A stretch of 64,000 nucleotides of DNA from Sipunculus nudus (lineage: Eukaryota > Annelida > Sipuncula > Golfingiida > Sipunculidae). The stretch covers positions 27,045,729 to 27,109,728 of the forward strand of contig CM049314.1 of the NCBI GenBank assembly GCA_026874595.1, given 5' to 3'. This document shows, piece by piece, positions 1 to 64,000 of the stretch; the stretch's first letter is position 1; each line of letters starts with the position of its first letter. Under the pieces are notes generated by a model. It was not told the DNA's origin. It was given only the letters and a program-made list of their open reading frames with translations, and did no database searches. The position numbers and the translations under genes were made by a program.

Positions 1-248
1 GAAGTTAGCCTTAACAAACCCACAGCCTTGGATTCCGTCTCCAAAATGACATTTCCCAACACTAACAATGATACCGACGTATTTTCTAACTTGACAATCC
101 GATCGGTATATTGTCCTTTGATGTCCGTCGTCTAGCGATTCCTAATGTTCTAACCGTACACTAGAGCAAATTATTGAGTCAATTTGGGTCACTAATTAAG
201 TCAGTTTGGATTCGTTTGTGGCAGACATGAACCTCTCCGTGTGTGGAA

Positions 249-605
249 CACGCGGAGGTTGAGAACGAGGTCGGGGAGCTTATCCAAGCACTCAACAGCG
301 CTGACTATGTGACCGCGGAGGAATAACTTGCATCGGACAACAAGGAACTCATGGAAGCAATTGCAACGGCCGCTGTTATTGTGTTAATGGTCAAAGATGA
401 CGGAGGTGACAGAGACAGCTAGTCTTATGGAGAAGACGATCCTCCTAAACAAGTATCTCTCAGAGAAGCGCTTGGGGGAGTGGAAACATGGCTACGGTAT
501 ATGGAGGAGCAGGACTTCGCTGGACTGCTTAGAAAAGTCAGTGAAAATCAATTTAGAAGAACCAGATTACAGAAAAATATGCTTGCATTCCTTGGACGTA
601 CATAA
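249..605 (+). pseudogene. pogo/Tigger-like transposase C-terminal fragment
   Basis: One frame reads as a continuous protein-like sequence with two internal stops (about 324 and 420). An acidic stretch (GEDDPP) is followed by an amphipathic helix containing EALGGVETWLRYMEEQ, then a basic segment ending in NMLAFL. This order (acidic DEEI-type region, helical EAL..L..YLEQQ segment, basic tail ending in a hydrophobic F-rich motif) is usual at the C-terminus of pogo/Tigger (CENP-B-like DDE) transposases. No DDE catalytic core is visible upstream within the window. It is inferred to be a dead transposon relic, and a short ORF in another frame here is a shadow. A complete non-autonomous element with pogo-type ends lies at 54.9-56.0 kb, which supports the presence of the superfamily. 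The family call rests on a short region. Confidence 0.4.
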
Positions 606-1883
606 ACTCAGTAGATCAATCGCTTGCTCATTTATTATGTACATTTAATTAATGTTTGCAAAATCCAGTAAAATAAGCAGGAAAGCTTTATATTTGCTTG
701 CCAAGTAAGTTTTTTTTTCAGAATACTTGCAGGGTCAGCCTAGATATTTTAATTAAGTCACTCAATCTCATACATATGTAGGCAGGTAGAAAATTTATTT
801 TAGTTGTTTTAACCGAATAACATTCTCATTACAACACCGATTGATATTAGAAAAAAAAGTAGCGATATAATGCGCGAAATAGCTATGTAGGCTGGTCGAA
901 AACTGTTTCAGATTTTTTTAACAAACGATAAATAATTGCAGTACAATAGAAATTTGAAAATAATAGCAAATAAACGAGCGAAATAACTTGTGAATATCGT
1001 CACAGAATAGTTGCATGCTCAGTCCAGCTAAATGTGTGTTACCTAATTTATTTCCTATGTAGGCAGGTATAGAATTGTTCAAGAAGAGTCAGACGAATCG
1101 CTGCAAGTTCTGTAAAATAAAAAAAGATGTGTAATTGACAGAGTAGCATACATTGTAATAATAAATGAGGACAGATTCAATTAAATACTAATAAAACTAA
1201 TATATAATGGGCTAACTTCATTATTCTGAAGGGTAAAACCATATCTGTCGGGCAATACCATATCAATGTTATGCTTGTAATCAGCATAACTGTAGCATAC
1301 ACTGTAAACATTAATGATGAATGATCCAATTATATGCTTACTTTATTGTTCTGGGTTATACAATATCGGTCGGGTAATAACATATATAAAGGATTGATAG
1401 TATTAAGAATAGAAATACTGAGGAATACTGACACGTATTAAATCCATGCATGCAGTCTTAATTTAGGCGATTATGGAGAATATATAAGAATGTTTTCTGT
1501 GATATGTGTGTCAGTTTACATGTGAAAATGCAGCCCTAAATGTTTGGAAATAAACGTATTCTCAAGACTTTTCAGTAAATGCACGAATTTCCCGGGTGAA
1601 TCAGTGATTACGCAATTAACTGAAAGTGTCAGTGAATATGTGTATCTACTGAATTAAGACATTCACTGTAACATTCAAAGGTAATGTTAATCATGTAAAG
1701 CATTTAACCTCAGTTGTGTTATTATTTGTGTGTGTAACCTAATTTTTTATTATTTTTCGATTATATAAGATAGAAGGATTGGCTATCAGTTGTCCGCACA
1801 ATTGACTAGTTCGCTGAATTAGTCGGAAAAAAGGGGTGACCGCTATAAGGCTACTCCCGGTCATACAGCCAGAACTTTACGCG

Positions 1884-1885
<2 letters not shown>
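606..1885. other. Non-coding, AT-rich, degenerate local repeats
   Basis: No convincing coding sequence. Two local repeats are visible. The phrase TGTAGGCAGGT or TGTAGGCTGGT recurs near 776, 886 and 1059. A ~146-bp unit containing GTAGCATACA and a CGGGCAATA or CGGGTAATA phrase occurs twice (about 1142-1258 and 1288-1386) with roughly three-quarters identity. Confidence 0.5.

Positions 1886-1939
<54 letters not shown>
1886..1939. repeat. (AT)n microsatellite
   Basis: Perfect AT dinucleotide run of about 54 bp. It creates a spurious isoleucine-tyrosine reading frame. Confidence 0.97.
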
Positions 1940-1941
<2 letters not shown>

Positions 1942-3377
1942 CATCTGACATACACCATTTTTGGAATAGTAATGAAAATGCTAAAATTAAGAATGAACAT
2001 ATATTTAGCCACATGTGTACGCATACATACTGTGGTTATGCAATTATTTGTACATTAGGCAAGGAAATTATATACCCTGATTTTATGATTTCTAAGGACA
2101 TAATGAAGCAAATTTTTTCTCATACGATCAAAAAATATTATTAAGATGTATTAAAAATCGACGCCATTCTCTTCAAAGTTTGGATAATTTTGGAAGTAAT
2201 GTAATCGTAGGATAGATACTTTTAATACGTTCATGTGTAGCCTTCCAGTTAAGTACTTATCTGCTTTCCATCCGCTGTTTTTAGGTCGAATACGAGTATA
2301 ACCATGTTTGCTTCAAACACATCCGGCTATATCCATGGAATGTTAAAGGACCCAGTACTTCCAGTGAGTAAGAATTATCTGTCATAACTTCTTATTGATC
2401 TTCCAGATCAGCTTGACATTGATATTACATATTTGTTTTTCTGCAATTTGAAGAACACATTACAGGTTTTCAAACTGCTTTTACAATGTATCATCTTAAA
2501 CGTTTTATTTTGATTTTCAGACACATTAAGCTATTCACTTCAGAAACAATGTTTTCAAATTCAAAGTCATGTTCAATCTCAAAAAAGGTCATGGCGATGC
2601 ATAAAGTAAAAAAATCTGTGCTTTATTTTATTTTTTTTTTAACTTTTAATGCTCACAGTAGTGTCAAATTGCAATGATAGTGGTATTAGGAGGCGTGAAA
2701 ACAAGGAAAGGAGAATAGGTGGTGCCGACAGTCTGTTGAACACGACAAAGCTTTCAAGTTGATTTAGGGACCAATGCACGCAAGCTGTCTTGAGATATTT
2801 AAGATTTGCACGATTTTCTCAAAAAATGCACACATTCAAGGATAAGGTCACTTTAAAGTAATCGCGCCAACTACATTTATATCGGACGGCAGAAAAAAAC
2901 ATGCTACATCCATGGTATCCCCGACTTTGTCAGGGGATACAATTATAAATTTGCAGTGTCACTAGGCAATCAGTGAGGCTATTCATTTAGCTTTTTAAGT
3001 GAGATTTATGTAACACCAGGGAACAATATTAATACGCGATTTCGATTAATTCCAAGCTTTCCTAGACTGGATTTACCATGTGGTTTTTAACTTCTTAATC
3101 ACATAACCTGAATTTTATCTATTTCATCTGATGTATAATATATTATATAATTCTCTGCAAAATAACTGTCATGTATATAACTGTATGTTTATGTATTAAC
3201 ATAAAAATTTCCTGTTTTCAATCCACGAAATTTTAAAGATGACAGGGACATCTGCTGATTATTCATGTACATAGAGAGCTGTTTTCCATTAATCTGCTGA
3301 ATAACTCCCTGTATACATGAATTTTTGTATGGGGTATTAGTTTATAAAGTATGAATGTCGTTATGTCTCTGTTGCAG
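1940..3377. other. Non-coding stretch
   Basis: AT-rich sequence with no recognisable protein, RNA gene or terminal repeat. A short pyrimidine tract and AG precede the LRR fragment that follows. Confidence 0.5.
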
Positions 3378-3550
3378 TTTGCGACGACTGATGCTTCGAG
3401 CGAGTGTGATCCTAAGTATAACTGCCTTTTAAACGGATTGGAGATTTGGAATGGGACACTGAGTTCTGAGTTCCTAGAGGATATATCTGTGTTGATACTT
3501 TAAACCTGACGAGTTGTAACATTCGCTTACTTTGGACAAATATATACCAG
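3378..3550 (+). pseudogene. LRR-Ig gene fragment: LRRNT exon
   Basis: After a good splice-acceptor-like sequence (TCTCTGTTGCAG, ending 3377) the frame reads FATTDASSECDPKYNC, LLNGLEIWNGTLSSEFLE and ISVLIL, then stops. Moving one base at about 3495-3500 restores DTLNLTSCNIRLLWTN. This is the pattern of the LRRNT cap plus first LRR of the complete copies (C..x..C..WNG.L....L..L.TLN.S.C). The fragment ends at a CAG before TATGTA. It is inferred to be a relic of a spliced or truncated paralogue with a 1-nt frameshift. No later LRRs follow, and the next 3 kb holds only microsatellites. Confidence 0.6.
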
Positions 3551-3935
3551 TATGTACTTATCATCAATCAGCTGTGCCTGTTTAATACATTTTGCCTTAT
3601 TTTAGCGTTTAGATTCATGAATGAATAAATTTATGAATTATGTTCATGAATTAATTAGGCAAATAAAAGTAAAGACTGGTTCGAGTTTACTCGAAAATAC
3701 AATATAACTATTTGAGCAAGTTCCGTAATGAATATCATGACTTTCTTCTCAATATATCTTGCACTCCTACCACTTGTTGCTTAAGTCTCTATATTGCCAA
3801 AGTGGCAATGTGCGGCTGAGGTAATAAATTCAGTTTTATCATGCTTTCTATAAAAGATGCAATATCATAAATAGGTTTATTTACAAATTTGAAGAAAAAA
3901 AATATCCAATACGTATAAATATTTAACTGATCTTT

Positions 3936-3947
3936 ACACACACACAA

Positions 3948-4011
<64 letters not shown>
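3936..4011. repeat. (CA)n(TA)n compound microsatellite
   Basis: A CA run with one interruption passes directly into a TA run. It generates artefactual YIYI/CVCV reading frames on the minus strand. Confidence 0.97.
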
Positions 4012-4013
<2 letters not shown>

Positions 4014-4039
4014 CACCATACAAGGTTTTATTATTAAAT

Positions 4040-4370
4040 ATCAGAAGTTTGGATGTTTCAGCCCATTCATAGCAGCCCTCTGTGTCTTTACAATTATTGA
4101 GAAAATGAATTAATATTTTCTTCGATTCTTCAATTTTTTCCAGAACATTGTCTGTACAGCCATGGCTTCTAGCATTATTCTTGCTGATAGTGGCTATAAG
4201 CCACCTTCCTACGTAGATATGTCGCATTCGGGAAATGTGCATGAATCAACTTCCTTTCCCATGGAAACCGATGGTGATGAAAAAGCAGCCCATGCTTTTG
4301 CTGATGTAGTCCCTCTCCACTTTTTAAAGATATGTCAGATGATTAAAGCAGGGGAACTACAAATATAATT
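4040..4370. other. Unrecognised ORF pair, probably a repeat relic
   Basis: Both strands carry open frames. The + frame (4162-4368) reads a 68-residue polar peptide. A minus frame ends in the neighbouring TA microsatellite. Base composition is less AT-biased than the flanks, suggesting a fragment of something once coding, but I recognise no family. Confidence 0.25.
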
Positions 4371-4523
4371 ATAAGTTCACTTGGGACTTATTTCCTGTGT
4401 TGTCTTTACGATATGCTAGGCCTGGACTGCGTTGAGCCTAAAGTTTACGAAGACCCAGGGCATGTCGGCTATTCTTAAAGAAACTATAGAGTTTCTTTCT
4501 ACGTGCCATTTCATCAGGCATTT

Positions 4524-4525
<2 letters not shown>

Positions 4526-4582
<57 letters not shown>
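4526..4582. repeat. (TA)n microsatellite
   Basis: Perfect TA run of about 57 bp. Confidence 0.97.
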
Positions 4583-4587
<5 letters not shown>

Positions 4588-6580
4588 TAACACTGAATAT
4601 ACACAAGCACAAGCATGTATATTCTGTGGTTATGCAATAACATACAATGATTTAAACTAATACGTCAGAATATTAGGGAATGTTCGACACCGACCTCGGA
4701 ATAAGATCAAAGAATGATATATGATAAATCGTGGTTGTTACCATCGAAAATAGGGTACTTAAAACCATATATAAATATCTGAGGGAATTTAAACGTACTG
4801 TATATCCTTGTGATGCGTTTTTGGTACTTATGCTACTGTTAATTTATCTGCTTTTTATTGCTGGGCCCATGGTTACACGAAACATAGCCATTTTTTTTAC
4901 TAATCTACAGTGCATGAAATATAAAAGGAAGTATTTCTTCCATTCCAGTAATAAATAATGATTATCTGTCGTGAACGTGTTAATGTATCTAGCATATCAG
5001 CGTGCCATTGACATCACTGTTGTTGTAACGGCAAGAAATTGGAGGTAATTTAAAAGTGTTGTATACCCATGTAATATGTTTACGATAATATGTGATATGA
5101 TAATATGTTTATGCTTACCCAAAACACAGCTGGCTATGCACGAATCTTAACTGCATGAATGTGCAAGTAAGTATTACTCCTACTGATAAACTAGATATAA
5201 TTATTTTCAATTATTGGTTTATAAATGATTGTTGAGATGCAAAACAACCTTTGTTAATGAAAATAAACTCAAAGCTCATACTATCTAGTGTTTAATTTGA
5301 AAAAAAAACTTTAGTTTGAACAAAAAAAATTGTTTTGATACGAATTGAAATATAAGATGACAATTTTCTTATGGAAGATATATATTACATACCCGGCATA
5401 GATATTCAGTAATACATTTAAATCAATAAAGAAAAATAACACTCCTAGCTGGATTCCTAAGAAAAAATATCAATTTATACTTAGGATGTTATATGAGATT
5501 ATATTTTGCAGTGGGTTTTAGTCATATTGTCACGTTATCATGTCATAAAACATTATGAACTGTTTTATTCTCTATGTTTAAGGAACAAACGGCAGCAATC
5601 TAAAAGCTATGTCTTAACACCATTAAACCAGGCACACATGGGTATACTATAAATATAATGTTTCAGTAGTGAATATAGAGGTCTTGATATCCTTAGTGTT
5701 TATCCAAAAAATTCTAATAATTCACTCGCACTCGTTACCTTGGTCATGAACGTTACTTATCTGTAAAATTTTTACCAAATATACATGAGCAAATACCTCT
5801 AAAATGTGATTTACATCCTACAAAGACCCAATTTCCTAGGGAAAAATAAATGTTGTGTCATCCAAAAACAAACAGTGCTCCATAACAGAATTTTGTATTC
5901 CTTAAAACTCATTTGACTGTCGTAGATTTATAAACAGGATTTCTTTAACAAATAAAATGAGTACGCTGCTACAGGAACGTCTTTCCAGGTATCCTAAAAA
6001 ACTCATAGTGAACCAGTTGCCCATAGTCCGTTATGTAGTGTATGATTTAATATTGCAAATTTTTTTTTTCACATTGGAAGCTTTTCTGAACATAATCCAA
6101 AATATCTAACCACTTGCGTTTCATATCAACCTTTGCCGAACTCTTTTTCAAGCATAACTTTATCTCTTTGATAATATTTTTCATTCGGTCTTAGCTAGTT
6201 GGATCAATAACGATGTGATACGTGCAATAACTATCATACAGAACGACAAATTAAATTCGAATTACGTATAACATCAGTTTGTAAACATTATCCTCCTTAC
6301 ATATATGACAATGTATTTTATGTAATTTTCAGGAGGTTTAACATATAAATATATTATTATATAAAAATACATATATAAATATACATATATATGTGTGTAT
6401 GTGATCATTTATTTACAAGGACATGAACATCATTGTTTTATTATAAACTGTTTATATCCTTTGTTTACGGAGATTTACATAACAACTTCCTTTTTCGAGT
6501 ATTTATAACCCTGAGACTAATACCTTTTAATCACACTTTTCGCTGAACGAACAGAATCTGTTGAAATACGATTTTTAATA
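4583..6580. other. Non-coding stretch
   Basis: AT-rich, only short random frames, many homopolymer A/T runs. I see no gene, terminal repeat or RNA in it. Confidence 0.5.
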
Positions 6581-6729
6581 ATGGATGCATGGGCGGTCAT
6601 TGGTGCAGTGGTTCTTAAACTGATGATGACCAAACAGGCTTTCCCTACTTATCCCTCGCGCGGTTGCAAGAGTACGGATAAATGTGTACTAAACAGTGTC
6701 TATTATTGGAATGGGACGCTGAGTCCTGC
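6581..6729 (+). pseudogene. LRR-Ig gene 5' fragment (signal peptide + LRRNT)
   Basis: The ATG at 6581 opens a hydrophobic leader (MDAWAVIGAVVLKLMM) followed by an LRRNT-like segment (GCKSTDKCVLNS, then YYWNGTLSPAS). Cysteine spacing and the WNGTLS phrase match the 3.4-kb fragment and the complete copies. The homology stops at about 6729, where a dispersed repeat in reverse orientation begins (GGAGGTCCATG). Everything up to 8455 is repeat or LINE; the Ig-tail fragment at 8456-8676 may be the far end of the same broken gene. Inferred to be a disrupted paralogue. Confidence 0.6.
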
Positions 6730-7380
6730 ATCCAGGGAGGTCCATGAGAATTCTCATTCGAAACCTGAAATGAGGTGTTTGTTGCCAATATTATCCGTGT
6801 TATGGGGCTTATAAGCACCCATGAGATTAATTGGAAATTTGATACCAAAGCAGGGCATAAATTATAACCAATAGACCTAGAATCTTCTATCTTAACATCC
6901 TGAGAGTTCCTAAAAAATTCTCCCCAAAAAACTAAAATTACGTCACTGTAACCTATACTATCTAAGCTACAGGGTATAATTTCAAGAAATAATGCAAAAT
7001 ATACACAAATTGTCAGATTCCTTAAGAACGGACGAAAGGATTGCCATCAAATTTGGTGTGTTTATGGATCTTGATGAAATTAAGCCAATATGCGTGGACG
7101 ATAAAGTTTTCACCTATAATATCTAAATTACTTCCGTGTGCAAGGAAATATTGTCTCAGTCGGCTGAGCGTCATGACCCATGGGTCACTTGTTCAGACCT
7201 TCAAAGGTGATGTCAGTTGTTTACAGGGCATAAGCCGTAACCATTGGACATAGAAACTTCTGGCTTGACATCCAGGGAGGTCCATGAAACGAAACCAGAA
7301 ATTAGGTCTCTGTTAAACATATCCTCCAAGCTGTTGGTTAAGCTGTTTGATACAAAAGCTTAAGTATCTGGACAACTAGC
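6730..7380 (-). repeat. Dispersed hairpin-repeat family, reverse orientation
   Basis: The reverse complement contains phrases shared with many + strand copies elsewhere: CACCTCATTTCAGGTTTC, a stretch like GCCCCATAACACGGA, and the family's edge phrase. The latter appears here reversed as GGCTGAGCGTCATGACCCAT followed by GGGTCACTTGTT near 7160-7193. It seems to contain two overlapping partial copies. The insertion point truncates the LRR-Ig fragment just upstream. Confidence 0.6.
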
Positions 7381-7779
7381 AAGTCTTTGCACGCATATTC
7401 ATCATGGATTGTTTCATCAGTTCCTGCAGACCAGGGGCGCCACCTTGATTTTTTTCCGAATTTTTACGCATTTTTTTATTTGTGAGACCTGCAATGAAGT
7501 GGTCGTCAGTCAAGTAGACACAAATCGTAACCTTTTTTTAAAGAAGGAAATATGGCGCTCAAGCGCCTTAGTTTAGGAAGTCCGGGACCCCCGCCCTAGG
7601 CTCTCCTTCGGTAACGATAAAGATAATACCTAATTGAATGTTTAATTATTATCTTTTGACTATTAGGCCCAATCAGATGATATAAGGATGGAAAACTAAG
7701 GTTTTTATCAATAGCTAAGGTTTATAAATACTTAATTTGGTGCAAGGTAAGATATGGCTGACTTGAAAAGCCTGCAAGC
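7381..7779. other. Non-coding stretch
   Basis: Poly-T-rich unique-looking sequence with a slightly GC-rich patch near 7560-7610. No gene recognised. Confidence 0.4.
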
Positions 7780-8455
7780 TTAGTGGATGTTATGTTGGTC
7801 TCTTTCTACATAGCATGTGGTATGATTATTTCTAGAGGAGAAACGAATTTTTTTTGGCTATTGTATGCTTGTGGTCATTTGTTAAGTTCTGTATTGAGTT
7901 TATCTGTTTTATCCTGTTGTAAGTATTGACGGATTGTTCTATCGTGTTGTCTCTAACAGTCGGTGTGTTTGTGCGTGCTCTTAGATCTGATGTTTTAATG
8001 AACCTACTAACTCATAAAGCTGCTCTGAGGGCTTTATTTTGTTGAACTTCTAGTTTATATAAGTGTGCCTTAGCTGCACCCAAGAAAGCTATGGATCCGT
8101 ATGTGCCTAAAGGGCGGTTCATTGTTTACATAGGTGTGCAACTGTCTCCAGGATAGGTCCGTCCTTATTATAGCACACAGTCTTTAGAGTATTAATCCTA
8201 CTCCACATTCGTTGTCTGATATGATCTATGTGTGAGCGTCAAGTGGCTTTCTTGTTAAAAAAATTCCACCTAAGAAACTGGCAGCGTTAGAATTTTTTAA
8301 ATTTTCACCTACCAGTTTCAAGGGCTCAAAATATTTTGGTTTGTACACCTTACTAAAACAAAGTTTGTGGTTTTGTTGGATTCAGTTTGATTCTAGTTTG
8401 AGTCCTAGCGTGGATCGAGCTTGGGTCACTTTGCTGTCGATATTTCTAGGATCTG
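7780..8455 (-). mobile_element. Non-LTR retrotransposon (LINE) RT C-terminal fragment
   Basis: On the minus strand, in shifting frames, the sequence reads as the end of a reverse transcriptase: TQARSTLGLKLESN and KLCFSKV, then KLVGENLK, then AHIDHIRQRMWSRINTL, then GSIAFLGAAKAHLYKLEVQ, then QNKALRAAL. This is the usual order of the RT thumb and post-RT region in Jockey/CR1-like LINEs (L.LN..KT..VLFS; Y.YLG; HI......R...L; L.YGS..F......L..L...QN.ALR). Several stops and frame changes show it is dead. It is 5'-truncated, as usual for LINE insertions. Its 5' edge abuts the Ig fragment at 8456, so the LINE sits inside or next to a broken LRR-Ig gene. Exact clade not determined. Confidence 0.7.
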
Positions 8456-8676
8456 CTCAAGGGGAATACACGTGCCTAGCTAGGAATAATTTTATCTCTC
8501 GCAACCTGACTGTCTCATTAATGATAGATAGATACCGCACCACCAATTAGACAGACAACTATTCAAACAAAACCGCAAAATCAGCGTATATAGCGGGGAT
8601 AATTTTATTTTTTTCAGTAATATTATGAGTTGCCTATTTTTTTATCTATCGCCCGTTTCTAGCACTAAAAGTTTAA
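8456..8676 (+). pseudogene. LRR-Ig gene 3' fragment (Ig C-strand + transmembrane helix)
   Basis: The frame reads SAQGEYTCLARNNFISRNLT, the last beta strands of an Ig domain with its second cysteine (GEYTC, compare DEYTCIARND in the 14.5-kb copy). A TAG at 8548 and a TGA at 8626 interrupt it, but the same frame then gives KTAKSAYIAGIILFFSVIL and VAYFFIYRPFLALKV, a convincing transmembrane helix plus a short basic tail. The tail is longer than in the two closely related copies, which end four residues after the helix. Inferred to be the 3' remnant of a paralogue whose middle was lost to repeat insertions. Confidence 0.6.
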
Positions 8677-10081
8677 ACAAATTCAATGAAAATATTCTGC
8701 ATTTGCCTACCTCTATGACCAGGACAGGTTTGAAAAGATCAAAACTTTACACTTCCTAGTTCTTCTTCATTAATTTTGAATTGTGGGAAAGAACAGGTAT
8801 ATATTCCTAAAGTTTAATGCATTCACGTTACCGGTAAATCTAGTGTAAAGGCCGAGAGCTTATGGCTATATGGATGCTGCTTTCTTGAATAGTCCCAAAG
8901 TTCCAAACTTGATTTACCACAGTTCATCGGTCTATAATCGGCGCTGTCTAAATCTATGTTAAAGGTATATCATACTCCTGTTTTATCGAGGGTTTTAATC
9001 CAAAGATCCATGTGCTATACAGCCCAATTTTAGACAAATCCTCCATGAATTGGGATATAACAAATAATATATCAGATATGAAAATAAATACGCAATATAA
9101 TTGAGCTAAGAAACTCTAGACAACTGAGGCAGTGGTCTATTTCTGGTGTCATAAGTTAAATTCTCCTCCAAGCTATAAAGGTTTGACGGTATAAAAATAT
9201 ATTTTTAAGTTTTCAGATGGATTTTAGAAATGCAATTTTTTAAATCAAGTTGGCCGGGGGACATATACATTTTAGGAATGTTCCTGTCTGTCTGAGTCTC
9301 ATTACCCGTCTGGATCCAGATTCATAGCTACAGGTGAATTAAATGCATAGTTTTTTTTAATTAATGTTGTTCTTGCATGTTCCTTTGTTGGAGATTGATG
9401 AGGAAGATATTGTTTTCACTTAAAACAAAGACAAGCCTTGTATAGATGGGTTTAAATCCATATTTAGATGGTAAATGTGAAAAAGGCCTTCCGAACAATT
9501 ATGTTAAATGGGAGCTTCTATGAGCTGCAATAACTGGCTAGTCCGTTACATCACCAATATTCTAATACACGAATCTTGGGAACATAAAAGGACAGAGCTA
9601 TTAAAGAGTTTGATTCCAAGGAAACGTAATGGACTAAATGACCAAAGCAACATCAAGCAAAGCTTATTAGAATCGGCACTCTTTTTGCAGATTATTTTTT
9701 TCTTGAATGAACATCATTCATGTACCAGCATCCAGACACTTATCACCAGAAAAGGAGGAAACATGAACCTGTAGTTTATGTGCACCATTTCAAGATTTAT
9801 CGTTGATTTTGGCATTCTTTGTGCAAGTTAGCAAAATTCACTTATAATACATTTTTGTTATCGTGGCCTTGAGGCTATATGTCATTGCCTCGATCTCATT
9901 TTTTATTCTGTTCAATTCTGAATGGCAGTGTTCGTAGGGTTTAACCAGGCTATTAGCGGGAAGTACAAAGAATCCTGCTATTTACGTAGACAATTGTAAG
10001 ATAATTTTTAATAACTACATTTTTTTTATATGTGTGCAAGTTTTCGAATACTGATTTCTTTGTGAGCATACGTGTGTAGCA

Positions 10082-10083
<2 letters not shown>
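8677..10083. other. Non-coding stretch
   Basis: Contains one unremarkable 88-codon frame (9508-9774) without recognisable motifs. No repeats with clear ends were seen. Confidence 0.4.

Positions 10084-10131
<48 letters not shown>
10084..10131. repeat. (TA)n microsatellite
   Basis: Perfect TA run of about 48 bp. Confidence 0.97.
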
Positions 10132-10134
<3 letters not shown>

Positions 10135-10199
10135 GGTATAATGTTTGTAGTTATCCATGTGTAAATAAAATTGTACACGCAGTTTCATGAAAACATTAG

Positions 10200-11860
10200 C
10201 AATAAACCTGTTCTCCTTTTAAGATGTAAGGATTTTGATTAAGCTGCTCAAGCAAGAAATCCTGGAAACACACCCACCATTCAATGTCACACCGCTAGGG
10301 ATGTAAACAACCAGGTACTTTTAAAAATCAACTGGTTGAACTCATACATACGTAGACTCAAAAAAGATAAATAAAGCATGAATAAATCAATATATTAAAC
10401 ACAAAAGACACTTACATTTCTCTAGAGAGGTGCTCTATATGTACAAGCACTGATGATTACCAATGTCCGATAATTATCACAGAAATAAGCCCCGAGTCCG
10501 TTAATCACACTACAAAGAGAAGTATCATATAGTTAAATTCCTAAAAAGGATCTTCAGCTATATCGTCTTTCTGAATTAGCAAAAAAGGTTGACTCAGGCT
10601 TTTGTTTACAATAAAATGCCACATATATGCATGACGTTTTGAAAATATAGGTTCTTCTTATTTCGAGAGAGAAAAGATATAAATATATAGGTACAGGAAT
10701 AATATGAATATATTGACAACAATATGAATTTACTGAAATTAAGGCGACATTTCAGAGATGAATGCATACAGGAATTAAGGCGACATCAACATCGCAGCTA
10801 GGGGGAGAAGTTTATGATTTTAAAAATAAAACAATTATTACATATAGGCGATAAGTCCACATGGCCATCGAAGGAGATATAAAGGGTACATAAACTAGAT
10901 TACTCGGATGATTATGTCTGGCTTTCTATAGTGACATTGCTGAGACACTGCTTAAAAAATTACATAAGTATATGTTGTGATAACTTATTGCTGAATAGAA
11001 TAGAAATTTATTGATGCAATCTTGATTTTTATCCGATATTAATCAAGGCGACAAGACTTGTATCCACAGGAATATACTGAAATATACGTAACTTTCCGAA
11101 CCCTTGGTATAGGAATTAAGGCGACAACATAACGCATGTTTTATATATATATATCCATGAAAAAGTCTCAAATAACGGTTCTCCGTATATATTCACACAT
11201 AGATTGTCATCTTACCGCTGTTAATATTTCAAATTTGTTTAGGTTAGCTCGATATTTTTTCACTTTTAATTTTGATTCTAATATAAAATATTTGGCGCTA
11301 TATCATTTATAACATCCGCCGATCATATGGTTTAATTCCTAGATACGATCTTAAACTATATTGGCTTCCTGAATTAGCAAAGAGTTGACTCAGGTTAAAA
11401 TTTAGAATATAATGCGACATATACGCATGGAGATTTTAAAAATACAAAGCCGAAGATAATATAAGAACAATTGTTATAAATAAAACCATTCATTTTGTTT
11501 GTAATTAGGGTGCTTCTAATTGTAACAGAAAAAAGTAAAGGGTTTTTATATTAAAATTAGGGCGACATATGCATAATGACGTAATATTATATGACAATGT
11601 CGCCCTAACTCCTGAATAGGTTTAGACCACTTATGGCGACAGCGAATATGTTTATGAACTGAGGGCGACAGAATTAAGGCGACATTTCTTCTATTTTTAG
11701 ATAACTTTTTAATTTATTTTTCAAGCGAAAGGAAGTTCCTTTCATACGTTTGTCTGTACAACTTTTCAATGTTTCATTTGAAAATAAGTTAAAAATTTAC
11801 TATAATTACAGATATATATTAAATGTCGCCTAAATTCCCAGTGTCGCCTTCACTCCAAAT
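10200..11860. repeat. Repeat cluster with recurring GGCGACA motif
   Basis: The phrase AATTAAGGCGACA, or shorter forms (GGCGACAT, GGGCGACA), appears at about 10737, 10771, 11043, 11112, 11553, 11635, 11664 and 11674. It appears inverted (TGTCGCC) at about 11598, 11822 and 11841. A ~115-bp block containing CTGAATTAGCAAA and TTGACTCAGG is also duplicated (about 10540-10660 and 11330-11450). The 10.2-10.5 kb part shares a CTCTNGAGAGG phrase with 22.36 kb. No coding sequence; probably nested copies of a non-autonomous element. Confidence 0.55.
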
Positions 11861-11863
11861 AGA

Positions 11864-11865
<2 letters not shown>

Positions 11866-11928
<63 letters not shown>

Positions 11929-11932
11929 ATAT
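11866..11932. repeat. (TA)n microsatellite at duplication edge
   Basis: TA run of about 67 bp with one interruption. It is followed by GATCAGC, as is the TA run at 38131-38178. Confidence 0.97.
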
Positions 11933-13305
11933 GATCAGCTAAGTAAAATATTTGATGAGGAAGCCTTTAAAATATTTTAGTTGAGACTCATCTAATTATC
12001 CTTGTAGTTCATCATTATGCCTATACGGACATGAAACTACTTTCTGAATTATCTGAGAAAAGTGGAAATACAATTTTGGCTCACAGCAAGGTCAGCCTAT
12101 ATATATATAGCTTACATACAAAGACCAGTCACATGATTTATTTACCTGTTAGCTTATAGCTTATAGCTACATTCGTTCCTGGGATAATTGGTAACAGCTT
12201 TAATATTGTGTATGCACACATATGAAATTATGACATGACATCGACCCATGTGACTTTCAACCACCATGTGACTAACAACCAATTTGCACAAAAACGATAA
12301 ACATATGTCCCCTAACAAGTGTGATATGAACATACCAAAAAGTGAGATATATGCAGTGATAGCCAGAGACAGAAATTGTAAAAAGAAAAATACACGCTGA
12401 ACACTCTAACGGTGACTAAAGATAATTGAGATCTAATTTCTTCTTACGTTGTTTCTGACAGATGTGACCATATTTGTTGTCTTCACAATTGCCGTATCGA
12501 TAAGCCATATTTGTCTTTATTAAAATCGTACGTGGCTTTTCACGAATACCTGCACTGGAAACAATGAACAATGAACCTGCAAGAAAATATATCGCCATTT
12601 AAGTAAACAATGTTGAATGTAAATTTATCGTCATTGCCTTTACGGATGTCTATGTAAATTTGATTTAGTCCCCTCTATAGGTTGTATTGGAAGGGGTTTA
12701 TCTGTATATCTATGAGTCCATCCTCTGATAAGCCCTATCATGTATTACGTAGTCCGGGAGATTTTAGTTATTAAACGTTGACTAAAAAAGTTAGGTAACA
12801 AATTTCCAAGATTAGTATGTAAATGCGAATCACTGAAATTTATTAGAGTCTAGACAGAAAGAAAGTTGTTCATACACAAAATAGTAATAATTTAACATAA
12901 ATATATCTAAAACATATAAATTATACCGAACCCTTTTACATTTTGTATACATATATTAAATACATATATGAAATCTATAGAAATGGGACTGGAATGACAC
13001 TGCGTTGAAACAAAAAAAAATTCTGCAATTAGTGATTTTTTTTTATATTTAATGGCGGCTTTGATCGAGCACAAACATTGACAAGAGAAAGAACCTAAAA
13101 CATACCTAAAACTAAATTGCACAAATACATGAAACCATGCATTATTGTTTGATATTCGTCCTCTTCCTCACTGAAACAAATACAAAGCTTGTTAATGTTG
13201 GATTCGCAAGTACAATATCTTGCCAAACAAAATAATAATCACCCTAGATACCATCCGGTATTTTAAATTTATCCGATATGACATAGCTTATGGGCTACAA
13301 TTGCT

Positions 13306-13311
13306 TATAAA
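13306..13311 (+). promoter_or_regulatory. TATA box candidate for LRR-Ig gene 1
   Basis: TATAAA 70 bp before the chosen ATG. The duplicated gene has TATATA at the aligned position (40875-40880), and a conserved GCGAGTGTTAGC or ACGAGTGTTAGC lies ~30 bp downstream, where transcription would start. Confidence 0.45.
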
Positions 13312-13375
13312 CTTTCATAACCACAAAAGTGCCAGTGTGAGCGAGTGTTAGCGTTGCCTGATGCAGGAACAAGCA

Positions 13376-14690
13376 ATGGATATATTCCTTGCACGGTGGG
13401 TTATCATATTGCAGCTGGTTTCAGTTAATCGTGTACAAACAAGCACGGTAAGCACTTGTCAATATAGGCCAGACTGCGGACTATGCTTTTTCTCCGAATG
13501 GAATGGAATACTCAATACTTCATTTCCAACGTATTTTGCCTCCCTTAAAACCTTAAACTTTTCAAGGTGTGAGGTATCGTACATAGGATCAAACATTTTC
13601 ATGACTATGAAGTCCATTCGGCATCTCGTACTGTCACATAATGATATAACATCCATAGACGATAACATGTTCTATGGTCTGTTAGAAGTCAATGAACTAT
13701 ACCTAGACAATAACGAAATAGAAAAGTTGCAGCATCGTGCATTTCGAAATTTGTATCAGCTGGAAATCCTGGACCTTCACAGTAACAAGCTGACGCACAT
13801 ACCGGCAGGAAACTTCCAGGACTTATCACGTTTGCAGTATTTGGATCTCAGCTCTAATAACTTAACCAGTATACACCTTTGATCGATTCCTCACATTGAA
13901 TAATCTGAAAGTGGTTAGACTGTCAAATAACATGACATATCAGGCCACATTCAGAAATACCTGGCCTGCCTCGTTTGAGTGGCTTGATTTAACATCAAAC
14001 AAGATCAGGCTATTACCATACTTACCGCCTTGTAACGCTACAATAACATTAATGGATAACGATATTCACTGTGGTTGCAAACTGCCAAATGATACATTCC
14101 TGCCATCAGAAACATGCAAGGTACAGTTTAAATGTGCTTCACCTAAACATTTCACACATTTGTCTCCTTTTGTTAATTTTTCCAACGGCGCTTTTGGCGT
14201 GAAGCGATTAGCCATAATAAAATATTCCACGACACTGCTGGGAAAGCTCAAGGAATTTCTGTATATGTACAATACCACTTTTTCTTGTATGATTACTCTA
14301 CCAGACTTTGAATTCAACGAAACTCACATTAACTGTCATGCCTTTTCTAACCCTGCACCAACTGTTGAGTTCTACAGACAAGGTGAATTACTGGGATCAC
14401 AGAAGCCATATAAAGACGGAGCAGGCGTAACCTTTGTGTCAGCAGAGACAAACACTTCACAAGATGAATACACCTGCATTGCAAGAAACGATGTGACCAT
14501 GGAGGAGGTTGTGGGAACGCTAACGGTAGGGACAATAGCAGGAACAAGCTCTACGGGCCGTATAAAAGGACCCTCAGCCGATATTCCCGCCCAAGTGTTT
14601 AACCCCATTGTCACGGTTTTAATTTCTTCTGCCATGGTAACTCTAACTCTTATCACTTTCACTTTGTACATAGGAAAGTGGTTTTGTTAA
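13376..14690 (+). pseudogene. LRR-Ig transmembrane protein, copy 1 (single exon, 1-nt frameshift)
   Basis: The encoded family protein is a type I cell-surface protein. The start at 13376 (MDIFLARW) is chosen because the paralogue begins at the same point; an ATG five codons upstream is not conserved. A signal peptide spans about residues 1-22 and LRRNT cysteines are at 28, 34 and 37. About seven LRRs follow (for example LRHLVLSHNDIT, LEILDLHSNKLTHIP), then an LRRCT (NDIHCGCKLP..ETC..QFKC) and an Ig domain with cysteines in INCHAFSNPAP and DEYTCIARND. A helix near the end precedes the C-terminus GKWFC. There are many N-glycosylation sequons. A TGA at 13880-13882 breaks the frame in LRR 5. Alignment to copy 2 shows one extra base in ACACCTTTGATC relative to ACATTTTAATC, and one-base removal restores the reading through to 14690. 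This is either a young pseudogene or an assembly indel. A recognition or adhesion role is inferred from the architecture; there is no signalling domain. Confidence 0.85.
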
Positions 14691-15072
14691 AGTGCGAATA
14701 CTGGTTTAAGTGTAAAAGGTAGGGTGTCGCTTATGGTCAGAGATATTTTATGGCAGAAACAAGCTTTTTTGAACATTCCAGTGTTCTAGTAATTAAAACG
14801 AAAATGTATAAATATTGAGATATATATTGTCACATAATATGTGTCACCTGTTTATGATCCTCTTGTTACTGAATAAGTTTAAAGGTAATGTTCAAAATGT
14901 TTTAAACGGTTAAGAATTCGCACGGTTAACATTTTAGCCTTATGTACAAAACTGTCCATAATCTTATGGAATTATGTGTAACATATGGCCCACCATTATA
15001 CTGGAACATATTAGCACATTAGTTGACTATCGTTTTGAAAAGCTGACAGTTCGGCAGAACCTTCACTGAGAT

Positions 15073-15078
15073 AATAAA
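15073..15078 (+). terminator. Polyadenylation signal candidate, LRR-Ig gene 1
   Basis: AATAAA about 385 bp after the stop codon. It sits near the 3' edge of the duplicated block, and copy 2 lacks an exact match at this position. Confidence 0.3.
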
Positions 15079-15249
15079 GGAATCGTAGCACAGTTCCAAG
15101 GTTATATTTCAAAAATGACTTTGTACGCGGTTAACGTTTATTGTAAACACCCAAAAGTAATCTTTCACCATAAATCGGGGTTAATTCTACAGCGCCATCA
15201 CCATCTGCAAAAGGCCAATACAAGATGCGTAGGTCACATAACCTGCAGA

Positions 15250-15410
15250 TATATGGTAAACGTAATCTGTAATTGTAATCAATTACAATCGATTTCATTT
15301 CATTTTAGTGATCGTAATCGATTCGATTCCTTTTAAACAAAGTAATTTTGATAGTATTTGATCACTCTACCAATGTAATTGCAACTCATTGTAAATAGAT
15401 TACTTTGCTA
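15250..15410. repeat. GTAATCG/ATCGATT-rich element end
   Basis: Dense reiteration of TAATTGTAATCAATTACA, GATCGTAATCGATTCGATT and AAACAAAGTAATT. A similar block lies at 20745-20885. Such TAATCGATTAC-rich ends are often transposon subterminal repeats. The hAT-like remnant at 15.9 kb lies just inside. Confidence 0.4.
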
Positions 15411-15917
15411 TTTTCCAATTTTAAAAAGATACAGTTAGTATTTCCGTAAAAAACGCATATTTCATGTTTACCACTGATGTAAAACATCATTAAGAGATAA
15501 TTAGTCAGACATCGAATCATACTTGAGTAGTAGATGTGTCTGATTGAACCTAGCTGGATCGTGTGTGCGAGCATATTGGGATGAAATGATAGAAGAATAT
15601 ATAAAATCAGAGTTTGATATTAGATATCTATATCTTGTTTAGTATGGTAATTATAACTTTATGAAAGGCCATGTTGAAGTGCTCACTGTAACAACTCTTA
15701 GCTCTGCTTACTTGTGCAACTGGTATTGTAAAAATGAGCAGTTATAGTGAGCCAGGTATTCTTTACCTACCAGTTACTTCTTATTTATAAGTTATCCTTA
15801 AGTCCGAGCAGTTAATCTTAATTATGTAACCTATCGTTATAAATATTTAGACATTTGATAGGCAAATTAGATTCAAGTCCAACTTAGTAACTGTCACACT
15901 GAAACTGCCTCTCTCTT
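15411..15917. other. Non-coding stretch
   Basis: AT-rich; no recognisable coding sequence. It may be the eroded interior of the hAT element whose C-terminus follows. Confidence 0.35.
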
Positions 15918-16013
15918 CCAGCTACATCAGCTCTGGTCGATAGATTGTTCAGTGTTGCCAGTAAAGTTTTCTGCCCTGATAGTGGAGGAGCATATGTAGC
16001 AAATTCGTTTTGA
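15918..16013 (+). pseudogene. hAT transposase C-terminal (dimerisation) fragment
   Basis: The frame reads PATSALVDRLFSVASKVFCP then DSGGAYVANSF and a stop. This is the signature of the hAT-family C-terminal dimerisation domain (PATSA.VER.FS.AGK....R..L). The usual second half, with the conserved R..L and the hydrophobic helix, is degraded. In-frame stops occur upstream and no BED finger or catalytic region is readable. Inferred to be a dead DNA transposon relic. Confidence 0.65.
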
Positions 16014-16752
16014 GTAAATTTTATTTGTAAAATTATGACACCCCTTGCATTTTTGTTCTTCATCTTTCTATGAAGCATAAAAAACATGGTGTCAATTTTT
16101 TAAATCAAAGTGACCCGTTAACATACCAGATATGTTGGCTATACACCCAAAATATTAAATGCTATATACACATATGGTTTATTTTCTCCTTTAAATATGA
16201 TGGCATCTGCCAATATTTCATTCTAATCCGTTTGCTTATACTCTGTACACAAGTAGTGAGAAGCTTCACCAATGCGAGATCAGTAGCGCCAAATATATAC
16301 AGTGGACACGCCACGTGGTAGCTGTACTGCGTGACTTCACAAATCAAAATTTTGCAAGCATCAAACCGGTCTTTCTTCTGTGTTTCTTCTTTAATTTCAC
16401 TTCTCCTTGTTTTTTTTTTTAGTTCTGCATGCTCAAGATTGCAGTCTGCTCATGCAGTCTGCTAATGGTAAACAAACACACGGGGACTATGTTTACTCGC
16501 ATACAAAATCATAACAACCAATAAAACAGGCTAACTGATGAGTTCAGTGTTGATAAGTGTTGATAAGTAACGAGCTCTTTAGCTCTTGAGTCATAACAAA
16601 TGGATTTGACATTTAAATCAGTGATGATTTATTATTGGCAAATAATATCACACTTCATATAAGTACCACATTTTTGGCCCCAGGATTCAAGGTAAGGCCA
16701 CAATGACAATTGTCAGGTCCTTAATACAGGTCTTTTTCCTTATAATTACATT
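16014..16752. other. Non-coding stretch
   Basis: Only overlapping short frames on both strands (16070-16347); none has recognisable motifs. Confidence 0.4.
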
Positions 16753-17604
16753 TGTTACGGGTGCCCTTTTATTGTGTGCAATTTTCTTACAGATGATTGT
16801 TATATTGTGCGCACGGGTGTTCCATGTGTTGTTGGCGTTTGGTTTGTGTGCCACGCGTAGCTCGTGCTGTGGCGGCCTCGCCTGGCCGTATGTTGCAGGC
16901 TCGGTTTAATCCGCATTGGTTGAACCCTAGATCCACAGCGTTCTTTGTTCTGGTATGTTCTTGAACGTGTGTACTGTGTTAGATTCCTTGGAATGTTTAG
17001 GCCGTGGAAGGTTCACGGCTGGAGATGAAAAGTTATAAATAGGGGGCTGTGTTTTAGAGCCGAAAGAGAGGTGAGAGAATATTCCAGAGGACACAGAAGC
17101 GTGTATGTCAGTTTGTGGGACCTATCCCGATAAGTGCTGCATTTATAGATTTTCTTCAGATTTACTTCTGGATTTTTGTGACGAATCTTATTTGGTCTTC
17201 AGTTTACTTTTTGGATTGTTACAAGAGTTTTACATTGGACTGTTATTCTTCGAGAGAATTCGTGTGAACTGTTCGTCAGGTTTATACATTTTAAAGGATT
17301 TACCGCTGTGACAGTGGTGGTATCCAGGTACTGTGCACTTTGTTTATTTTACTGTATGATTGTATTGATTTTCTGTTATACTGCTGTTATACTGTGTAAT
17401 TGTATTGATTTAGTGTATTGTAATGTTACGGTTGTTTTAAGAATAAATTATATTTATTTGTTAAGAAAAAACCACTGACTTCTTTTTTCATTCCCCTAGA
17501 CATTTCCCGCTGCCTAGTGTTACAGAATCTGATTTTTTTTATCTCCTTGACTGAATGTATGTTCATCACGCATACGTGATCTGTTGATACTAGGTTCCGT
17601 AACA
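16753..17604 (+). mobile_element. Solo LTR, copy 1
   Basis: Begins TGTTACGG and ends CCGTAACA, a perfect 8-bp inverted terminus of the TG..CA type. It is flanked by CATT on both sides (16749-16752 and 17605-17608), a candidate 4-bp target duplication. It contains a TATAAATA box at 17034-17041 and AATAAA at 17442-17447 in the order expected for U3-R-U5. A second copy lies at 45382-46139 and shares, for example, GGCTGTGTTTTAGAGCCGA and GTGGTGGTATCCAGGTACTG. No internal gag-pol is attached, so each copy is a recombined solo LTR. Two short frames inside are not genes. Superfamily (Gypsy-like?) not determined. Confidence 0.75.
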
Positions 17605-20600
17605 CATTGCATTACTGTACGTGTACTCCCTTTTTACATTCCATAGAAGATGATACACGCTTTCATGGGCGGTATAGAAAGATGCTTGCAGTTATTCCAA
17701 TTCACAAATTAATCAACTTATTTTTTCTGGTAATCTTAATTTGAGCTTAGTGTTTATTTCTTACCACATATGGGTTCAGGAAATACATAAAGCCAGCAAG
17801 AATTATTTAAGAGATCTGTCATATTTGTTTGAATTAAAAGGACGAAACCATCATAATTTAAGGTTTTGCAGTGTATGACCTTGATGGCATTCATACACAG
17901 CTGTAATTTCTTCCATATTCATCTAAACATTGCAAATGAAATAGTGTTTAATTTAACAGGTTATAACCTTCGAATTCAATATTTGCCAAATCTGGATACA
18001 GATGATTTAATTATACTCACGTAAATTTAACAAATTGTTCATGTTTTTGTTGGAGAGAGAAGTTAGTCAGATCCTTTGAGACTCAGTCACTTGACATTTG
18101 GATATGAATGCTGACAACACACAGAAGACTTTCTGGATTATAACACAAATGAATTTTCTATCACAATGTGCCATGTCAGAAGGGTTAAATCTAGTAACTA
18201 ATTAAAGAAAATTTGAGTGTGTTCCTCAACCTCAATATTGACTTTCTCCATGTGTATCCTCTAACTAAAATGTCAATAAATTTGTTATTGTTTCTATTAC
18301 ATTTATTCAAATTACAATAATAATATGGGAATATTTGACTGAATACCTGACAATATGGAAACTTTTAATTACATTTAAGGCATAAGTTTTCTTCATAAGT
18401 TGCACATCATTCACCTTGTGTGCCAACTCGAAATATTATCAGAGAAATTAGCATTAGTTAAGTAAGCCTCCAACATTACAATGTTTGTGTTTTTGATAAA
18501 AAAAATAAAATATAACAAAATCGACTCAGATGAATCATGTACAATGAGCTTCTGCCTCTGACATGCTGTGCATTTACTTACTTTAGCAAATAAAGCATAT
18601 GCAGTGGCAGCCATCCCATATTCCATGAAGTATCATAAAAATATCTTCATTTTAATCTGAATCTTAAATTTTTGCCTTTATTATCCAGATAGTGTACTTC
18701 TCATTCACTCTATAGATTACTGTTTTCTTTAATAGAATGTTGTACCAATGATCTTGCCTGTAGGAAAGGAACAGCTTATCTTGCCATTGTGTGATTTCAA
18801 ATTAAATTTCCTGTGAGTTTAATTTCTTGGCAAAAACTAACGCAAATTATCTTTATATCTTTTAAGCCATTTCAGGATAATGAAAAAATGGGACAAGTGT
18901 TTAATAATAATCAATACTTAACTTATTTTCCATTGTTCTGTCTCATTTCTGTTAAGATTTTTTTTTGTTTTATTATTGTATTGGTGTTGCCTAAATGATC
19001 CTATTTCATATACCCAGAAATGTAAATAAAAAATTAACCCTCCAAAGAAAACATTTAAAAAAATGACCTGTAAGGGGGGGGGTTAAGGTGGGATAGAAAA
19101 TCATATGCAAACACCTAGGAGAAAGTGATATGACTCAATGTGACACTGTAGAATATTGCTTAGATTTAAAATTAAATTTCAAAAGAAGATTGTTTTCCTG
19201 AACTGAACTTTACTTTCATATATTTTCCTTAAAAATGTCTTTCCCCTAACAGACTCCTAAATTTATTTTTCATGAAAATATGTTTTCCATTCAATGTTAA
19301 TTATGTGTCCTTAATTATGTGTCTCATCCTACTGTAAACATCTGTAAATATTTGTTTACTGTTAACTACCTGACGTCCAGGGCGGATAGAAATTATCACT
19401 GAAGAGTTAAATAATTCATTGAAACACCTGACCTACAGAGGGTCTGTTTAACCTGAATGTTATGTAATTGCTGCACAAAGAAGTTTTTGGGATTGTGTGA
19501 CCAGCGTTGTAAATATGTTTTGCTTGGTCATATGTCCTCAAAAAGATACATTGTGAATTTTGGACTAAGGAACTTTTCCTAAAATTTTGTCATGGATCAG
19601 TTAGATGTAAGAGAGGATCTGGCACTAAATACGGCCAAAGTTGCTTCTTTTGTCTTCTGTTTATTCTTCACCAAAAAAAATCTATAAAATATCCCTCCTC
19701 TAAAAACTTTTATTAATTCTTTCTTTGCTCATGACCAAAATATCCACAAAGCTACCTAAACTTCTTTAATAACATCTAGATATACTCTTTGGATTACCTA
19801 GCCGTAAAAGCTGTAAATGGATTCACTATCGGCGAGTGAGATAATGGTGTCAGTGATAAAAAAAATGGATTGACAAAGTTGCGAAGTCATGATGGAAGTA
19901 TAACAGGGTCATTTTCATATATTCCGTATAAATGAAGCTAGATATTTATCTACTAGTGAGAACCAGGGATCACAGAGCTATACTGTATACGATACATGTA
20001 CAGGTTACCTGAAATCGGCATACCTATCACAAAATGGACTGCAATGAAATTGTGTGGACCATTGGACAACGAAGAACTGATTAATTGTTCATTGTTATAC
20101 TGTTAATTGTTAAGTTGATGTTTATGCGGATCCAAGTAATAGCGGAGGTATGCGCTCTATAAGTGCTCTCTAAGTTTTATTTATAAATGTGTTAATGAAG
20201 TTTTATGAATTTAGTCCAAGTTATTATGAGCTTATGGATCACACTGACCATTCTGAGTTGTAATGTGGCAAGGTTTTCCTTAAAAATAAATATACATATT
20301 GACCCTCGATTTTATCCCTAAAATCAAATTTGGCCCGAAAAAAAAAATGACCAAACCCCTTCAGAAAAATTGACACCAAATATTTCCAGAGATTAAGGCT
20401 TTAGGATTACAAAAATGTATGGTGTTCACTATTTACAAAGAAACATTACTCGGTGACATATGCTCCCACACTATGAGCGCTGTTACCTCACAGATAAACA
20501 AGTTGAAAGACATGTTTATAAAGTGCAAGAAGCATTTGAAGCTATGTAAATCATTTCTAATGTTACTTCAGACTGCTGACTACATCCATTTTATAACTTG

Positions 20601-20744
20601 ATGAGACTAACAATTCTTTCAACGTTGGCAGAAGTTTTTGTTTTCTTTGATATATTTGAATAAAGGTTAGAACATGTAATTTTGGTGTTGCCTTTTGACA
20701 GTATTAAGGTTTGTAACCATAGCTAGCTGTAACCATGGTTAATT
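17605..20744. other. Long non-coding stretch
   Basis: Over 3 kb of AT-rich sequence with short, motif-free frames (18411-18626 minus, 18813-18998 plus, 20419-20601 plus). There is a poly-G run near 19073-19082. No gene or terminal repeat recognised. Confidence 0.45.
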
Positions 20745-20885
20745 TTTAGAGTAAACAAAGTAATTGAAATCGTTATCGTAATCAATCACATGCACTTATT
20801 TTGGTAATCGTAATTGTTATCGTAACCATATACTTTTTAAAATTTTTTATAATCATATTTGATTACATATATAGAGTAATCACCC
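20745..20885. repeat. GTAATCG-rich element end
   Basis: Contains AAACAAAGTAATTGAAATCG, GTTATCGTAATCAATC and GGTAATCGTAATTGTTATCG, related to the 15250-15410 block. It may bound an old transposon or be an independent copy. Confidence 0.4.
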
Positions 20886-21079
20886 CAAGACGATCACCTA
20901 TTTGCCAGACGATCATATTCTGAAATATCGATTCTAAGGGGAACTTTGTCAACGCAAGCCCTCACCCAACCGCATCATACGGCACAATCTCTTGACAACT
21001 GCTCCTGTTTAAAGTGTTACAATACTAATTTATAAATAAAGATATAATCAATGACTTACCATACAACCTTGCCGGTTAC

Positions 21080-21900
21080 CTAATGAAAATGCAAATAGCC
21101 TGTATGGCCAATGTCATTTTGTATACAAGACTGTATTTTGGGACACATTGGTTTCATAACATTTACTATTTGATATTTATGCCTTGTTTTTTTTTTTAAT
21201 ATAACAAGGCGCAACCAATTATGTTGTACATAGTCAAATGCTTTTGCAAAATCAATGTATAAACAGTAAAACCTTCCTTTTCTTCCAAGTAAGTAATTTT
21301 TAACTAAAGCATGCAAAATGAATGCCTGGTAAATTGTAGAATACCCATTTCTATGACCATTCACATAAAATATTCATTCGCTCTACTGAAAGAGCGTATA
21401 GTTTAAACCTTTAGAAAAATGTTCCAGTAATATTTAATTAGGATATCCCATTATAACAAGCAGAAATATTTAAAGAACCCTTCTTGTGTATAAGCAATAT
21501 TATTTTCCTTTCATCAAATAAAGATCCCTTATGCAAAATATTATTAAATTAAAGTGATTTTATAATATTCAGCTGAAGTCAATCTGGGCCATGGGTTTTT
21601 TTACTGCTTATTTGATAGCCTTAGTTCAAGTACTGTTATATCATTGTTAAGTTATCTACATATAAAATTACAGTTTTAATTATTGTTGAAGTATGTGTCA
21701 GCCACTTCATTTTTATTTTCATTAAGTAAATCTCTGAAATGATTAAACAAATCATCTGCGGGGATATAATTAACACTCTTCAGTTTCTTAAAGCAACGTT
21801 TAATACAGACCCATAACTTTATAGTTTTACCCTTTTTTTACTATTTAAAGTGTGCGCTTGTTTGAATTTATTTTTGTTATCCCAATAATACTTTAATTAT
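21080..21900 (-). mobile_element. Non-LTR retrotransposon (LINE) fragment, RT palm region
   Basis: The minus strand encodes part of a reverse transcriptase. Near 21.7-21.8 kb there is KRCFKKLKSVNYIPADDLF then FNHFRDLLNENKNEV, the region before the RT domain. Further on is a degraded fingers region. An open frame (21364 to 21080) then reads HRNGYSTIYQAFILHAL, then GRFYCLYIDFAKAFDYVQH, the palm motif carrying the first catalytic Asp (F.DFSKAFD.V.H), and VMKPMCPKIQSCI. The fragment stops before the second catalytic motif (Y.DD). Frameshifts separate the parts, so it is dead. It differs from the 7.8-8.45 kb LINE in region covered; whether they are one family cannot be told. Confidence 0.75.
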
Positions 21901-22189
21901 TGTCTTTTCATTGAAAATTTAGTCAAATCATACATGTTTCCAGACACCCCATATCTATTAAGGGCTGTATATTTAATCAACGTTATCATTAATAAGTTAT
22001 GATAATTAATTATCAATCAATTAATATTGTCATTTAAAAGTTCATCTATAGCCTGTAATAAAAGTTTGTACCTTTTCCATGTTGTTGTGTCCACAATGTT
22101 ATCTTAAACCTTTTTAGGAGATTCAACGTTTAGGGTACATTTCACTGGAAATAATCTCATAAATCAACCTTAAAACTGTACATGTTTAT
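21901..22189. other. Non-coding stretch
   Basis: Probably further eroded LINE sequence. No readable domain. Confidence 0.3.
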
Positions 22190-23589
22190 TTTTTAATAAA
22201 ACGTTCACTACTAACGACAAATGTCAGTCAAATGTCATATCCCCGAAAAAATGGACACTCCAGGTTTTTTACAGAGAGAACTAAAACGACTGAAACTCAC
22301 ACATTAACCATAGAGGATGATTAAAAACAGGAGTAAACAAAATAGAAAATACATTAAAAGTAAATTAAATTTCTCTTGAGAGGCGTTCCGCACATATATG
22401 GCGATGATCACTAGAGTCCACATAATCACACAAAATCACATTGCCCTTTTTACTACTGAGTACACTTCACACACGAGTTTATACGGCTGTTGATCACACG
22501 ACCAACGTGCACATGACATTGGAATGCCAGCATCTGGCCAAGGTCGCTTACAATGTGTATACACAGTAACTCAATAGTGCTTCATGCCACTTAACAACAC
22601 AGTTCTCTATTGAGGTATTAAATATGGTAAAAATCCTAGATCACTGACAGATAGGCTCACAGTCTTTTCTGCAGGAACACTTAGGAAATGTGTGTCTTTG
22701 CAAAATAATCCTGGATGTATCCAGCACTGTGAATCTAAATATGCCACTGTGCAAGACAATATTCAGTACCACTCACGATTAGCGTACATATTGTCCTGGT
22801 CTGTTACTTGACTCCACTACGGCAGAAACAGATCAACGGTTTACAAGTTCTTCTGTGAATATGATTTCGCTCGCAATTCCGTTAGAGAAGTCTCCGTGAT
22901 AGCCCTAAGACATTGACGTTCTACGCTCAGGTACATCCTAACTCAGCTGACCAGACAGTGTCGGGCCCAAATCTAGACCGATGACAAACGTCAGACTACA
23001 CTCACTGGCATTCTGACCTAGGAGATTGTCAATTTCTTCCAGCATCCACAGCTTATATACGTCTGTTGACTTTTTACACATCCTGACCGCTTTGTGACCT
23101 ATCGCCTCACAGTATTATGCGGCCTGTTAATAATTGCGTGAATTCTAAATGAACAGGCATCTGGACAGGAAACATGGGAAAGAATCAAATGTGCAGGTGT
23201 GCTGCCCTTGAAGTCTAAAGCAAACAATATTACTACAGGAACTGTCTAGACATGAACCGTTTCCCACGGAATGATACCTGTACTTAATCCAAGATCAAAC
23301 AAAACACCTAGGTTCGCTAAACATCGATATATGATTTTCTCTATTAATGTATAACAAATTATAGAAACAATCATCTGGTTGTACTCCTTACTTACATGCG
23401 CGGTAAATTTATTAAGTCACAGATCTCGGGTGACCTCAACAACCTCTGCCCAGCATGTGTTACACATGTGTTCACCCTGCGGCCTGTTGGGATACCCAGA
23501 ACAATTAAAACTAGAAATTGGAAGACAAAAATACAGACAACTTCAAAAGTCACAGCGTTTACAAATTATTTCTATTCTGGCTTATCTTA
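22190..23589. other. Unclassified, relatively GC-richer repeat-like block
   Basis: Composition changes sharply from the AT-rich flanks, with many CACA/GTCA words and few long A/T runs, as also at 26.05-26.87 kb. A phrase CTCTTGAGAGGCGTTC near 22372 resembles CTCTAGAGAGGTGCTC at 10.42 kb. Two overlapping frames at 23379-23642 have no known motifs. I suspect an LTR or other transposon remnant but could not define ends. Confidence 0.35.
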
Positions 23590-24450
23590 GCTTAAACATC
23601 AAGGTCCTAGTCACCAGTTTTCGAGCTTTTCGAGGAACTTGATTACAACAATTAGTGTTTCAATTTGAGGAAAAATATGCGATACTTCAAAAGTTATTGG
23701 AATCACCAAAAAAAAAATTTATCCAATTGTACTATGATGATGAAGATAAAGGTCATCTTTTTTCTAACGTGTCCGAGATATTGGTAAAGACATTTCACAG
23801 TTGAATTTCATGAAATATATCGTATGATTCAAAAGTTATAGCGTTCACATAGCGTTGATAGCGTTGAATGTCCAAGTCAGGGTCAACAGTTTTCGAGCTT
23901 CTAAATGGAATTTATTTGAATAATTAGTGTTTCAAATTTGATGAAAAAAATATGCGCTACACCTAATGTTATGGGGTTCCAAAATAATTCTTGTTGGCCC
24001 ATTTGACCATGATGTTGAAGGTCAAGGTCACCGGTTTTCCAAATCGTCCGAGATTTTGGTATGGACATCTGACAAGTCCAATTTCATGAAATAATAATGA
24101 ATTGTTCTAAAGTTAAAATGTGCACAAATAATTTCTATTCTGGCTGATTGACCTAGAAGACCCAGGTAAAGGTCACCAATTTTCATGCTACTCAAAGAAC
24201 TTGATTAAACATATTATTGTTCCAAATTTAAGGAAAAATTATGCGATACTTCTAAAGTTATGGGTTCACACAAATTCTATTTAAGCCTATTTGATCTGAT
24301 GATAAAGGTCAAGGTCACCAGTTTTCAAACTCGTCCGAGATATTGATATAAATAATTTAAATTAAAAAATTCCATAAAAAGTTCGACTTTTTCAAAAGTT
24401 ATCGTGTTCACAAGAAATGACAACGACGACCAGGACGCCGACTACGAGGA
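23590..24450 (+). repeat. ~285-bp tandem repeat, about three units
   Basis: Units starting near 23605, 23892 and 24178 share, in order: GGTCACC.GTTTTC.A.CT, GAACTTGATTA, ATTAGTGTTTCAA.TTGA, GAAAAATATGCGATACTTC, AAAGTTAT, TGATGATGAAGGTCAAGGTC, and CGTCCGAGATATTGGTA followed by AATTTCATGAAATA. Units differ by 20-30 percent. The array ends in a GACGACCAGGACGCCGACTA tract and a C homopolymer at 24466-24476. A related sequence occurs at 46.44-46.94 kb. Confidence 0.7.
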
Positions 24451-25356
24451 CAGACTAATATATGCCCCCCCCCCACCCAATCCCATGGGAGGGGAGGCAT
24501 AATTTGGGCAAAAGGCTCCTGTGTCTCAATAATTAATGCCTTGATAATGGATTGCCTTGATTCTTGCTTTGAGTATTAATCTTGGGTAGCTTCATCCGTT
24601 CATGAATTTTCCTTTCAAATTTTTACGCGTTATTAAATTTATTTTTAAAGCAAAAGGAGTACAGGGCACAAATCGTAACGGTTCGATCTAGATTTTTCTC
24701 ACGAAATATCCAGAGAAGTCCTTGAAAGTTTCAGTTAAATCAGATTAAGGTCATTGCGACATACAGTCTCTGAGTTTAAAGACGTGCTTTGGCACCCACG
24801 ATTATTGAAAATTGTTACAAAGGCTGCTGTAATTAGATAAGTAATGTATAAATTATAATGATTTTTCTTTCATATTGATCATGGACAATTTCGTCATTTT
24901 TTTCATAATATGGTTGAGATTTGGAAATTGGGTTAGACATATCACAAATGTAGGCGTCAAACAATTTTTAAAACAAATAAAGAACGTGTATCATTTACAC
25001 ATATTACTACCATCATGTACAATTAGAAGAAAACCCAATCTTTTTAAATTCCTCATAACTGCCCAAGACACCAGTGCAAAAACACTAGAAGGACAGCTGT
25101 CCTATTTGATAGAATTTATCGTGTCCGAGAGCAGCTGAACGTCATGAACTCTGGGTCACTTGTTAAAGACATATTAATAAAATATGTGTACGTATTAAGA
25201 ATAATTGAGATCAGAAGGTTTTATTTTTTAAACAACTGACATGTAGAGAATATACAGATCAATATACAGTTTTGGGACAAATTTCCTTAAATACACAATT
25301 CCCCATGATATAGATATATGCAAAAATGCTAGACGTTTAAGCCTGTGAAGAATCTG

Positions 25357-25358
<2 letters not shown>
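24451..25358. other. Non-coding; includes a reversed hairpin-repeat edge
   Basis: Around 25127-25160 the family edge phrase appears inverted (AGCTGAACGTCATGAACTC followed by GGGTCACTTGTTA). Upstream of it is a 87-codon frame (24875-25138) without recognisable motifs, probably repeat interior. Confidence 0.45.

Positions 25359-25421
<63 letters not shown>
25359..25421. repeat. (TA)n microsatellite
   Basis: Perfect TA run of about 63 bp. Confidence 0.97.
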
Positions 25422-25426
<5 letters not shown>

Positions 25427-25741
25427 ATTTTCATGGAGAAATACAGGTCTAAAAGGTGATTGATTACACGTTTTTGCAGAACCTACTTTTTTAAAAACAT
25501 CTTGGGTTTGAAATATGTTAAGAATATTGATAAATACACTACACGTAAAATAGTAGGTTTGCTACTGGATCTGTCCTAATACGACTTAAGGCACATAACA
25601 GGCAGGGGTATTTTGCAATGGGTTATGTGAGTGTCATGGCGTAAGAATGGCAACACAAAATTTTACCCTATGAACGATATGCACATTTTATCCAGGTCTT
25701 ATACTATTCTTATTAATACTTGATTAATTAATGTATATTTA

Positions 25742-25811
25742 TTATACACAGCAATTCATTAAACCAAAACCGTTTTTTGTGTGATCATCAGATTTTTCCG
25801 AATGTTTATGA
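25742..25811 (-). CDS. Candidate last exon (cytoplasmic tail) of minus-strand membrane protein
   Basis: On the minus strand an acceptor-like stretch (TTTCTCGCCCTC, a TTAAC branch-point-like word, then CTATAG, ending at 25812) precedes a 70-bp segment reading SHKHSEKSDDHTKNGFGL then MNCCV and a TAA stop (25744-25742). Its first base completes the AG left over by the transmembrane exons upstream, so the joint would read IRSHKH. The peptide is hydrophilic and charged with a terminal Cys-Cys, plausible as a short cytoplasmic tail. Linkage rests only on splice-site grammar and phase. A chance open segment, or a tail assembled from other exons, is possible. Confidence 0.35.
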
Positions 25812-26049
25812 CTATAGTTAACGTGATGCCGAGGGCGAGAAACCGCTTGAGAGATTATAATCATTAAGTTAAAATAAGAAAGGTCCGGCCATAAAAAAAA
25901 GAATGGTATCTCTCTAATGAATGTTGCCCTGCCTGCGACGAAAGAAAGAAATATATGAACAGATTCCACAAGACCGTTATAAAGGAAAACATATATATAT
26001 TTAATGGTCTATGAACATACAGTAACATACCAAGACGTAATGACGACAG

Positions 26050-26870
26050 CTGGCTCATATAACACTGTGTTACACACTGAGTCCTCTTAGGTGAACTGCA
26101 CCAAAGTCAAACGTGTAATATAAAATGAACTGGTTTATATACCCAGTTCGATGTCCACATCTCGGTGTTTCACTGTAGCTACTCGGCGCCTTAATTCACA
26201 GTCCATTTATCTTACAATTCAATCTCTGCTCACGTCCACTAGGTGAATCTAAAACTGGCTCTCCGCTCAAAAGTTCATAAAAACAAAACTGGCTCTCCAC
26301 TCTACAGTTCATCAGACGTAACAAAGATAATCCCAGCAGGAACCCGCTTCAGTTCAAACCGTGTACATTTGAGTAAATATGCCCGGAGCTCAGAAAATCT
26401 CAGTCCATCAGCCGTGTCACAACACGACCACTCATCACCGGGAAAAAAAGTGTATTCAACATACCACAGTTCTGCAGAACAATAGTAAAAGATCGTGTGT
26501 CCTATGTACACCGGACACAACCACAGCTGACTCCATCACACTAGCATAAAAGTCTCAAAACTTCTGCTCTACAGCCTACACACATCGCACATATCGCTGT
26601 CGTCCAGCTCTCCAGTACCTTTTTCTGTGTAGTACCCTCAGAGTCCCTCAACATGTGTTTTTTTTTAACTGGCCACACCGAGAACAATCGACACAAGCCC
26701 GAGCTACAATCAGTCTGTCTCGCCAGCGCGACTCGCAAATCACAGGCCGTGCCTGTTATTAGGCCACGCCCACCTGTCCGTTTGTTCCAGGCACTCTGGG
26801 CACTGTCAGGGCGAATTCTAGAAGTTTCGTACCGTAAACCAGCCCACGAAATACTTTAGCAAACTATATA
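26050..26870. other. Unclassified GC-richer block
   Basis: Sharply different composition from its AT-rich neighbours. A phrase is repeated internally (AAAACTGGCTCTCCGCTC and AAAACTGGCTCTCCACTC about 40 bp apart). Four overlapping short frames occur on both strands and none has recognisable motifs. Probably part of a transposable element (LTR or SINE-like body); ends not identified. If the minus-strand gene is real, this lies in its last intron. Confidence 0.35.
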
Positions 26871-27088
26871 CAACTCTGAACCAGCTTGTCTTACCAAAAA
26901 ATAAGGTATAATTACAAAAAAAATAAAAAGCCTGCATCACAAATTTTGTTTATGTAATAAAGTATGGTAACAAATAAAAACACTTTGTTTGTTTGTACTT
27001 GACTAGCATAAAATACAAATGTTAAAAGTACACATTCATTGTTTACTGATTCGCACCGTTGAAAAACGGAACCTAAGCTCTAGCATAG

Positions 27089-27089
<1 letters not shown>

Positions 27090-27154
<65 letters not shown>
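27090..27154. repeat. (AT)n microsatellite
   Basis: Perfect AT run of about 65 bp. Confidence 0.97.
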
Positions 27155-27156
<2 letters not shown>

Positions 27157-27363
27157 CACAATGGCGAAGCCTAGTGTCTTATTTACATTGTTGTACCTTC
27201 ACTGTAGTCGCTTTATGGCCTGTAACCAGCTACGCTCCGATAAATATGTTCTTCTTTATGCTAGGCTGGTCTTGCTGAACATCGGCAGTATAAGTGTTCA
27301 TCCACAAAGAGTGATCTGCTGAATGGAAAACTGGTTACATTTTTTCTCTTCTGACATGAATAT

Positions 27364-27365
<2 letters not shown>

Positions 27366-27427
<62 letters not shown>
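27366..27427. repeat. (AT)n microsatellite
   Basis: Perfect AT run of about 62 bp. Confidence 0.97.
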
Positions 27428-27429
<2 letters not shown>

Positions 27430-27629
27430 CAATAGCAAACATGAAATCCTACAAATTTTAGCCACTACTATAACTGTAAGGAATCAAGAAAATCGAGATT
27501 TAATTATATTGACAATTAACTGAATTTGAAGTAAAGTCCTTACGTGTGTTTAAAAGAATTACGCATACACAAAAAGAGGATTCTCTGAATATCATTCAGT
27601 ATCATGTTCATATATATAAGCACCATTAC

Positions 27630-27717
27630 CTTCTAATCAATGCAGCAGTGATACATATAATGCCACAAATCACCACTATGGGAATCAATATGATCCACAC
27701 TGAGACGTTGGCACCAG
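27630..27717 (-). CDS. Transmembrane exon, variant B (tandem duplicate)
   Basis: An 88-bp exon-like segment on the minus strand. The acceptor is a T-rich run ending TTATAG, the donor AGAAG|GTAATG. In the phase set by the upstream stalk exon it reads AGANVSVWIILIPIVV then ICGIICITAALIR, a single hydrophobic helix followed by a basic stop-transfer residue. A nearly identical copy lies 110 bp away (27740-27827). At 88 bp, phase 1 in and phase 2 out, including both copies would shift the frame, and the 22-bp gap between them is too short to be spliced, so only one can be used per transcript. Confidence 0.6.
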
Positions 27718-27739
27718 CTATAATAAAAAAAAAAATTAC

Positions 27740-27827
27740 CTTCTTATAAATGCAGCAGTGATACATATAATGACACATATCACCACTATGGGAATCAATA
27801 TGATCCACACTGAAACGTTGGCACCAG
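27740..27827 (-). CDS. Transmembrane exon, variant A (tandem duplicate)
   Basis: An 88-bp segment, same boundaries as variant B. The acceptor ends TTATTATAG; the donor is AGAAG|GTAATT followed by a poly-T run. It reads AGANVSVWIILIPIVV then ICVIICITAAFIR. It differs from variant B by only a few bases (Gly to Val in the helix, Leu to Phe near its end), so the duplication is recent or maintained by conversion. Its phase-1 acceptor fits the donor of the stalk exon at 29913. Confidence 0.6.
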
Positions 27828-27911
27828 CTATAATAAAAAACATTTTTTATATTTAATAAATATATTCCAAAAATTAATATTTTTTAAACATTTAATACCA
27901 TTCAATAAACA

Positions 27912-29826
27912 AGTAACCCTTGGGTCATGACGCTAAGCTGCCAAGCATGACCTGCGACATCATGGGCTTCCAGTCAAATTTTTGAAGAACCTATTTGATC
28001 AATTTTTTTAAATTTTCAACGACAACAGAAATATATAACACCAATGTCTGATTAAAACACAGTGAATTAATGGTCCGAGGAAAAATGTATGATTGTTGAG
28101 CTATCAGGAACTATTCCCATAGCTTGCTTGATACCTGTCAGTCACTAAAGGAACACCACACAGGCCAATTATAAGATCAAAATATATAGCAAAATCAAGG
28201 AAATCCATACAAGAATTTTTGAGAAACAGGTGCTTCTGTATGAATTTTTATTCAATACAAGCCAACTGTACTGTTCTTTTATAAATAATTGTAATATTAA
28301 TAAAGAAATATTTGACCCAATCCTTTGCAAGATTACATTAATATACGTCCGACTTCGTTCACTGTAACAGTTCTTGAGATAATATGAACAAACGGAATTT
28401 AAAGATGGTTGCCTGGTGGCCATATAGGACCTCTGGCAGGTCTGAAATCAGACAACAACCATTCTCTTAATCGGAGCCAAACATAGAAAAAAAGAACTGA
28501 AACTGCGCTGATAAAAGGATTTCAAAGGTGGCTAACTGGCAGACATAATGGATTTCTGACAAGTATGGCATTTAATATCACACATCCTCCAATTTGAGAC
28601 CAAACTTGTAGCAAATTCTCTAAAGGATGTTAAATTAATGAATGTCCAAAACAATTCAAAAGGCATTTTTAGGCCCTCATATCAGAGTTATAGATATGCA
28701 AATGTAAAAAGTGTACGCAATATTTCTTATTAGGTAAACTGCAAAACCTTAAAGAAAAAAATGCAGAAACCATGAGTAGGAGTCTTGTAATAAAAAAGCC
28801 ATCTTAATCAAGGTACAAATCCACGTATTATGAGGACAAATACTTGCTTTTTTATCTGGTGATTTATATAAAAATATTCAGATATCTAGGGAACTAAGTT
28901 TATTGCTATGATTCCATAAATTAAACTGCAAAATGTTCCCATTATCTTATAAATAAGTAGCTAAACCTTAATACTAAACTCTCATAGTCTTAATGCCTGG
29001 CTGAAGCATTCCGGAAACAGTGTTTTTCTTATGCAGTAACGAGCTACTTTTCAGTATGCCTTGTCACTTATTAGGCTGATACTAAAGGTTCACTCACAAT
29101 TAAAGCCACACAGTGAGATAGTTGGAGTGCAATGGTTATATATACAAGAAAATAGAGTTGGTCTGCAAAATAAGTTATTGTGAACATCTCTGACCTATGA
29201 CCTTGGCCTTTTGCCCACATATCAACTGGATTCTTTCTAAATAATGGGTAACTACTAGCCACTGAAATCTGGTGTAATTACTTGGCAACAAATAAGTGAA
29301 TAACTTTGACCTGCAACCTTTAACCTGCTGACCAGCTGACCCCAAAATCTGTAGGATTCTTTTGCCACTTAGCAGGTGAGCTATATGTGAAAGATCAAAG
29401 AATAGGGATGAAAGGTTTGGCTTAAAATGCATCCACAGACTTTTCAAAGAAGTGGGTCCTGTGACCTTGACCTTTGACCTTGTGACCTCAAAATAATTAT
29501 TATTCTTCCCCTATTGGTAGGTGAGATGTATGTGAAAGATGGAAGGTTTTGGATGAAAAGTTTTGCTAAAAGAATTATTTCTGGGGGTCCAAACACACCC
29601 CGTAGTTTCAAGAATATAGGTCGAAGTGACCTAATTTCAGGTGTGCATGGAGATATTTTTACAACCTTTAAGACTGCATAGGGTTCATGACCCTAGCCCC
29701 TACGGTTACGATTTATGCACTGCTAAAGGACGGACGGCTGGCCGGACGGCCGGACGGACAGACGAAGGACGACGGATAAAGACCCGTCGCTATAGCCCAG
29801 CATGACTTAAAGGCAGCTGAGCTAAA
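27912..29826 (+). repeat. Dispersed hairpin-repeat element
   Basis: Starts with the family edge CAAGTAACCCTTGGGTCATG then ACGCTAAGCTG. It contains a module rich in TGACCTTGACCTTTGACC (29.19-29.56 kb), then GTTACGATTTATGCACTGCT, a GGACGGACGG-rich tract (29728-29775) and the 3' hairpin TAGCCCAGC...GCTGAGCTA (29793-29824). If the minus-strand gene is real, this element sits in the intron between stalk and transmembrane exons. Confidence 0.65.
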
Positions 29827-29912
29827 AAAAATTACTAATATTGTACTGAATATTATGTATTTACTGACATATATTTCTACATGAACGCCTTTATTCTGGA
29901 GAAATTATATAC

Positions 29913-30038
29913 CTTCTTCTTTACTTGCTTCCACTGTTTGGTTCAACTCCGGGTCTTGTAAATATATATCTTCTGTTGAATTCGTTTTCGCTGAATTATG
30001 TTTATTCGGCCCAGTAACACATTCCTCTGTGTTATTAA
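29913..30038 (-). CDS. Extracellular stalk exon of minus-strand membrane protein
   Basis: A 126-bp exon-like segment on the minus strand with acceptor TCATTTCAACAG and donor GAAG|GTATAT. The incoming phase is 1 and the outgoing phase 1; the 41 codons between read NNTEECVTGPNKHNSAKTNS then TEDIYLQDPELNQTVEASKEE. The peptide is acidic and low in hydrophobics, with N-glycosylation sequons (NNT, NST, NQT), as in juxtamembrane stalks. Its split last codon (G) joins with CT of either transmembrane exon to give Ala, continuing in frame. That phase match and the stalk-helix order are the main support. The parent family is unknown; a C-type-lectin-like half-domain further upstream on the same strand is a candidate ectodomain. 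Confidence 0.5.
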
Positions 30039-31139
30039 CTGTTGAAATGAGATACATTGCAAGATACATTCCATCATTCGTTTTGTTTGCAATAGTCAGT
30101 ATAATGAAGAATACCTAATATGCAATGACCAATGTTAAGAGTAACCTGAAATATAATTTTATATACTTTGTTCTTAAACCTCAGCAAAACGTGATTTATA
30201 CTAGATATGTCCTGAAATGACACCAGACATAGATAAGATAGACGAATAACAGACGAATGTGATATTGATTTTGCACCGTTGTCCTTCGCTTAAGGAAAAT
30301 TTTCCAACTTCCAAAAATTAACAGAAATTATACCCAAGGGTCTAACGTTTACTCTGTTCATGGAAGTGGTTGATCAAAAATTAAAAAAACGTGCAAAGTA
30401 AAAAGTAAAAACCATCAACATAAGAAGCACCACCTGTAGCTCAAAATCAAACACGAGTTATATAATAAATGTCTCTGTGAAATGTTATTCAGGTGATATT
30501 TGGTAACAGACATTTCATCATACACAACATTGTCACATTTTGAAATAAGCTGAATCTGAACTTTAGTTCCCCATCTTGAAACTGATTTGACTAAGTTTAT
30601 GCTCATGCTGTTCTCCTTCCTGCGTGAAATTGTCTGCTATGATGAAAAGTCACGCTATGAAAAGTCCAAATATTAAAACCTTAAAATTTATTTTTGAAAC
30701 ATAGGAAATACCATTTAGAAATTAGGTCAACATAGGTGGTGCATTCTCCGGCTGAAAATCTGATTGAAGTCACATGGTTAATAATCTAGTAAAATGTGAT
30801 GCAGAAGGCTGCATCCATTCCCTATATATTGGACACCAAATATTACATCGTTTAAATGCATCAAATTGTCTAATTTATCTAAATTGTCGACCGAATTTGA
30901 ACTTCTATTAAACCTTCATTTAAAAAAGAAAGTTTAATTGAATTTAGACTAATTTTATATTCTTAATCCAGAAAATTGTCTTCTGTAACAAGAAATAAAA
31001 AATATTACTTCCTTATCCCTTAACTTGGGTAAAAGCTGTGATGATCATTAAAAAGAAGACCAATTAAAGCCAAAGTTAGTGGTGCTACCGCGGCTCAAAA
31101 TATCATAGAATTGACATAATAAATATTCCTGTGAAACTT
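30039..31139. other. Non-coding; partial repeat copies
   Basis: Contains two related ~100-bp pieces (about 30420-30490 and 31070-31139) sharing GGCTCAAAAT or AGCTCAAAAT and CTGTGAAA. No exon with good splice sites was recognised. Confidence 0.4.
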
Positions 31140-31555
31140 TTTTAATATTTTTTTTGGTGGAGATAACCGCCTCCATTTTTTTAATGCTAACTTAACTACG
31201 TATATGTACATCTGCAGAAATCCGTTTCGGTTTCGGACTACGTGACAGGGCAGAATCACACGCTTCCTGTCATATTATATCCAGGCGTCAACCAGGCCCG
31301 GTGACTACAGCACCTGCGAGCCCTGGTTGCGTAATCATCCCCATTGCTAGGTCATGCTATCGAGGAACCCCCGAAAGGCGCACTCGTTTGTGACTGAAAC
31401 AGGGCCGTTGGGCACTGCCTTCCCATTAAGCCTGCAGAGCGCTCACCCTGGGTTGGGACCGACCGTGAAAAATCTCACCGCCTCGGCTGAGATTCGAACT
31501 TACGATCTCTCGGCTTTGAGTCCTGTGCTCTACTCCTGAGCCACAGAAGCCGGTT
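31140..31555 (-). mobile_element. tRNA-derived SINE with target-site duplication
   Basis: On the minus strand the element starts with a tRNA-like head. The A-box-like TGGCTCAGGAGTAGAGC is at 31543-31527, an anticodon-loop-like CTCAAAG suggests a tRNA-Leu(CAA) ancestor, and the B box AAGTTCGAATCTC is at 31501-31489. An unrelated ~330-bp GC-richer body and an A-rich tail follow. A 15-bp direct repeat with one mismatch (ATTCCTGTGAAACTT at 31125-31139, ATTACTGTGAAACTT at 31556-31570) flanks it precisely. It is transcribed by Pol III and mobilised by a LINE in known families. No CCA end or acceptor stem is kept, so it is not a tRNA gene. Confidence 0.82.
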
Positions 31556-31570
31556 ATTACTGTGAAACTT

Positions 31571-33179
31571 GGTGCTGAAGGCTGCAGCTGTTCCTGAGAG
31601 ATTCGCTAAAAGATATTTTACCATGTATCCTAAACCTCCAAATTATCAAATTTTGCGATCTCTCAAATTAAAAGTCAAGATAGACACCATTTTGAAAATA
31701 ATTTGAATGAATTATCCTCATTTTTTTAATTCTCAGGCATCTTATGATATAAAATATTTATATTCACTGACTTAAAGTCCAACATACAGGTATGTAAGAT
31801 TGGTTTGTTAAGAGAAAAAGAATGTATTTATACTAGAGACAGAGAGATATACAGTGATGTGATATACTGAAAGAATGTTCAGTATTATGAGATTTACCTC
31901 ATGCTCGAGGAAGTTAAATTATCCATAATCCAAGTTATGATGTCTAATCAGGTTGTGTTTTCGTTATGGTGTTGTGCACTTAGGTCCAGTACTTTCACCT
32001 CCCCCGTACCCCCCCCCCCCCCGCTTCCGACGTACGAAGAAGCCACAGTCACTCAGTCAGTGAAAACAGCACATGTTTGGCCGCTAAGTTTCCGAGGTCC
32101 ATATAGAGTGATGTGTGGAAACCCTTATGGAGGAAGTTCCCGTTTTACTTGGAACACACATGCTTGGAAGATTGATATACAGTAAATGTTGAGGCTCGCT
32201 TAATTTTGTTTCTCTTCCCCACTGCCTGCTGAGTTGTCACTGAGGACGGACTTTGATCTTCAGACCGAATTTCCCGGCTATTAGGAGAGACATTACCGGC
32301 TCAACAGGGAATATATACTGGTATTTCGATGAGCCGCAAGTCAAGATCTTGTTTGAGTTCTCAAACCTTTTCTATATCTACTGCATCTAATGAGACGGTT
32401 TTACTGATTGTCCGGCAAAGGGAGGTTAAGTTGATGAGCGATCATCTTCCGTGTGGGTCACATGCGCAACATCATTAACAAAGAAATTCTCCGGAGATGA
32501 TCTCCATCCTCCCCTTAGTCTTCAAGCACTTTCGTGCCTAGTGAGACACAGTCGATATGCCAATGCGTGCACATACATGACGCCAGAAAATGAGTCAAAA
32601 CACGGTGCAGGAGTAGGAAAATAGGATTTTCACAAGGGTAGGTACACACACACAGAGTCTAGCTATGCTCCACGTTCTATGGGGAAGTTTTACGCATGCA
32701 TAATCAGAGGTCAACACTACTAAGTTAGCAGAAAAGAAGCACTCGCTCAACTAGCTGGTCCTTGTAGGAAAACGAGTATTCCTTTAAATTTATTTCTTGA
32801 ACATTCAAACACAGCAAAGACATCCTAAATAAAAAGAAATTCTGATATTGGCTAGACACAGTTATTGGTGATATGTCATATAGGTGATCTTAATAAATTA
32901 TATCATCCTTTTATTGACTTTATGTTTTGGCAAGTTGAAAAAATAAAACACTCAGGGGTTCGCTGAGGTGTCGGGGAAGAGGTCAGGGGATGGAGGGGTT
33001 GGGGGGGGGCACGAGTTAGAACAGTAGTGCACTTGCCAGGATAAATTTTTTTATTTGCCCCTGTAAGTATGCAAATGTTAATATTGATTTTATAATAGGA
33101 GAACACCACTAAAACACATTTGAAAGTAAAATACAATCATTCACTAGCAAACAATTCATGACCTAAACGTATCCACTGC
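31571..33179. other. Non-coding stretch with C/G homopolymers
   Basis: Contains C runs near 32008-32021 and a G run near 33000-33009. Frames at 31901-32185 and 32903-33136 are low-complexity proline readings of these runs. A less AT-biased part (32.2-32.8 kb) has no recognisable product. Confidence 0.4.
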
Positions 33180-34275
33180 TGAAAATCTAATATGACTGCT
33201 GTCGTTTGACGGTCTAAAAAGTAGAGGCAAAATACTTGAAAATAGAAGCAAAACTGGCAACACCAGTTTTCAACAACTGATGAAACGTTTTTTTTATAAA
33301 AAAGCATACCATGTTTCAGGAAAAAAGGAAGAAACCTGACACAATTGCTTTAGTTTGTCAGTGTAAAACTACATGCACGTATATTCTGAAAGATACATAT
33401 GCCACCACATATACTCAGGACCTGACAAAACTAGTCATGATCAATAATCATACATGCTGTTTCAGGATATTAGATAAAACCACAGTTGAGAAACTGATAC
33501 AATTGCTATCATTTGACTGTATCAAAGCAAGAGATAAAAGTGCACGGAAAATAGAAAGAGTTGCGCAATTTGTCTGTAGGAACTGTTAAACTAGTCATGC
33601 ACATTAAATATATCAGGTTTCAAGACAATAGGTTGACCCACAGAAACTGATGCAACTGCTGTTGTTTGGCAGATTCAAAATTTTAGGTGAAAATGTATTA
33701 AAATTAGAAAAAAATACAGAGGGCACCACCAGTCTTTAGTAACCAATGACACTGTGACCTTGATCTTTGACCTCCAAAAGCTTCAAACAAGAGAGTCCTG
33801 TGACCTTGGCCTTTGACCTAGTGATATGAAAATCTACAGCATTCTTCCCCCATTCATTAGTGAGTCATAGGTTAAAGATTGAAGGTTTAAGATGAAATGT
33901 TCGGCTTAAAATGCATCCACAAGCTTTTCTATGAAGTGGGTCTTCAGACCTTGACCAGTGACATTAAAATATTTATGGTTCTTCCCATGTAGCTAGGTGA
34001 CCCATATGTAAGCGATGAAGAGTATGAGATGATAATTTTGACTATAAATCATTCTGGACGGTGCAAACATGGACAATATTTCGAGGAAATAGCTTGCATT
34101 GGCCTAATTTAAGGTTCCCTTAGAGATCTTTTTAGAACCTCTAAGAATGCACAGGGGTCATGATCCTAGCCCTGCTAACGGACGGCTGAACGGCAAGACG
34201 GCCGGACGGAAGGAAGGCGGACAATGACCCATCACTATAGCTCGGCATGACGGAAAGTCAGCTGCGCTAATAAAG
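33180..34275 (+). repeat. Dispersed hairpin-repeat element (partial)
   Basis: Successive family modules: GACGGTCTAAAAAGTAGAGG, GTTTCAGGA.A.TAGATGAAACCACAGTTGAGAAAC-like sequences (interrupted), CAGTCTTTAGTAACCAATGA, a CCTTGATCTTTGACC/CCTTGGCCTTTGACC module (33.75-34.0 kb), then GACGGCTGAACGG...CGGACGG and the hairpin TAGCTCGGC...GCTGCGCTA (34237-34269). The 92-codon frame at 33311-33589 lies in this repeat and is not regarded as a gene. Confidence 0.6.
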
Positions 34276-35551
34276 ATTTCTGATGATCTGCCTCAAGCCT
34301 TACTTGGATTGCGGGCACAGGGGATCAGTCAATATATGAGTAAAATACACCCTGCCTAAGATATTCAGGGGAGAGGTTATCTACAATGATTGCATCAACT
34401 GCGGTCGCCCTTGTTGTACGGGAATGTATTTTCTTTGGCTTTACGATACGTAATGGCTGTGAAAGAGTGGCTTGAGAAAGGCCGACTTTCAATGTTTGAT
34501 AGCTTCAGGTTAGATGATCTTGCATCGTGGTGCATTGTCAGTCAGCTTGCTGATTCCCTCCTTGAGAGACATACGTTATTCGTTCTTGTCACATGTTGAC
34601 ATTAGTGAGGCATCGCGTACTTCATTTCGCTTCCCCGATGAACTTGGTTCAGGCAGGAATCATGTTATTTCCGGAATGTGATTTTGGCTTGAAGTGGTTT
34701 AGTGTTCGTTTTTTTTGGTGACGAATTATGCTGCTCACAAAGACATGGCCACAGGTACAGCCTGCACCTCGTTAGCGATTCGAAATGAGTACATTTCTAA
34801 GGGAGTGCAAGGCAAGTAGGCCATGGTTCATGATCCGCATCTACTCGTTCATCGAAGTCCCAAAGGAGAAATTACGGGTCGTCTTTTGAACATCCTTTCA
34901 TTTATTCATCAAGCTGATCGTTGAACTTATATCTTTTCCCGATTAGATGATGGTTGGGGTGTAAATGGTGAAAATTTAAATGGGACCAAAGTAGTTTCAA
35001 GATTGATGGGCAGGGGGCGCCCGATCCCAATGAGTGAAGCATCAACGAACAGAAGGGAATGTTGTATTGATAGCAAATCCAGCGGGACTCATTTGGTTGG
35101 TTTTAAGATGGTGTACTTTTCTTCTATGAGGCGGTCATTGAGGAGAAATTCATGTTTCTCAGAGAGCAGCAGAATTTACGATAAGTCTTGTTGGCTTGTG
35201 GTGAGCTTATATAACAGAGCATGAGCAAGGAACTTTATGTACTATAATTACACTCGGGAACAGTAGGTCATTGGTCTCACTTAAACCAAACGCTTCAAGA
35301 ACACCGCCAGGAAAAGGCAATATTTGGGTTCAATCAATGCACCAATCAGGGTTTTCCAAAAGGAACATTAAAAATGTTCGTTTGAATGATTTTTTATTGT
35401 ACATTTCGTCTTTACTTTTTCTTGGATCTAATATTCAATGATAACAGTATAAATACCTCGTGCATTGTTCTTTTCTGTAAACACAGAGGACACCCAAAAG
35501 TAATCACAATTGTGTCTCTTCATCATGAAAGGGTGACTCTTAGTTGAAAGA
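34276..35551. other. Unrecognised GC-richer block, possible decayed ORF
   Basis: From 34340 to 35230 base composition is less AT-biased, and several adjacent + frames read protein-like: 34390-34599 (GRLSMFDSFRLDDLASWC), about 34745-34800 (DMATGTACTSLAIRNEYISK) and about 34850-35010 (SPKGEITGRLLNILSFIHQ, SRLDDGWGVNGENLNG). Stops and frame shifts separate them. This looks like a dead coding region, possibly a transposon, but I recognise no domain. Confidence 0.3.
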
Positions 35552-35703
35552 CTAATATTCGTCGCAAGAGTAAACTTGTGATTTTTCACATTCTGTTTCG
35601 GCCTGAGTAAAGGTTAGATTATCACAGAAGAAGGGAAAACAATACTTCTCAATTCGAATGCAGATCCAGCTGAACCATTTTAGAGATCTGCATTCATCGC
35701 AAT
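35552..35703 (-). CDS. C-type-lectin-like domain N-terminal half, candidate exon
   Basis: On the minus strand an excellent acceptor (GTATGTATATTGCAG) opens a segment reading CDECRSLKWFSWICIRIEKY then CFPFFCDNLTFTQAETECEK. The pattern C...W..W......CF.F....LTF.QAE..C matches the first half of C-type lectin-like domains (C..gW......CY.f....lTW..A...C). It runs to a stop at 35552. A possible donor CACAA|GTTTAC (exon end 35576) would cut it just after the CEK motif, where CTLD exons often end. The second half (WIG/WND region, last cysteines) was not found. It is either the first CTLD exon of the minus-strand gene or an isolated relic. Confidence 0.45.
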
Positions 35704-35956
35704 CTGCAATATACATACACACACACATAAATATGAGTTCGTCACTTCCTAATTCTAAATGTGGGTGAATGTTTAGTAAAGTCAGTAAAATTTGGTCATA
35801 ATGCACAGCTTTGAAAATGTGTTCTACAGCGATATGTGATATTGCATTTTATTAATTTTTAGCATTTATGTACCGCAGCCTATTTTAACCCAAATGGTAA
35901 ATCCCGATATGCTGATTACTAACCAAAACCAATATGTTCCTTGGTATTGGTAGTGG

Positions 35957-36950
35957 GAAAATTGTGGGTCATGACGCTCAGCTTAATTCGAAACTAGAAA
36001 AAAAAAAACTTTGCAAACAGATCAAATGGAGGCGTCCGTACTTTTTAAGGACAAATATCAATGTCATGGCTTGCATAAGCAGTGTACTGTTTGCTGGGTA
36101 AAAAAAGCTTCCGATTTATATAAATTCCGATTTAGAGGTATTCTGTACTTCTTGTCAAACTAACAGATGCGCCAGAAAATTATAAAATATGTTACATCAA
36201 GTGTCTAGTTAAATTGACCAACCTATCCTTGTTAAATAATCCTACCAAATTAAGGATAACCCATGATACCACAAAAGACAATTACTGTAACGGTTGATTT
36301 AAACAATCTGATTCTTTTAACTCTCTATGACAAAACATGAAACCAAATGTGAGAAACCTATATAACTGCTGCTATTTGGGAATATAAACTCTATTAGGAA
36401 CGCAAAACAAGTGACCCATTGGTCATATGTTCAGCCGACCAGAAAGACTTTTAGCAATTTTAAAAATATAGATACAAAATATATGAGCAATAGTAAATAT
36501 ACAGATGGCGCCGCCACCAGGCCTCGGGAACTGATAACGAGAGTTATGATCAATAAGCATATGAAGTTTCAGGACCCTAGATGAAGCTATAGCTGTGATA
36601 TTTGACCTAGCTGTAATATAACGGTCTAAAGTTATATAGGGGAAAATGCCTGAAAATAGAAAAACACAGTCTGCGCCACCACCGTTTCTGCACTAATAAA
36701 ACCTGTCACTATCTATATTCAAGGAAAGAGTCATGCAATAAATGAAAAACAAATATATTTAAAAAACAACAGATTTTATGTCAGTTTTGTCATTATTCCG
36801 GGGTGCCTAAACACGCCCAATAAATTGGAGAATATAGAATGTCAGCCGAGCGGTTACGATGTGCCGTATTAACGGACGGCCGGACGGCCACCCGAAGGAC
36901 CACGGACAAAGGGTGATCGCTTACGCTCAGCATTTGAACTAAAATTGCAA
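35957..36950 (+). repeat. Dispersed hairpin-repeat elements (two overlapping partial copies)
   Basis: Edge phrases occur at about 35961 (GGGTCATGACGCTCAGCTTA) and 36410 (AAGTGACCCATTGGTCATA). They are followed by the GGCGCCGCCACCAG..GGGAACTGATAA module, an AACGGACGGCCGGACGGCC tract (36871-36897) and a degraded hairpin end (ACGCTCAGCAT). Confidence 0.65.
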
Positions 36951-37050
36951 ACGCAGCCACAGTGGATAGCTGTGACAAACAGATTAACCATGGCCCTGGG
37001 ATTTACGCCCCGCGCATCAAATTCTAACAATTTAATTATCTCTCTAATAA

Positions 37051-37945
37051 AACAAGTGACCCATGGTTCATGATGCTCAGCTGACAAGCATGAGATTATG
37101 GCCTAAATTTTACAACTGTTGTCTAATAAAGAAGAAAATGTGTTTTTTTATTTTTGGAAGTGGCAAGACGATTTGTACGCAAAAAAGCATATTACTCGAT
37201 GGTTCAGGGCAAAATAGTGATACTAAGCATGAATGAAAATTATGCTTCTGGTTCAAACAGTGAAATAGATGTTTCCGGAACACAGTTTCAAGAATATAGG
37301 TCACCATGGCCTTATTTAAGGTTTGCAAGGATTTTTCTTCGGCTGAGCTAAAAAGTACTCACTTGGTGCAGTGGTTACGATTTATGCCCTGCTTTGGTAA
37401 ACATGTTTTATTTATTCTGGGGATATTATAAGCCCCGAAGCTAAAAAAAAATACGGGTTACAGAGTAACTTTTCATTGACCTCCCTAGATATCAAGTTAA
37501 AAAGATTCTAGGTCCAAAGGTTACAAATTGTGCCCTTGTAACGGACGACCGCATCTTGGAAGGTAAAAAAATTAAGGAAAGAATACGTAAAAAGTCGAAA
37601 AAAAATCAAGATGGCACCACTAATCTACAGAAACTGAGGAAACATTCCATGATCAATATGCACGTAAAGAGTCGCGGTGATCAATGCATTAGTTTTTCTG
37701 ACAGTGGAGTTTTGTATCAAATTTTCAATAATCCGGGGGGTACTTCAAAGCCCCATAGCTCGGAGGATATCGGGAACAGAGTTCTTATTTCAGGTTTTTA
37801 AGGAGATTTTTCCCCTAGATATCAGGTAAGAAGATTCTAGATCCAGCAGTTACAATGTTTGCCCTGCTAACGGATGGCCAGACGGAAGGACGACGGAAAT
37901 CACCCATCGCTATAGCTCAGCATGACTGAAAGTCAACTGAGCTAA
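37051..37945 (+). repeat. Dispersed hairpin-repeat element, well preserved ends
   Basis: 5' edge AAGTGACCCATGGTTCATGA then TGCTCAGCTGACAAGCATGA. The interior has CCCATAGCTCGGAGGATAT and TTCTAGATCCAGCAGTTACA, then GACGGAAGGACGACGG. The 3' end is a stem TAGCTCAG/CTGAGCTA with an inner TGACT/AGTCA pair (37913-37944). The frames at 37154-37351 and 37556-37801 lie in it and are not genes. Confidence 0.7.
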
Positions 37946-38126
37946 AAAGCAATGAGACAGAATATTTAATTCCCCCCTGCGACTGTGTGCATGGTTCTGG
38001 GTTCTAATGAAATAAACAGGATCACACCTTAAACTTTATTTCTTTTACCAGTCCTGTGATCCTTACACCAATTAAATCAGCTGCTAACAGCAGCAATCAA
38101 CCCCTGGACAATTGATATCAGATATT

Positions 38127-38130
<4 letters not shown>

Positions 38131-38178
<48 letters not shown>
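38131..38178. repeat. (TA)n microsatellite at duplication edge
   Basis: Perfect TA run at the 5' edge of duplication copy 2, matching the TA run at 11866-11932 in copy 1. Confidence 0.97.
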
Positions 38179-38180
<2 letters not shown>

Positions 38181-40874
38181 TTCATATAACATTGCTGATC
38201 AGCCATATGAACTATCTGATGAAGAACACTTTTTATAAAAATTTATTTTAGTGTAGACTCATCAATTTCTTTGTACACTTAGGTTCATCGATAGTTCATC
38301 GTTCATAGTTCATCGATATGCTAGTCGAAGGGACTAGTGACTTTTCTTCGGCACAACCGGAGTTCAAGACAACCAATATTAATTATATTCAACCTTCTTC
38401 AGCCTTGATTATTATGTATAATCATGTATAGGGCCTATATTAAATAGTTCTAACAAATGTTTGCGTGAAAGAACAACATAAATGTTATATTAATTTTTTT
38501 AATAATAATAAAAAAGCACATAAGTACCGACAAAAATAGGATCAAGTAAATAAAAAAGTAGCAGTAAAGCAGTATAACGTCCATGGTAAATAAGAATTAG
38601 TCTGATAGTTGTCATATTCCTCCCAATATAAACAGTCCTGTATGTATATCCTACACTCATCGAAGGTAAAGATTTCATTATGTTTTGGTTTATTAATAAC
38701 TTCTCATTAATCAATGAATCGAATTAATGCTTTGTCGGCGAGAGCTGAAAAGCATAATTATGAGTGACTAATTGGCAAACAGGTAAACAACGGACCAGGT
38801 GTGTATAGCATCGCGCCTCATGGGTGAGATCCTTTTCGGTATAAATTATATAACTGGTCATCACGGCCGTAGGTGTGATTAATTGATAGACCATGCACAA
38901 CTGTTATCTAATATTAAAGAGGCTTGACTTCGAGTCGAGCAACAGGGCCATCGCGCATGATATGTAAGAGCATTCCCGGGAATAATTATATATACGCATT
39001 CCCAGTTTTAATTATATATACGTATAACTGGTATATATGAAAATGGTGTAGATCTACCCACATGTTTATAATCCACCACGTGACTAACAATCCATTTGCG
39101 CAAAACAGGAAAAACATGTGCCCCCAAAAGTACGATATGAAAGGACCAAAATGTGTGATATGAAGTTAACTATACTTTAGATAATAAGAGACATTTTCTG
39201 TTAAATTCAAGGTCATTTCAAGGATTTTAAGGGGATTTCTGTGATTAGAGTAATCATTGCATGATAGGATGATACACAGAAATGGATTTAATTTGCATGT
39301 GAAATAGTCATATGAGACATTTCTCGCACAGGTAATACTTGCAGGCTAGACAATAATGGCGACACGTTCAGGGACAATAGCTAGATTATAATTTAATTTT
39401 TGTTACAAAATTATCGACAAGTACTTTAACTTACAGTTGAACGACCAATCGCATAAAACGAGCGTAGGAAAGACTTAGGATGTGATTTTGTTTCAAGGCA
39501 GACAGCTATACCAGAAATATGACCACCGTCAAGGGTTTCAGAATAATCATGTTGCCAAAGCAGCATTTGACCTTGAAGTTTAAATTTCAAGTTCAAAAGT
39601 CTAAAAGGCCAAATGTGGAAAAATTTTATTTCAACTTATTATGTTCAATTTATTTAAAGATTGCACTAAACATAAAAATCGATAAGATACTGAGTTTTCT
39701 GGAAATAAATGGAATGTATGTAGAATGTTGTGGAAATAAATGGCCAGTACTCCTTCATTGTAGGATTCCTGTAATACATACGCGTTTTATTTTCATAAAA
39801 CTTTTGCTTCCAGTCTTACCAGATTTAGCACAATGATGATGGGTTTTATCTTGTATTATTGAATAGTTTTCTCCATTTGATAGTTAAGACCAAGGTCAAT
39901 AGGTCAAGTTGAAGAAATTATCGCCCTTCCGTTAGATATCGTTAAAGAAAAATATAACTCTGTACAAGTTCCCCTATCAATCCGCATTTTTTTCGAATCC
40001 ATTTAGTTAGACAAATCAGGTGACTACAATCAGCTTTTAGTTTTTCTCGAAGCAACTTGAGTTTACACTGAAATAGAACAAGAATAAATGGTGATCGTGA
40101 AATATTTTGTGACCTTCAAGGTCAAATGTCAAGTTAAACGGTGTCAAATTATTTTTTTTTATGAATCAAAAATTAATATTCTTTCATTTCAATATGTATT
40201 AGAAACGCCTTTGGCTTACCACCGAATTACAAGAGATACGTGACCTCCTTTTTTGTCCAAATTCCATATTAATTTTCTTTTATGATTAATAGGACACTTT
40301 TTAACCCAGACAATATCACAGTAATTTCATTGTAAATTTAATCAATCTGGTTTTCTCAGACTGCTCTTCTCAACTTCTTTAAAAGGATCTCCTACGACTC
40401 TGAAACAACGTATAGAGGGGAGAGATGGAATCGGCTATACAGTCAAGACAATAACATTACTTTTATTATAAAACAAAATACCTCGAACCCTTTTACTTTT
40501 GTCTATGCATGTATTAAGTCCAAATATACTTTCAGGGTTGGAGAATCAACAGAAGAAATAGGAATGAGTGGCACTGCAAAGACACTGAATTGATTTTCTG
40601 CAAGTAGTCATATTTGTTTTACGTTTAATGACAGCTTTTGTTTGGACACGAACAACTACAAGAGAAACTTCATTATACATACCTAAAACTACATACCAGA
40701 AACAAACAAAAAAGTGCATTATTGTTTGATATTCGTCGTCTTCGGTACTGAAAAAAAACCTTTAACTATATTGACCAAAAAACCATATGTTGTTACTAGT
40801 AATCAACTCTTGATAACATCCTGTATCTTATATTTATCCCGATGTCACATGAGTTTATATATGCTTAAGTTGCC

Positions 40875-40880
40875 TATATA
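40875..40880 (+). promoter_or_regulatory. TATA box candidate for LRR-Ig gene 2
   Basis: TATATA 66 bp upstream of the ATG, aligned with TATAAA of copy 1 within a conserved promoter block (CATAACCACA just downstream, then CGAGTGTTAGC). Confidence 0.45.
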
Positions 40881-40940
40881 CATAACCACAGCAGTGCTAG
40901 CTTGAACGAGTGTTAGCATATCCTACTGCAACAACAAACA

Positions 40941-42014
40941 ATGGATGTATTCCTCGAAAAATGGGTTATCATGTCGCTCCTGGTTTTAGTTAATACTGTC
41001 TCAAAAAGCACGATCAGCATTTGCGGATATCGGCGAGACTGCGGACTTTGTGTTATCCCTGACTGGAACGGAATACTCAATACTTCATTTCCTAAAATTT
41101 ATTCCTCTCTTACAACCTTGAACTTTTCAAGTTGTGAGGTATCATACATAGGATCAAATGTCTTTACAAATATGAAGGCCATTCTGGAACTGGTATTGTC
41201 ACATAATGATATCACATCCATAGGAGATAATGCGTTCTCTGGTATGTCAAGTGTCAATAAACTATACCTGGATTATAATGAAATAGAAAAGTTGCAACAT
41301 CATGCATTTAGAACCTTGTATCAGCTTGAATTCCTGGTCCTCCACAGCAACAGGCTGATGCACTTACCGACAGGAATCTTCAAGGACTTATCTCAGCTAA
41401 AGTATTTGGATCTAAGCTATAATCACTTAACAAGTATACATTTTAATCAATTCCTCATATTAATTAATCTCAAAGTGCTTAGACTGTCAAATAACATGTT
41501 ACACCAGGTCACATTCAGAAATACCTGGCCTGTCTCGCTTGAATGGCTGGACTTGACATCAAATAAGATGAGGATATTACCAAACTTTCCCCCTTGTAAC
41601 GGTACCATAATATTACTGAAAAACGACATTCATTGCGGCTGTAACGTTCCATCAGAATCATGCAAGGTACAGTTTCAATGTTTTTCGCCAAAACGTTTCA
41701 AACATTTATCTCCTGTTGTTAATGTTTCCTACGGCGCTTTTGGCGTAAAACAATTAGCCATGGTAGAAAAATCCACGACAATGCTGGGAAAACTCCAGGA
41801 ATTTCTGTATATGTACAATACCACCTCCTCCTGTATGATTGCTCCCCCAGACTTAAAATTCAACGGAACTCATATTAACTGTCATGCCTTTTCTAACCCT
41901 GCCCCAACTGTTGAGTTGTACAGACAAGGGGAATTAATAGGGACTCAGAAGCCATATGTTGAAGAGTCAGGCGTAACCTATGTGTCAGTTGAGAGAAACA
42001 ATTCACAAGATTAA
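40941..42014 (+). CDS. LRR-Ig protein, copy 2 (truncated by one nonsense codon)
   Basis: An open frame of 357 codons from MDVFLEKW. Signal peptide about 1-22; LRRNT cysteines 28, 34 and 37 (CGYRRDCGLC); seven LRRs (for example LELVLSHNDITSI, LEWLDLTSNKMRILP); LRRCT (DIHCGCNVPSESCKVQFQC); and an Ig domain with its first cysteine at 314 (INCHAFSNPAP). The frame ends at TAA 42012-42014, where copy 1 has GAA (QDEYTC becomes QD-stop), just before the second Ig cysteine and the helix. One G-to-T change explains it. As it stands the product would be a soluble protein with an incomplete Ig domain. The frame reopens immediately to 42236. Either a very recent pseudogene, a segregating null allele, or a secreted truncated form. 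Ligand unknown. Confidence 0.85.
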   Translation: MDVFLEKWVIMSLLVLVNTVSKSTISICGYRRDCGLCVIPDWNGILNTSFPKIYSSLTTLNFSSCEVSYIGSNVFTNMKAILELVLSHNDITSIGDNAFSGMSSVNKLYLDYNEIEKLQHHAFRTLYQLEFLVLHSNRLMHLPTGIFKDLSQLKYLDLSYNHLTSIHFNQFLILINLKVLRLSNNMLHQVTFRNTWPVSLEWLDLTSNKMRILPNFPPCNGTIILLKNDIHCGCNVPSESCKVQFQCFSPKRFKHLSPVVNVSYGAFGVKQLAMVEKSTTMLGKLQEFLYMYNTTSSCMIAPPDLKFNGTHINCHAFSNPAPTVELYRQGELIGTQKPYVEESGVTYVSVERNNSQD

Positions 42015-42236
42015 TACACCTGCATTGCAAGAAATGATGTAACCATGGAGGAGGTTGTGGGATCGCTGCAGGTTCAGACGATAGCTGAAACAAGCTCTAC
42101 GGGCCGTATAAAAAGACCCTCAGCTGATATTCCCGGCCCAGTGCTTAACCCCATTGTAACGGTTCTTATTTATCTTTCTCTGGTAGCTGTCATGCTTATA
42201 ACGTTCACGTTATACATACTGCAGTGGTTTTGTTAA
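42015..42236 (+). pseudogene. Orphaned 3' part of LRR-Ig copy 2 (Ig end, helix, stop)
   Basis: Same frame as the upstream CDS. It reads YTCIARNDVTMEEVVGSL (second Ig cysteine), a Ser/Thr-rich juxtamembrane segment, then a helix (NPIVTVLIYLSLVAVM then LITFTLYIL) and QWFC-stop. Read through, the protein would be 431 residues with a tail of only four residues, the same end as copy 1 (GKWFC). The absence of decay after the stop codon indicates a recent nonsense mutation. Confidence 0.8.
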
Positions 42237-42745
42237 ACAGTCCGAAGAAAACCGTGAACATGGCGTCAGATCTAAGAAAACTAAGCTATAACATGTAAAT
42301 CAAGGAATAGAAGTGCGGATGTTGGCTCGTGTATGCAAAATTAGGATGTGGATTATGAATAGACATGTTTCACGACAGGAATAAGCTTACGTGTACAATT
42401 CCGTTTTCTGGCAGAGCTAGACAAATTAAAATGAAAATGTATAAATATTTAGAGATCTACTGTCACATAATATACATAATATGATTATGATCTTCCTGGT
42501 ACTGTATGGGCAAGGTTGAAGGAAGTGCTTGCAATATTTTAAATATTTAAGGTTACACGCAGTTAAAATTTTCAGATTTATGCACTATACTGTCACGACC
42601 TGATCTGATAAAAAAATATATTCGACCCTTCAACTGATTCAAGATCGTACTTTAGTTGAACGTTATTTTGACAATTTGATAGTTTGACAGAATTTTAACT
42701 GAGAAAAAAATTAAATGTATGAATCGTAACACGGTTCCCAAGGTA

Positions 42746-43040
42746 TGGGTCTATGGTATCCTTCTGGCTAGGTTGCTCTATATCTTCAACAGTCAATAAC
42801 TCCTACAAATTAGGCAATTTAGACGTATTTCATAGGCAGTATATATGAAACATACAGAGAAACATTTATGCCAAATATGAACAAAACACCACTAATGGTT
42901 TTGATATTCGGCAATCTTGAAGTGCAACAATCGGATTTAAATGGAAAATTCTCGTTTTGCTTTAATTTCTCTTAAAAGGTCGGACAGACGACGCGCAAAG
43001 GGCAATCCCTCAGATGACTTATGGTGAGCTGAGCTAAAAA
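42746..43040 (+). repeat. Hairpin-repeat 3' piece
   Basis: Ends with GGTCGGACAGACGACGCG and a reduced terminal motif CTCAGATGACTTATGGTGAG then CTGAGCTAAAAA (43009-43040). Confidence 0.5.
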
Positions 43041-43790
43041 ATTCATGTTAGAATATAACTTGATTAATCATATTAATCATATTTAGTAGCCATCCTCTGT
43101 GCCTTGTGGAAACTCTGTTTCTGTTGGTGGCAACTAGACTCAATTGTGGCTCTGTAGTATATTACACAGCCACAGGTTACTGCCTTCGTTTCTCTAGCGG
43201 AGGGAACGAATATAAATGGTAGACGCAGCACTTGATTTGAGTACATCTGATCCTGTGTGTTGGGTGCCTGTCCTCGTGAGCCTGCGTGGTTGTTTCAGCT
43301 AGCGGTGTGCATGTGTTAATCATTATTGCAACTGCCGTGAGTGTTCTACTGACCGGACCCCTGGCTACACACGTGATTGTTTTAGCCTGCGAGATGTATG
43401 TATTACATTTCAGCTCGGTATGCCCGGAGTTTAGCAGAAAGACAGGAAGTCTCTGTGGTGTGGGTACTTGCTGCCACCCCCCCCCCCCAAAGTCAAGTTA
43501 CAGAACCACCTAAGCCTGATGTAAACAACAATTATTTATATAAAATGTTCTTATATAATCTTAGATAAAAGCTGCAACTGTACATCAATTCTTCAAAATG
43601 TGCCATGGTCAAAGTTAAAATAACCTTACTCAAATCACTACAAAATTGCGATCTGATATCTGTTATACACTTAAATCTTAATTAAATAAAGTTGCATGTT
43701 TGAAAAAAAGGCTCTAGTTACCATGAAAAGTGAGAAAATATATTTTTTCCTCTTTCGAAAAGGTACATACTGGTCTGATCCTAAACCTTT
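43041..43790. other. Unclassified block with TATA-like and C-run features
   Basis: A GC-richer stretch (43.08-43.5 kb) contains GAATATAAATGG near 43210 and a C run at 43478-43488. It resembles an LTR in composition, but I could not find matching ends or a second copy. The 75-codon frame at 43286-43513 ends in the C run and has no family match. Confidence 0.3.
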
Positions 43791-44115
43791 ACAAATTACT
43801 CAATGCTGGCATGTCTGGTACATATAGGAAACATATAAAGGAATGCGTGTGATAAAAAGATACAAAACAGCTCTTGAAGTGTAATAATATGTACAAATGG
43901 ACAATGGAAGAGTTTCTTTAATTTCTCGAAGGAACGAAGAATCAATGGTCCAGTTTGAGGTGTGCTAGGAGAAGTTAGGAATATCCAACTATTTGAATTT
44001 TGGATCCGCAGTTCCAAAGGTTTCAAAATGTGTCCTGTTAACGGGCGGCAGAACGGACGGACAAAGGACAAAAGACCAACGTAATAGCTCAGATGACTAA
44101 TAGTCAGTTGAGCTA
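43791..44115 (+). repeat. Hairpin-repeat 3' piece
   Basis: Contains AGTTCCAAAGGTTTCAAAAT then GTGTCCTGTTAACGGGCGGC, AACGGACGGAC, and the hairpin TAGCTCAGATGACTAATAGT then CAGTTGAGCTA (44085-44115). Confidence 0.65.
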
Positions 44116-44116
44116 A

Positions 44117-46270
44117 ACTAGGGATCCATGGGTCTCGACGCTGAGCTGAATTTGTCTATGCTGAGATTTTTCAAAAATGTGGGTCCTGCCACCTAAAATC
44201 TGAGAACTTCCTATCCTTGAACTTACACTTAGATTTTTATAACATTCTTTTACAAAAAAAGTGACCTTAACCTGTGACCAGGTGAGAACAAAAACTACAA
44301 ATTTCTTCCACATTTTGCAGGTAAGCCATATGTGAAGGATGGAAAGCTTAGGATGAAAAGTTTGGTTTACAATGAGTCTACTATTTTTTTATGACGTGGG
44401 CCGTGTGCCCTTCACCTTTGACCTCGGGAACCTGAAATCTAAATCACTCTAACTTCCGTAATGGATCATTATTAAAACAAGTTTGAAGCTAATATGTCCA
44501 GCAAAACCGGACTTATTGTACAAAAAATATATTTCAATGGATATCTTCTGTGACTTTGGAAGATCTGGAAGATGGAAGGTTTGTGATGAAAAGTTTGACC
44601 TAAATCCTTTTAAAGAAATGGGTCCCGTGTCCATGGCCTTGGAAGTTTGGCTTTAATGCATCCACAATCTTTCTGAATAAGTGGGTTGGGTGACCTTGAC
44701 CTTGACCCCAAAATGTATAGAGTTCTTGCTATAAAGGTGGGCCATATATAGGTCAAGGTTGAAATCCGTATGTCAATCCAAACTGAAGTTATCACCAAGA
44801 AACAAAGTACAGAAAGACGAACAGACGGACAGACAGACACACAGACAGGACGATTACTTTAGGGCATCCGCTTACTCAAGAGGGACCCTAATAACACTGA
44901 AGGTTTCAGGACACGAGATGAAACCACAGTTGCAAAGTTGATAGTTTCAATATAATTTGGCATTCGCAAAAGAAAGGGGGAAAAAACAAGTAAAAATAAA
45001 AAAAATACAGTTGGCGCGACCAGTCTTCAGGAACTGAAGAAACCAATCATAATCAATATACACGTGAGGTTTCAGGACACTAGATGAAACTGAAATTGAG
45101 AAACGGTCTCAACTGCTGTCATTTGAGTCTCAAAACAGGGAAAAAATCGTACAAATTAGCAAAAAAAAGTAAAAAACCACTTTTCGGGAACTAATAACCC
45201 TAGTCATTGACAATATTAAGGTCAAAATTCAGAGCAACCCATGCATAAATTGTTAAGATACTGAAGGTTTTTTTTATCAGGTTTTCACAAATTCTGGGCG
45301 GTATTTACCAGCCCCACTGTTCGGAGTATGTAGGTCACAGTGACCTAATTTCAGGTTTATATGGATATTTTTTATGGACGTTGTTACGTTGGTCTTTTTA
45401 TTGTGTGACACGTGCGTAACTCGTGTCGTGACACCCTCGCCGGGCCGTTTGTTATATTCGCAGTTTAATCCGTAATGGTTGAACTCTTGTTGTCATGCTG
45501 GCGTGGGGCGAGCTCACGTGTACATCATGGTGTGAAGAGGCAGGGCGATGTTTTTTCTTGATGATTCCTGTAACGCGTGCATACTGTGTTGTGTAAGGTC
45601 TTTTAGACTGTTCGGGAAGTGGAAAATTCTCGGCTGGGGGTGATGAGTATATAAAGGGGCTGTGTTTTAGAGCCGAGAGGGCAGCAGAGAAGATTTTCAG
45701 CGGACGCAAAAGCGTGTGTCTGTTTCTGGGACCTTATCCGACGAGTGCTGCAATTATAAATTTTCATTTAGACTTCAGTTTACTTTCTGAATTGTTACAA
45801 GAGCTTTACACTGGACTGTCATTCTCCGAGAGTATACCTTTAAAGAACTTATCGTTGTGACGGTGGTGGTATCCAGGTACTGTGCACTTTGTGTATTGAG
45901 TTGTTGTTATACCGCTGTTTTACTGTATAATTGTATTGAATTAGTATATTGTAATGTTAGGGCTGTTTTAAGAAAAAATTATGGTTATTTGTTAACAAAG
46001 ATCCACTGACTTTTTTATTCATTTCCCTAGACATTTCTCGCTGCCTAGTGTTACAGAATCTGATCTGATTTTTTTATCTCCATTACAAAATTTGTGTTCA
46101 TCACGCATACGTGATCAGTTTATATTAGGTTCCTTAACAACTTTTGATATTCAGGTTATAGGTTATAGCTAATAGGTTTCTAGGTCCAATGGCGTGAAAA
46201 CGCGCCAGTCTAACTGACAGACAGACGGACGGACGGTCGGACGTATGACGGACTATAGCTCAGTTGACTT
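44117..46270 (+). repeat. Hairpin-repeat element interrupted by a solo LTR
   Basis: 5' edge GGGATCCATGGGTCTCGACG at 44117. Then several ~150-bp modules with GTGACCTTGACC-type words and GCCATATATGTGAAGGATGG-like phrases (44.19-44.77 kb), a GACAGACAGACAC tract, then the GTTTCAGGACACTAGATGAA modules (44.9-45.15 kb). An LTR (45382-46139) splits the region just after AGGTTTATATGGATATTTTT. The 3' part resumes with TTTCTAGGTCCAATGGCG and GACGGACGGACGGTCGG (46223-46241) and CTATAGCTCAGTTGACTTTA. Confidence 0.65.
45382..46139 (+). mobile_element. Solo LTR, copy 2
   Basis: Begins TGTTACGT and ends TCCTTAACA. The TG..CA termini and body match the 16.75-kb copy (TATA box TATATAAAG at 45648, GGGGCTGTGTTTTAGAGCCG, GTGGTGGTATCCAGGTACTG, TTAGTATATTGTAATGTTA). 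The flanks ACGT and ACTT fit a 4-bp target duplication with one change. It is ~95 bp shorter than copy 1 through internal deletions. It is inserted in a hairpin-repeat element, so it is younger than that element. An 85-codon minus frame inside is not a gene. Confidence 0.75.
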
Positions 46271-46282
46271 TAGGGTAATACA

Positions 46283-48172
46283 AAAAAACAAATGACTCAT
46301 GGGTCACGACGCTCAGATGACTAGCATGCCATTTTAGTCTTCCATTCACAACAGGAACGTATCGTCTGAAAGCCAAACTGAGATTAATCTCAGATGTGAT
46401 CTTGACCTTTACCAAGCTAGACAGTGAAGACGGATTTCATTCATGAATGGTCAAAACAGAATAATAAGATCAAGGTAACGAGTACTTGGTTTAAACTAAT
46501 TGTCTGTCAAATTTGATGACAAAGATTTATCACTTTCACATGAAATTCTAAAGATGATGAAATTTAGTTGTATCTTAATGATCAAGGTCAAGGTCACAAT
46601 TTTACCTTTTCAAAGAAACGACTTGTGATTCAACTTTGGGGGTAAAATCTTCAGTACTTCAAAAGTAAAAGGGGTCAGAATTATATTATATTTACGCATA
46701 ACCTGCATTGAAGGTCAAGGTCAAGTTTTCAGACTCCTCCACAATTTTTGCAGAAACAACTGGTGTGTCTAATTTGAAGAAAAATATGGAGTACTCCTAA
46801 AATTACAGGGGTCATAATAAATTACATATTTCTGCAGATATGGATGTCATCAAAGAACTGATATGTATGCCGTTTCAAATTTGAGAAAAAATACTTCCAG
46901 TACTTCTGGGTTTTAGTGTTCACAAATATTCTCCATTTTGGCTCATTTTAATACTAAAGGATGAACACATGATAAAACACCAGGTTTCAGGACACTAGAT
47001 GAAACACAGCTGGTAAACCGGTGCCATTGATGTAATTTGGCAGTCGCAAATATAAAGGAAAACTTTGTTCAAATATATAAAAACAGGTGAAACCACAGCT
47101 GAGAAACTGTCATTTGATTGTCACAAAAAAGAAAACAAATAGAAAATACAGGTGGCACCACCAGTCTTATGCAACTAATCTAACTGTCCATGATCAATAA
47201 GATTAACAACATTCATTTCATGTTTTAATCATCGAGATACTCGAGGTTTTGTATCAAATTTTTGATTATATCTTTCGGTGCACGAACGTTCCCCATAGCC
47301 TCAGAGAATATAGGTAGAGGTGACTTAATTTCCGGTTTCCAAGGATATTTTTTTTAACACACTGGCTTTCATTTAGAGGTGTTAGGGTCCATCGGTTCCG
47401 ATATGTTACGTGCTAAGTAACCTCCGCTATAGATCAGCATGACTGAGGTAAACAAAAGACATAATAGGTCATGACGCTCAGCTGAACTGACATACAGTTG
47501 ATACAAGGATAAATTGTTGTTATTATGATCTGTTGAAAAATATTTGTAAAGCACATTGATCAATGGATAGACTTCCAGAGTCCTCAAGAGCCTGTTTTTG
47601 CTCATAATCCTCAGAAAATAGGTAACAGCGATCTAACTTTAGGTTTCCAAGAAGATTTTACTAGGAAATGTAACATGTTCCCTTTTGACTAGGCTACTCT
47701 AAACCTGTTTTTTCACAGTGACATAGCTCAAAGAAACAAGTTCATAGTGACCTTATTTTGGATGTCAAAAGAGATATTACAATACCCATTGTTATTAAGA
47801 AAGGCATTTCTGAATCCAACAATTAAGATTTTTGCCCTGTCGTACTTTCTGGGGGCTAAAAAATAGCTTTTTTGCCCGAAACACATTGATTTTGGGTTAG
47901 AGCCTTATTTCAGGTTCCAAAAGAGACTTGTTAAGGACTTCGCTTGATGTTGCATTGGATGACTCTTAGTCTAAAAGGAAATATTGGTGGCCTGCCTGAC
48001 TGTCTGGGTGCTTAAAGGTCGCAATGACATAATATGAGGTTGACTATTTGGCCAGAACCTCCTTGGACGTTGCGTCAGAATATTCTAGGCTTAACGATTA
48101 CAATATGTGCCCTGTTTAATTTTCTTGGTGCTCACAATAATTGTTTTTACCAGTGGACACAGGACTGTTATA

Positions 48173-48220
<48 letters not shown>

Positions 48221-48880
48221 ATACTACTAATACTATCTAATTTCAAGTTTCCAAAGACATTTTCTCTGAATGTCACATTAAATGATTCTAGGTCAAATGA
48301 ATACAATTTGTGCCCTTTCTGATTATCTAGATGCCAAAATAATGTTTTAATTCAATAGAATATAATTAACGTTACCTTATGTCAATTGCCCAATGATATT
48401 TGTCTTGGTCCTCCGTGGATGTACCGTTAGAAGTATCTAGTTCTAACTGTTTACGCCTGTGTCAGCCAGACTACTTTATTTGGGGTCTCAAAAATAGAGA
48501 AAATGCATTCATTAGTAGAAAAATACAGGTGGTGCCACCAGTCTTCATGAATTGATGAAACATTCCATGATAATGTCCATGGAAAAATCATTGCAGTAAA
48601 TGCGTCAATTATTCAGATACTGGAGCTTTTGTATCAAATTTTCAATTATTCTGGGGCTACGTACGATTCCCATAGCTCGGAGGATATGTCGCAATCACTT
48701 AATTTCGCGTTACCCAGGATGTAATTTATGGAACCCCATGGATTTCCAGTTAGAAGTTTCTAGGTCTAGCGGTTACAATATGTGACCTGCTAACAGACAA
48801 CTGTACTGTCGTCCGGACGGACGGACGACGGACAAATAATAATCGCTAAAGCTCAGATGACTTTCAGTCATTTTGGCTTA
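46283..48880 (+). repeat. Tract of hairpin-repeat family copies
   Basis: Edges at 46284 (CAAATGACTCATGGGTCACG then ACGCTCAGATGA) and 47463 (AATAGGTCATGACGCTCAGC). Between them is sequence related to the 23.6-24.4 kb tandem array (AAGGTCAAGGTCA, AGTACTTCAAAAGTAAA; 46.44-46.95 kb). From 46.97 kb come GTTTCAGGACACTAGATGAA modules. From 47.66 to 48.4 kb are several degenerate repeats of TTCTAGG...ACAATATGTGCCCTG. The end has GGACGGACGGACGACGGAC (48815-48833) and GCTAAAGCTCAGATGACTTT. No genes. Confidence 0.6.
48176..48216. repeat. (TA)n microsatellite
   Basis: Perfect TA run of about 41 bp. Frames on both strands across it are artefacts. Confidence 0.97.
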
Positions 48881-49248
48881 TAACAATGGCACAGAGGTTT
48901 ACATGATGCATCAGAATCGGACTTAACAAATAATAAAGATGTGTACTGAGTTTACATGTTTCCTCTACATTGCACTTATCTGGTTAAAGTTAGCATGATC
49001 ATATTCATCCAACACGCAATAAAATATATGGAAGGTAAATTGCTGATAAAATCTTGATTAGAAGGTTCCTAGTTATGTGTCAACTTCATGCATTAACATT
49101 AGATAACACTACATGCCCCAGATCTATTTATATCGCAACTTCCTGGTTTTTTGATTACTATGATATATTGGAAGCTACTAGTTTATCGCAAGTCTGGAGT
49201 GAACCTTTCCCAACATGCCATCGTCTGAGCTAGAAGAAACATATAATC

Positions 49249-50558
49249 ATGGATAAGCGGAAGTTACTCTCTACAGTGTCTTTCAAATTTTTGCTGATAT
49301 TCAATCATTTTTCAGAAGTCAGTAACCGGTATGCCTGTGAACGTACAGATAGCTGCCTTTTACACGGTATGCCTGGATGGACTGGAGTACTAAATGTTGA
49401 ACTTTTGGAACCCCTGGCGGTACTGACAACATTGAACCTGTCGAACTGTAGTGTGTTCTCATTGGGAACAAATGCCTCTTCGGAGGAGGTATCGGTAAAA
49501 TACATGCATCTGTCTTCAAATTATATTGATAAAATCGCCAAAGGCCAACTTCTTAAACTACGTACACTTCACGAGTTGTATATGGACAGGAATAAAGTAG
49601 AGATTATCGAGCAGGGTGCATTCCAAAATCTGACGGAATAATCGATTCTGGATCAGAGTCACAACAATCTCACGGGCTTCATTTATGAGATATTTCAGGG
49701 ACTGATCAATTTGCAGTATTTAAATCTGGGTCATAACCAGTTGACTTATTTTACATCAGATCATTTCACCGTATTGCCAAGACTGGCCACACTTCGTCTC
49801 CCACATAACAATATAAAGAGGGTAGAAGCCAAAGTCAGCTTGCCGGAGTCTCTTGATTGGCTTGATCTCACAGCGAACAAGCTTCATGGTCTCCCCTATT
49901 TTCAGTCATGTGGTGCGACCATCACCTTGATGGAAAATGACATTCACTGTGGTTGTATAGTTCCAAACTGCACCATCCATCTCTCAGATAAGTGTAGGAT
50001 GCAGTTCAAATGTTCTTCACCCACGCATCTCGAACAGGTAATACCAGACGTGAACATCAGTTACAATTATTATGGATGTAACAATCTTACTGTTATTGAT
50101 GCATCTACTGTAGAGGAAAACGACCTTCCAAGGCACTCGGACTTTATTAATTTTATTGGCTTTTGCAACATCTCAGCGCCACATCTTAAATTTAACGGCA
50201 CTCACATTATGTGTTGGGGATTTGCTAACCCTGCTCCTGTTCTTGAATTACACAAATCTGGAAAGATAGAATGGTACGTAAATCCAGATAAGGATGAATC
50301 TGGGTTCACCTATTTGTCAAGATTTGAGGAAAATTTGCTCACGGCAATTACACGTGCGTATCTCGGAATAACATAACAAAGGAAGAGCTCAATGTCACTC
50401 TTTTGGTTTCTGGTCACGAGAATGAGAGGACAAGGAGCAGTACTGAGGAAACCAGAGTCATCATTCAAGACATTGTGTTTTGTCCACCCAGTGTATTCTT
50501 ACTGTTTTTTGCTTCGGCAGCCCTGATTCTCAGTTGTAACCTTTGTTCAAACGCATAG
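49249..50558 (+). pseudogene. LRR-Ig transmembrane protein, copy 3 (divergent; one stop, one frameshift)
   Basis: Starts MDKRKLLSTVSFKFLLIF (signal peptide to about residue 25); LRRNT YACERTDSCLLHGMPGW; LRRs (LTTLNLSNCSV, LHELYMDRNKVEII, LQYLNLGHNQLT, LDWLDLTANKLHGLP); LRRCT NDIHCGCIVPNCTIHLSDKC; Ig first cysteine in THIMCWGFANPAP. Two lesions are seen. A TAA at 49639-49641 falls where a Leu-like codon is expected (ENLTE-stop-SILD), and the same frame continues. A one-base loss near 50331-50345 shifts the frame (GNYTCVSRNNIT is read from 50343 in the next frame), and that frame runs to TAG at 50556-50558. After the Ig domain come a Ser/Thr/Glu-rich linker and a terminal helix PPSVFLLFFASAALIL, then CNLCSNA. 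Same architecture as copies 1-2 but much more diverged, so an older paralogue. Confidence 0.85.
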
Positions 50559-50586
50559 TGGGATGGGCTTCCAACTTGGAATCATT

Positions 50587-50592
50587 AATAAA
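50587..50592 (+). terminator. Polyadenylation signal candidate, LRR-Ig copy 3
   Basis: AATAAA 29 bp after the TAG at 50556-50558, a plausible position for a short 3' UTR. Confidence 0.45.
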
Positions 50593-52790
50593 GTAAGGCC
50601 ACTGCAGAATGAGAAACATTCTAAGAAACACTTGCATTAGCGACTGTATTACAGTGTGGTTTTCAGAACTGATCGTACACCTACGATCTGGAATAATATT
50701 TATATCCTGGAGTGCATTCTCGCTGTTCAACTATGGTTGCAAAGCCATTGAGAGCTCCGAGATAAATGATTATTTCTATGAGAAATATATAGCCTTGCTA
50801 TCCTTTTTTAATGGAATTATAAAAATAAAAATCATATTCACAACCAGAAAATCAGAAATGGGCTCAAGATAGATTAGTCAAAGTATTAAAGTGCAGTCTG
50901 AAAAACATTTAATTAGTGGGTTTCCAGAATATTAGTGGTTTACCGGAAATATATAAGGAAGGTGCTTACTGGTGAAAATACCACATACCTGTTGGAATAA
51001 ATTTGTTACTTAAATCAGTGTAATTGCCTCAAAAACCTAAATGCACTAGTGGACTGGTTGACTATTAAAAACTGGATGTGCTTAAACAAAACCCCTGCTG
51101 TAATGTGTGTAATGTTTATACTGTTCATTCATATGTATCCACGATACAATAAAATGTATGATGCCCGGCTGCATTGGACGGTTATTTATATACTTAAAAA
51201 CCCTAATTGCAAACCTGGGGGAAAATAATAATGCCAGTACTTCAGGAAAAGAGTTTCGTGTTTTTGAACAAAAAATGAATTTTACTTTGTAGATTGGATG
51301 AAATCAAATGGTGTTATCATGCGACCATTAAAATTGAAACAAAGTATTGCATGGATGGTTTTTCAATTAAGAATATCCTTTCAATAAATCAGGTGCTCCT
51401 TACATTTAAAATGTATGTTATAGTAGAAAGATATATAATCAGAAGACAAGTAATTTAATGTAAATTATTGTAAGGAAATTTAAAGAAACACGGGACCAAT
51501 CGGTCAGAGTTCTAAACTGAAGTTGTCCTTGAAAGTAATGTCTAAAATAATAACAAATGAAGATAATATCTGAGACACAAAGGTAAAGTAGTACATGGTG
51601 TTTTAATTTTCTAGGTTTGCATAAATAAGTAAGGAATTTTTTTTTTAATTTTATAAAATGATTATCGTTGCTATAATAACTCCATGCCCACAGTGAACAG
51701 GTGCAAGGTTTGGGGGGGGGGGGGGGGTGGCTGATGGAAGTAACAGTATCTCTGCATAAACATGCAGGATATGAAAATAAATTAAACAGTACTAACAAGA
51801 ATTGCTGAATGCGCAATTGCTAAATATTTTTTTTTAAATATCTTCTTTATCACTTTATTTCCTGTTCTGCTTGGAAGGTAAATAATGAATAAATAATTAC
51901 ATTAGATCCTATTAAATCAAATTGTTTTCAATTTTAAAAAAATGTTTCATTTGCAATATTACACATCCGAATATATATAAGTTATTAAAAAATTTAGGAC
52001 TTAAATAGTTAAGATCAATATACATACAGCATATAAAAGTTTTTTTTTCAAACGTGCCCTTCAAAAAAAGTTCATAATTAATGAATATTCAATGATAACA
52101 AGAGAGATAGACAGACAAAACTGATCCCTTATTTCCCGTCCTCGGGAGGATAGAATATAGGTTTCAATTATATCCTACTTGTTTTTCTTATATTAATGTT
52201 GAACACATTTATACATCTGCAATTGAATTTATGTCCCAGTCCACGGTGCAAGGACTCAATGACAGGGGAGGGGGAATCGTTGGAATAGCAACACCTCTGC
52301 TGTACATACAGGACAAAACAAACCCGTTAGAGTAGTATGCATTTAAATAAGGTAGGGATAATGAATAATGGTTACATTAGATCCTCATTTTTATTATAAA
52401 TATTTTTTTAAGTTTATAGTTTGTATACATTTCAAATTTAACGTTTATATCTGAATTTATGTAGATTCACAATTCAATATTGAACCATCATATATCTAGA
52501 ATTTTGTTAGATAACAAAACATTACGCATACAATGTATTTATTTTTACCAAAAATATCTGGTATAAATTGGCAAAATAATAAATATCTAAAAAGTTATAA
52601 ATCTTCAAAAATTCACAATTCTACGTATAGGTTTAATTATTTTAAATTTGTTGAACATATATAAAGGAAAATCGATTTCTTAAAAAATGATACATAACTA
52701 CATGGCATCATATGGATCACTATTTCACGAATCGTTTTGTATATTGAAGTGGAAACAGCATTACCATTGGGCAAATACAGTTCATACAAT
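50593..52790. other. Non-coding stretch
   Basis: AT-rich, with a 14-15 nt G run at 51713-51727. Frames at 50609-50872 and 51439-51816 (minus) show no motifs; the latter reads the G run as polyproline. Confidence 0.45.
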
Positions 52791-53035
52791 AATGTGATAA
52801 TAGAATGCTAATGACAACTGAGGTTTTCCTTAATATCTCAAAAGGCCGAAGTCACAATAACCCAATTTATGGATTGATAGGAGATTTGGGGACATATAAC
52901 AGTGTGCAGAATTTTTATTTCGTATTCGTAGGTCTAACGGTTTCAAAACGTACCAGTTAGACAAACAGACGACTGACTATGGACCATAAATATAGCTCAG
53001 CTAATTTGTAATCAGCTTAGCTTAAAATTCATGCA
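52791..53035 (+). repeat. Hairpin-repeat 3' piece, degenerate
   Basis: Contains TAGGTCTAACGGTTTCAAAA then CGTACCAGTTAGACAAACAG and a weak end TATAGCTCAGCTAATTTGTA then ATCAGCTTAGCTTAAA (52991-53025). Confidence 0.5.
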
Positions 53036-54908
53036 GGTTTTATAGAATTTTTAAAGAAAACATTTTTACTTCTTGTTGGTTTCTGAAAAGGTATTCCGTG
53101 TTCTCAGCTTGCTTCCATGCTGCTTATGTTTTTACTAAATAATTTCTACAACGCAGTAGGGGGGCAGTCCTCGCACGTCTCTACCTCACCCCATGCACAC
53201 TGGGCAAGCAGTCGTGATTCATTGATATCATTTGTTCCACATAGCCCCAGAATTTTGGTGTTGGATCCATCATTGATAACATTATACTATTACTGCGAGA
53301 TAATGGAATTGGCGGTAATTGTTGTTAACCCTATACTAGGGCCTATGTGTGGATGTCGATCTCCCCCCCCCCCCCCCACCTAAAAACGGATGGAAGAATA
53401 ATACCATTTTCTCTTAATATGCGTGTTCGCATATATAGTAATTTGCCTACATTGATTTTTGTGTATTATGATAATACATGAAGAATTTTTGTTTGTTTTT
53501 TTTTCAGCCGAAGGTGCTTATCAGCATCAAACAGATTGACTACAGATCTTAAAATAAATTTTCAGGTTGTAAAGTGTTATTCATATGCCATTCATTTGTT
53601 TTTCAAAGTGAAACATTTGCAATATGAGTAATGGAACATTCGACCGAGTGGGGGAAAAAATTGATTATTCACAACTATATCAATGAACCTGGCAAATTTT
53701 ATATTTATATATATATATATATATACTATTGTTTTCTTTTTATTTAATAACCTTTACGGAGTTGTAATAAGATTCATGTTCCTACTGCACAGGTGCAATG
53801 ACTCAATGGCGGGGGCTTGATAATGGAGTTTCAACAACACAGCATATACATAACGGATATCGAATATAATTCAACAGTGCTTACAGGTAAAAAATAGTAT
53901 TCATAATTGTTAAATATTCAAAAATAGACAGAGAGATGGATAGATAAAGCTGCTTACTTTTTTTCAATTCTGCAGAAACAATTATATAATGCACAAATGT
54001 TTCCATTAGGGCCTCCTTTTTGGCATCAATTTTGTTTTATGTTTATAGATTTTATACATTAATAATATAACATTCTTGTGAATAATGTTGATGTTATGTC
54101 TAGAGATTAACTTTCTAACGACTTAATGTACTAAATAAATCTGTTCCCGCAAATTTACGAACACTTAAACTAATCATGGATTCAGGCCGGTGATAAACAC
54201 GCTAGTACAGTATTGGTAATGCGTGCATAAAATCTTTGCAGCCATGAGGAATACCATTTCATAGTAAAACCGGTTATGTAGAATTAGAAAGAGATCTTCC
54301 AGTGTTGTAAAAGGAAAATGACAATGCATTAACAGTCGGCTTCAGTGATTCGAACTAAACAAGCCAAACGACATTTGTTGGAACATGTGTATCTTTACGA
54401 CTAAATAAAAATGTGTTCCCTTAAAAAAAGTTTTCATTTCAAATTCCCAAGATACAATGAAGTTAGAAATGCTTTCATACTTTAACCTAACAAAAACAGA
54501 TACTTTGATATTTTGCCTGATCTGTCCAGTCATTATTCCCATTGTGTAGCAACTTTATCCAATATAACCATTTTTCAAATTATATATTTATTGTAGAAAA
54601 TTAAATGCGAATAAATAAACATAAATAAAATACTCTGATTTCTGGTAATTCATAAACCACACTCTCGTTAATTATTACGAATGCAAAATGAAAGAATATG
54701 ATATATATAAAAATATATTTACAAATAATCTAATAAATATATATACATATAACCCTGCAAGAACACTTTAATGAAAAAATGGTTCCAGGAAGAACCTTCC
54801 TGTAGGGTTCTCAGAGGAATACATAATCAGGGTTACATAGGGTTACTTAGGGTTCCCCAAAGAACCCCCGGGGAGCTTTCCATGAAGGACTCTGACCAGA
54901 GGGTTATA
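53036..54908. other. Non-coding stretch
   Basis: AT-rich, with a C run at 53362-53377 and a short TA run at 53706-53726. No recognisable genes; the frame at 53117-53383 ends in the C run. Confidence 0.45.
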
Positions 54909-55129
54909 CAGTCGAACCTCTATAATGTGGGTACCCTTGGGACTTTGCCAAACTGCCCACTTTACACAGGTGCCCACTATATGGAGATAATAGCTGCCCC
55001 ATTCAATGATCCCACCTACTATGAGATATTATCATAGTTGTTCCAGTTTTAAGAGTATATATATTAACTTGATGTATGTACATTCTTCCTGTTTTAAACA
55101 CAAAGGTTAAGAAGTAAAAATAATAATTG

Positions 55130-55182
<53 letters not shown>

Positions 55183-55952
55183 CTCAGATATACTATACTG
55201 TTCTCCACACTTTCTGTAAGACAAACCATTCTCATAATTTGTGAAAGGTAATGCTTTATATTTTAGTCTGGGGTTCACATTTTATAACTGGATAGTAACA
55301 GTGAATATGACACAGAATATATGCGAATGACCAGTGTCTGGTGTTGGTCATGAACTGCAACTACAAAGTAAACATTGCACTGAGACAGGGGAACCTTATC
55401 CTATTACTTTATCTCACAGTACCAAGTATTTGGGTGAATGAGCAGGGCATCCAATCATGGTATTAAATATCGCAGTTTCTTTGCTTCATTGAAATAAGAA
55501 AGTGGGGCATTCACTGCTGGCTATAAACATGGAATGACCATACTGAGCAGGCACATCAAAGCAGTCTAATAAGTATGCATGTATTTCATGCCTAGCCTTT
55601 GAGGCAAGAAGGCTATTATCATGATTATGCAATCAGACAGTTATATGCCTCTGACCTCTGTTCATCTGTTTGATCATTACCATTAATAGTTGAGATATCA
55701 ATATTCAATAATTGACGATCACTAATTCTGATTTCTAATATTTGAAATTCACAATAAATAAATAAAAATAATTAAATAGGAAGAAACATCAACTAGGAAA
55801 ATCGATAAATTGCCCACATTAGCTCGGGAAAAGTGCCCACATTAGCTCGGGAAAAGTGCCCACTTTAGCTAAACATAATAAAGAGAAGAAGAAAATGGGA
55901 CTGGCCAAGAGTGCCCACTTCATAGAGGTGCCCACGAAGAGAGGTTCGACTG
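54909..55952. mobile_element. pogo/Tigger-type non-autonomous DNA transposon (complete ends)
   Basis: Left end CAGTCGAACCTCTATAATGT and right end GAAGAGAGGTTCGACTG form terminal inverted repeats. The outer 13 bp are perfect (CAGTCGAACCTCT) and the inner part includes GTGGGTACC or GTGGGCACC. The element is flanked by TA on both sides (54907-54908 and 55953-55954), the target duplication of Tc1/mariner/pogo elements. TIRs starting CAGTCGAACCTCT are typical of the Tigger/pogo group. Inside, GCCCAC-containing words recur, including a 23-bp unit twice in tandem (AGTGCCCACATTAGCTCGGG) near 55810-55860, and there is a (TA)n tract at 55131-55180. No transposase frame, so mobilised in trans. Confidence 0.88.
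55131..55180. repeat. (TA)n microsatellite
   Basis: Perfect TA run of about 50 bp within the pogo-type element. Confidence 0.97.
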
Positions 55953-56052
55953 TACTTGGTTCCCCATTGGTACCAGCGTATATTTTCGATATCCGTGTCC
56001 CAACCGATAGCCAACTATTCCTTGTGATTAGAGCCCCTCCCCTATATGACCA

Positions 56053-56055
<3 letters not shown>

Positions 56056-56107
<52 letters not shown>
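56056..56107. repeat. (TA)n microsatellite
   Basis: Perfect TA run of about 52 bp. Confidence 0.97.
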
Positions 56108-56110
<3 letters not shown>

Positions 56111-56620
56111 TATATAGGAACCTACTACAATCCAAGGTGATAATCTATTTTTTTTTTATTTTCTTTGGGAAATGTAGCTTAGTCATCCTAGTGCATAAAT
56201 TGATGAATTATTAAATACATACGAGTTATTAATTAGAGATTTTTTTAGCCATAGGCTGTTCACTGCAACCCATGTTATTGTCTGCATTTGTAAGTCTTTA
56301 AGATACAAGTAAATCCCTGAATTTGCGATATCATTCCACTGAAAAAAAAAAATTGACTTATACTTATTATGTTACGTGTTTCCATAATATTTGCCAACTT
56401 AATATTATACTATTCATTGCATTTAATATTCGTGTTTTAAGTATGCATAAATTGGAATACATCTATATGTTGCCGATTTGCGCTCATGCATTTTCTTATG
56501 TTCAAAGTTTCAGAAAGACTTTTTTTACCTAATTTTTATGCATAAAACCGACAGCTTAATTGTTCGGGGGCGGGGCATTTTATAAAACTCTAACGCTTTG
56601 TCATCATCGTTTATATAATA
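56108..56620. other. Non-coding stretch
   Basis: AT-rich sequence between the TA run and the first copy of the large duplication. The 69-codon frame at 56323-56532 has no motifs. Confidence 0.4.
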
Positions 56621-59600
56621 TGAAATTTGGAGCTCAAGGTTTCAGGTAAATATTTGATAACAGAAATGGCCTCAGTAGCGTGTGTTCATTTACATCAGGT
56701 GTAATATGATGCTACTGACAAAATTTGTATGTGTCCATAATGCCATTTAAAACAAATCAAATAAATCTATTATCATTAGGGTCACCTTCCTCTAAAAAGT
56801 TGTTTATTTTTATATATTAACTAAGTAATAGTCTTTTTTTTTGTTTATCTACAGAAAGTGAAGAAATGAGTTCAGCTTTCACAGGCAAGTCGAAATAGTT
56901 GGCGACACATAGCAGACGAAAACCTTTATTAATATGATGCTAATGGCTATATGATGCCGATGGAAGATTGCAGCAGTACATGTGAGAATGTTGCAATATA
57001 TGTGATATGACCTGACATATATAGTACATGAAAACACAAACAACTGATACATTTGCCATCGAACGAAGATGAACTCTGATAAAGGTGCCATTTTGATTTA
57101 ATTAGACTCAAATTATGTTCGTTTATACCCCCTAAAACTAAATAAATTCTGGTCTAAGTTGTATATATCGGTCCTCGTCGTGAAACAAGAGGGAAAATAA
57201 AAAAAAATGTGTGGATAACGGCAGTTTCGCTTTTATTTGTTCATGATGAAGGCCATATATTGGTAACTAAAATGATGAAGATGCTGATATAGACAGAACA
57301 AACAAATAACAAACCAGGGAAGTAAAACATAAAATTATACATCCCAAGTCTGTGAATGTGAGTGGCTAATCATGGAAGTCCTCATTAGATAACCTTTGAC
57401 AAAATATGTAAAAACTAACGAAAGTCATAGAGAATGGTGTGTGTGGAGGGGGGGGGGGGAGGGGTGTAGAGGGTTCAAGTAAGACTCAGCTGTCTGCAAT
57501 GCTTTTCGACGACGCTATAAACATATATAAATATTTTTGAGAGACCAGTTTGTTTTCCATGTATGTGACAGCTTTTTCCTTGGTATGTACACCCTACATA
57601 ATACACTCTACAAAAATGTACATGATCTTTTATAATGCAAGTACCTTTAATATAATATGCAAACAGATACAACTGTTACATTTGCCACGAATAAAGATAA
57701 ATTTCCGTAAAGGTGCCATTTATATTTAAAACGCAAACCCAAATTATGCTCACATAATCCCCCTTTAACTAAGTAAAATCTCGCATAAGTTGTCAATATT
57801 GGGCCTTGTTGTAAAACGGGGGGGGGGGGGGGGGGATAAAAAAGCATAAGAATAAAGAAGCATATTATTTTTATAATGTATAACAGCTGATTTGCAGAAC
57901 ATTTGATCATCTCATCTTCATCTATACTTGAGTGTTTAATTTGTTTATTCTTTTTACCCTCGATCTGCAGATTTCTTTGGAAAATACGTACTAACCTAAT
58001 CATGTGTTCAGTTTCTATTCAAAAAGGAGAACAGCTACATTTAAAATGGTGGTCATTATGACAAAACAAAATAACCAAAATTGAATTCTCTGGGCCATAA
58101 TACCCCGGAATTCATGTACTGGATGACCCTCTCTGTCAAATGTAAGGGTAATTACGGCAATTTTGCAATTTTCGCATTATTTTGGCGGCCATTCTGGTTT
58201 ATGCTAATTATCAAATGTTGCCCAAGGCTGACAGAGGGCCAATCAATATATTGTTGACACCTGATATGTGGGCAAACAAAATCCACAAAGAAAACAAGAC
58301 CATAAAACAAGGTTGAGTCCGGGGGCGACTGGACTATACCGAAAGCTGAGGTTCCTGGACAACTAGAAGACGTGGCTTCCATTATTGGCTAAAGCGGAGG
58401 GTGTCCTTTCTGGCCCATGCGACCGTCCTTCAGTTCCAAATATGTATACTTTGACATATATTGTTTCTACTTGGTTTAGTAACAAATACATGACATTTTA
58501 TTATGACATTTATGTTTATTATGTTGTTACCGTGGTAACGGGCCATATGACCACAACCACCACCGGATCAATGGCAGGGAAGAAGATTCTGATAGGTGAG
58601 GTTTCTGGCTAACTAGATATTGTTTTCACTCCCTCAAAGGGAGGGGAGGTGGTCTATGCTAGCCTATAGTCAATATAGTATATATATAACTGTACTTCAC
58701 TCAAGTATCTGGAACATGTACGATCACGTATAATTACACGAACTGGTAACATAAATTTCAGTTACCTTGGACGTAACGATTGACCTGCTATAGAAGAACA
58801 CAATCTTCAATTCTTTTCGGACATGTTTGGTTTTATGGGTTTGGCAAAATATCTGCGCCGCAGCTTGGCTTTAACGGCACTTACATTTAGTGTAGAGTGG
58901 TTTCTAATCCTGCTCCTGTGCTATGAGTATACAAATATGCTGAGCTTATATTGTCCGTGAGTCAACGCATGGACGACGTTTGAATTACACTCTTGTTGAG
59001 GCTAATGAAAGCTGACCACGGTAAATACATCTCCGTAGCTAGAAATAAAGTAACCATGAAAGCGCTATCGTCAATTTTAGATTCCCAGCAATATAAATGA
59101 GAATTAAAAAAAAAAGAAACCAGAAACATCAGACAAGACCTCTGAGTAGTTATCCTGTCTTTGGCGTATGCTGCAATGATGCTCAGTGTAACAAGCATTT
59201 GTTATTAATTATGTGTATATTTAATATCACCTTGTGTTTTAAAGTTTTTACGTAAGTTAATATTGAATGGTGAGATTGTGGTTGATGAGGTTTGGGTGCA
59301 GATTCAGGTTTTTGCGGGGGAGACGCGCTCTGTGTTTTCCATTTTAATTTGGCAGCGTGTCTATAGACTACATATATGGTGTACAACCTCAACTATCTCG
59401 ATTTCAAGTCAGTATAAAAGTGCACTTTATGTTATTATCTCATGCTAGGTGTATAGACATTGTAGAAAAGATGGCACGTGTTCACCAGGCAAGACAAAAC
59501 TATCAACGCAGAGTCTCCCTTATTTGACATATTTATAACCTATGAGAGGGTATCACATACCGTCGTAGGGAGCACAATACGGTGCTATACAATGCTATTC

Positions 59601-59955
59601 GGGGTCAGTTATGGCCTGCAGCCACGCACAACGAAACAGTTAAAATAAACAGGTTGTACCATACTGCCAAACAGATGTTGTGTTGCTAATGAATTGATTT
59701 TTTTTCCTGTATATTACGAGAGCTCCTGTGTTATTATTTTTTAATTTAAAATCACCGGTTTCCAAAATAAAAATACTCTTCCATTTAAAAAAATATCCTT
59801 TGTGAGGTTTGTATGAAATACTTTTTTTAAATGGACAGTGCAATGTTTAAAAAATAGGTATTATTTGCATTATTTCATATTAGCTAATGCTATATTCATC
59901 CTCACATTTAGGTCAGATATAGGTTACCAATATAAAAATATGTTTGATTATAATT
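56621..59955 (+). repeat. Large segmental duplication, copy A
   Basis: Collinear and highly similar to 60652-64000 at an offset of about 4.0 kb. Shared landmarks are: AATTTGGAGCT; GAAATGGCCTCAG; GGGTCACCTTCCTCTAAAAA; AGTTCAGCTTTCACAGGCAA; a G homopolymer (57819-57834 here); CCCCGGAATTCATGTACTGG; GGTAACGGGCCATATGACCA; the Ig remnant; and GGCACGTGTTCACCAGGCAA. Differences are scattered substitutions and small indels, mostly in homopolymers. The minus frames at 56879-57091 and 57475-58003 are conserved with the copy only because the DNA is. Confidence 0.9.
58690..59190 (+). pseudogene. LRR-Ig remnant (Ig domain), duplication copy A
   Basis: The sequence aligns with the LRRCT-to-Ig part of LRR-Ig copy 3. 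It has the linker TSLKYLEHV, then ISAPQLGFNGTYI, a TAG where copy 3 has Met before the first Ig cysteine, CRVVSNPAPVL, a TGA, VYKYAELILSVSQRMDDV, a TGA, and then a second-half strand KADHGKYISVARNKVTM in which the second Ig cysteine is replaced by Ser. Several stops plus a missing cysteine mean it is dead. The preceding LRRs are not recognisable. Confidence 0.65.
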
Positions 59956-60469
59956 TATTATCAATAATTGAATAACCATCTATGTATTTGTATTGCTGGA
60001 TTTCCTGCCAGAGAAAAAGCAGATAAAGCATGTACCCTTAATTATCTTAATATCATGCTTATTTGAAGATATAGCAAAGCTAATTTCTGAATTATGCCTT
60101 CATATTATACTAAACCTGACTTCCTGGTCCATTTTTATCAACGAATTAAGCAAGTAATTTATATTATTTGTGTAATTACATGATCATACAAACATGATCA
60201 TACCAACAGTACTCCAAAATCTGCTTTTTTGAACGCCAATACATTTTTTTAAAGAACGGAATGAATTATATCATTTACATAAATAAATGTTATGACATTT
60301 CAAAGAATGAACCGTTTTGTATGAATTTTTCTCGCAACAGAATTTTAGAACAAATGCAACTGATATTAATGCATTTAAAGCCTGGCTGGGCCAATTCAAC
60401 AAGACTTGCATGATGATAGAGCTCAGCATGAATGTATCACATGCATCTGCTATTTATTTTTTTTCTGCA
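59956..60469. other. Non-coding spacer between duplication copies
   Basis: AT-rich sequence not found before copy A. The 101-codon frame starting 60317 runs into a hairpin-repeat piece and is not considered a gene. Confidence 0.4.
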
Positions 60470-60645
60470 TTATCATATATTTCTAGGACCATCATATCTC
60501 TTATTTCTATGCCCTATAGCTCGAAGGATATGGGTAACAGAGACCTCATTTCAGGTTTCCATGGATACTTTTATGGACCTCCGGGATGTCAGGCAAAAGG
60601 ATTCCCGGTCAAATGGTTATGATTTGTGCCCTGTTAAGAGATAAC
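60470..60645 (+). repeat. Hairpin-repeat family piece at duplication junction
   Basis: Contains CCCTATAGCTCGAAGGATAT, CTCATTTCAGGTTTCCATGG, ATGGTTATGATTTGTGCCCT and GTTAA, family modules as at 37.75 and 48.67 kb. It ends just before copy B begins. Confidence 0.6.
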
Positions 60646-60651
60646 CATAAC

Positions 60652-63600
60652 ACGAAATTTGGAGCTGAATTTTTCAGGTATTCCTGAAATATTTGATAAC
60701 AGAAATGGCCTCAGAAGCGTTCATTTACATCAGTTGTAATATGTTGCTATTGACAAAATTTGTATGTTTCCATAATGCCATTTAAAAAAAATCAAATAAA
60801 TCTATTATCATTAGGGTCACCTTCCTCTAAAAAGTTGTTAATTTTTATATTAAATATAAAGTAATAGTCTTTTTTTGTTTATCTACAGAAAGTGAAAAAA
60901 AATGAGTTCAGCTTTCACAGGCAAGTCGAAATAGTTGGCGATCACATAGGAGACGAAAACCTTTATTAATATGATGCTAATGGCTATATGATGCCGATGG
61001 AAGATTGCAGCAGTACATCTGAGAATGTTGCAATATATGTGATATGACTTGACATATATAGTACATGCAAACACATACAACTGATACATTTGCCATCGAA
61101 CGAAGATGAATTCTGATAAATGTGCCATTTTTATTTAATTAGACTCAAATTATGTTCATTTATACCCCCTAAAACTAAATAAATTCTAGTCTAAGTTGTA
61201 AATATCGGGCCTCTTCGTGAAACAAGGGGGAAAATAAAAAATGTGTGGATAACGGCAGTTTCTCTTTTATTTTTTCATGATGAAGGCCATATATTGGTAA
61301 CTAAAATGATGAAGATGCTGATATAGACAGAGCAAACAAATAACAAACAAGGGAAGTAAAACATAAAAATATACATCCCAAGTCTGTGAATGTGAGCGGC
61401 TACTCATGGAAGTCCTCATTGGATAACCTTTGACAAAATATGTAAAAACTGACGAAAGTCATAGAGAATGGTGTGTGTGGGGGGGGGGGGGGGGTTCAAG
61501 TAAGACGCAGCTGTCTGCAATGCTTTTCGACCCCGCTATAAACATATAAATATTTTTGAGAGGCAAATTTGTTTTCCATGCATGTGACAGCTTTGTCCTT
61601 GGTATGTACACCCTACATAATACACTCTACAAAAGTACCTTTAATATTATATGCAAACAGATACAACTGTTACATTTGCCACGAATAAAGATAAATTTCG
61701 GTAAAGGTGCCATTTTTATTTAAAACCCAAACCCAAATTATGCCCACATAATCCCCCTTCAACTAAGTAAAATCTCGCATAAGCTGTAAATATTGGGTCT
61801 TGTCGTAAAACGGGGGGGGGGGGATAAAAAAGCATAAGAATAAAGATGCATGTTATTTTTATAATGTATAACAGCTGATATGCAGAACAGTTGATCATCT
61901 CCTCTTCATCTATACTTAAGTGTTTAATTTGTTTAATTTTTTCCCCTCGATCTGCAGATTTCTTTGGAACATACGTACTAACTAAATCATGTGTTCATCA
62001 GTTTCTTTTCAAATAGGAGAACATCTACATTGAAAATGATGGTCATTATGACAAGAAAAATACCAAAATTGAATTCTCTGGGTCATAATACCCCGGAATT
62101 CATGTACTGGATGACCCTCTCTGTCAAACGTAAGGGTAATTATGGAAATTTTGCGCTTTTCGAATTATTTTGGCGGCCATTTTGGTTTATGCTAATTAGC
62201 AAATATTGCCCAAGGCTGACAGAGGGCCAACCAGTATTTTGTTGACACCTGATATGTGGGCAAACAAAATTCACAGAAAAAAAAACTTAAGACCATAAAA
62301 CAAGGTTGAGTCCGGTGGTGACCGGACTATGCCAAAAGCTGAGGTTCCTGATAACTAGAAGACGTGGCTTCTATTATTGGCTAAAGCTTAGAGTGTCCAT
62401 TCTGGCACATGCGACCGTCCTTCAGTTCCAAATATGTATACTTCGACATATATTGTTTCTACTTGGTTTAGTAACAAATACATGACTTTAATTTTATAAC
62501 TTTTTTTTTTTATGTTGTTACCATGGTAACGGGCCATATGACCACAACCACCACCGGATCAATGGCAGGGAAGAAAATTCTGATAGCTGAGGTTTCTGGC
62601 TAAATAGATGTTGTTTTTACTCCCTCAAAGGGAGGGGAGGTGGTCTATGCGAGCCTATAGTCAATATAGTATATCTATAACTGTACTTCACTCAAGTATC
62701 TGGAACATGTACGATCACGTATAATTACACGAATGGGTAACATAAATTTCAGTTACCTTGGACGTAACGATTGTCCTACTATAGAAGAACATAATCTTCA
62801 ATTCTTTTCGGACATGTTTGATTTTATGGGTTTTGCAACATAGATGCGCTGCAGCTTGACTTTAACGACACTTACATTACGTGTAGAGTGATTTATAATC
62901 CTGCTCCTGTGCTAGGATTATACAAATATGCTGAGCTTATATGATCCGTGAGTCAACGCATGGACGACGTTTGAATTACATTCTTGTTGAGGCTAATGGA
63001 AGCTGACTACGGTAAATACCTCTCCGTAGCTAGAAATAAAGTAACCATGAAAGCGCTATCGTCAATTTTAGATTCCTAGCAATATGAATGAGAATTAAAA
63101 AAAAATAGAAACCAGAAACATCAGTCAAGACCTCTGATGAGTAGTTATCCTGTCTTTGGCGTATGCTGCAATGATGCTCAGTGTAACAGGCATTTATTTT
63201 AAATTATGTGTATATTTAATATCACCTTGTGTTTAATGTTTTTACGTAAGTTAATATTGAATGGTGGGATTTGGATTGATGAGGTTTGGGTGCAGATTCA
63301 GGTTTTTGCGGGGGAGACGCGCTCTGTGTTTCTTTTTAATTTGGCAGCGTGTCTAAAGACTACATATATGGTATACAACCTCAATTATCTCGATTTCGAG
63401 TCAGTATAAAAGTACACTTTATTTTATTATCTCATGTTAGGTTTGAAAACATTGTAGAAAAGATGGCACGTGTTCACCAGGCAAGACAAAACTATCAACG
63501 CAGAGTCTCCCTTATTTGACATATTTATAACCTATGAGAGGGTATCACATACCGTCGTAGGGAGCACAATACGGTGCTAGACAATGCTATTCGGGGTCAG

Positions 63601-64000
63601 TTATGGCTTGCAACCACGCACAACGAAACAGTAAAAATAAACAGGTTGTACCATACTGCCAAAAAGATGCGTTGCTAATGTAGTGAATTTTTTCTATATG
63701 TAACCCTCCGTATAAATAAAGTAGAGACTTATAATAACTTGAGGGAAGTTCATGTATCAATAACCATGAATGCGCGTGTTTACGTGAGCTCCTGTGTTAT
63801 TTTTTTTTATTTAGAAATCACCGTTTTCCAAATTAGAAATACTCCTCCATTTAAAATAAGATATTCTATGTGAGGTTTGTATGGAATATTTTTTTAATGG
63901 ACAGTGCAACGTTTAAAAAATAGGTATTATTTGCATTATTTCATATAAGCTAATGCTATACTCATCCTAACATTTAGGTCAGATATAGGTTACCGATATA
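60652..64000 (+). repeat. Large segmental duplication, copy B (runs off the window)
   Basis: Matches copy A from AAATTTGGAGCT to the last base of the window (AGATATAGGTTACCGATATA versus ...ACCAATATA in copy A). Copy B has an extra ~60 bp near 63.7 kb. The match reaches the window edge, so the true 3' end and possible further copies are unseen. Confidence 0.9.
62685..63185 (+). pseudogene. LRR-Ig remnant (Ig domain), duplication copy B
   Basis: Counterpart of the 58.7-kb remnant. Here the first Ig cysteine context is intact (LDFNDTYITCRVIYNPAPVL then GLYKYAELI), so two of the stops in copy A arose after duplication. A TGA follows AELI, another follows RMDDV, the frame is broken upstream (GFAT-stop), and the second half reads KADYGKYLSVARNKVTM, again with Ser for the second Ig cysteine. 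The shared lesions show the ancestral segment was already a pseudogene before it duplicated. Confidence 0.65.

Follow-up and report, generated by a model that had tools for sequence, protein, structure and literature searches.

Lesioned LRR-Ig gene copies of Sipunculus nudus and the tandem cluster on chromosome C9 to which they probably belong

When every copy of a gene family in a stretch of DNA is broken, is the family dead, is it turning over, or is the assembly at fault? The question is raised by 64,000 nucleotides of the Sipunculus nudus genome (the window), located on the 79.8-Mb chromosome C9 of a 1.43-Gb assembly comprising 17 chromosome-sized contigs with an N50 of 80.9 Mb. The initial annotation had described there three near-complete copies and five fragments of one LRR-Ig architecture, all in one orientation. 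A search with a profile built from 15 intact relatives bore this out, with three near-complete copies and five decayed fragments on the + strand, the fragments lying beyond the bounds 13376-50558 originally set for the family:

3357..3586, + strand, decayed N-terminal fragment (profile positions 14-90)
6581..6736, + strand, N-terminal fragment (profile positions 1-53)
8395..8535, + strand, Ig-domain fragment (profile positions 343-389)
13376..14690, + strand, copy 1, single-exon LRR-Ig-TM gene whose frame breaks at about 13877-13882 (an ATG further upstream, at 13361, is an alternative start)
40941..42236, + strand, copy 2, LRR-Ig-TM gene interrupted by one in-frame TAA (42012-42014)
49249..50558, + strand, copy 3, LRR-Ig-TM gene with two lesions, a TAA (49639-49641) and a change of frame near 50337
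58685..59202, + strand, decayed cap-Ig-TM fragment
62676..63200, + strand, decayed cap-Ig-TM fragment, in the second arm of a tandem duplication

A chance likeness is excluded by the profile E values, which ranged from 4.5e-131 to 6.6e-10 (domain E) for the pieces of copies 1 to 3 and from 1.4e-11 to 2.8e-5 for the best piece of each fragment.

We then determined the nature of the individual lesions, and each of them turned out to be as first described. The frame of copy 1 is open from 13361 or 13376 and ends at the TGA at 13880-13882, while the homology resumes in the next frame and reaches the stop at 14688-14690; when copy 1 was aligned with copy 2 and a decayed relative at 35.43 Mb, the break proved to be a single extra base absent from both of them. 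In copy 2 the homology past the TAA stays in the same frame up to the stop at 42234-42236; at the site of the TAA, a sense codon is found in copy 1 and in the 35.43-Mb copy. The lesions of copies 1 and 2 are thus private by this alignment. Copy 3 carries one stop and one frameshift, its frame after the change near 50337 being open to the stop at 50556-50558. The idea that the lesions are hidden in introns was rejected because the intact paralogues are open as single exons across the same positions.

Copies 1 and 2 are 79% identical over 13021-14691 and 40596-42237, flanks included, and the 35.43-Mb copy, which has six frame-breaking gaps, is 76 to 80% identical to copy 1. Between copies 1 and 2, dS was 0.33 to 0.47 and dN/dS 0.39 to 0.45, with an excess of synonymous changes (p = 7e-9), and each carries one lesion against the roughly 20 to 40 expected had they been unconstrained since their split. 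Given this past constraint and the single private lesion in each, copies 1 and 2, which diverged under constraint, are probably young nulls. No intact member of their subfamily was found in the assembly, so for that branch "living" applies in the past tense. The sister group of copy 3 consists of two intact genes (tree support 100/99), which are 98% identical to each other in protein, and copy 3 shares 93.5 to 93.6% DNA identity, flanks included, with the intact gene at C9:28.538 Mb; neutrality was not rejected for copy 3 alone (p = 0.08). A tandem-repeat search confined to units of up to 500 bases gave no hit in the 35.43-Mb stretch, the unit of which is longer.

Intact paralogues were then sought within the assembly and were found on the same chromosome. 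At least 41 LRR-Ig-related loci, tallied by hand from search rows with the window's five fragments left out, occupy about 1.65 Mb (C9:27.04-28.69 Mb) and comprise 19 open full-length frames, 13 near-full-length broken copies, and 9 fragments. Each of the 19 frames runs complete and uninterrupted through the assembly; sequences were read for 15 of them, and the other 4, a 525-codon type with 25 to 28% identity, are represented by table rows alone. The nearest intact paralogue of the closer type begins about 31 kb beyond the window end, and a distant relative of 525 codons precedes the window by about 3 kb. Since 13 of the 32 near-full-length copies (roughly 40%) are broken across the cluster, finding all three broken in the window has a probability of 0.058; that every copy here is lesioned is thus no special property of the window. 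On a 22-row tree, built without the first piece of copy 1, the intact or broken state changed at least five times.

The predicted proteins have the features of extracellular LRR-Ig membrane proteins, namely LRRs, an Ig domain, and a C-terminal span. Several tandem LRRs were present (LRR_8, 2.8e-37 in copy 2 and 9e-25 to 3e-52 in all seven intact paralogues scanned), followed by an Ig domain, for which Ig_2 scored 34.1 bits in copy 1 (cut-off, 27) and reached E <= 0.01 in 5 of the 7 paralogues, all under the cut-off, with no Ig match in the other 2. The Ig cysteines C322 and C369 were invariant across 11 aligned copies. The start is hydrophobic, and C30, C36, C234, C236, C249, and C255 were invariant, with no LRRNT or LRRCT model matched in Pfam. 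A C-terminal membrane span (single pass or GPI signal; mean hydropathy of 2.3 to 2.8 over 18 residues) was found in 17 of 17 copies, with 3 to 33 residues beyond it and nearly no cytoplasmic tail in 15 of the 17. Pfam gave no TIR match in the 7 intact paralogues or in 5 window pieces. Matches to bacterial NCBIfam models were dismissed as mere LRR similarity, far under the cut-offs.

We also asked whether the paralogues exchange segments. Conversion-like runs at p <= 0.001 (uncorrected, 1,000 shuffles) were found in 12 of the 177 pairs tested out of 190, the scan leaving out 13 pairs with <15% mismatch, both pieces of copy 1, and L062. Two such tracts lie in the window:

49720..49908, + strand, conversion-like tract in copy 3, matching the broken and otherwise diverged copy at C9:28.105 Mb at 60 variable third positions
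50245..50319, + strand, second, weaker conversion-like tract, matching the genes at C9:27.873 and 28.427 Mb at 24 variable third positions (p = 0.001)

The pair of copies at 27.35 and 28.11 Mb is mosaic: its LRR half groups with copy 3, whereas a different gene is the partner of its Ig half (AU p of 1.6e-68 and 4.2e-8, for groups named after the trees had been seen and with an LRR tree lacking copy 1). Paralogues, broken copies included, exchange segments, and with its mixture of intact and dead copies, recent duplicates, and mosaics, the family is a birth-and-death multigene family with gene conversion.

The description of the family as recognition genes in rapid turnover was borne out in part: duplication, loss, and conversion were all found, but dN/dS was below 1 in all 27 pairs computed. 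Diversifying selection on the concave face of the LRRs was tested by pN/pS and not found: concave positions gave 0.43 in 11 close pairs and 0.38 in 6 mid-range pairs, as against 0.54 and 0.52, respectively, in the rest of the LRRs; these counts are small and some pairs contain broken copies. If anything, the concave positions are more constrained than the remaining LRR, and an arms race is thus unsupported.

The reading that we regard as probable is that of a living tandem cluster whose copies 1 to 3 were recently killed in the course of ordinary birth-and-death evolution with gene conversion. The window would then be the left part of a cluster of intronless genes. Its closer members are predicted to encode small cell-surface proteins that begin with a signal-like stretch, continue with about seven LRRs and a cysteine cap, and end in a single Ig domain and a single membrane span with hardly any tail. 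New copies would arise by segmental duplication, LRR and Ig stretches would be swapped among them by gene conversion, and copies would be killed at a high rate by point mutations and indels, copies 1, 2, and 3 being recent casualties. The initial suggestion that the family is alive and turning over, with many young nulls, gains support from the open paralogues, the past constraint, and the private lesions.

That suggestion had been set against a noisy assembly, in which the lesions would be consensus errors and the three genes intact in the animal. Each lesion is indeed one small change within a long, otherwise open frame, and any single one could be a consensus error or a null allele, but if errors occurred at the required rate (4 lesions in about 3.9 kb), the probability of 19 open frames, each about 1.3 kb long, would be near 1e-11. 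Stops occurred in 20 of 48 C9 rows and in 3 of 81 rows elsewhere (p = 9e-8), a comparison whose rows do not equal independent genes and in which distant pseudogenes are more easily missed; one further broken row lies on C1. Assembly noise as a general explanation is rejected because open frames make up 148 of 150 histone rows, although homogenisation and strong conservation are features of histone arrays, and because both members of the 99.5%-identical 27.35/28.11-Mb pair have one TGA in common at the same position; that errors account for the three copies is very unlikely. It is likewise hardly credible that the broken copies remain functional, whether as truncated secreted LRR proteins, through frameshifting or read-through, or as donors in the conversion of intact copies. 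Copy 3 and the broken 28.11-Mb copy do have the 60-position third-site tract in common with intact genes, and copy 1 breaks at CTT-TGA, which we take to be a slippery-looking stop motif, but the lesions differ in kind, and those of copies 1 and 2 are not shared. A programmed +1 shift at CTT-TGA is unsupported, since the extra base is private.

Two further explanations concern haplotypes, and each is possible, though we would not favor it. The lesions may be real but segregating, so that the sequenced haplotype carries null alleles and others carry working copies 1, 2, and 3. All the lesions look young, those of copies 1 and 2 are private, and the order of copy 3 and the loci at 27.141 and 27.187 Mb repeats as 28.538, 28.626, and 28.685 Mb, all open there, with DNA identities of 93.6, 94.2, and 95.3%, respectively; if 28.538-28.685 Mb were a second haplotype, the 28.538-Mb gene would be an intact allele of copy 3. 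Immune gene clusters of the pearl oyster differ between haplotypes at the megabase scale, according to the part of the report drawn on here (PMC9646362). A second haplotype of copies 1 and 2, however, was not found in the assembly, where copy 1 has no match above 82% elsewhere and the best protein match of copy 2 besides itself is copy 1. With a comparably modest likelihood, the assembly has left a second haplotype uncollapsed and set it head to tail within the cluster, which would make intact genes look more numerous than they are; some of the open "paralogues" could then be alleles. The loci at 27.25-27.46 Mb repeat in the same order at 28.04-28.21 Mb, as do those at 27.87-27.97 Mb at 28.42-28.54 Mb, and over 4 kb two of the pairs reach identities of 98.7 and 99.5%. 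The other pairs compared, however, differ by 2 to 6.5% with flanks, unlike one uniform heterozygosity, some types occur in triplicate (27.187, 27.971, and 28.685 Mb; 27.141, 27.813, and 28.626 Mb), and several distinct open genes remain in the tree after the pairs are collapsed.

In chicken antibody genes, pseudogene V segments serve as a sequence archive. By analogy, the broken copies might be an archive of LRR and Ig segments converted into the small number of tailless receptors that are expressed, whether in the germ line or conceivably in the soma, which seems far-fetched.

Through their LRR-Ig ectodomain the proteins putatively bind extracellular ligands, and being mostly tailless they could act as adhesion molecules, co-receptors, or decoys with a putative immune or other recognition role. 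LINGO, AMIGO, and the LRRIG genes of molluscs and amphioxus encode extracellular LRR-Ig membrane proteins. The LRR solenoid, Ig domain, and membrane span are those of LRIG1-type proteins, from which the C9 family differs in its one Ig domain, its nearly absent tail (15 of 17 copies), and its intronless tandem cluster. The LRIG1 ectodomain chain 4u7l was among the matches listed, whose best stretches end at position 232 of 438 of the family profile and thus cover the LRRs and not the Ig domain. Toll-like receptors have an LRR ectodomain in common with the family, with high-scoring profile matches to TLR3 and TLR13 chains, but the C9 family has an Ig domain and no TIR among its Pfam matches. Whereas the lamprey variable lymphocyte receptor is an incomplete germline gene assembled somatically from LRR cassettes, the C9 genes have complete contiguous frames and an Ig domain. 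Plant NBS-LRR proteins are intracellular receptors. Their clusters resemble the present one, with no homology claimed, in LRR genes, frequent loss, and a high share of pseudogenes, which make up about half of the annotated R genes of Cucurbitaceae in the data drawn on here (PMC3679737). The sea urchin Sp185/333 immune genes, as portrayed in the sections of the reports used here (PMC3091723, PMC5103432), are similar clustered genes with segmental duplication and instability; they are short and two-exon, the C9 genes being single-exon LRR-Ig genes, and again no homology is claimed. Pearl oyster scaffold 9 has immune gene clusters in non-syntenic haplotype regions, including clustered Ig-domain genes whose proteins frequently contain fibronectin III domains; the portion of that report used here describes no LRR-Ig genes (PMC9646362). 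We found no description of such a cluster in the literature searched, including that on LRRIG genes of molluscs and amphioxus, which is no proof that none is in print.

Broken copies throughout one window thus need not signify a dead family or a bad assembly. The cluster offers a dated, countable example of animal receptor genes being gained, shuffled, and lost, and if null alleles do segregate, it would be suited to asking what keeps gene content variable in such animals. Among the fragments of the window, those at 6581-6736 and 8395-8535 may be parts of one decayed gene, and those at 58685-59202 and 62676-63200 lie in the arms of a 3.1-kb tandem duplication (56615-59704 and 60647-63693; 91.5% identity).

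The three near-complete but broken LRR-Ig genes of the window are very probably real, recent nulls, and the tandem cluster to which they belong is living and undergoes conversion. All of these elements have precedents in other multigene families; a description of this cluster itself was not found in the literature searched (search listings). The lesions reported in three near-complete copies and five fragments, all in one orientation, were borne out by frame reading, alignment and a family profile, lesion positions included:

3357-3586, + strand: LRR-Ig fragment (family profile)
6581-6736, + strand: LRR-Ig fragment (family profile)
8395-8535, + strand: LRR-Ig fragment (family profile)
13376-14690, + strand: copy 1, near-full-length LRR-Ig architecture; one frame break at about 13877-13882
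40941-42236, + strand: copy 2, near-full-length LRR-Ig architecture; one TAA, 42012-42014
49249-50558, + strand: copy 3, near-full-length LRR-Ig architecture; TAA, 49639-49641, plus a single frame change near 50337
58685-59202, + strand: LRR-Ig fragment (family profile)
62676-63200, + strand: LRR-Ig fragment (family profile)

Pfam matched tandem LRRs in copies 1, 2, and 3 and, over the curated cut-off, an Ig domain in copy 1, while the best pieces of the five fragments had E values of 1.4e-11 to 2.8e-5 in the family profile search. Copies 1 and 2 form a DNA-level duplication together with their flanks (79% over 1.69 kb), with more matching stretches 2 to 4 kb downstream. A 3.1-kb tandem duplication (56615-59704 and 60647-63693, 91.5% identity) holds the two decayed Ig fragments at 58685-59202 and 62676-63200.

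We then searched the assembly (1,426,538,692 bases in 153 contigs, 17 of which span 61 to 111 Mb) for intact paralogues, using as protein queries copy 2 (129 matching rows) and L047, an intact gene at 27.966 Mb of the window's chromosome, C9 (100 rows). The window itself occupies C9:27,045,729-27,109,728. Joined by place, the matching rows mark out, between 27.04 and 28.69 Mb of C9, 41 or more related loci, comprising 19 open full-length frames of 437 to 525 codons, 13 broken near-full-length copies (copies 1 to 3 among them), and 9 fragments; these counts are lower bounds from the part of the candidates that was scored, and the window's five fragments lie outside the 41. A distant 525-codon type, known from table rows alone, accounts for 6 of the 41 loci (four open, two broken; 25 to 28% identity), and without it there are 15 open (sequences read) versus 11 broken near-full-length copies. 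Within the closer type, the open frame lying nearest starts at 27,141,027, about 31 kb beyond the window end. Every near-complete copy in the window is indeed lesioned, but with 13 of 32 broken in the cluster, three out of three has a probability of 0.058, and the window is therefore not exceptional.

The initial annotation had left the choice between young nulls and a noisy assembly. At an error rate of four lesions per about 3.9 kb, 19 open frames of 1.3 kb would survive with a probability near 1e-11. In a histone control from the same assembly, 148 of 150 rows were open (an estimated 40 kb or so). The control is limited by the homogenisation and strong conservation of histone arrays, and by seven rows with frames of thousands of codons, probably via masked N. 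One TGA at the same position is common to the broken pair at 27.35 and 28.11 Mb (99.5% identical). Noise as a general cause is rejected; for one given lesion, reads alone can decide between noise and biology. Stop-bearing rows made up 20 of 48 on C9 versus 3 of 81 elsewhere in the copy 2 search (P = 9e-8, with rows that are not independent genes and dead distant relatives that are harder to detect), and the L047 search added one C1 row with three stops. Each member of a distant pair (27.42 and 28.17 Mb) carries one TGA, at a position that may or may not be shared. The histone genes lie in ~5.35-kb tandem units near the C1 and C2 ends and on small scaffolds (C30-C50), many with identical scores.

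The dN/dS ratio proposed as a check was 0.39 (dS 0.47) for the 5' piece and 0.45 (dS 0.33) for the 3' piece of copy 1 versus copy 2, and 0.23 to 0.75 in 25 other pairs. Had these two copies been unconstrained since their split, about 20 to 40 disabling mutations would be expected in each, varying with the assumed indel rate (0.05 to 0.15 per substitution); one each was observed, which places the loss at no more than about 0.02 to 0.045 substitutions per site ago (95% upper bound). Their lesions are private: neither occurs in the other copy or in the 35.43-Mb relative, a decayed copy with 76 to 80% identity to copy 1 and six frame-breaking gaps. Among relatives of copy 2 closer than about 55% (copy 1 and the 35.43-Mb copies), no intact member was found in this assembly. 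The copy 1/copy 2 subfamily is extinct here, a nuance against the reading of a living family, and, judged by past constraint, was alive recently. In the 35.43-Mb relative (L014, C9:35,425,610-35,430,389), the part with the cysteine cap and Ig domain forms a head-to-tail array of four or more units spaced about 800 to 813 bases apart, a dead gene piece amplified in tandem.

Copy 3 turned out to be sister to two intact genes, L047 at 27.966 Mb and another at 28.538 Mb (support 100/99), with 93% protein identity to the former over 363 residues; for this copy neutrality was not formally rejected (P = 0.08). A 22-row tree required a minimum of five state changes, and at least six losses once the different lesions of copies 1 and 2 are counted. 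The order of loci is repeated between 27.25-27.46 and 28.04-28.21 Mb and between 27.87-27.97 and 28.42-28.54 Mb, at an offset of 0.55 to 0.79 Mb and, in the pairs compared, with 93.5 to 99.5% identity, flanks included. Similarly, the series copy 3, 27.141, and 27.187 Mb is matched by 28.538, 28.626, and 28.685 Mb (93.6%, 94.2%, and 95.3%). These blocks could be recent segmental duplications, or they could be an uncollapsed haplotype, in which case the 19 open frames would include alleles, and an intact gene may have copy 3 as its null allele.

The LRR half and the cap-Ig-membrane half gave discordant trees. In the LRR tree the broken pair at 27.35 and 28.11 Mb joined copy 3 plus its intact sisters, in the other tree the 27.603-Mb gene (100/100 each), and the swapped grouping was rejected in either half (AU P = 1.6e-68 and 4.2e-8, for groups chosen after the trees were seen). 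A third-position permutation scan found runs at P ≤ 0.001 (1000 shuffles, uncorrected) in 12 of 177 tested pairs, which reduce to two tracts:

Codons 161-223 (49720-49908): broken pair, copy 3, and copy 3's sisters
Codons 329-386: copy 3's sisters and the genes at 27.873 and 28.427 Mb; weaker in copy 3, 50245-50319

Since the shared tracts include the broken pair and copy 3, conversion involves broken copies too, whether as donors or as recipients.

Profile matches in the PDB were LRR ectodomains (IGF acid-labile subunit, LRRC15, TLR3, TLR13, LGR4, and LRIG1), Pfam scans gave no match to a TIR domain, and 15 of 17 copies had only 3 to 14 residues past the predicted membrane span, the longer tails being those at 28.214 and 28.685 Mb (33 and 24 residues). 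Because of these features, most members look like surface-tethered binding proteins without signalling of their own, and they may serve in adhesion or as co-receptors or decoys. The near-identical genes L040 and L041 (C9:27.461 and 28.214 Mb) have unlike tails of 9 and 33 residues past the span, the longer ending in a tyrosine motif like TxYxxV, which we take to resemble a switch motif.

The concave LRR positions are the usual place of ligand binding. Their pN/pS was 0.43 for close pairs and 0.38 for mid-range ones; the other LRR positions gave 0.54 and 0.52, respectively (small counts throughout). No diversifying selection was found at the concave positions in either class of pairs. Of the suggested rapidly turning-over recognition family with many young nulls, the recent nulls and the living, converting cluster stand, while the pN/pS values speak against a simple arms race.

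The LRR-Ig genes are intron-poor and the intergenic DNA is AT-rich, which together with the assembly's size fits an animal source. Long AT dinucleotide runs occur across the window (10072-10185, 11855-11990, 25350-25471, 27077-27470, 38122-38227, and 48166-48275). A 97-codon open frame at 21080-21373 (- strand) resembles, by eye, part of the reverse transcriptase of a non-LTR element, and short repeats containing GGTCAAGGTCACC-like words occupy 23592-24370.
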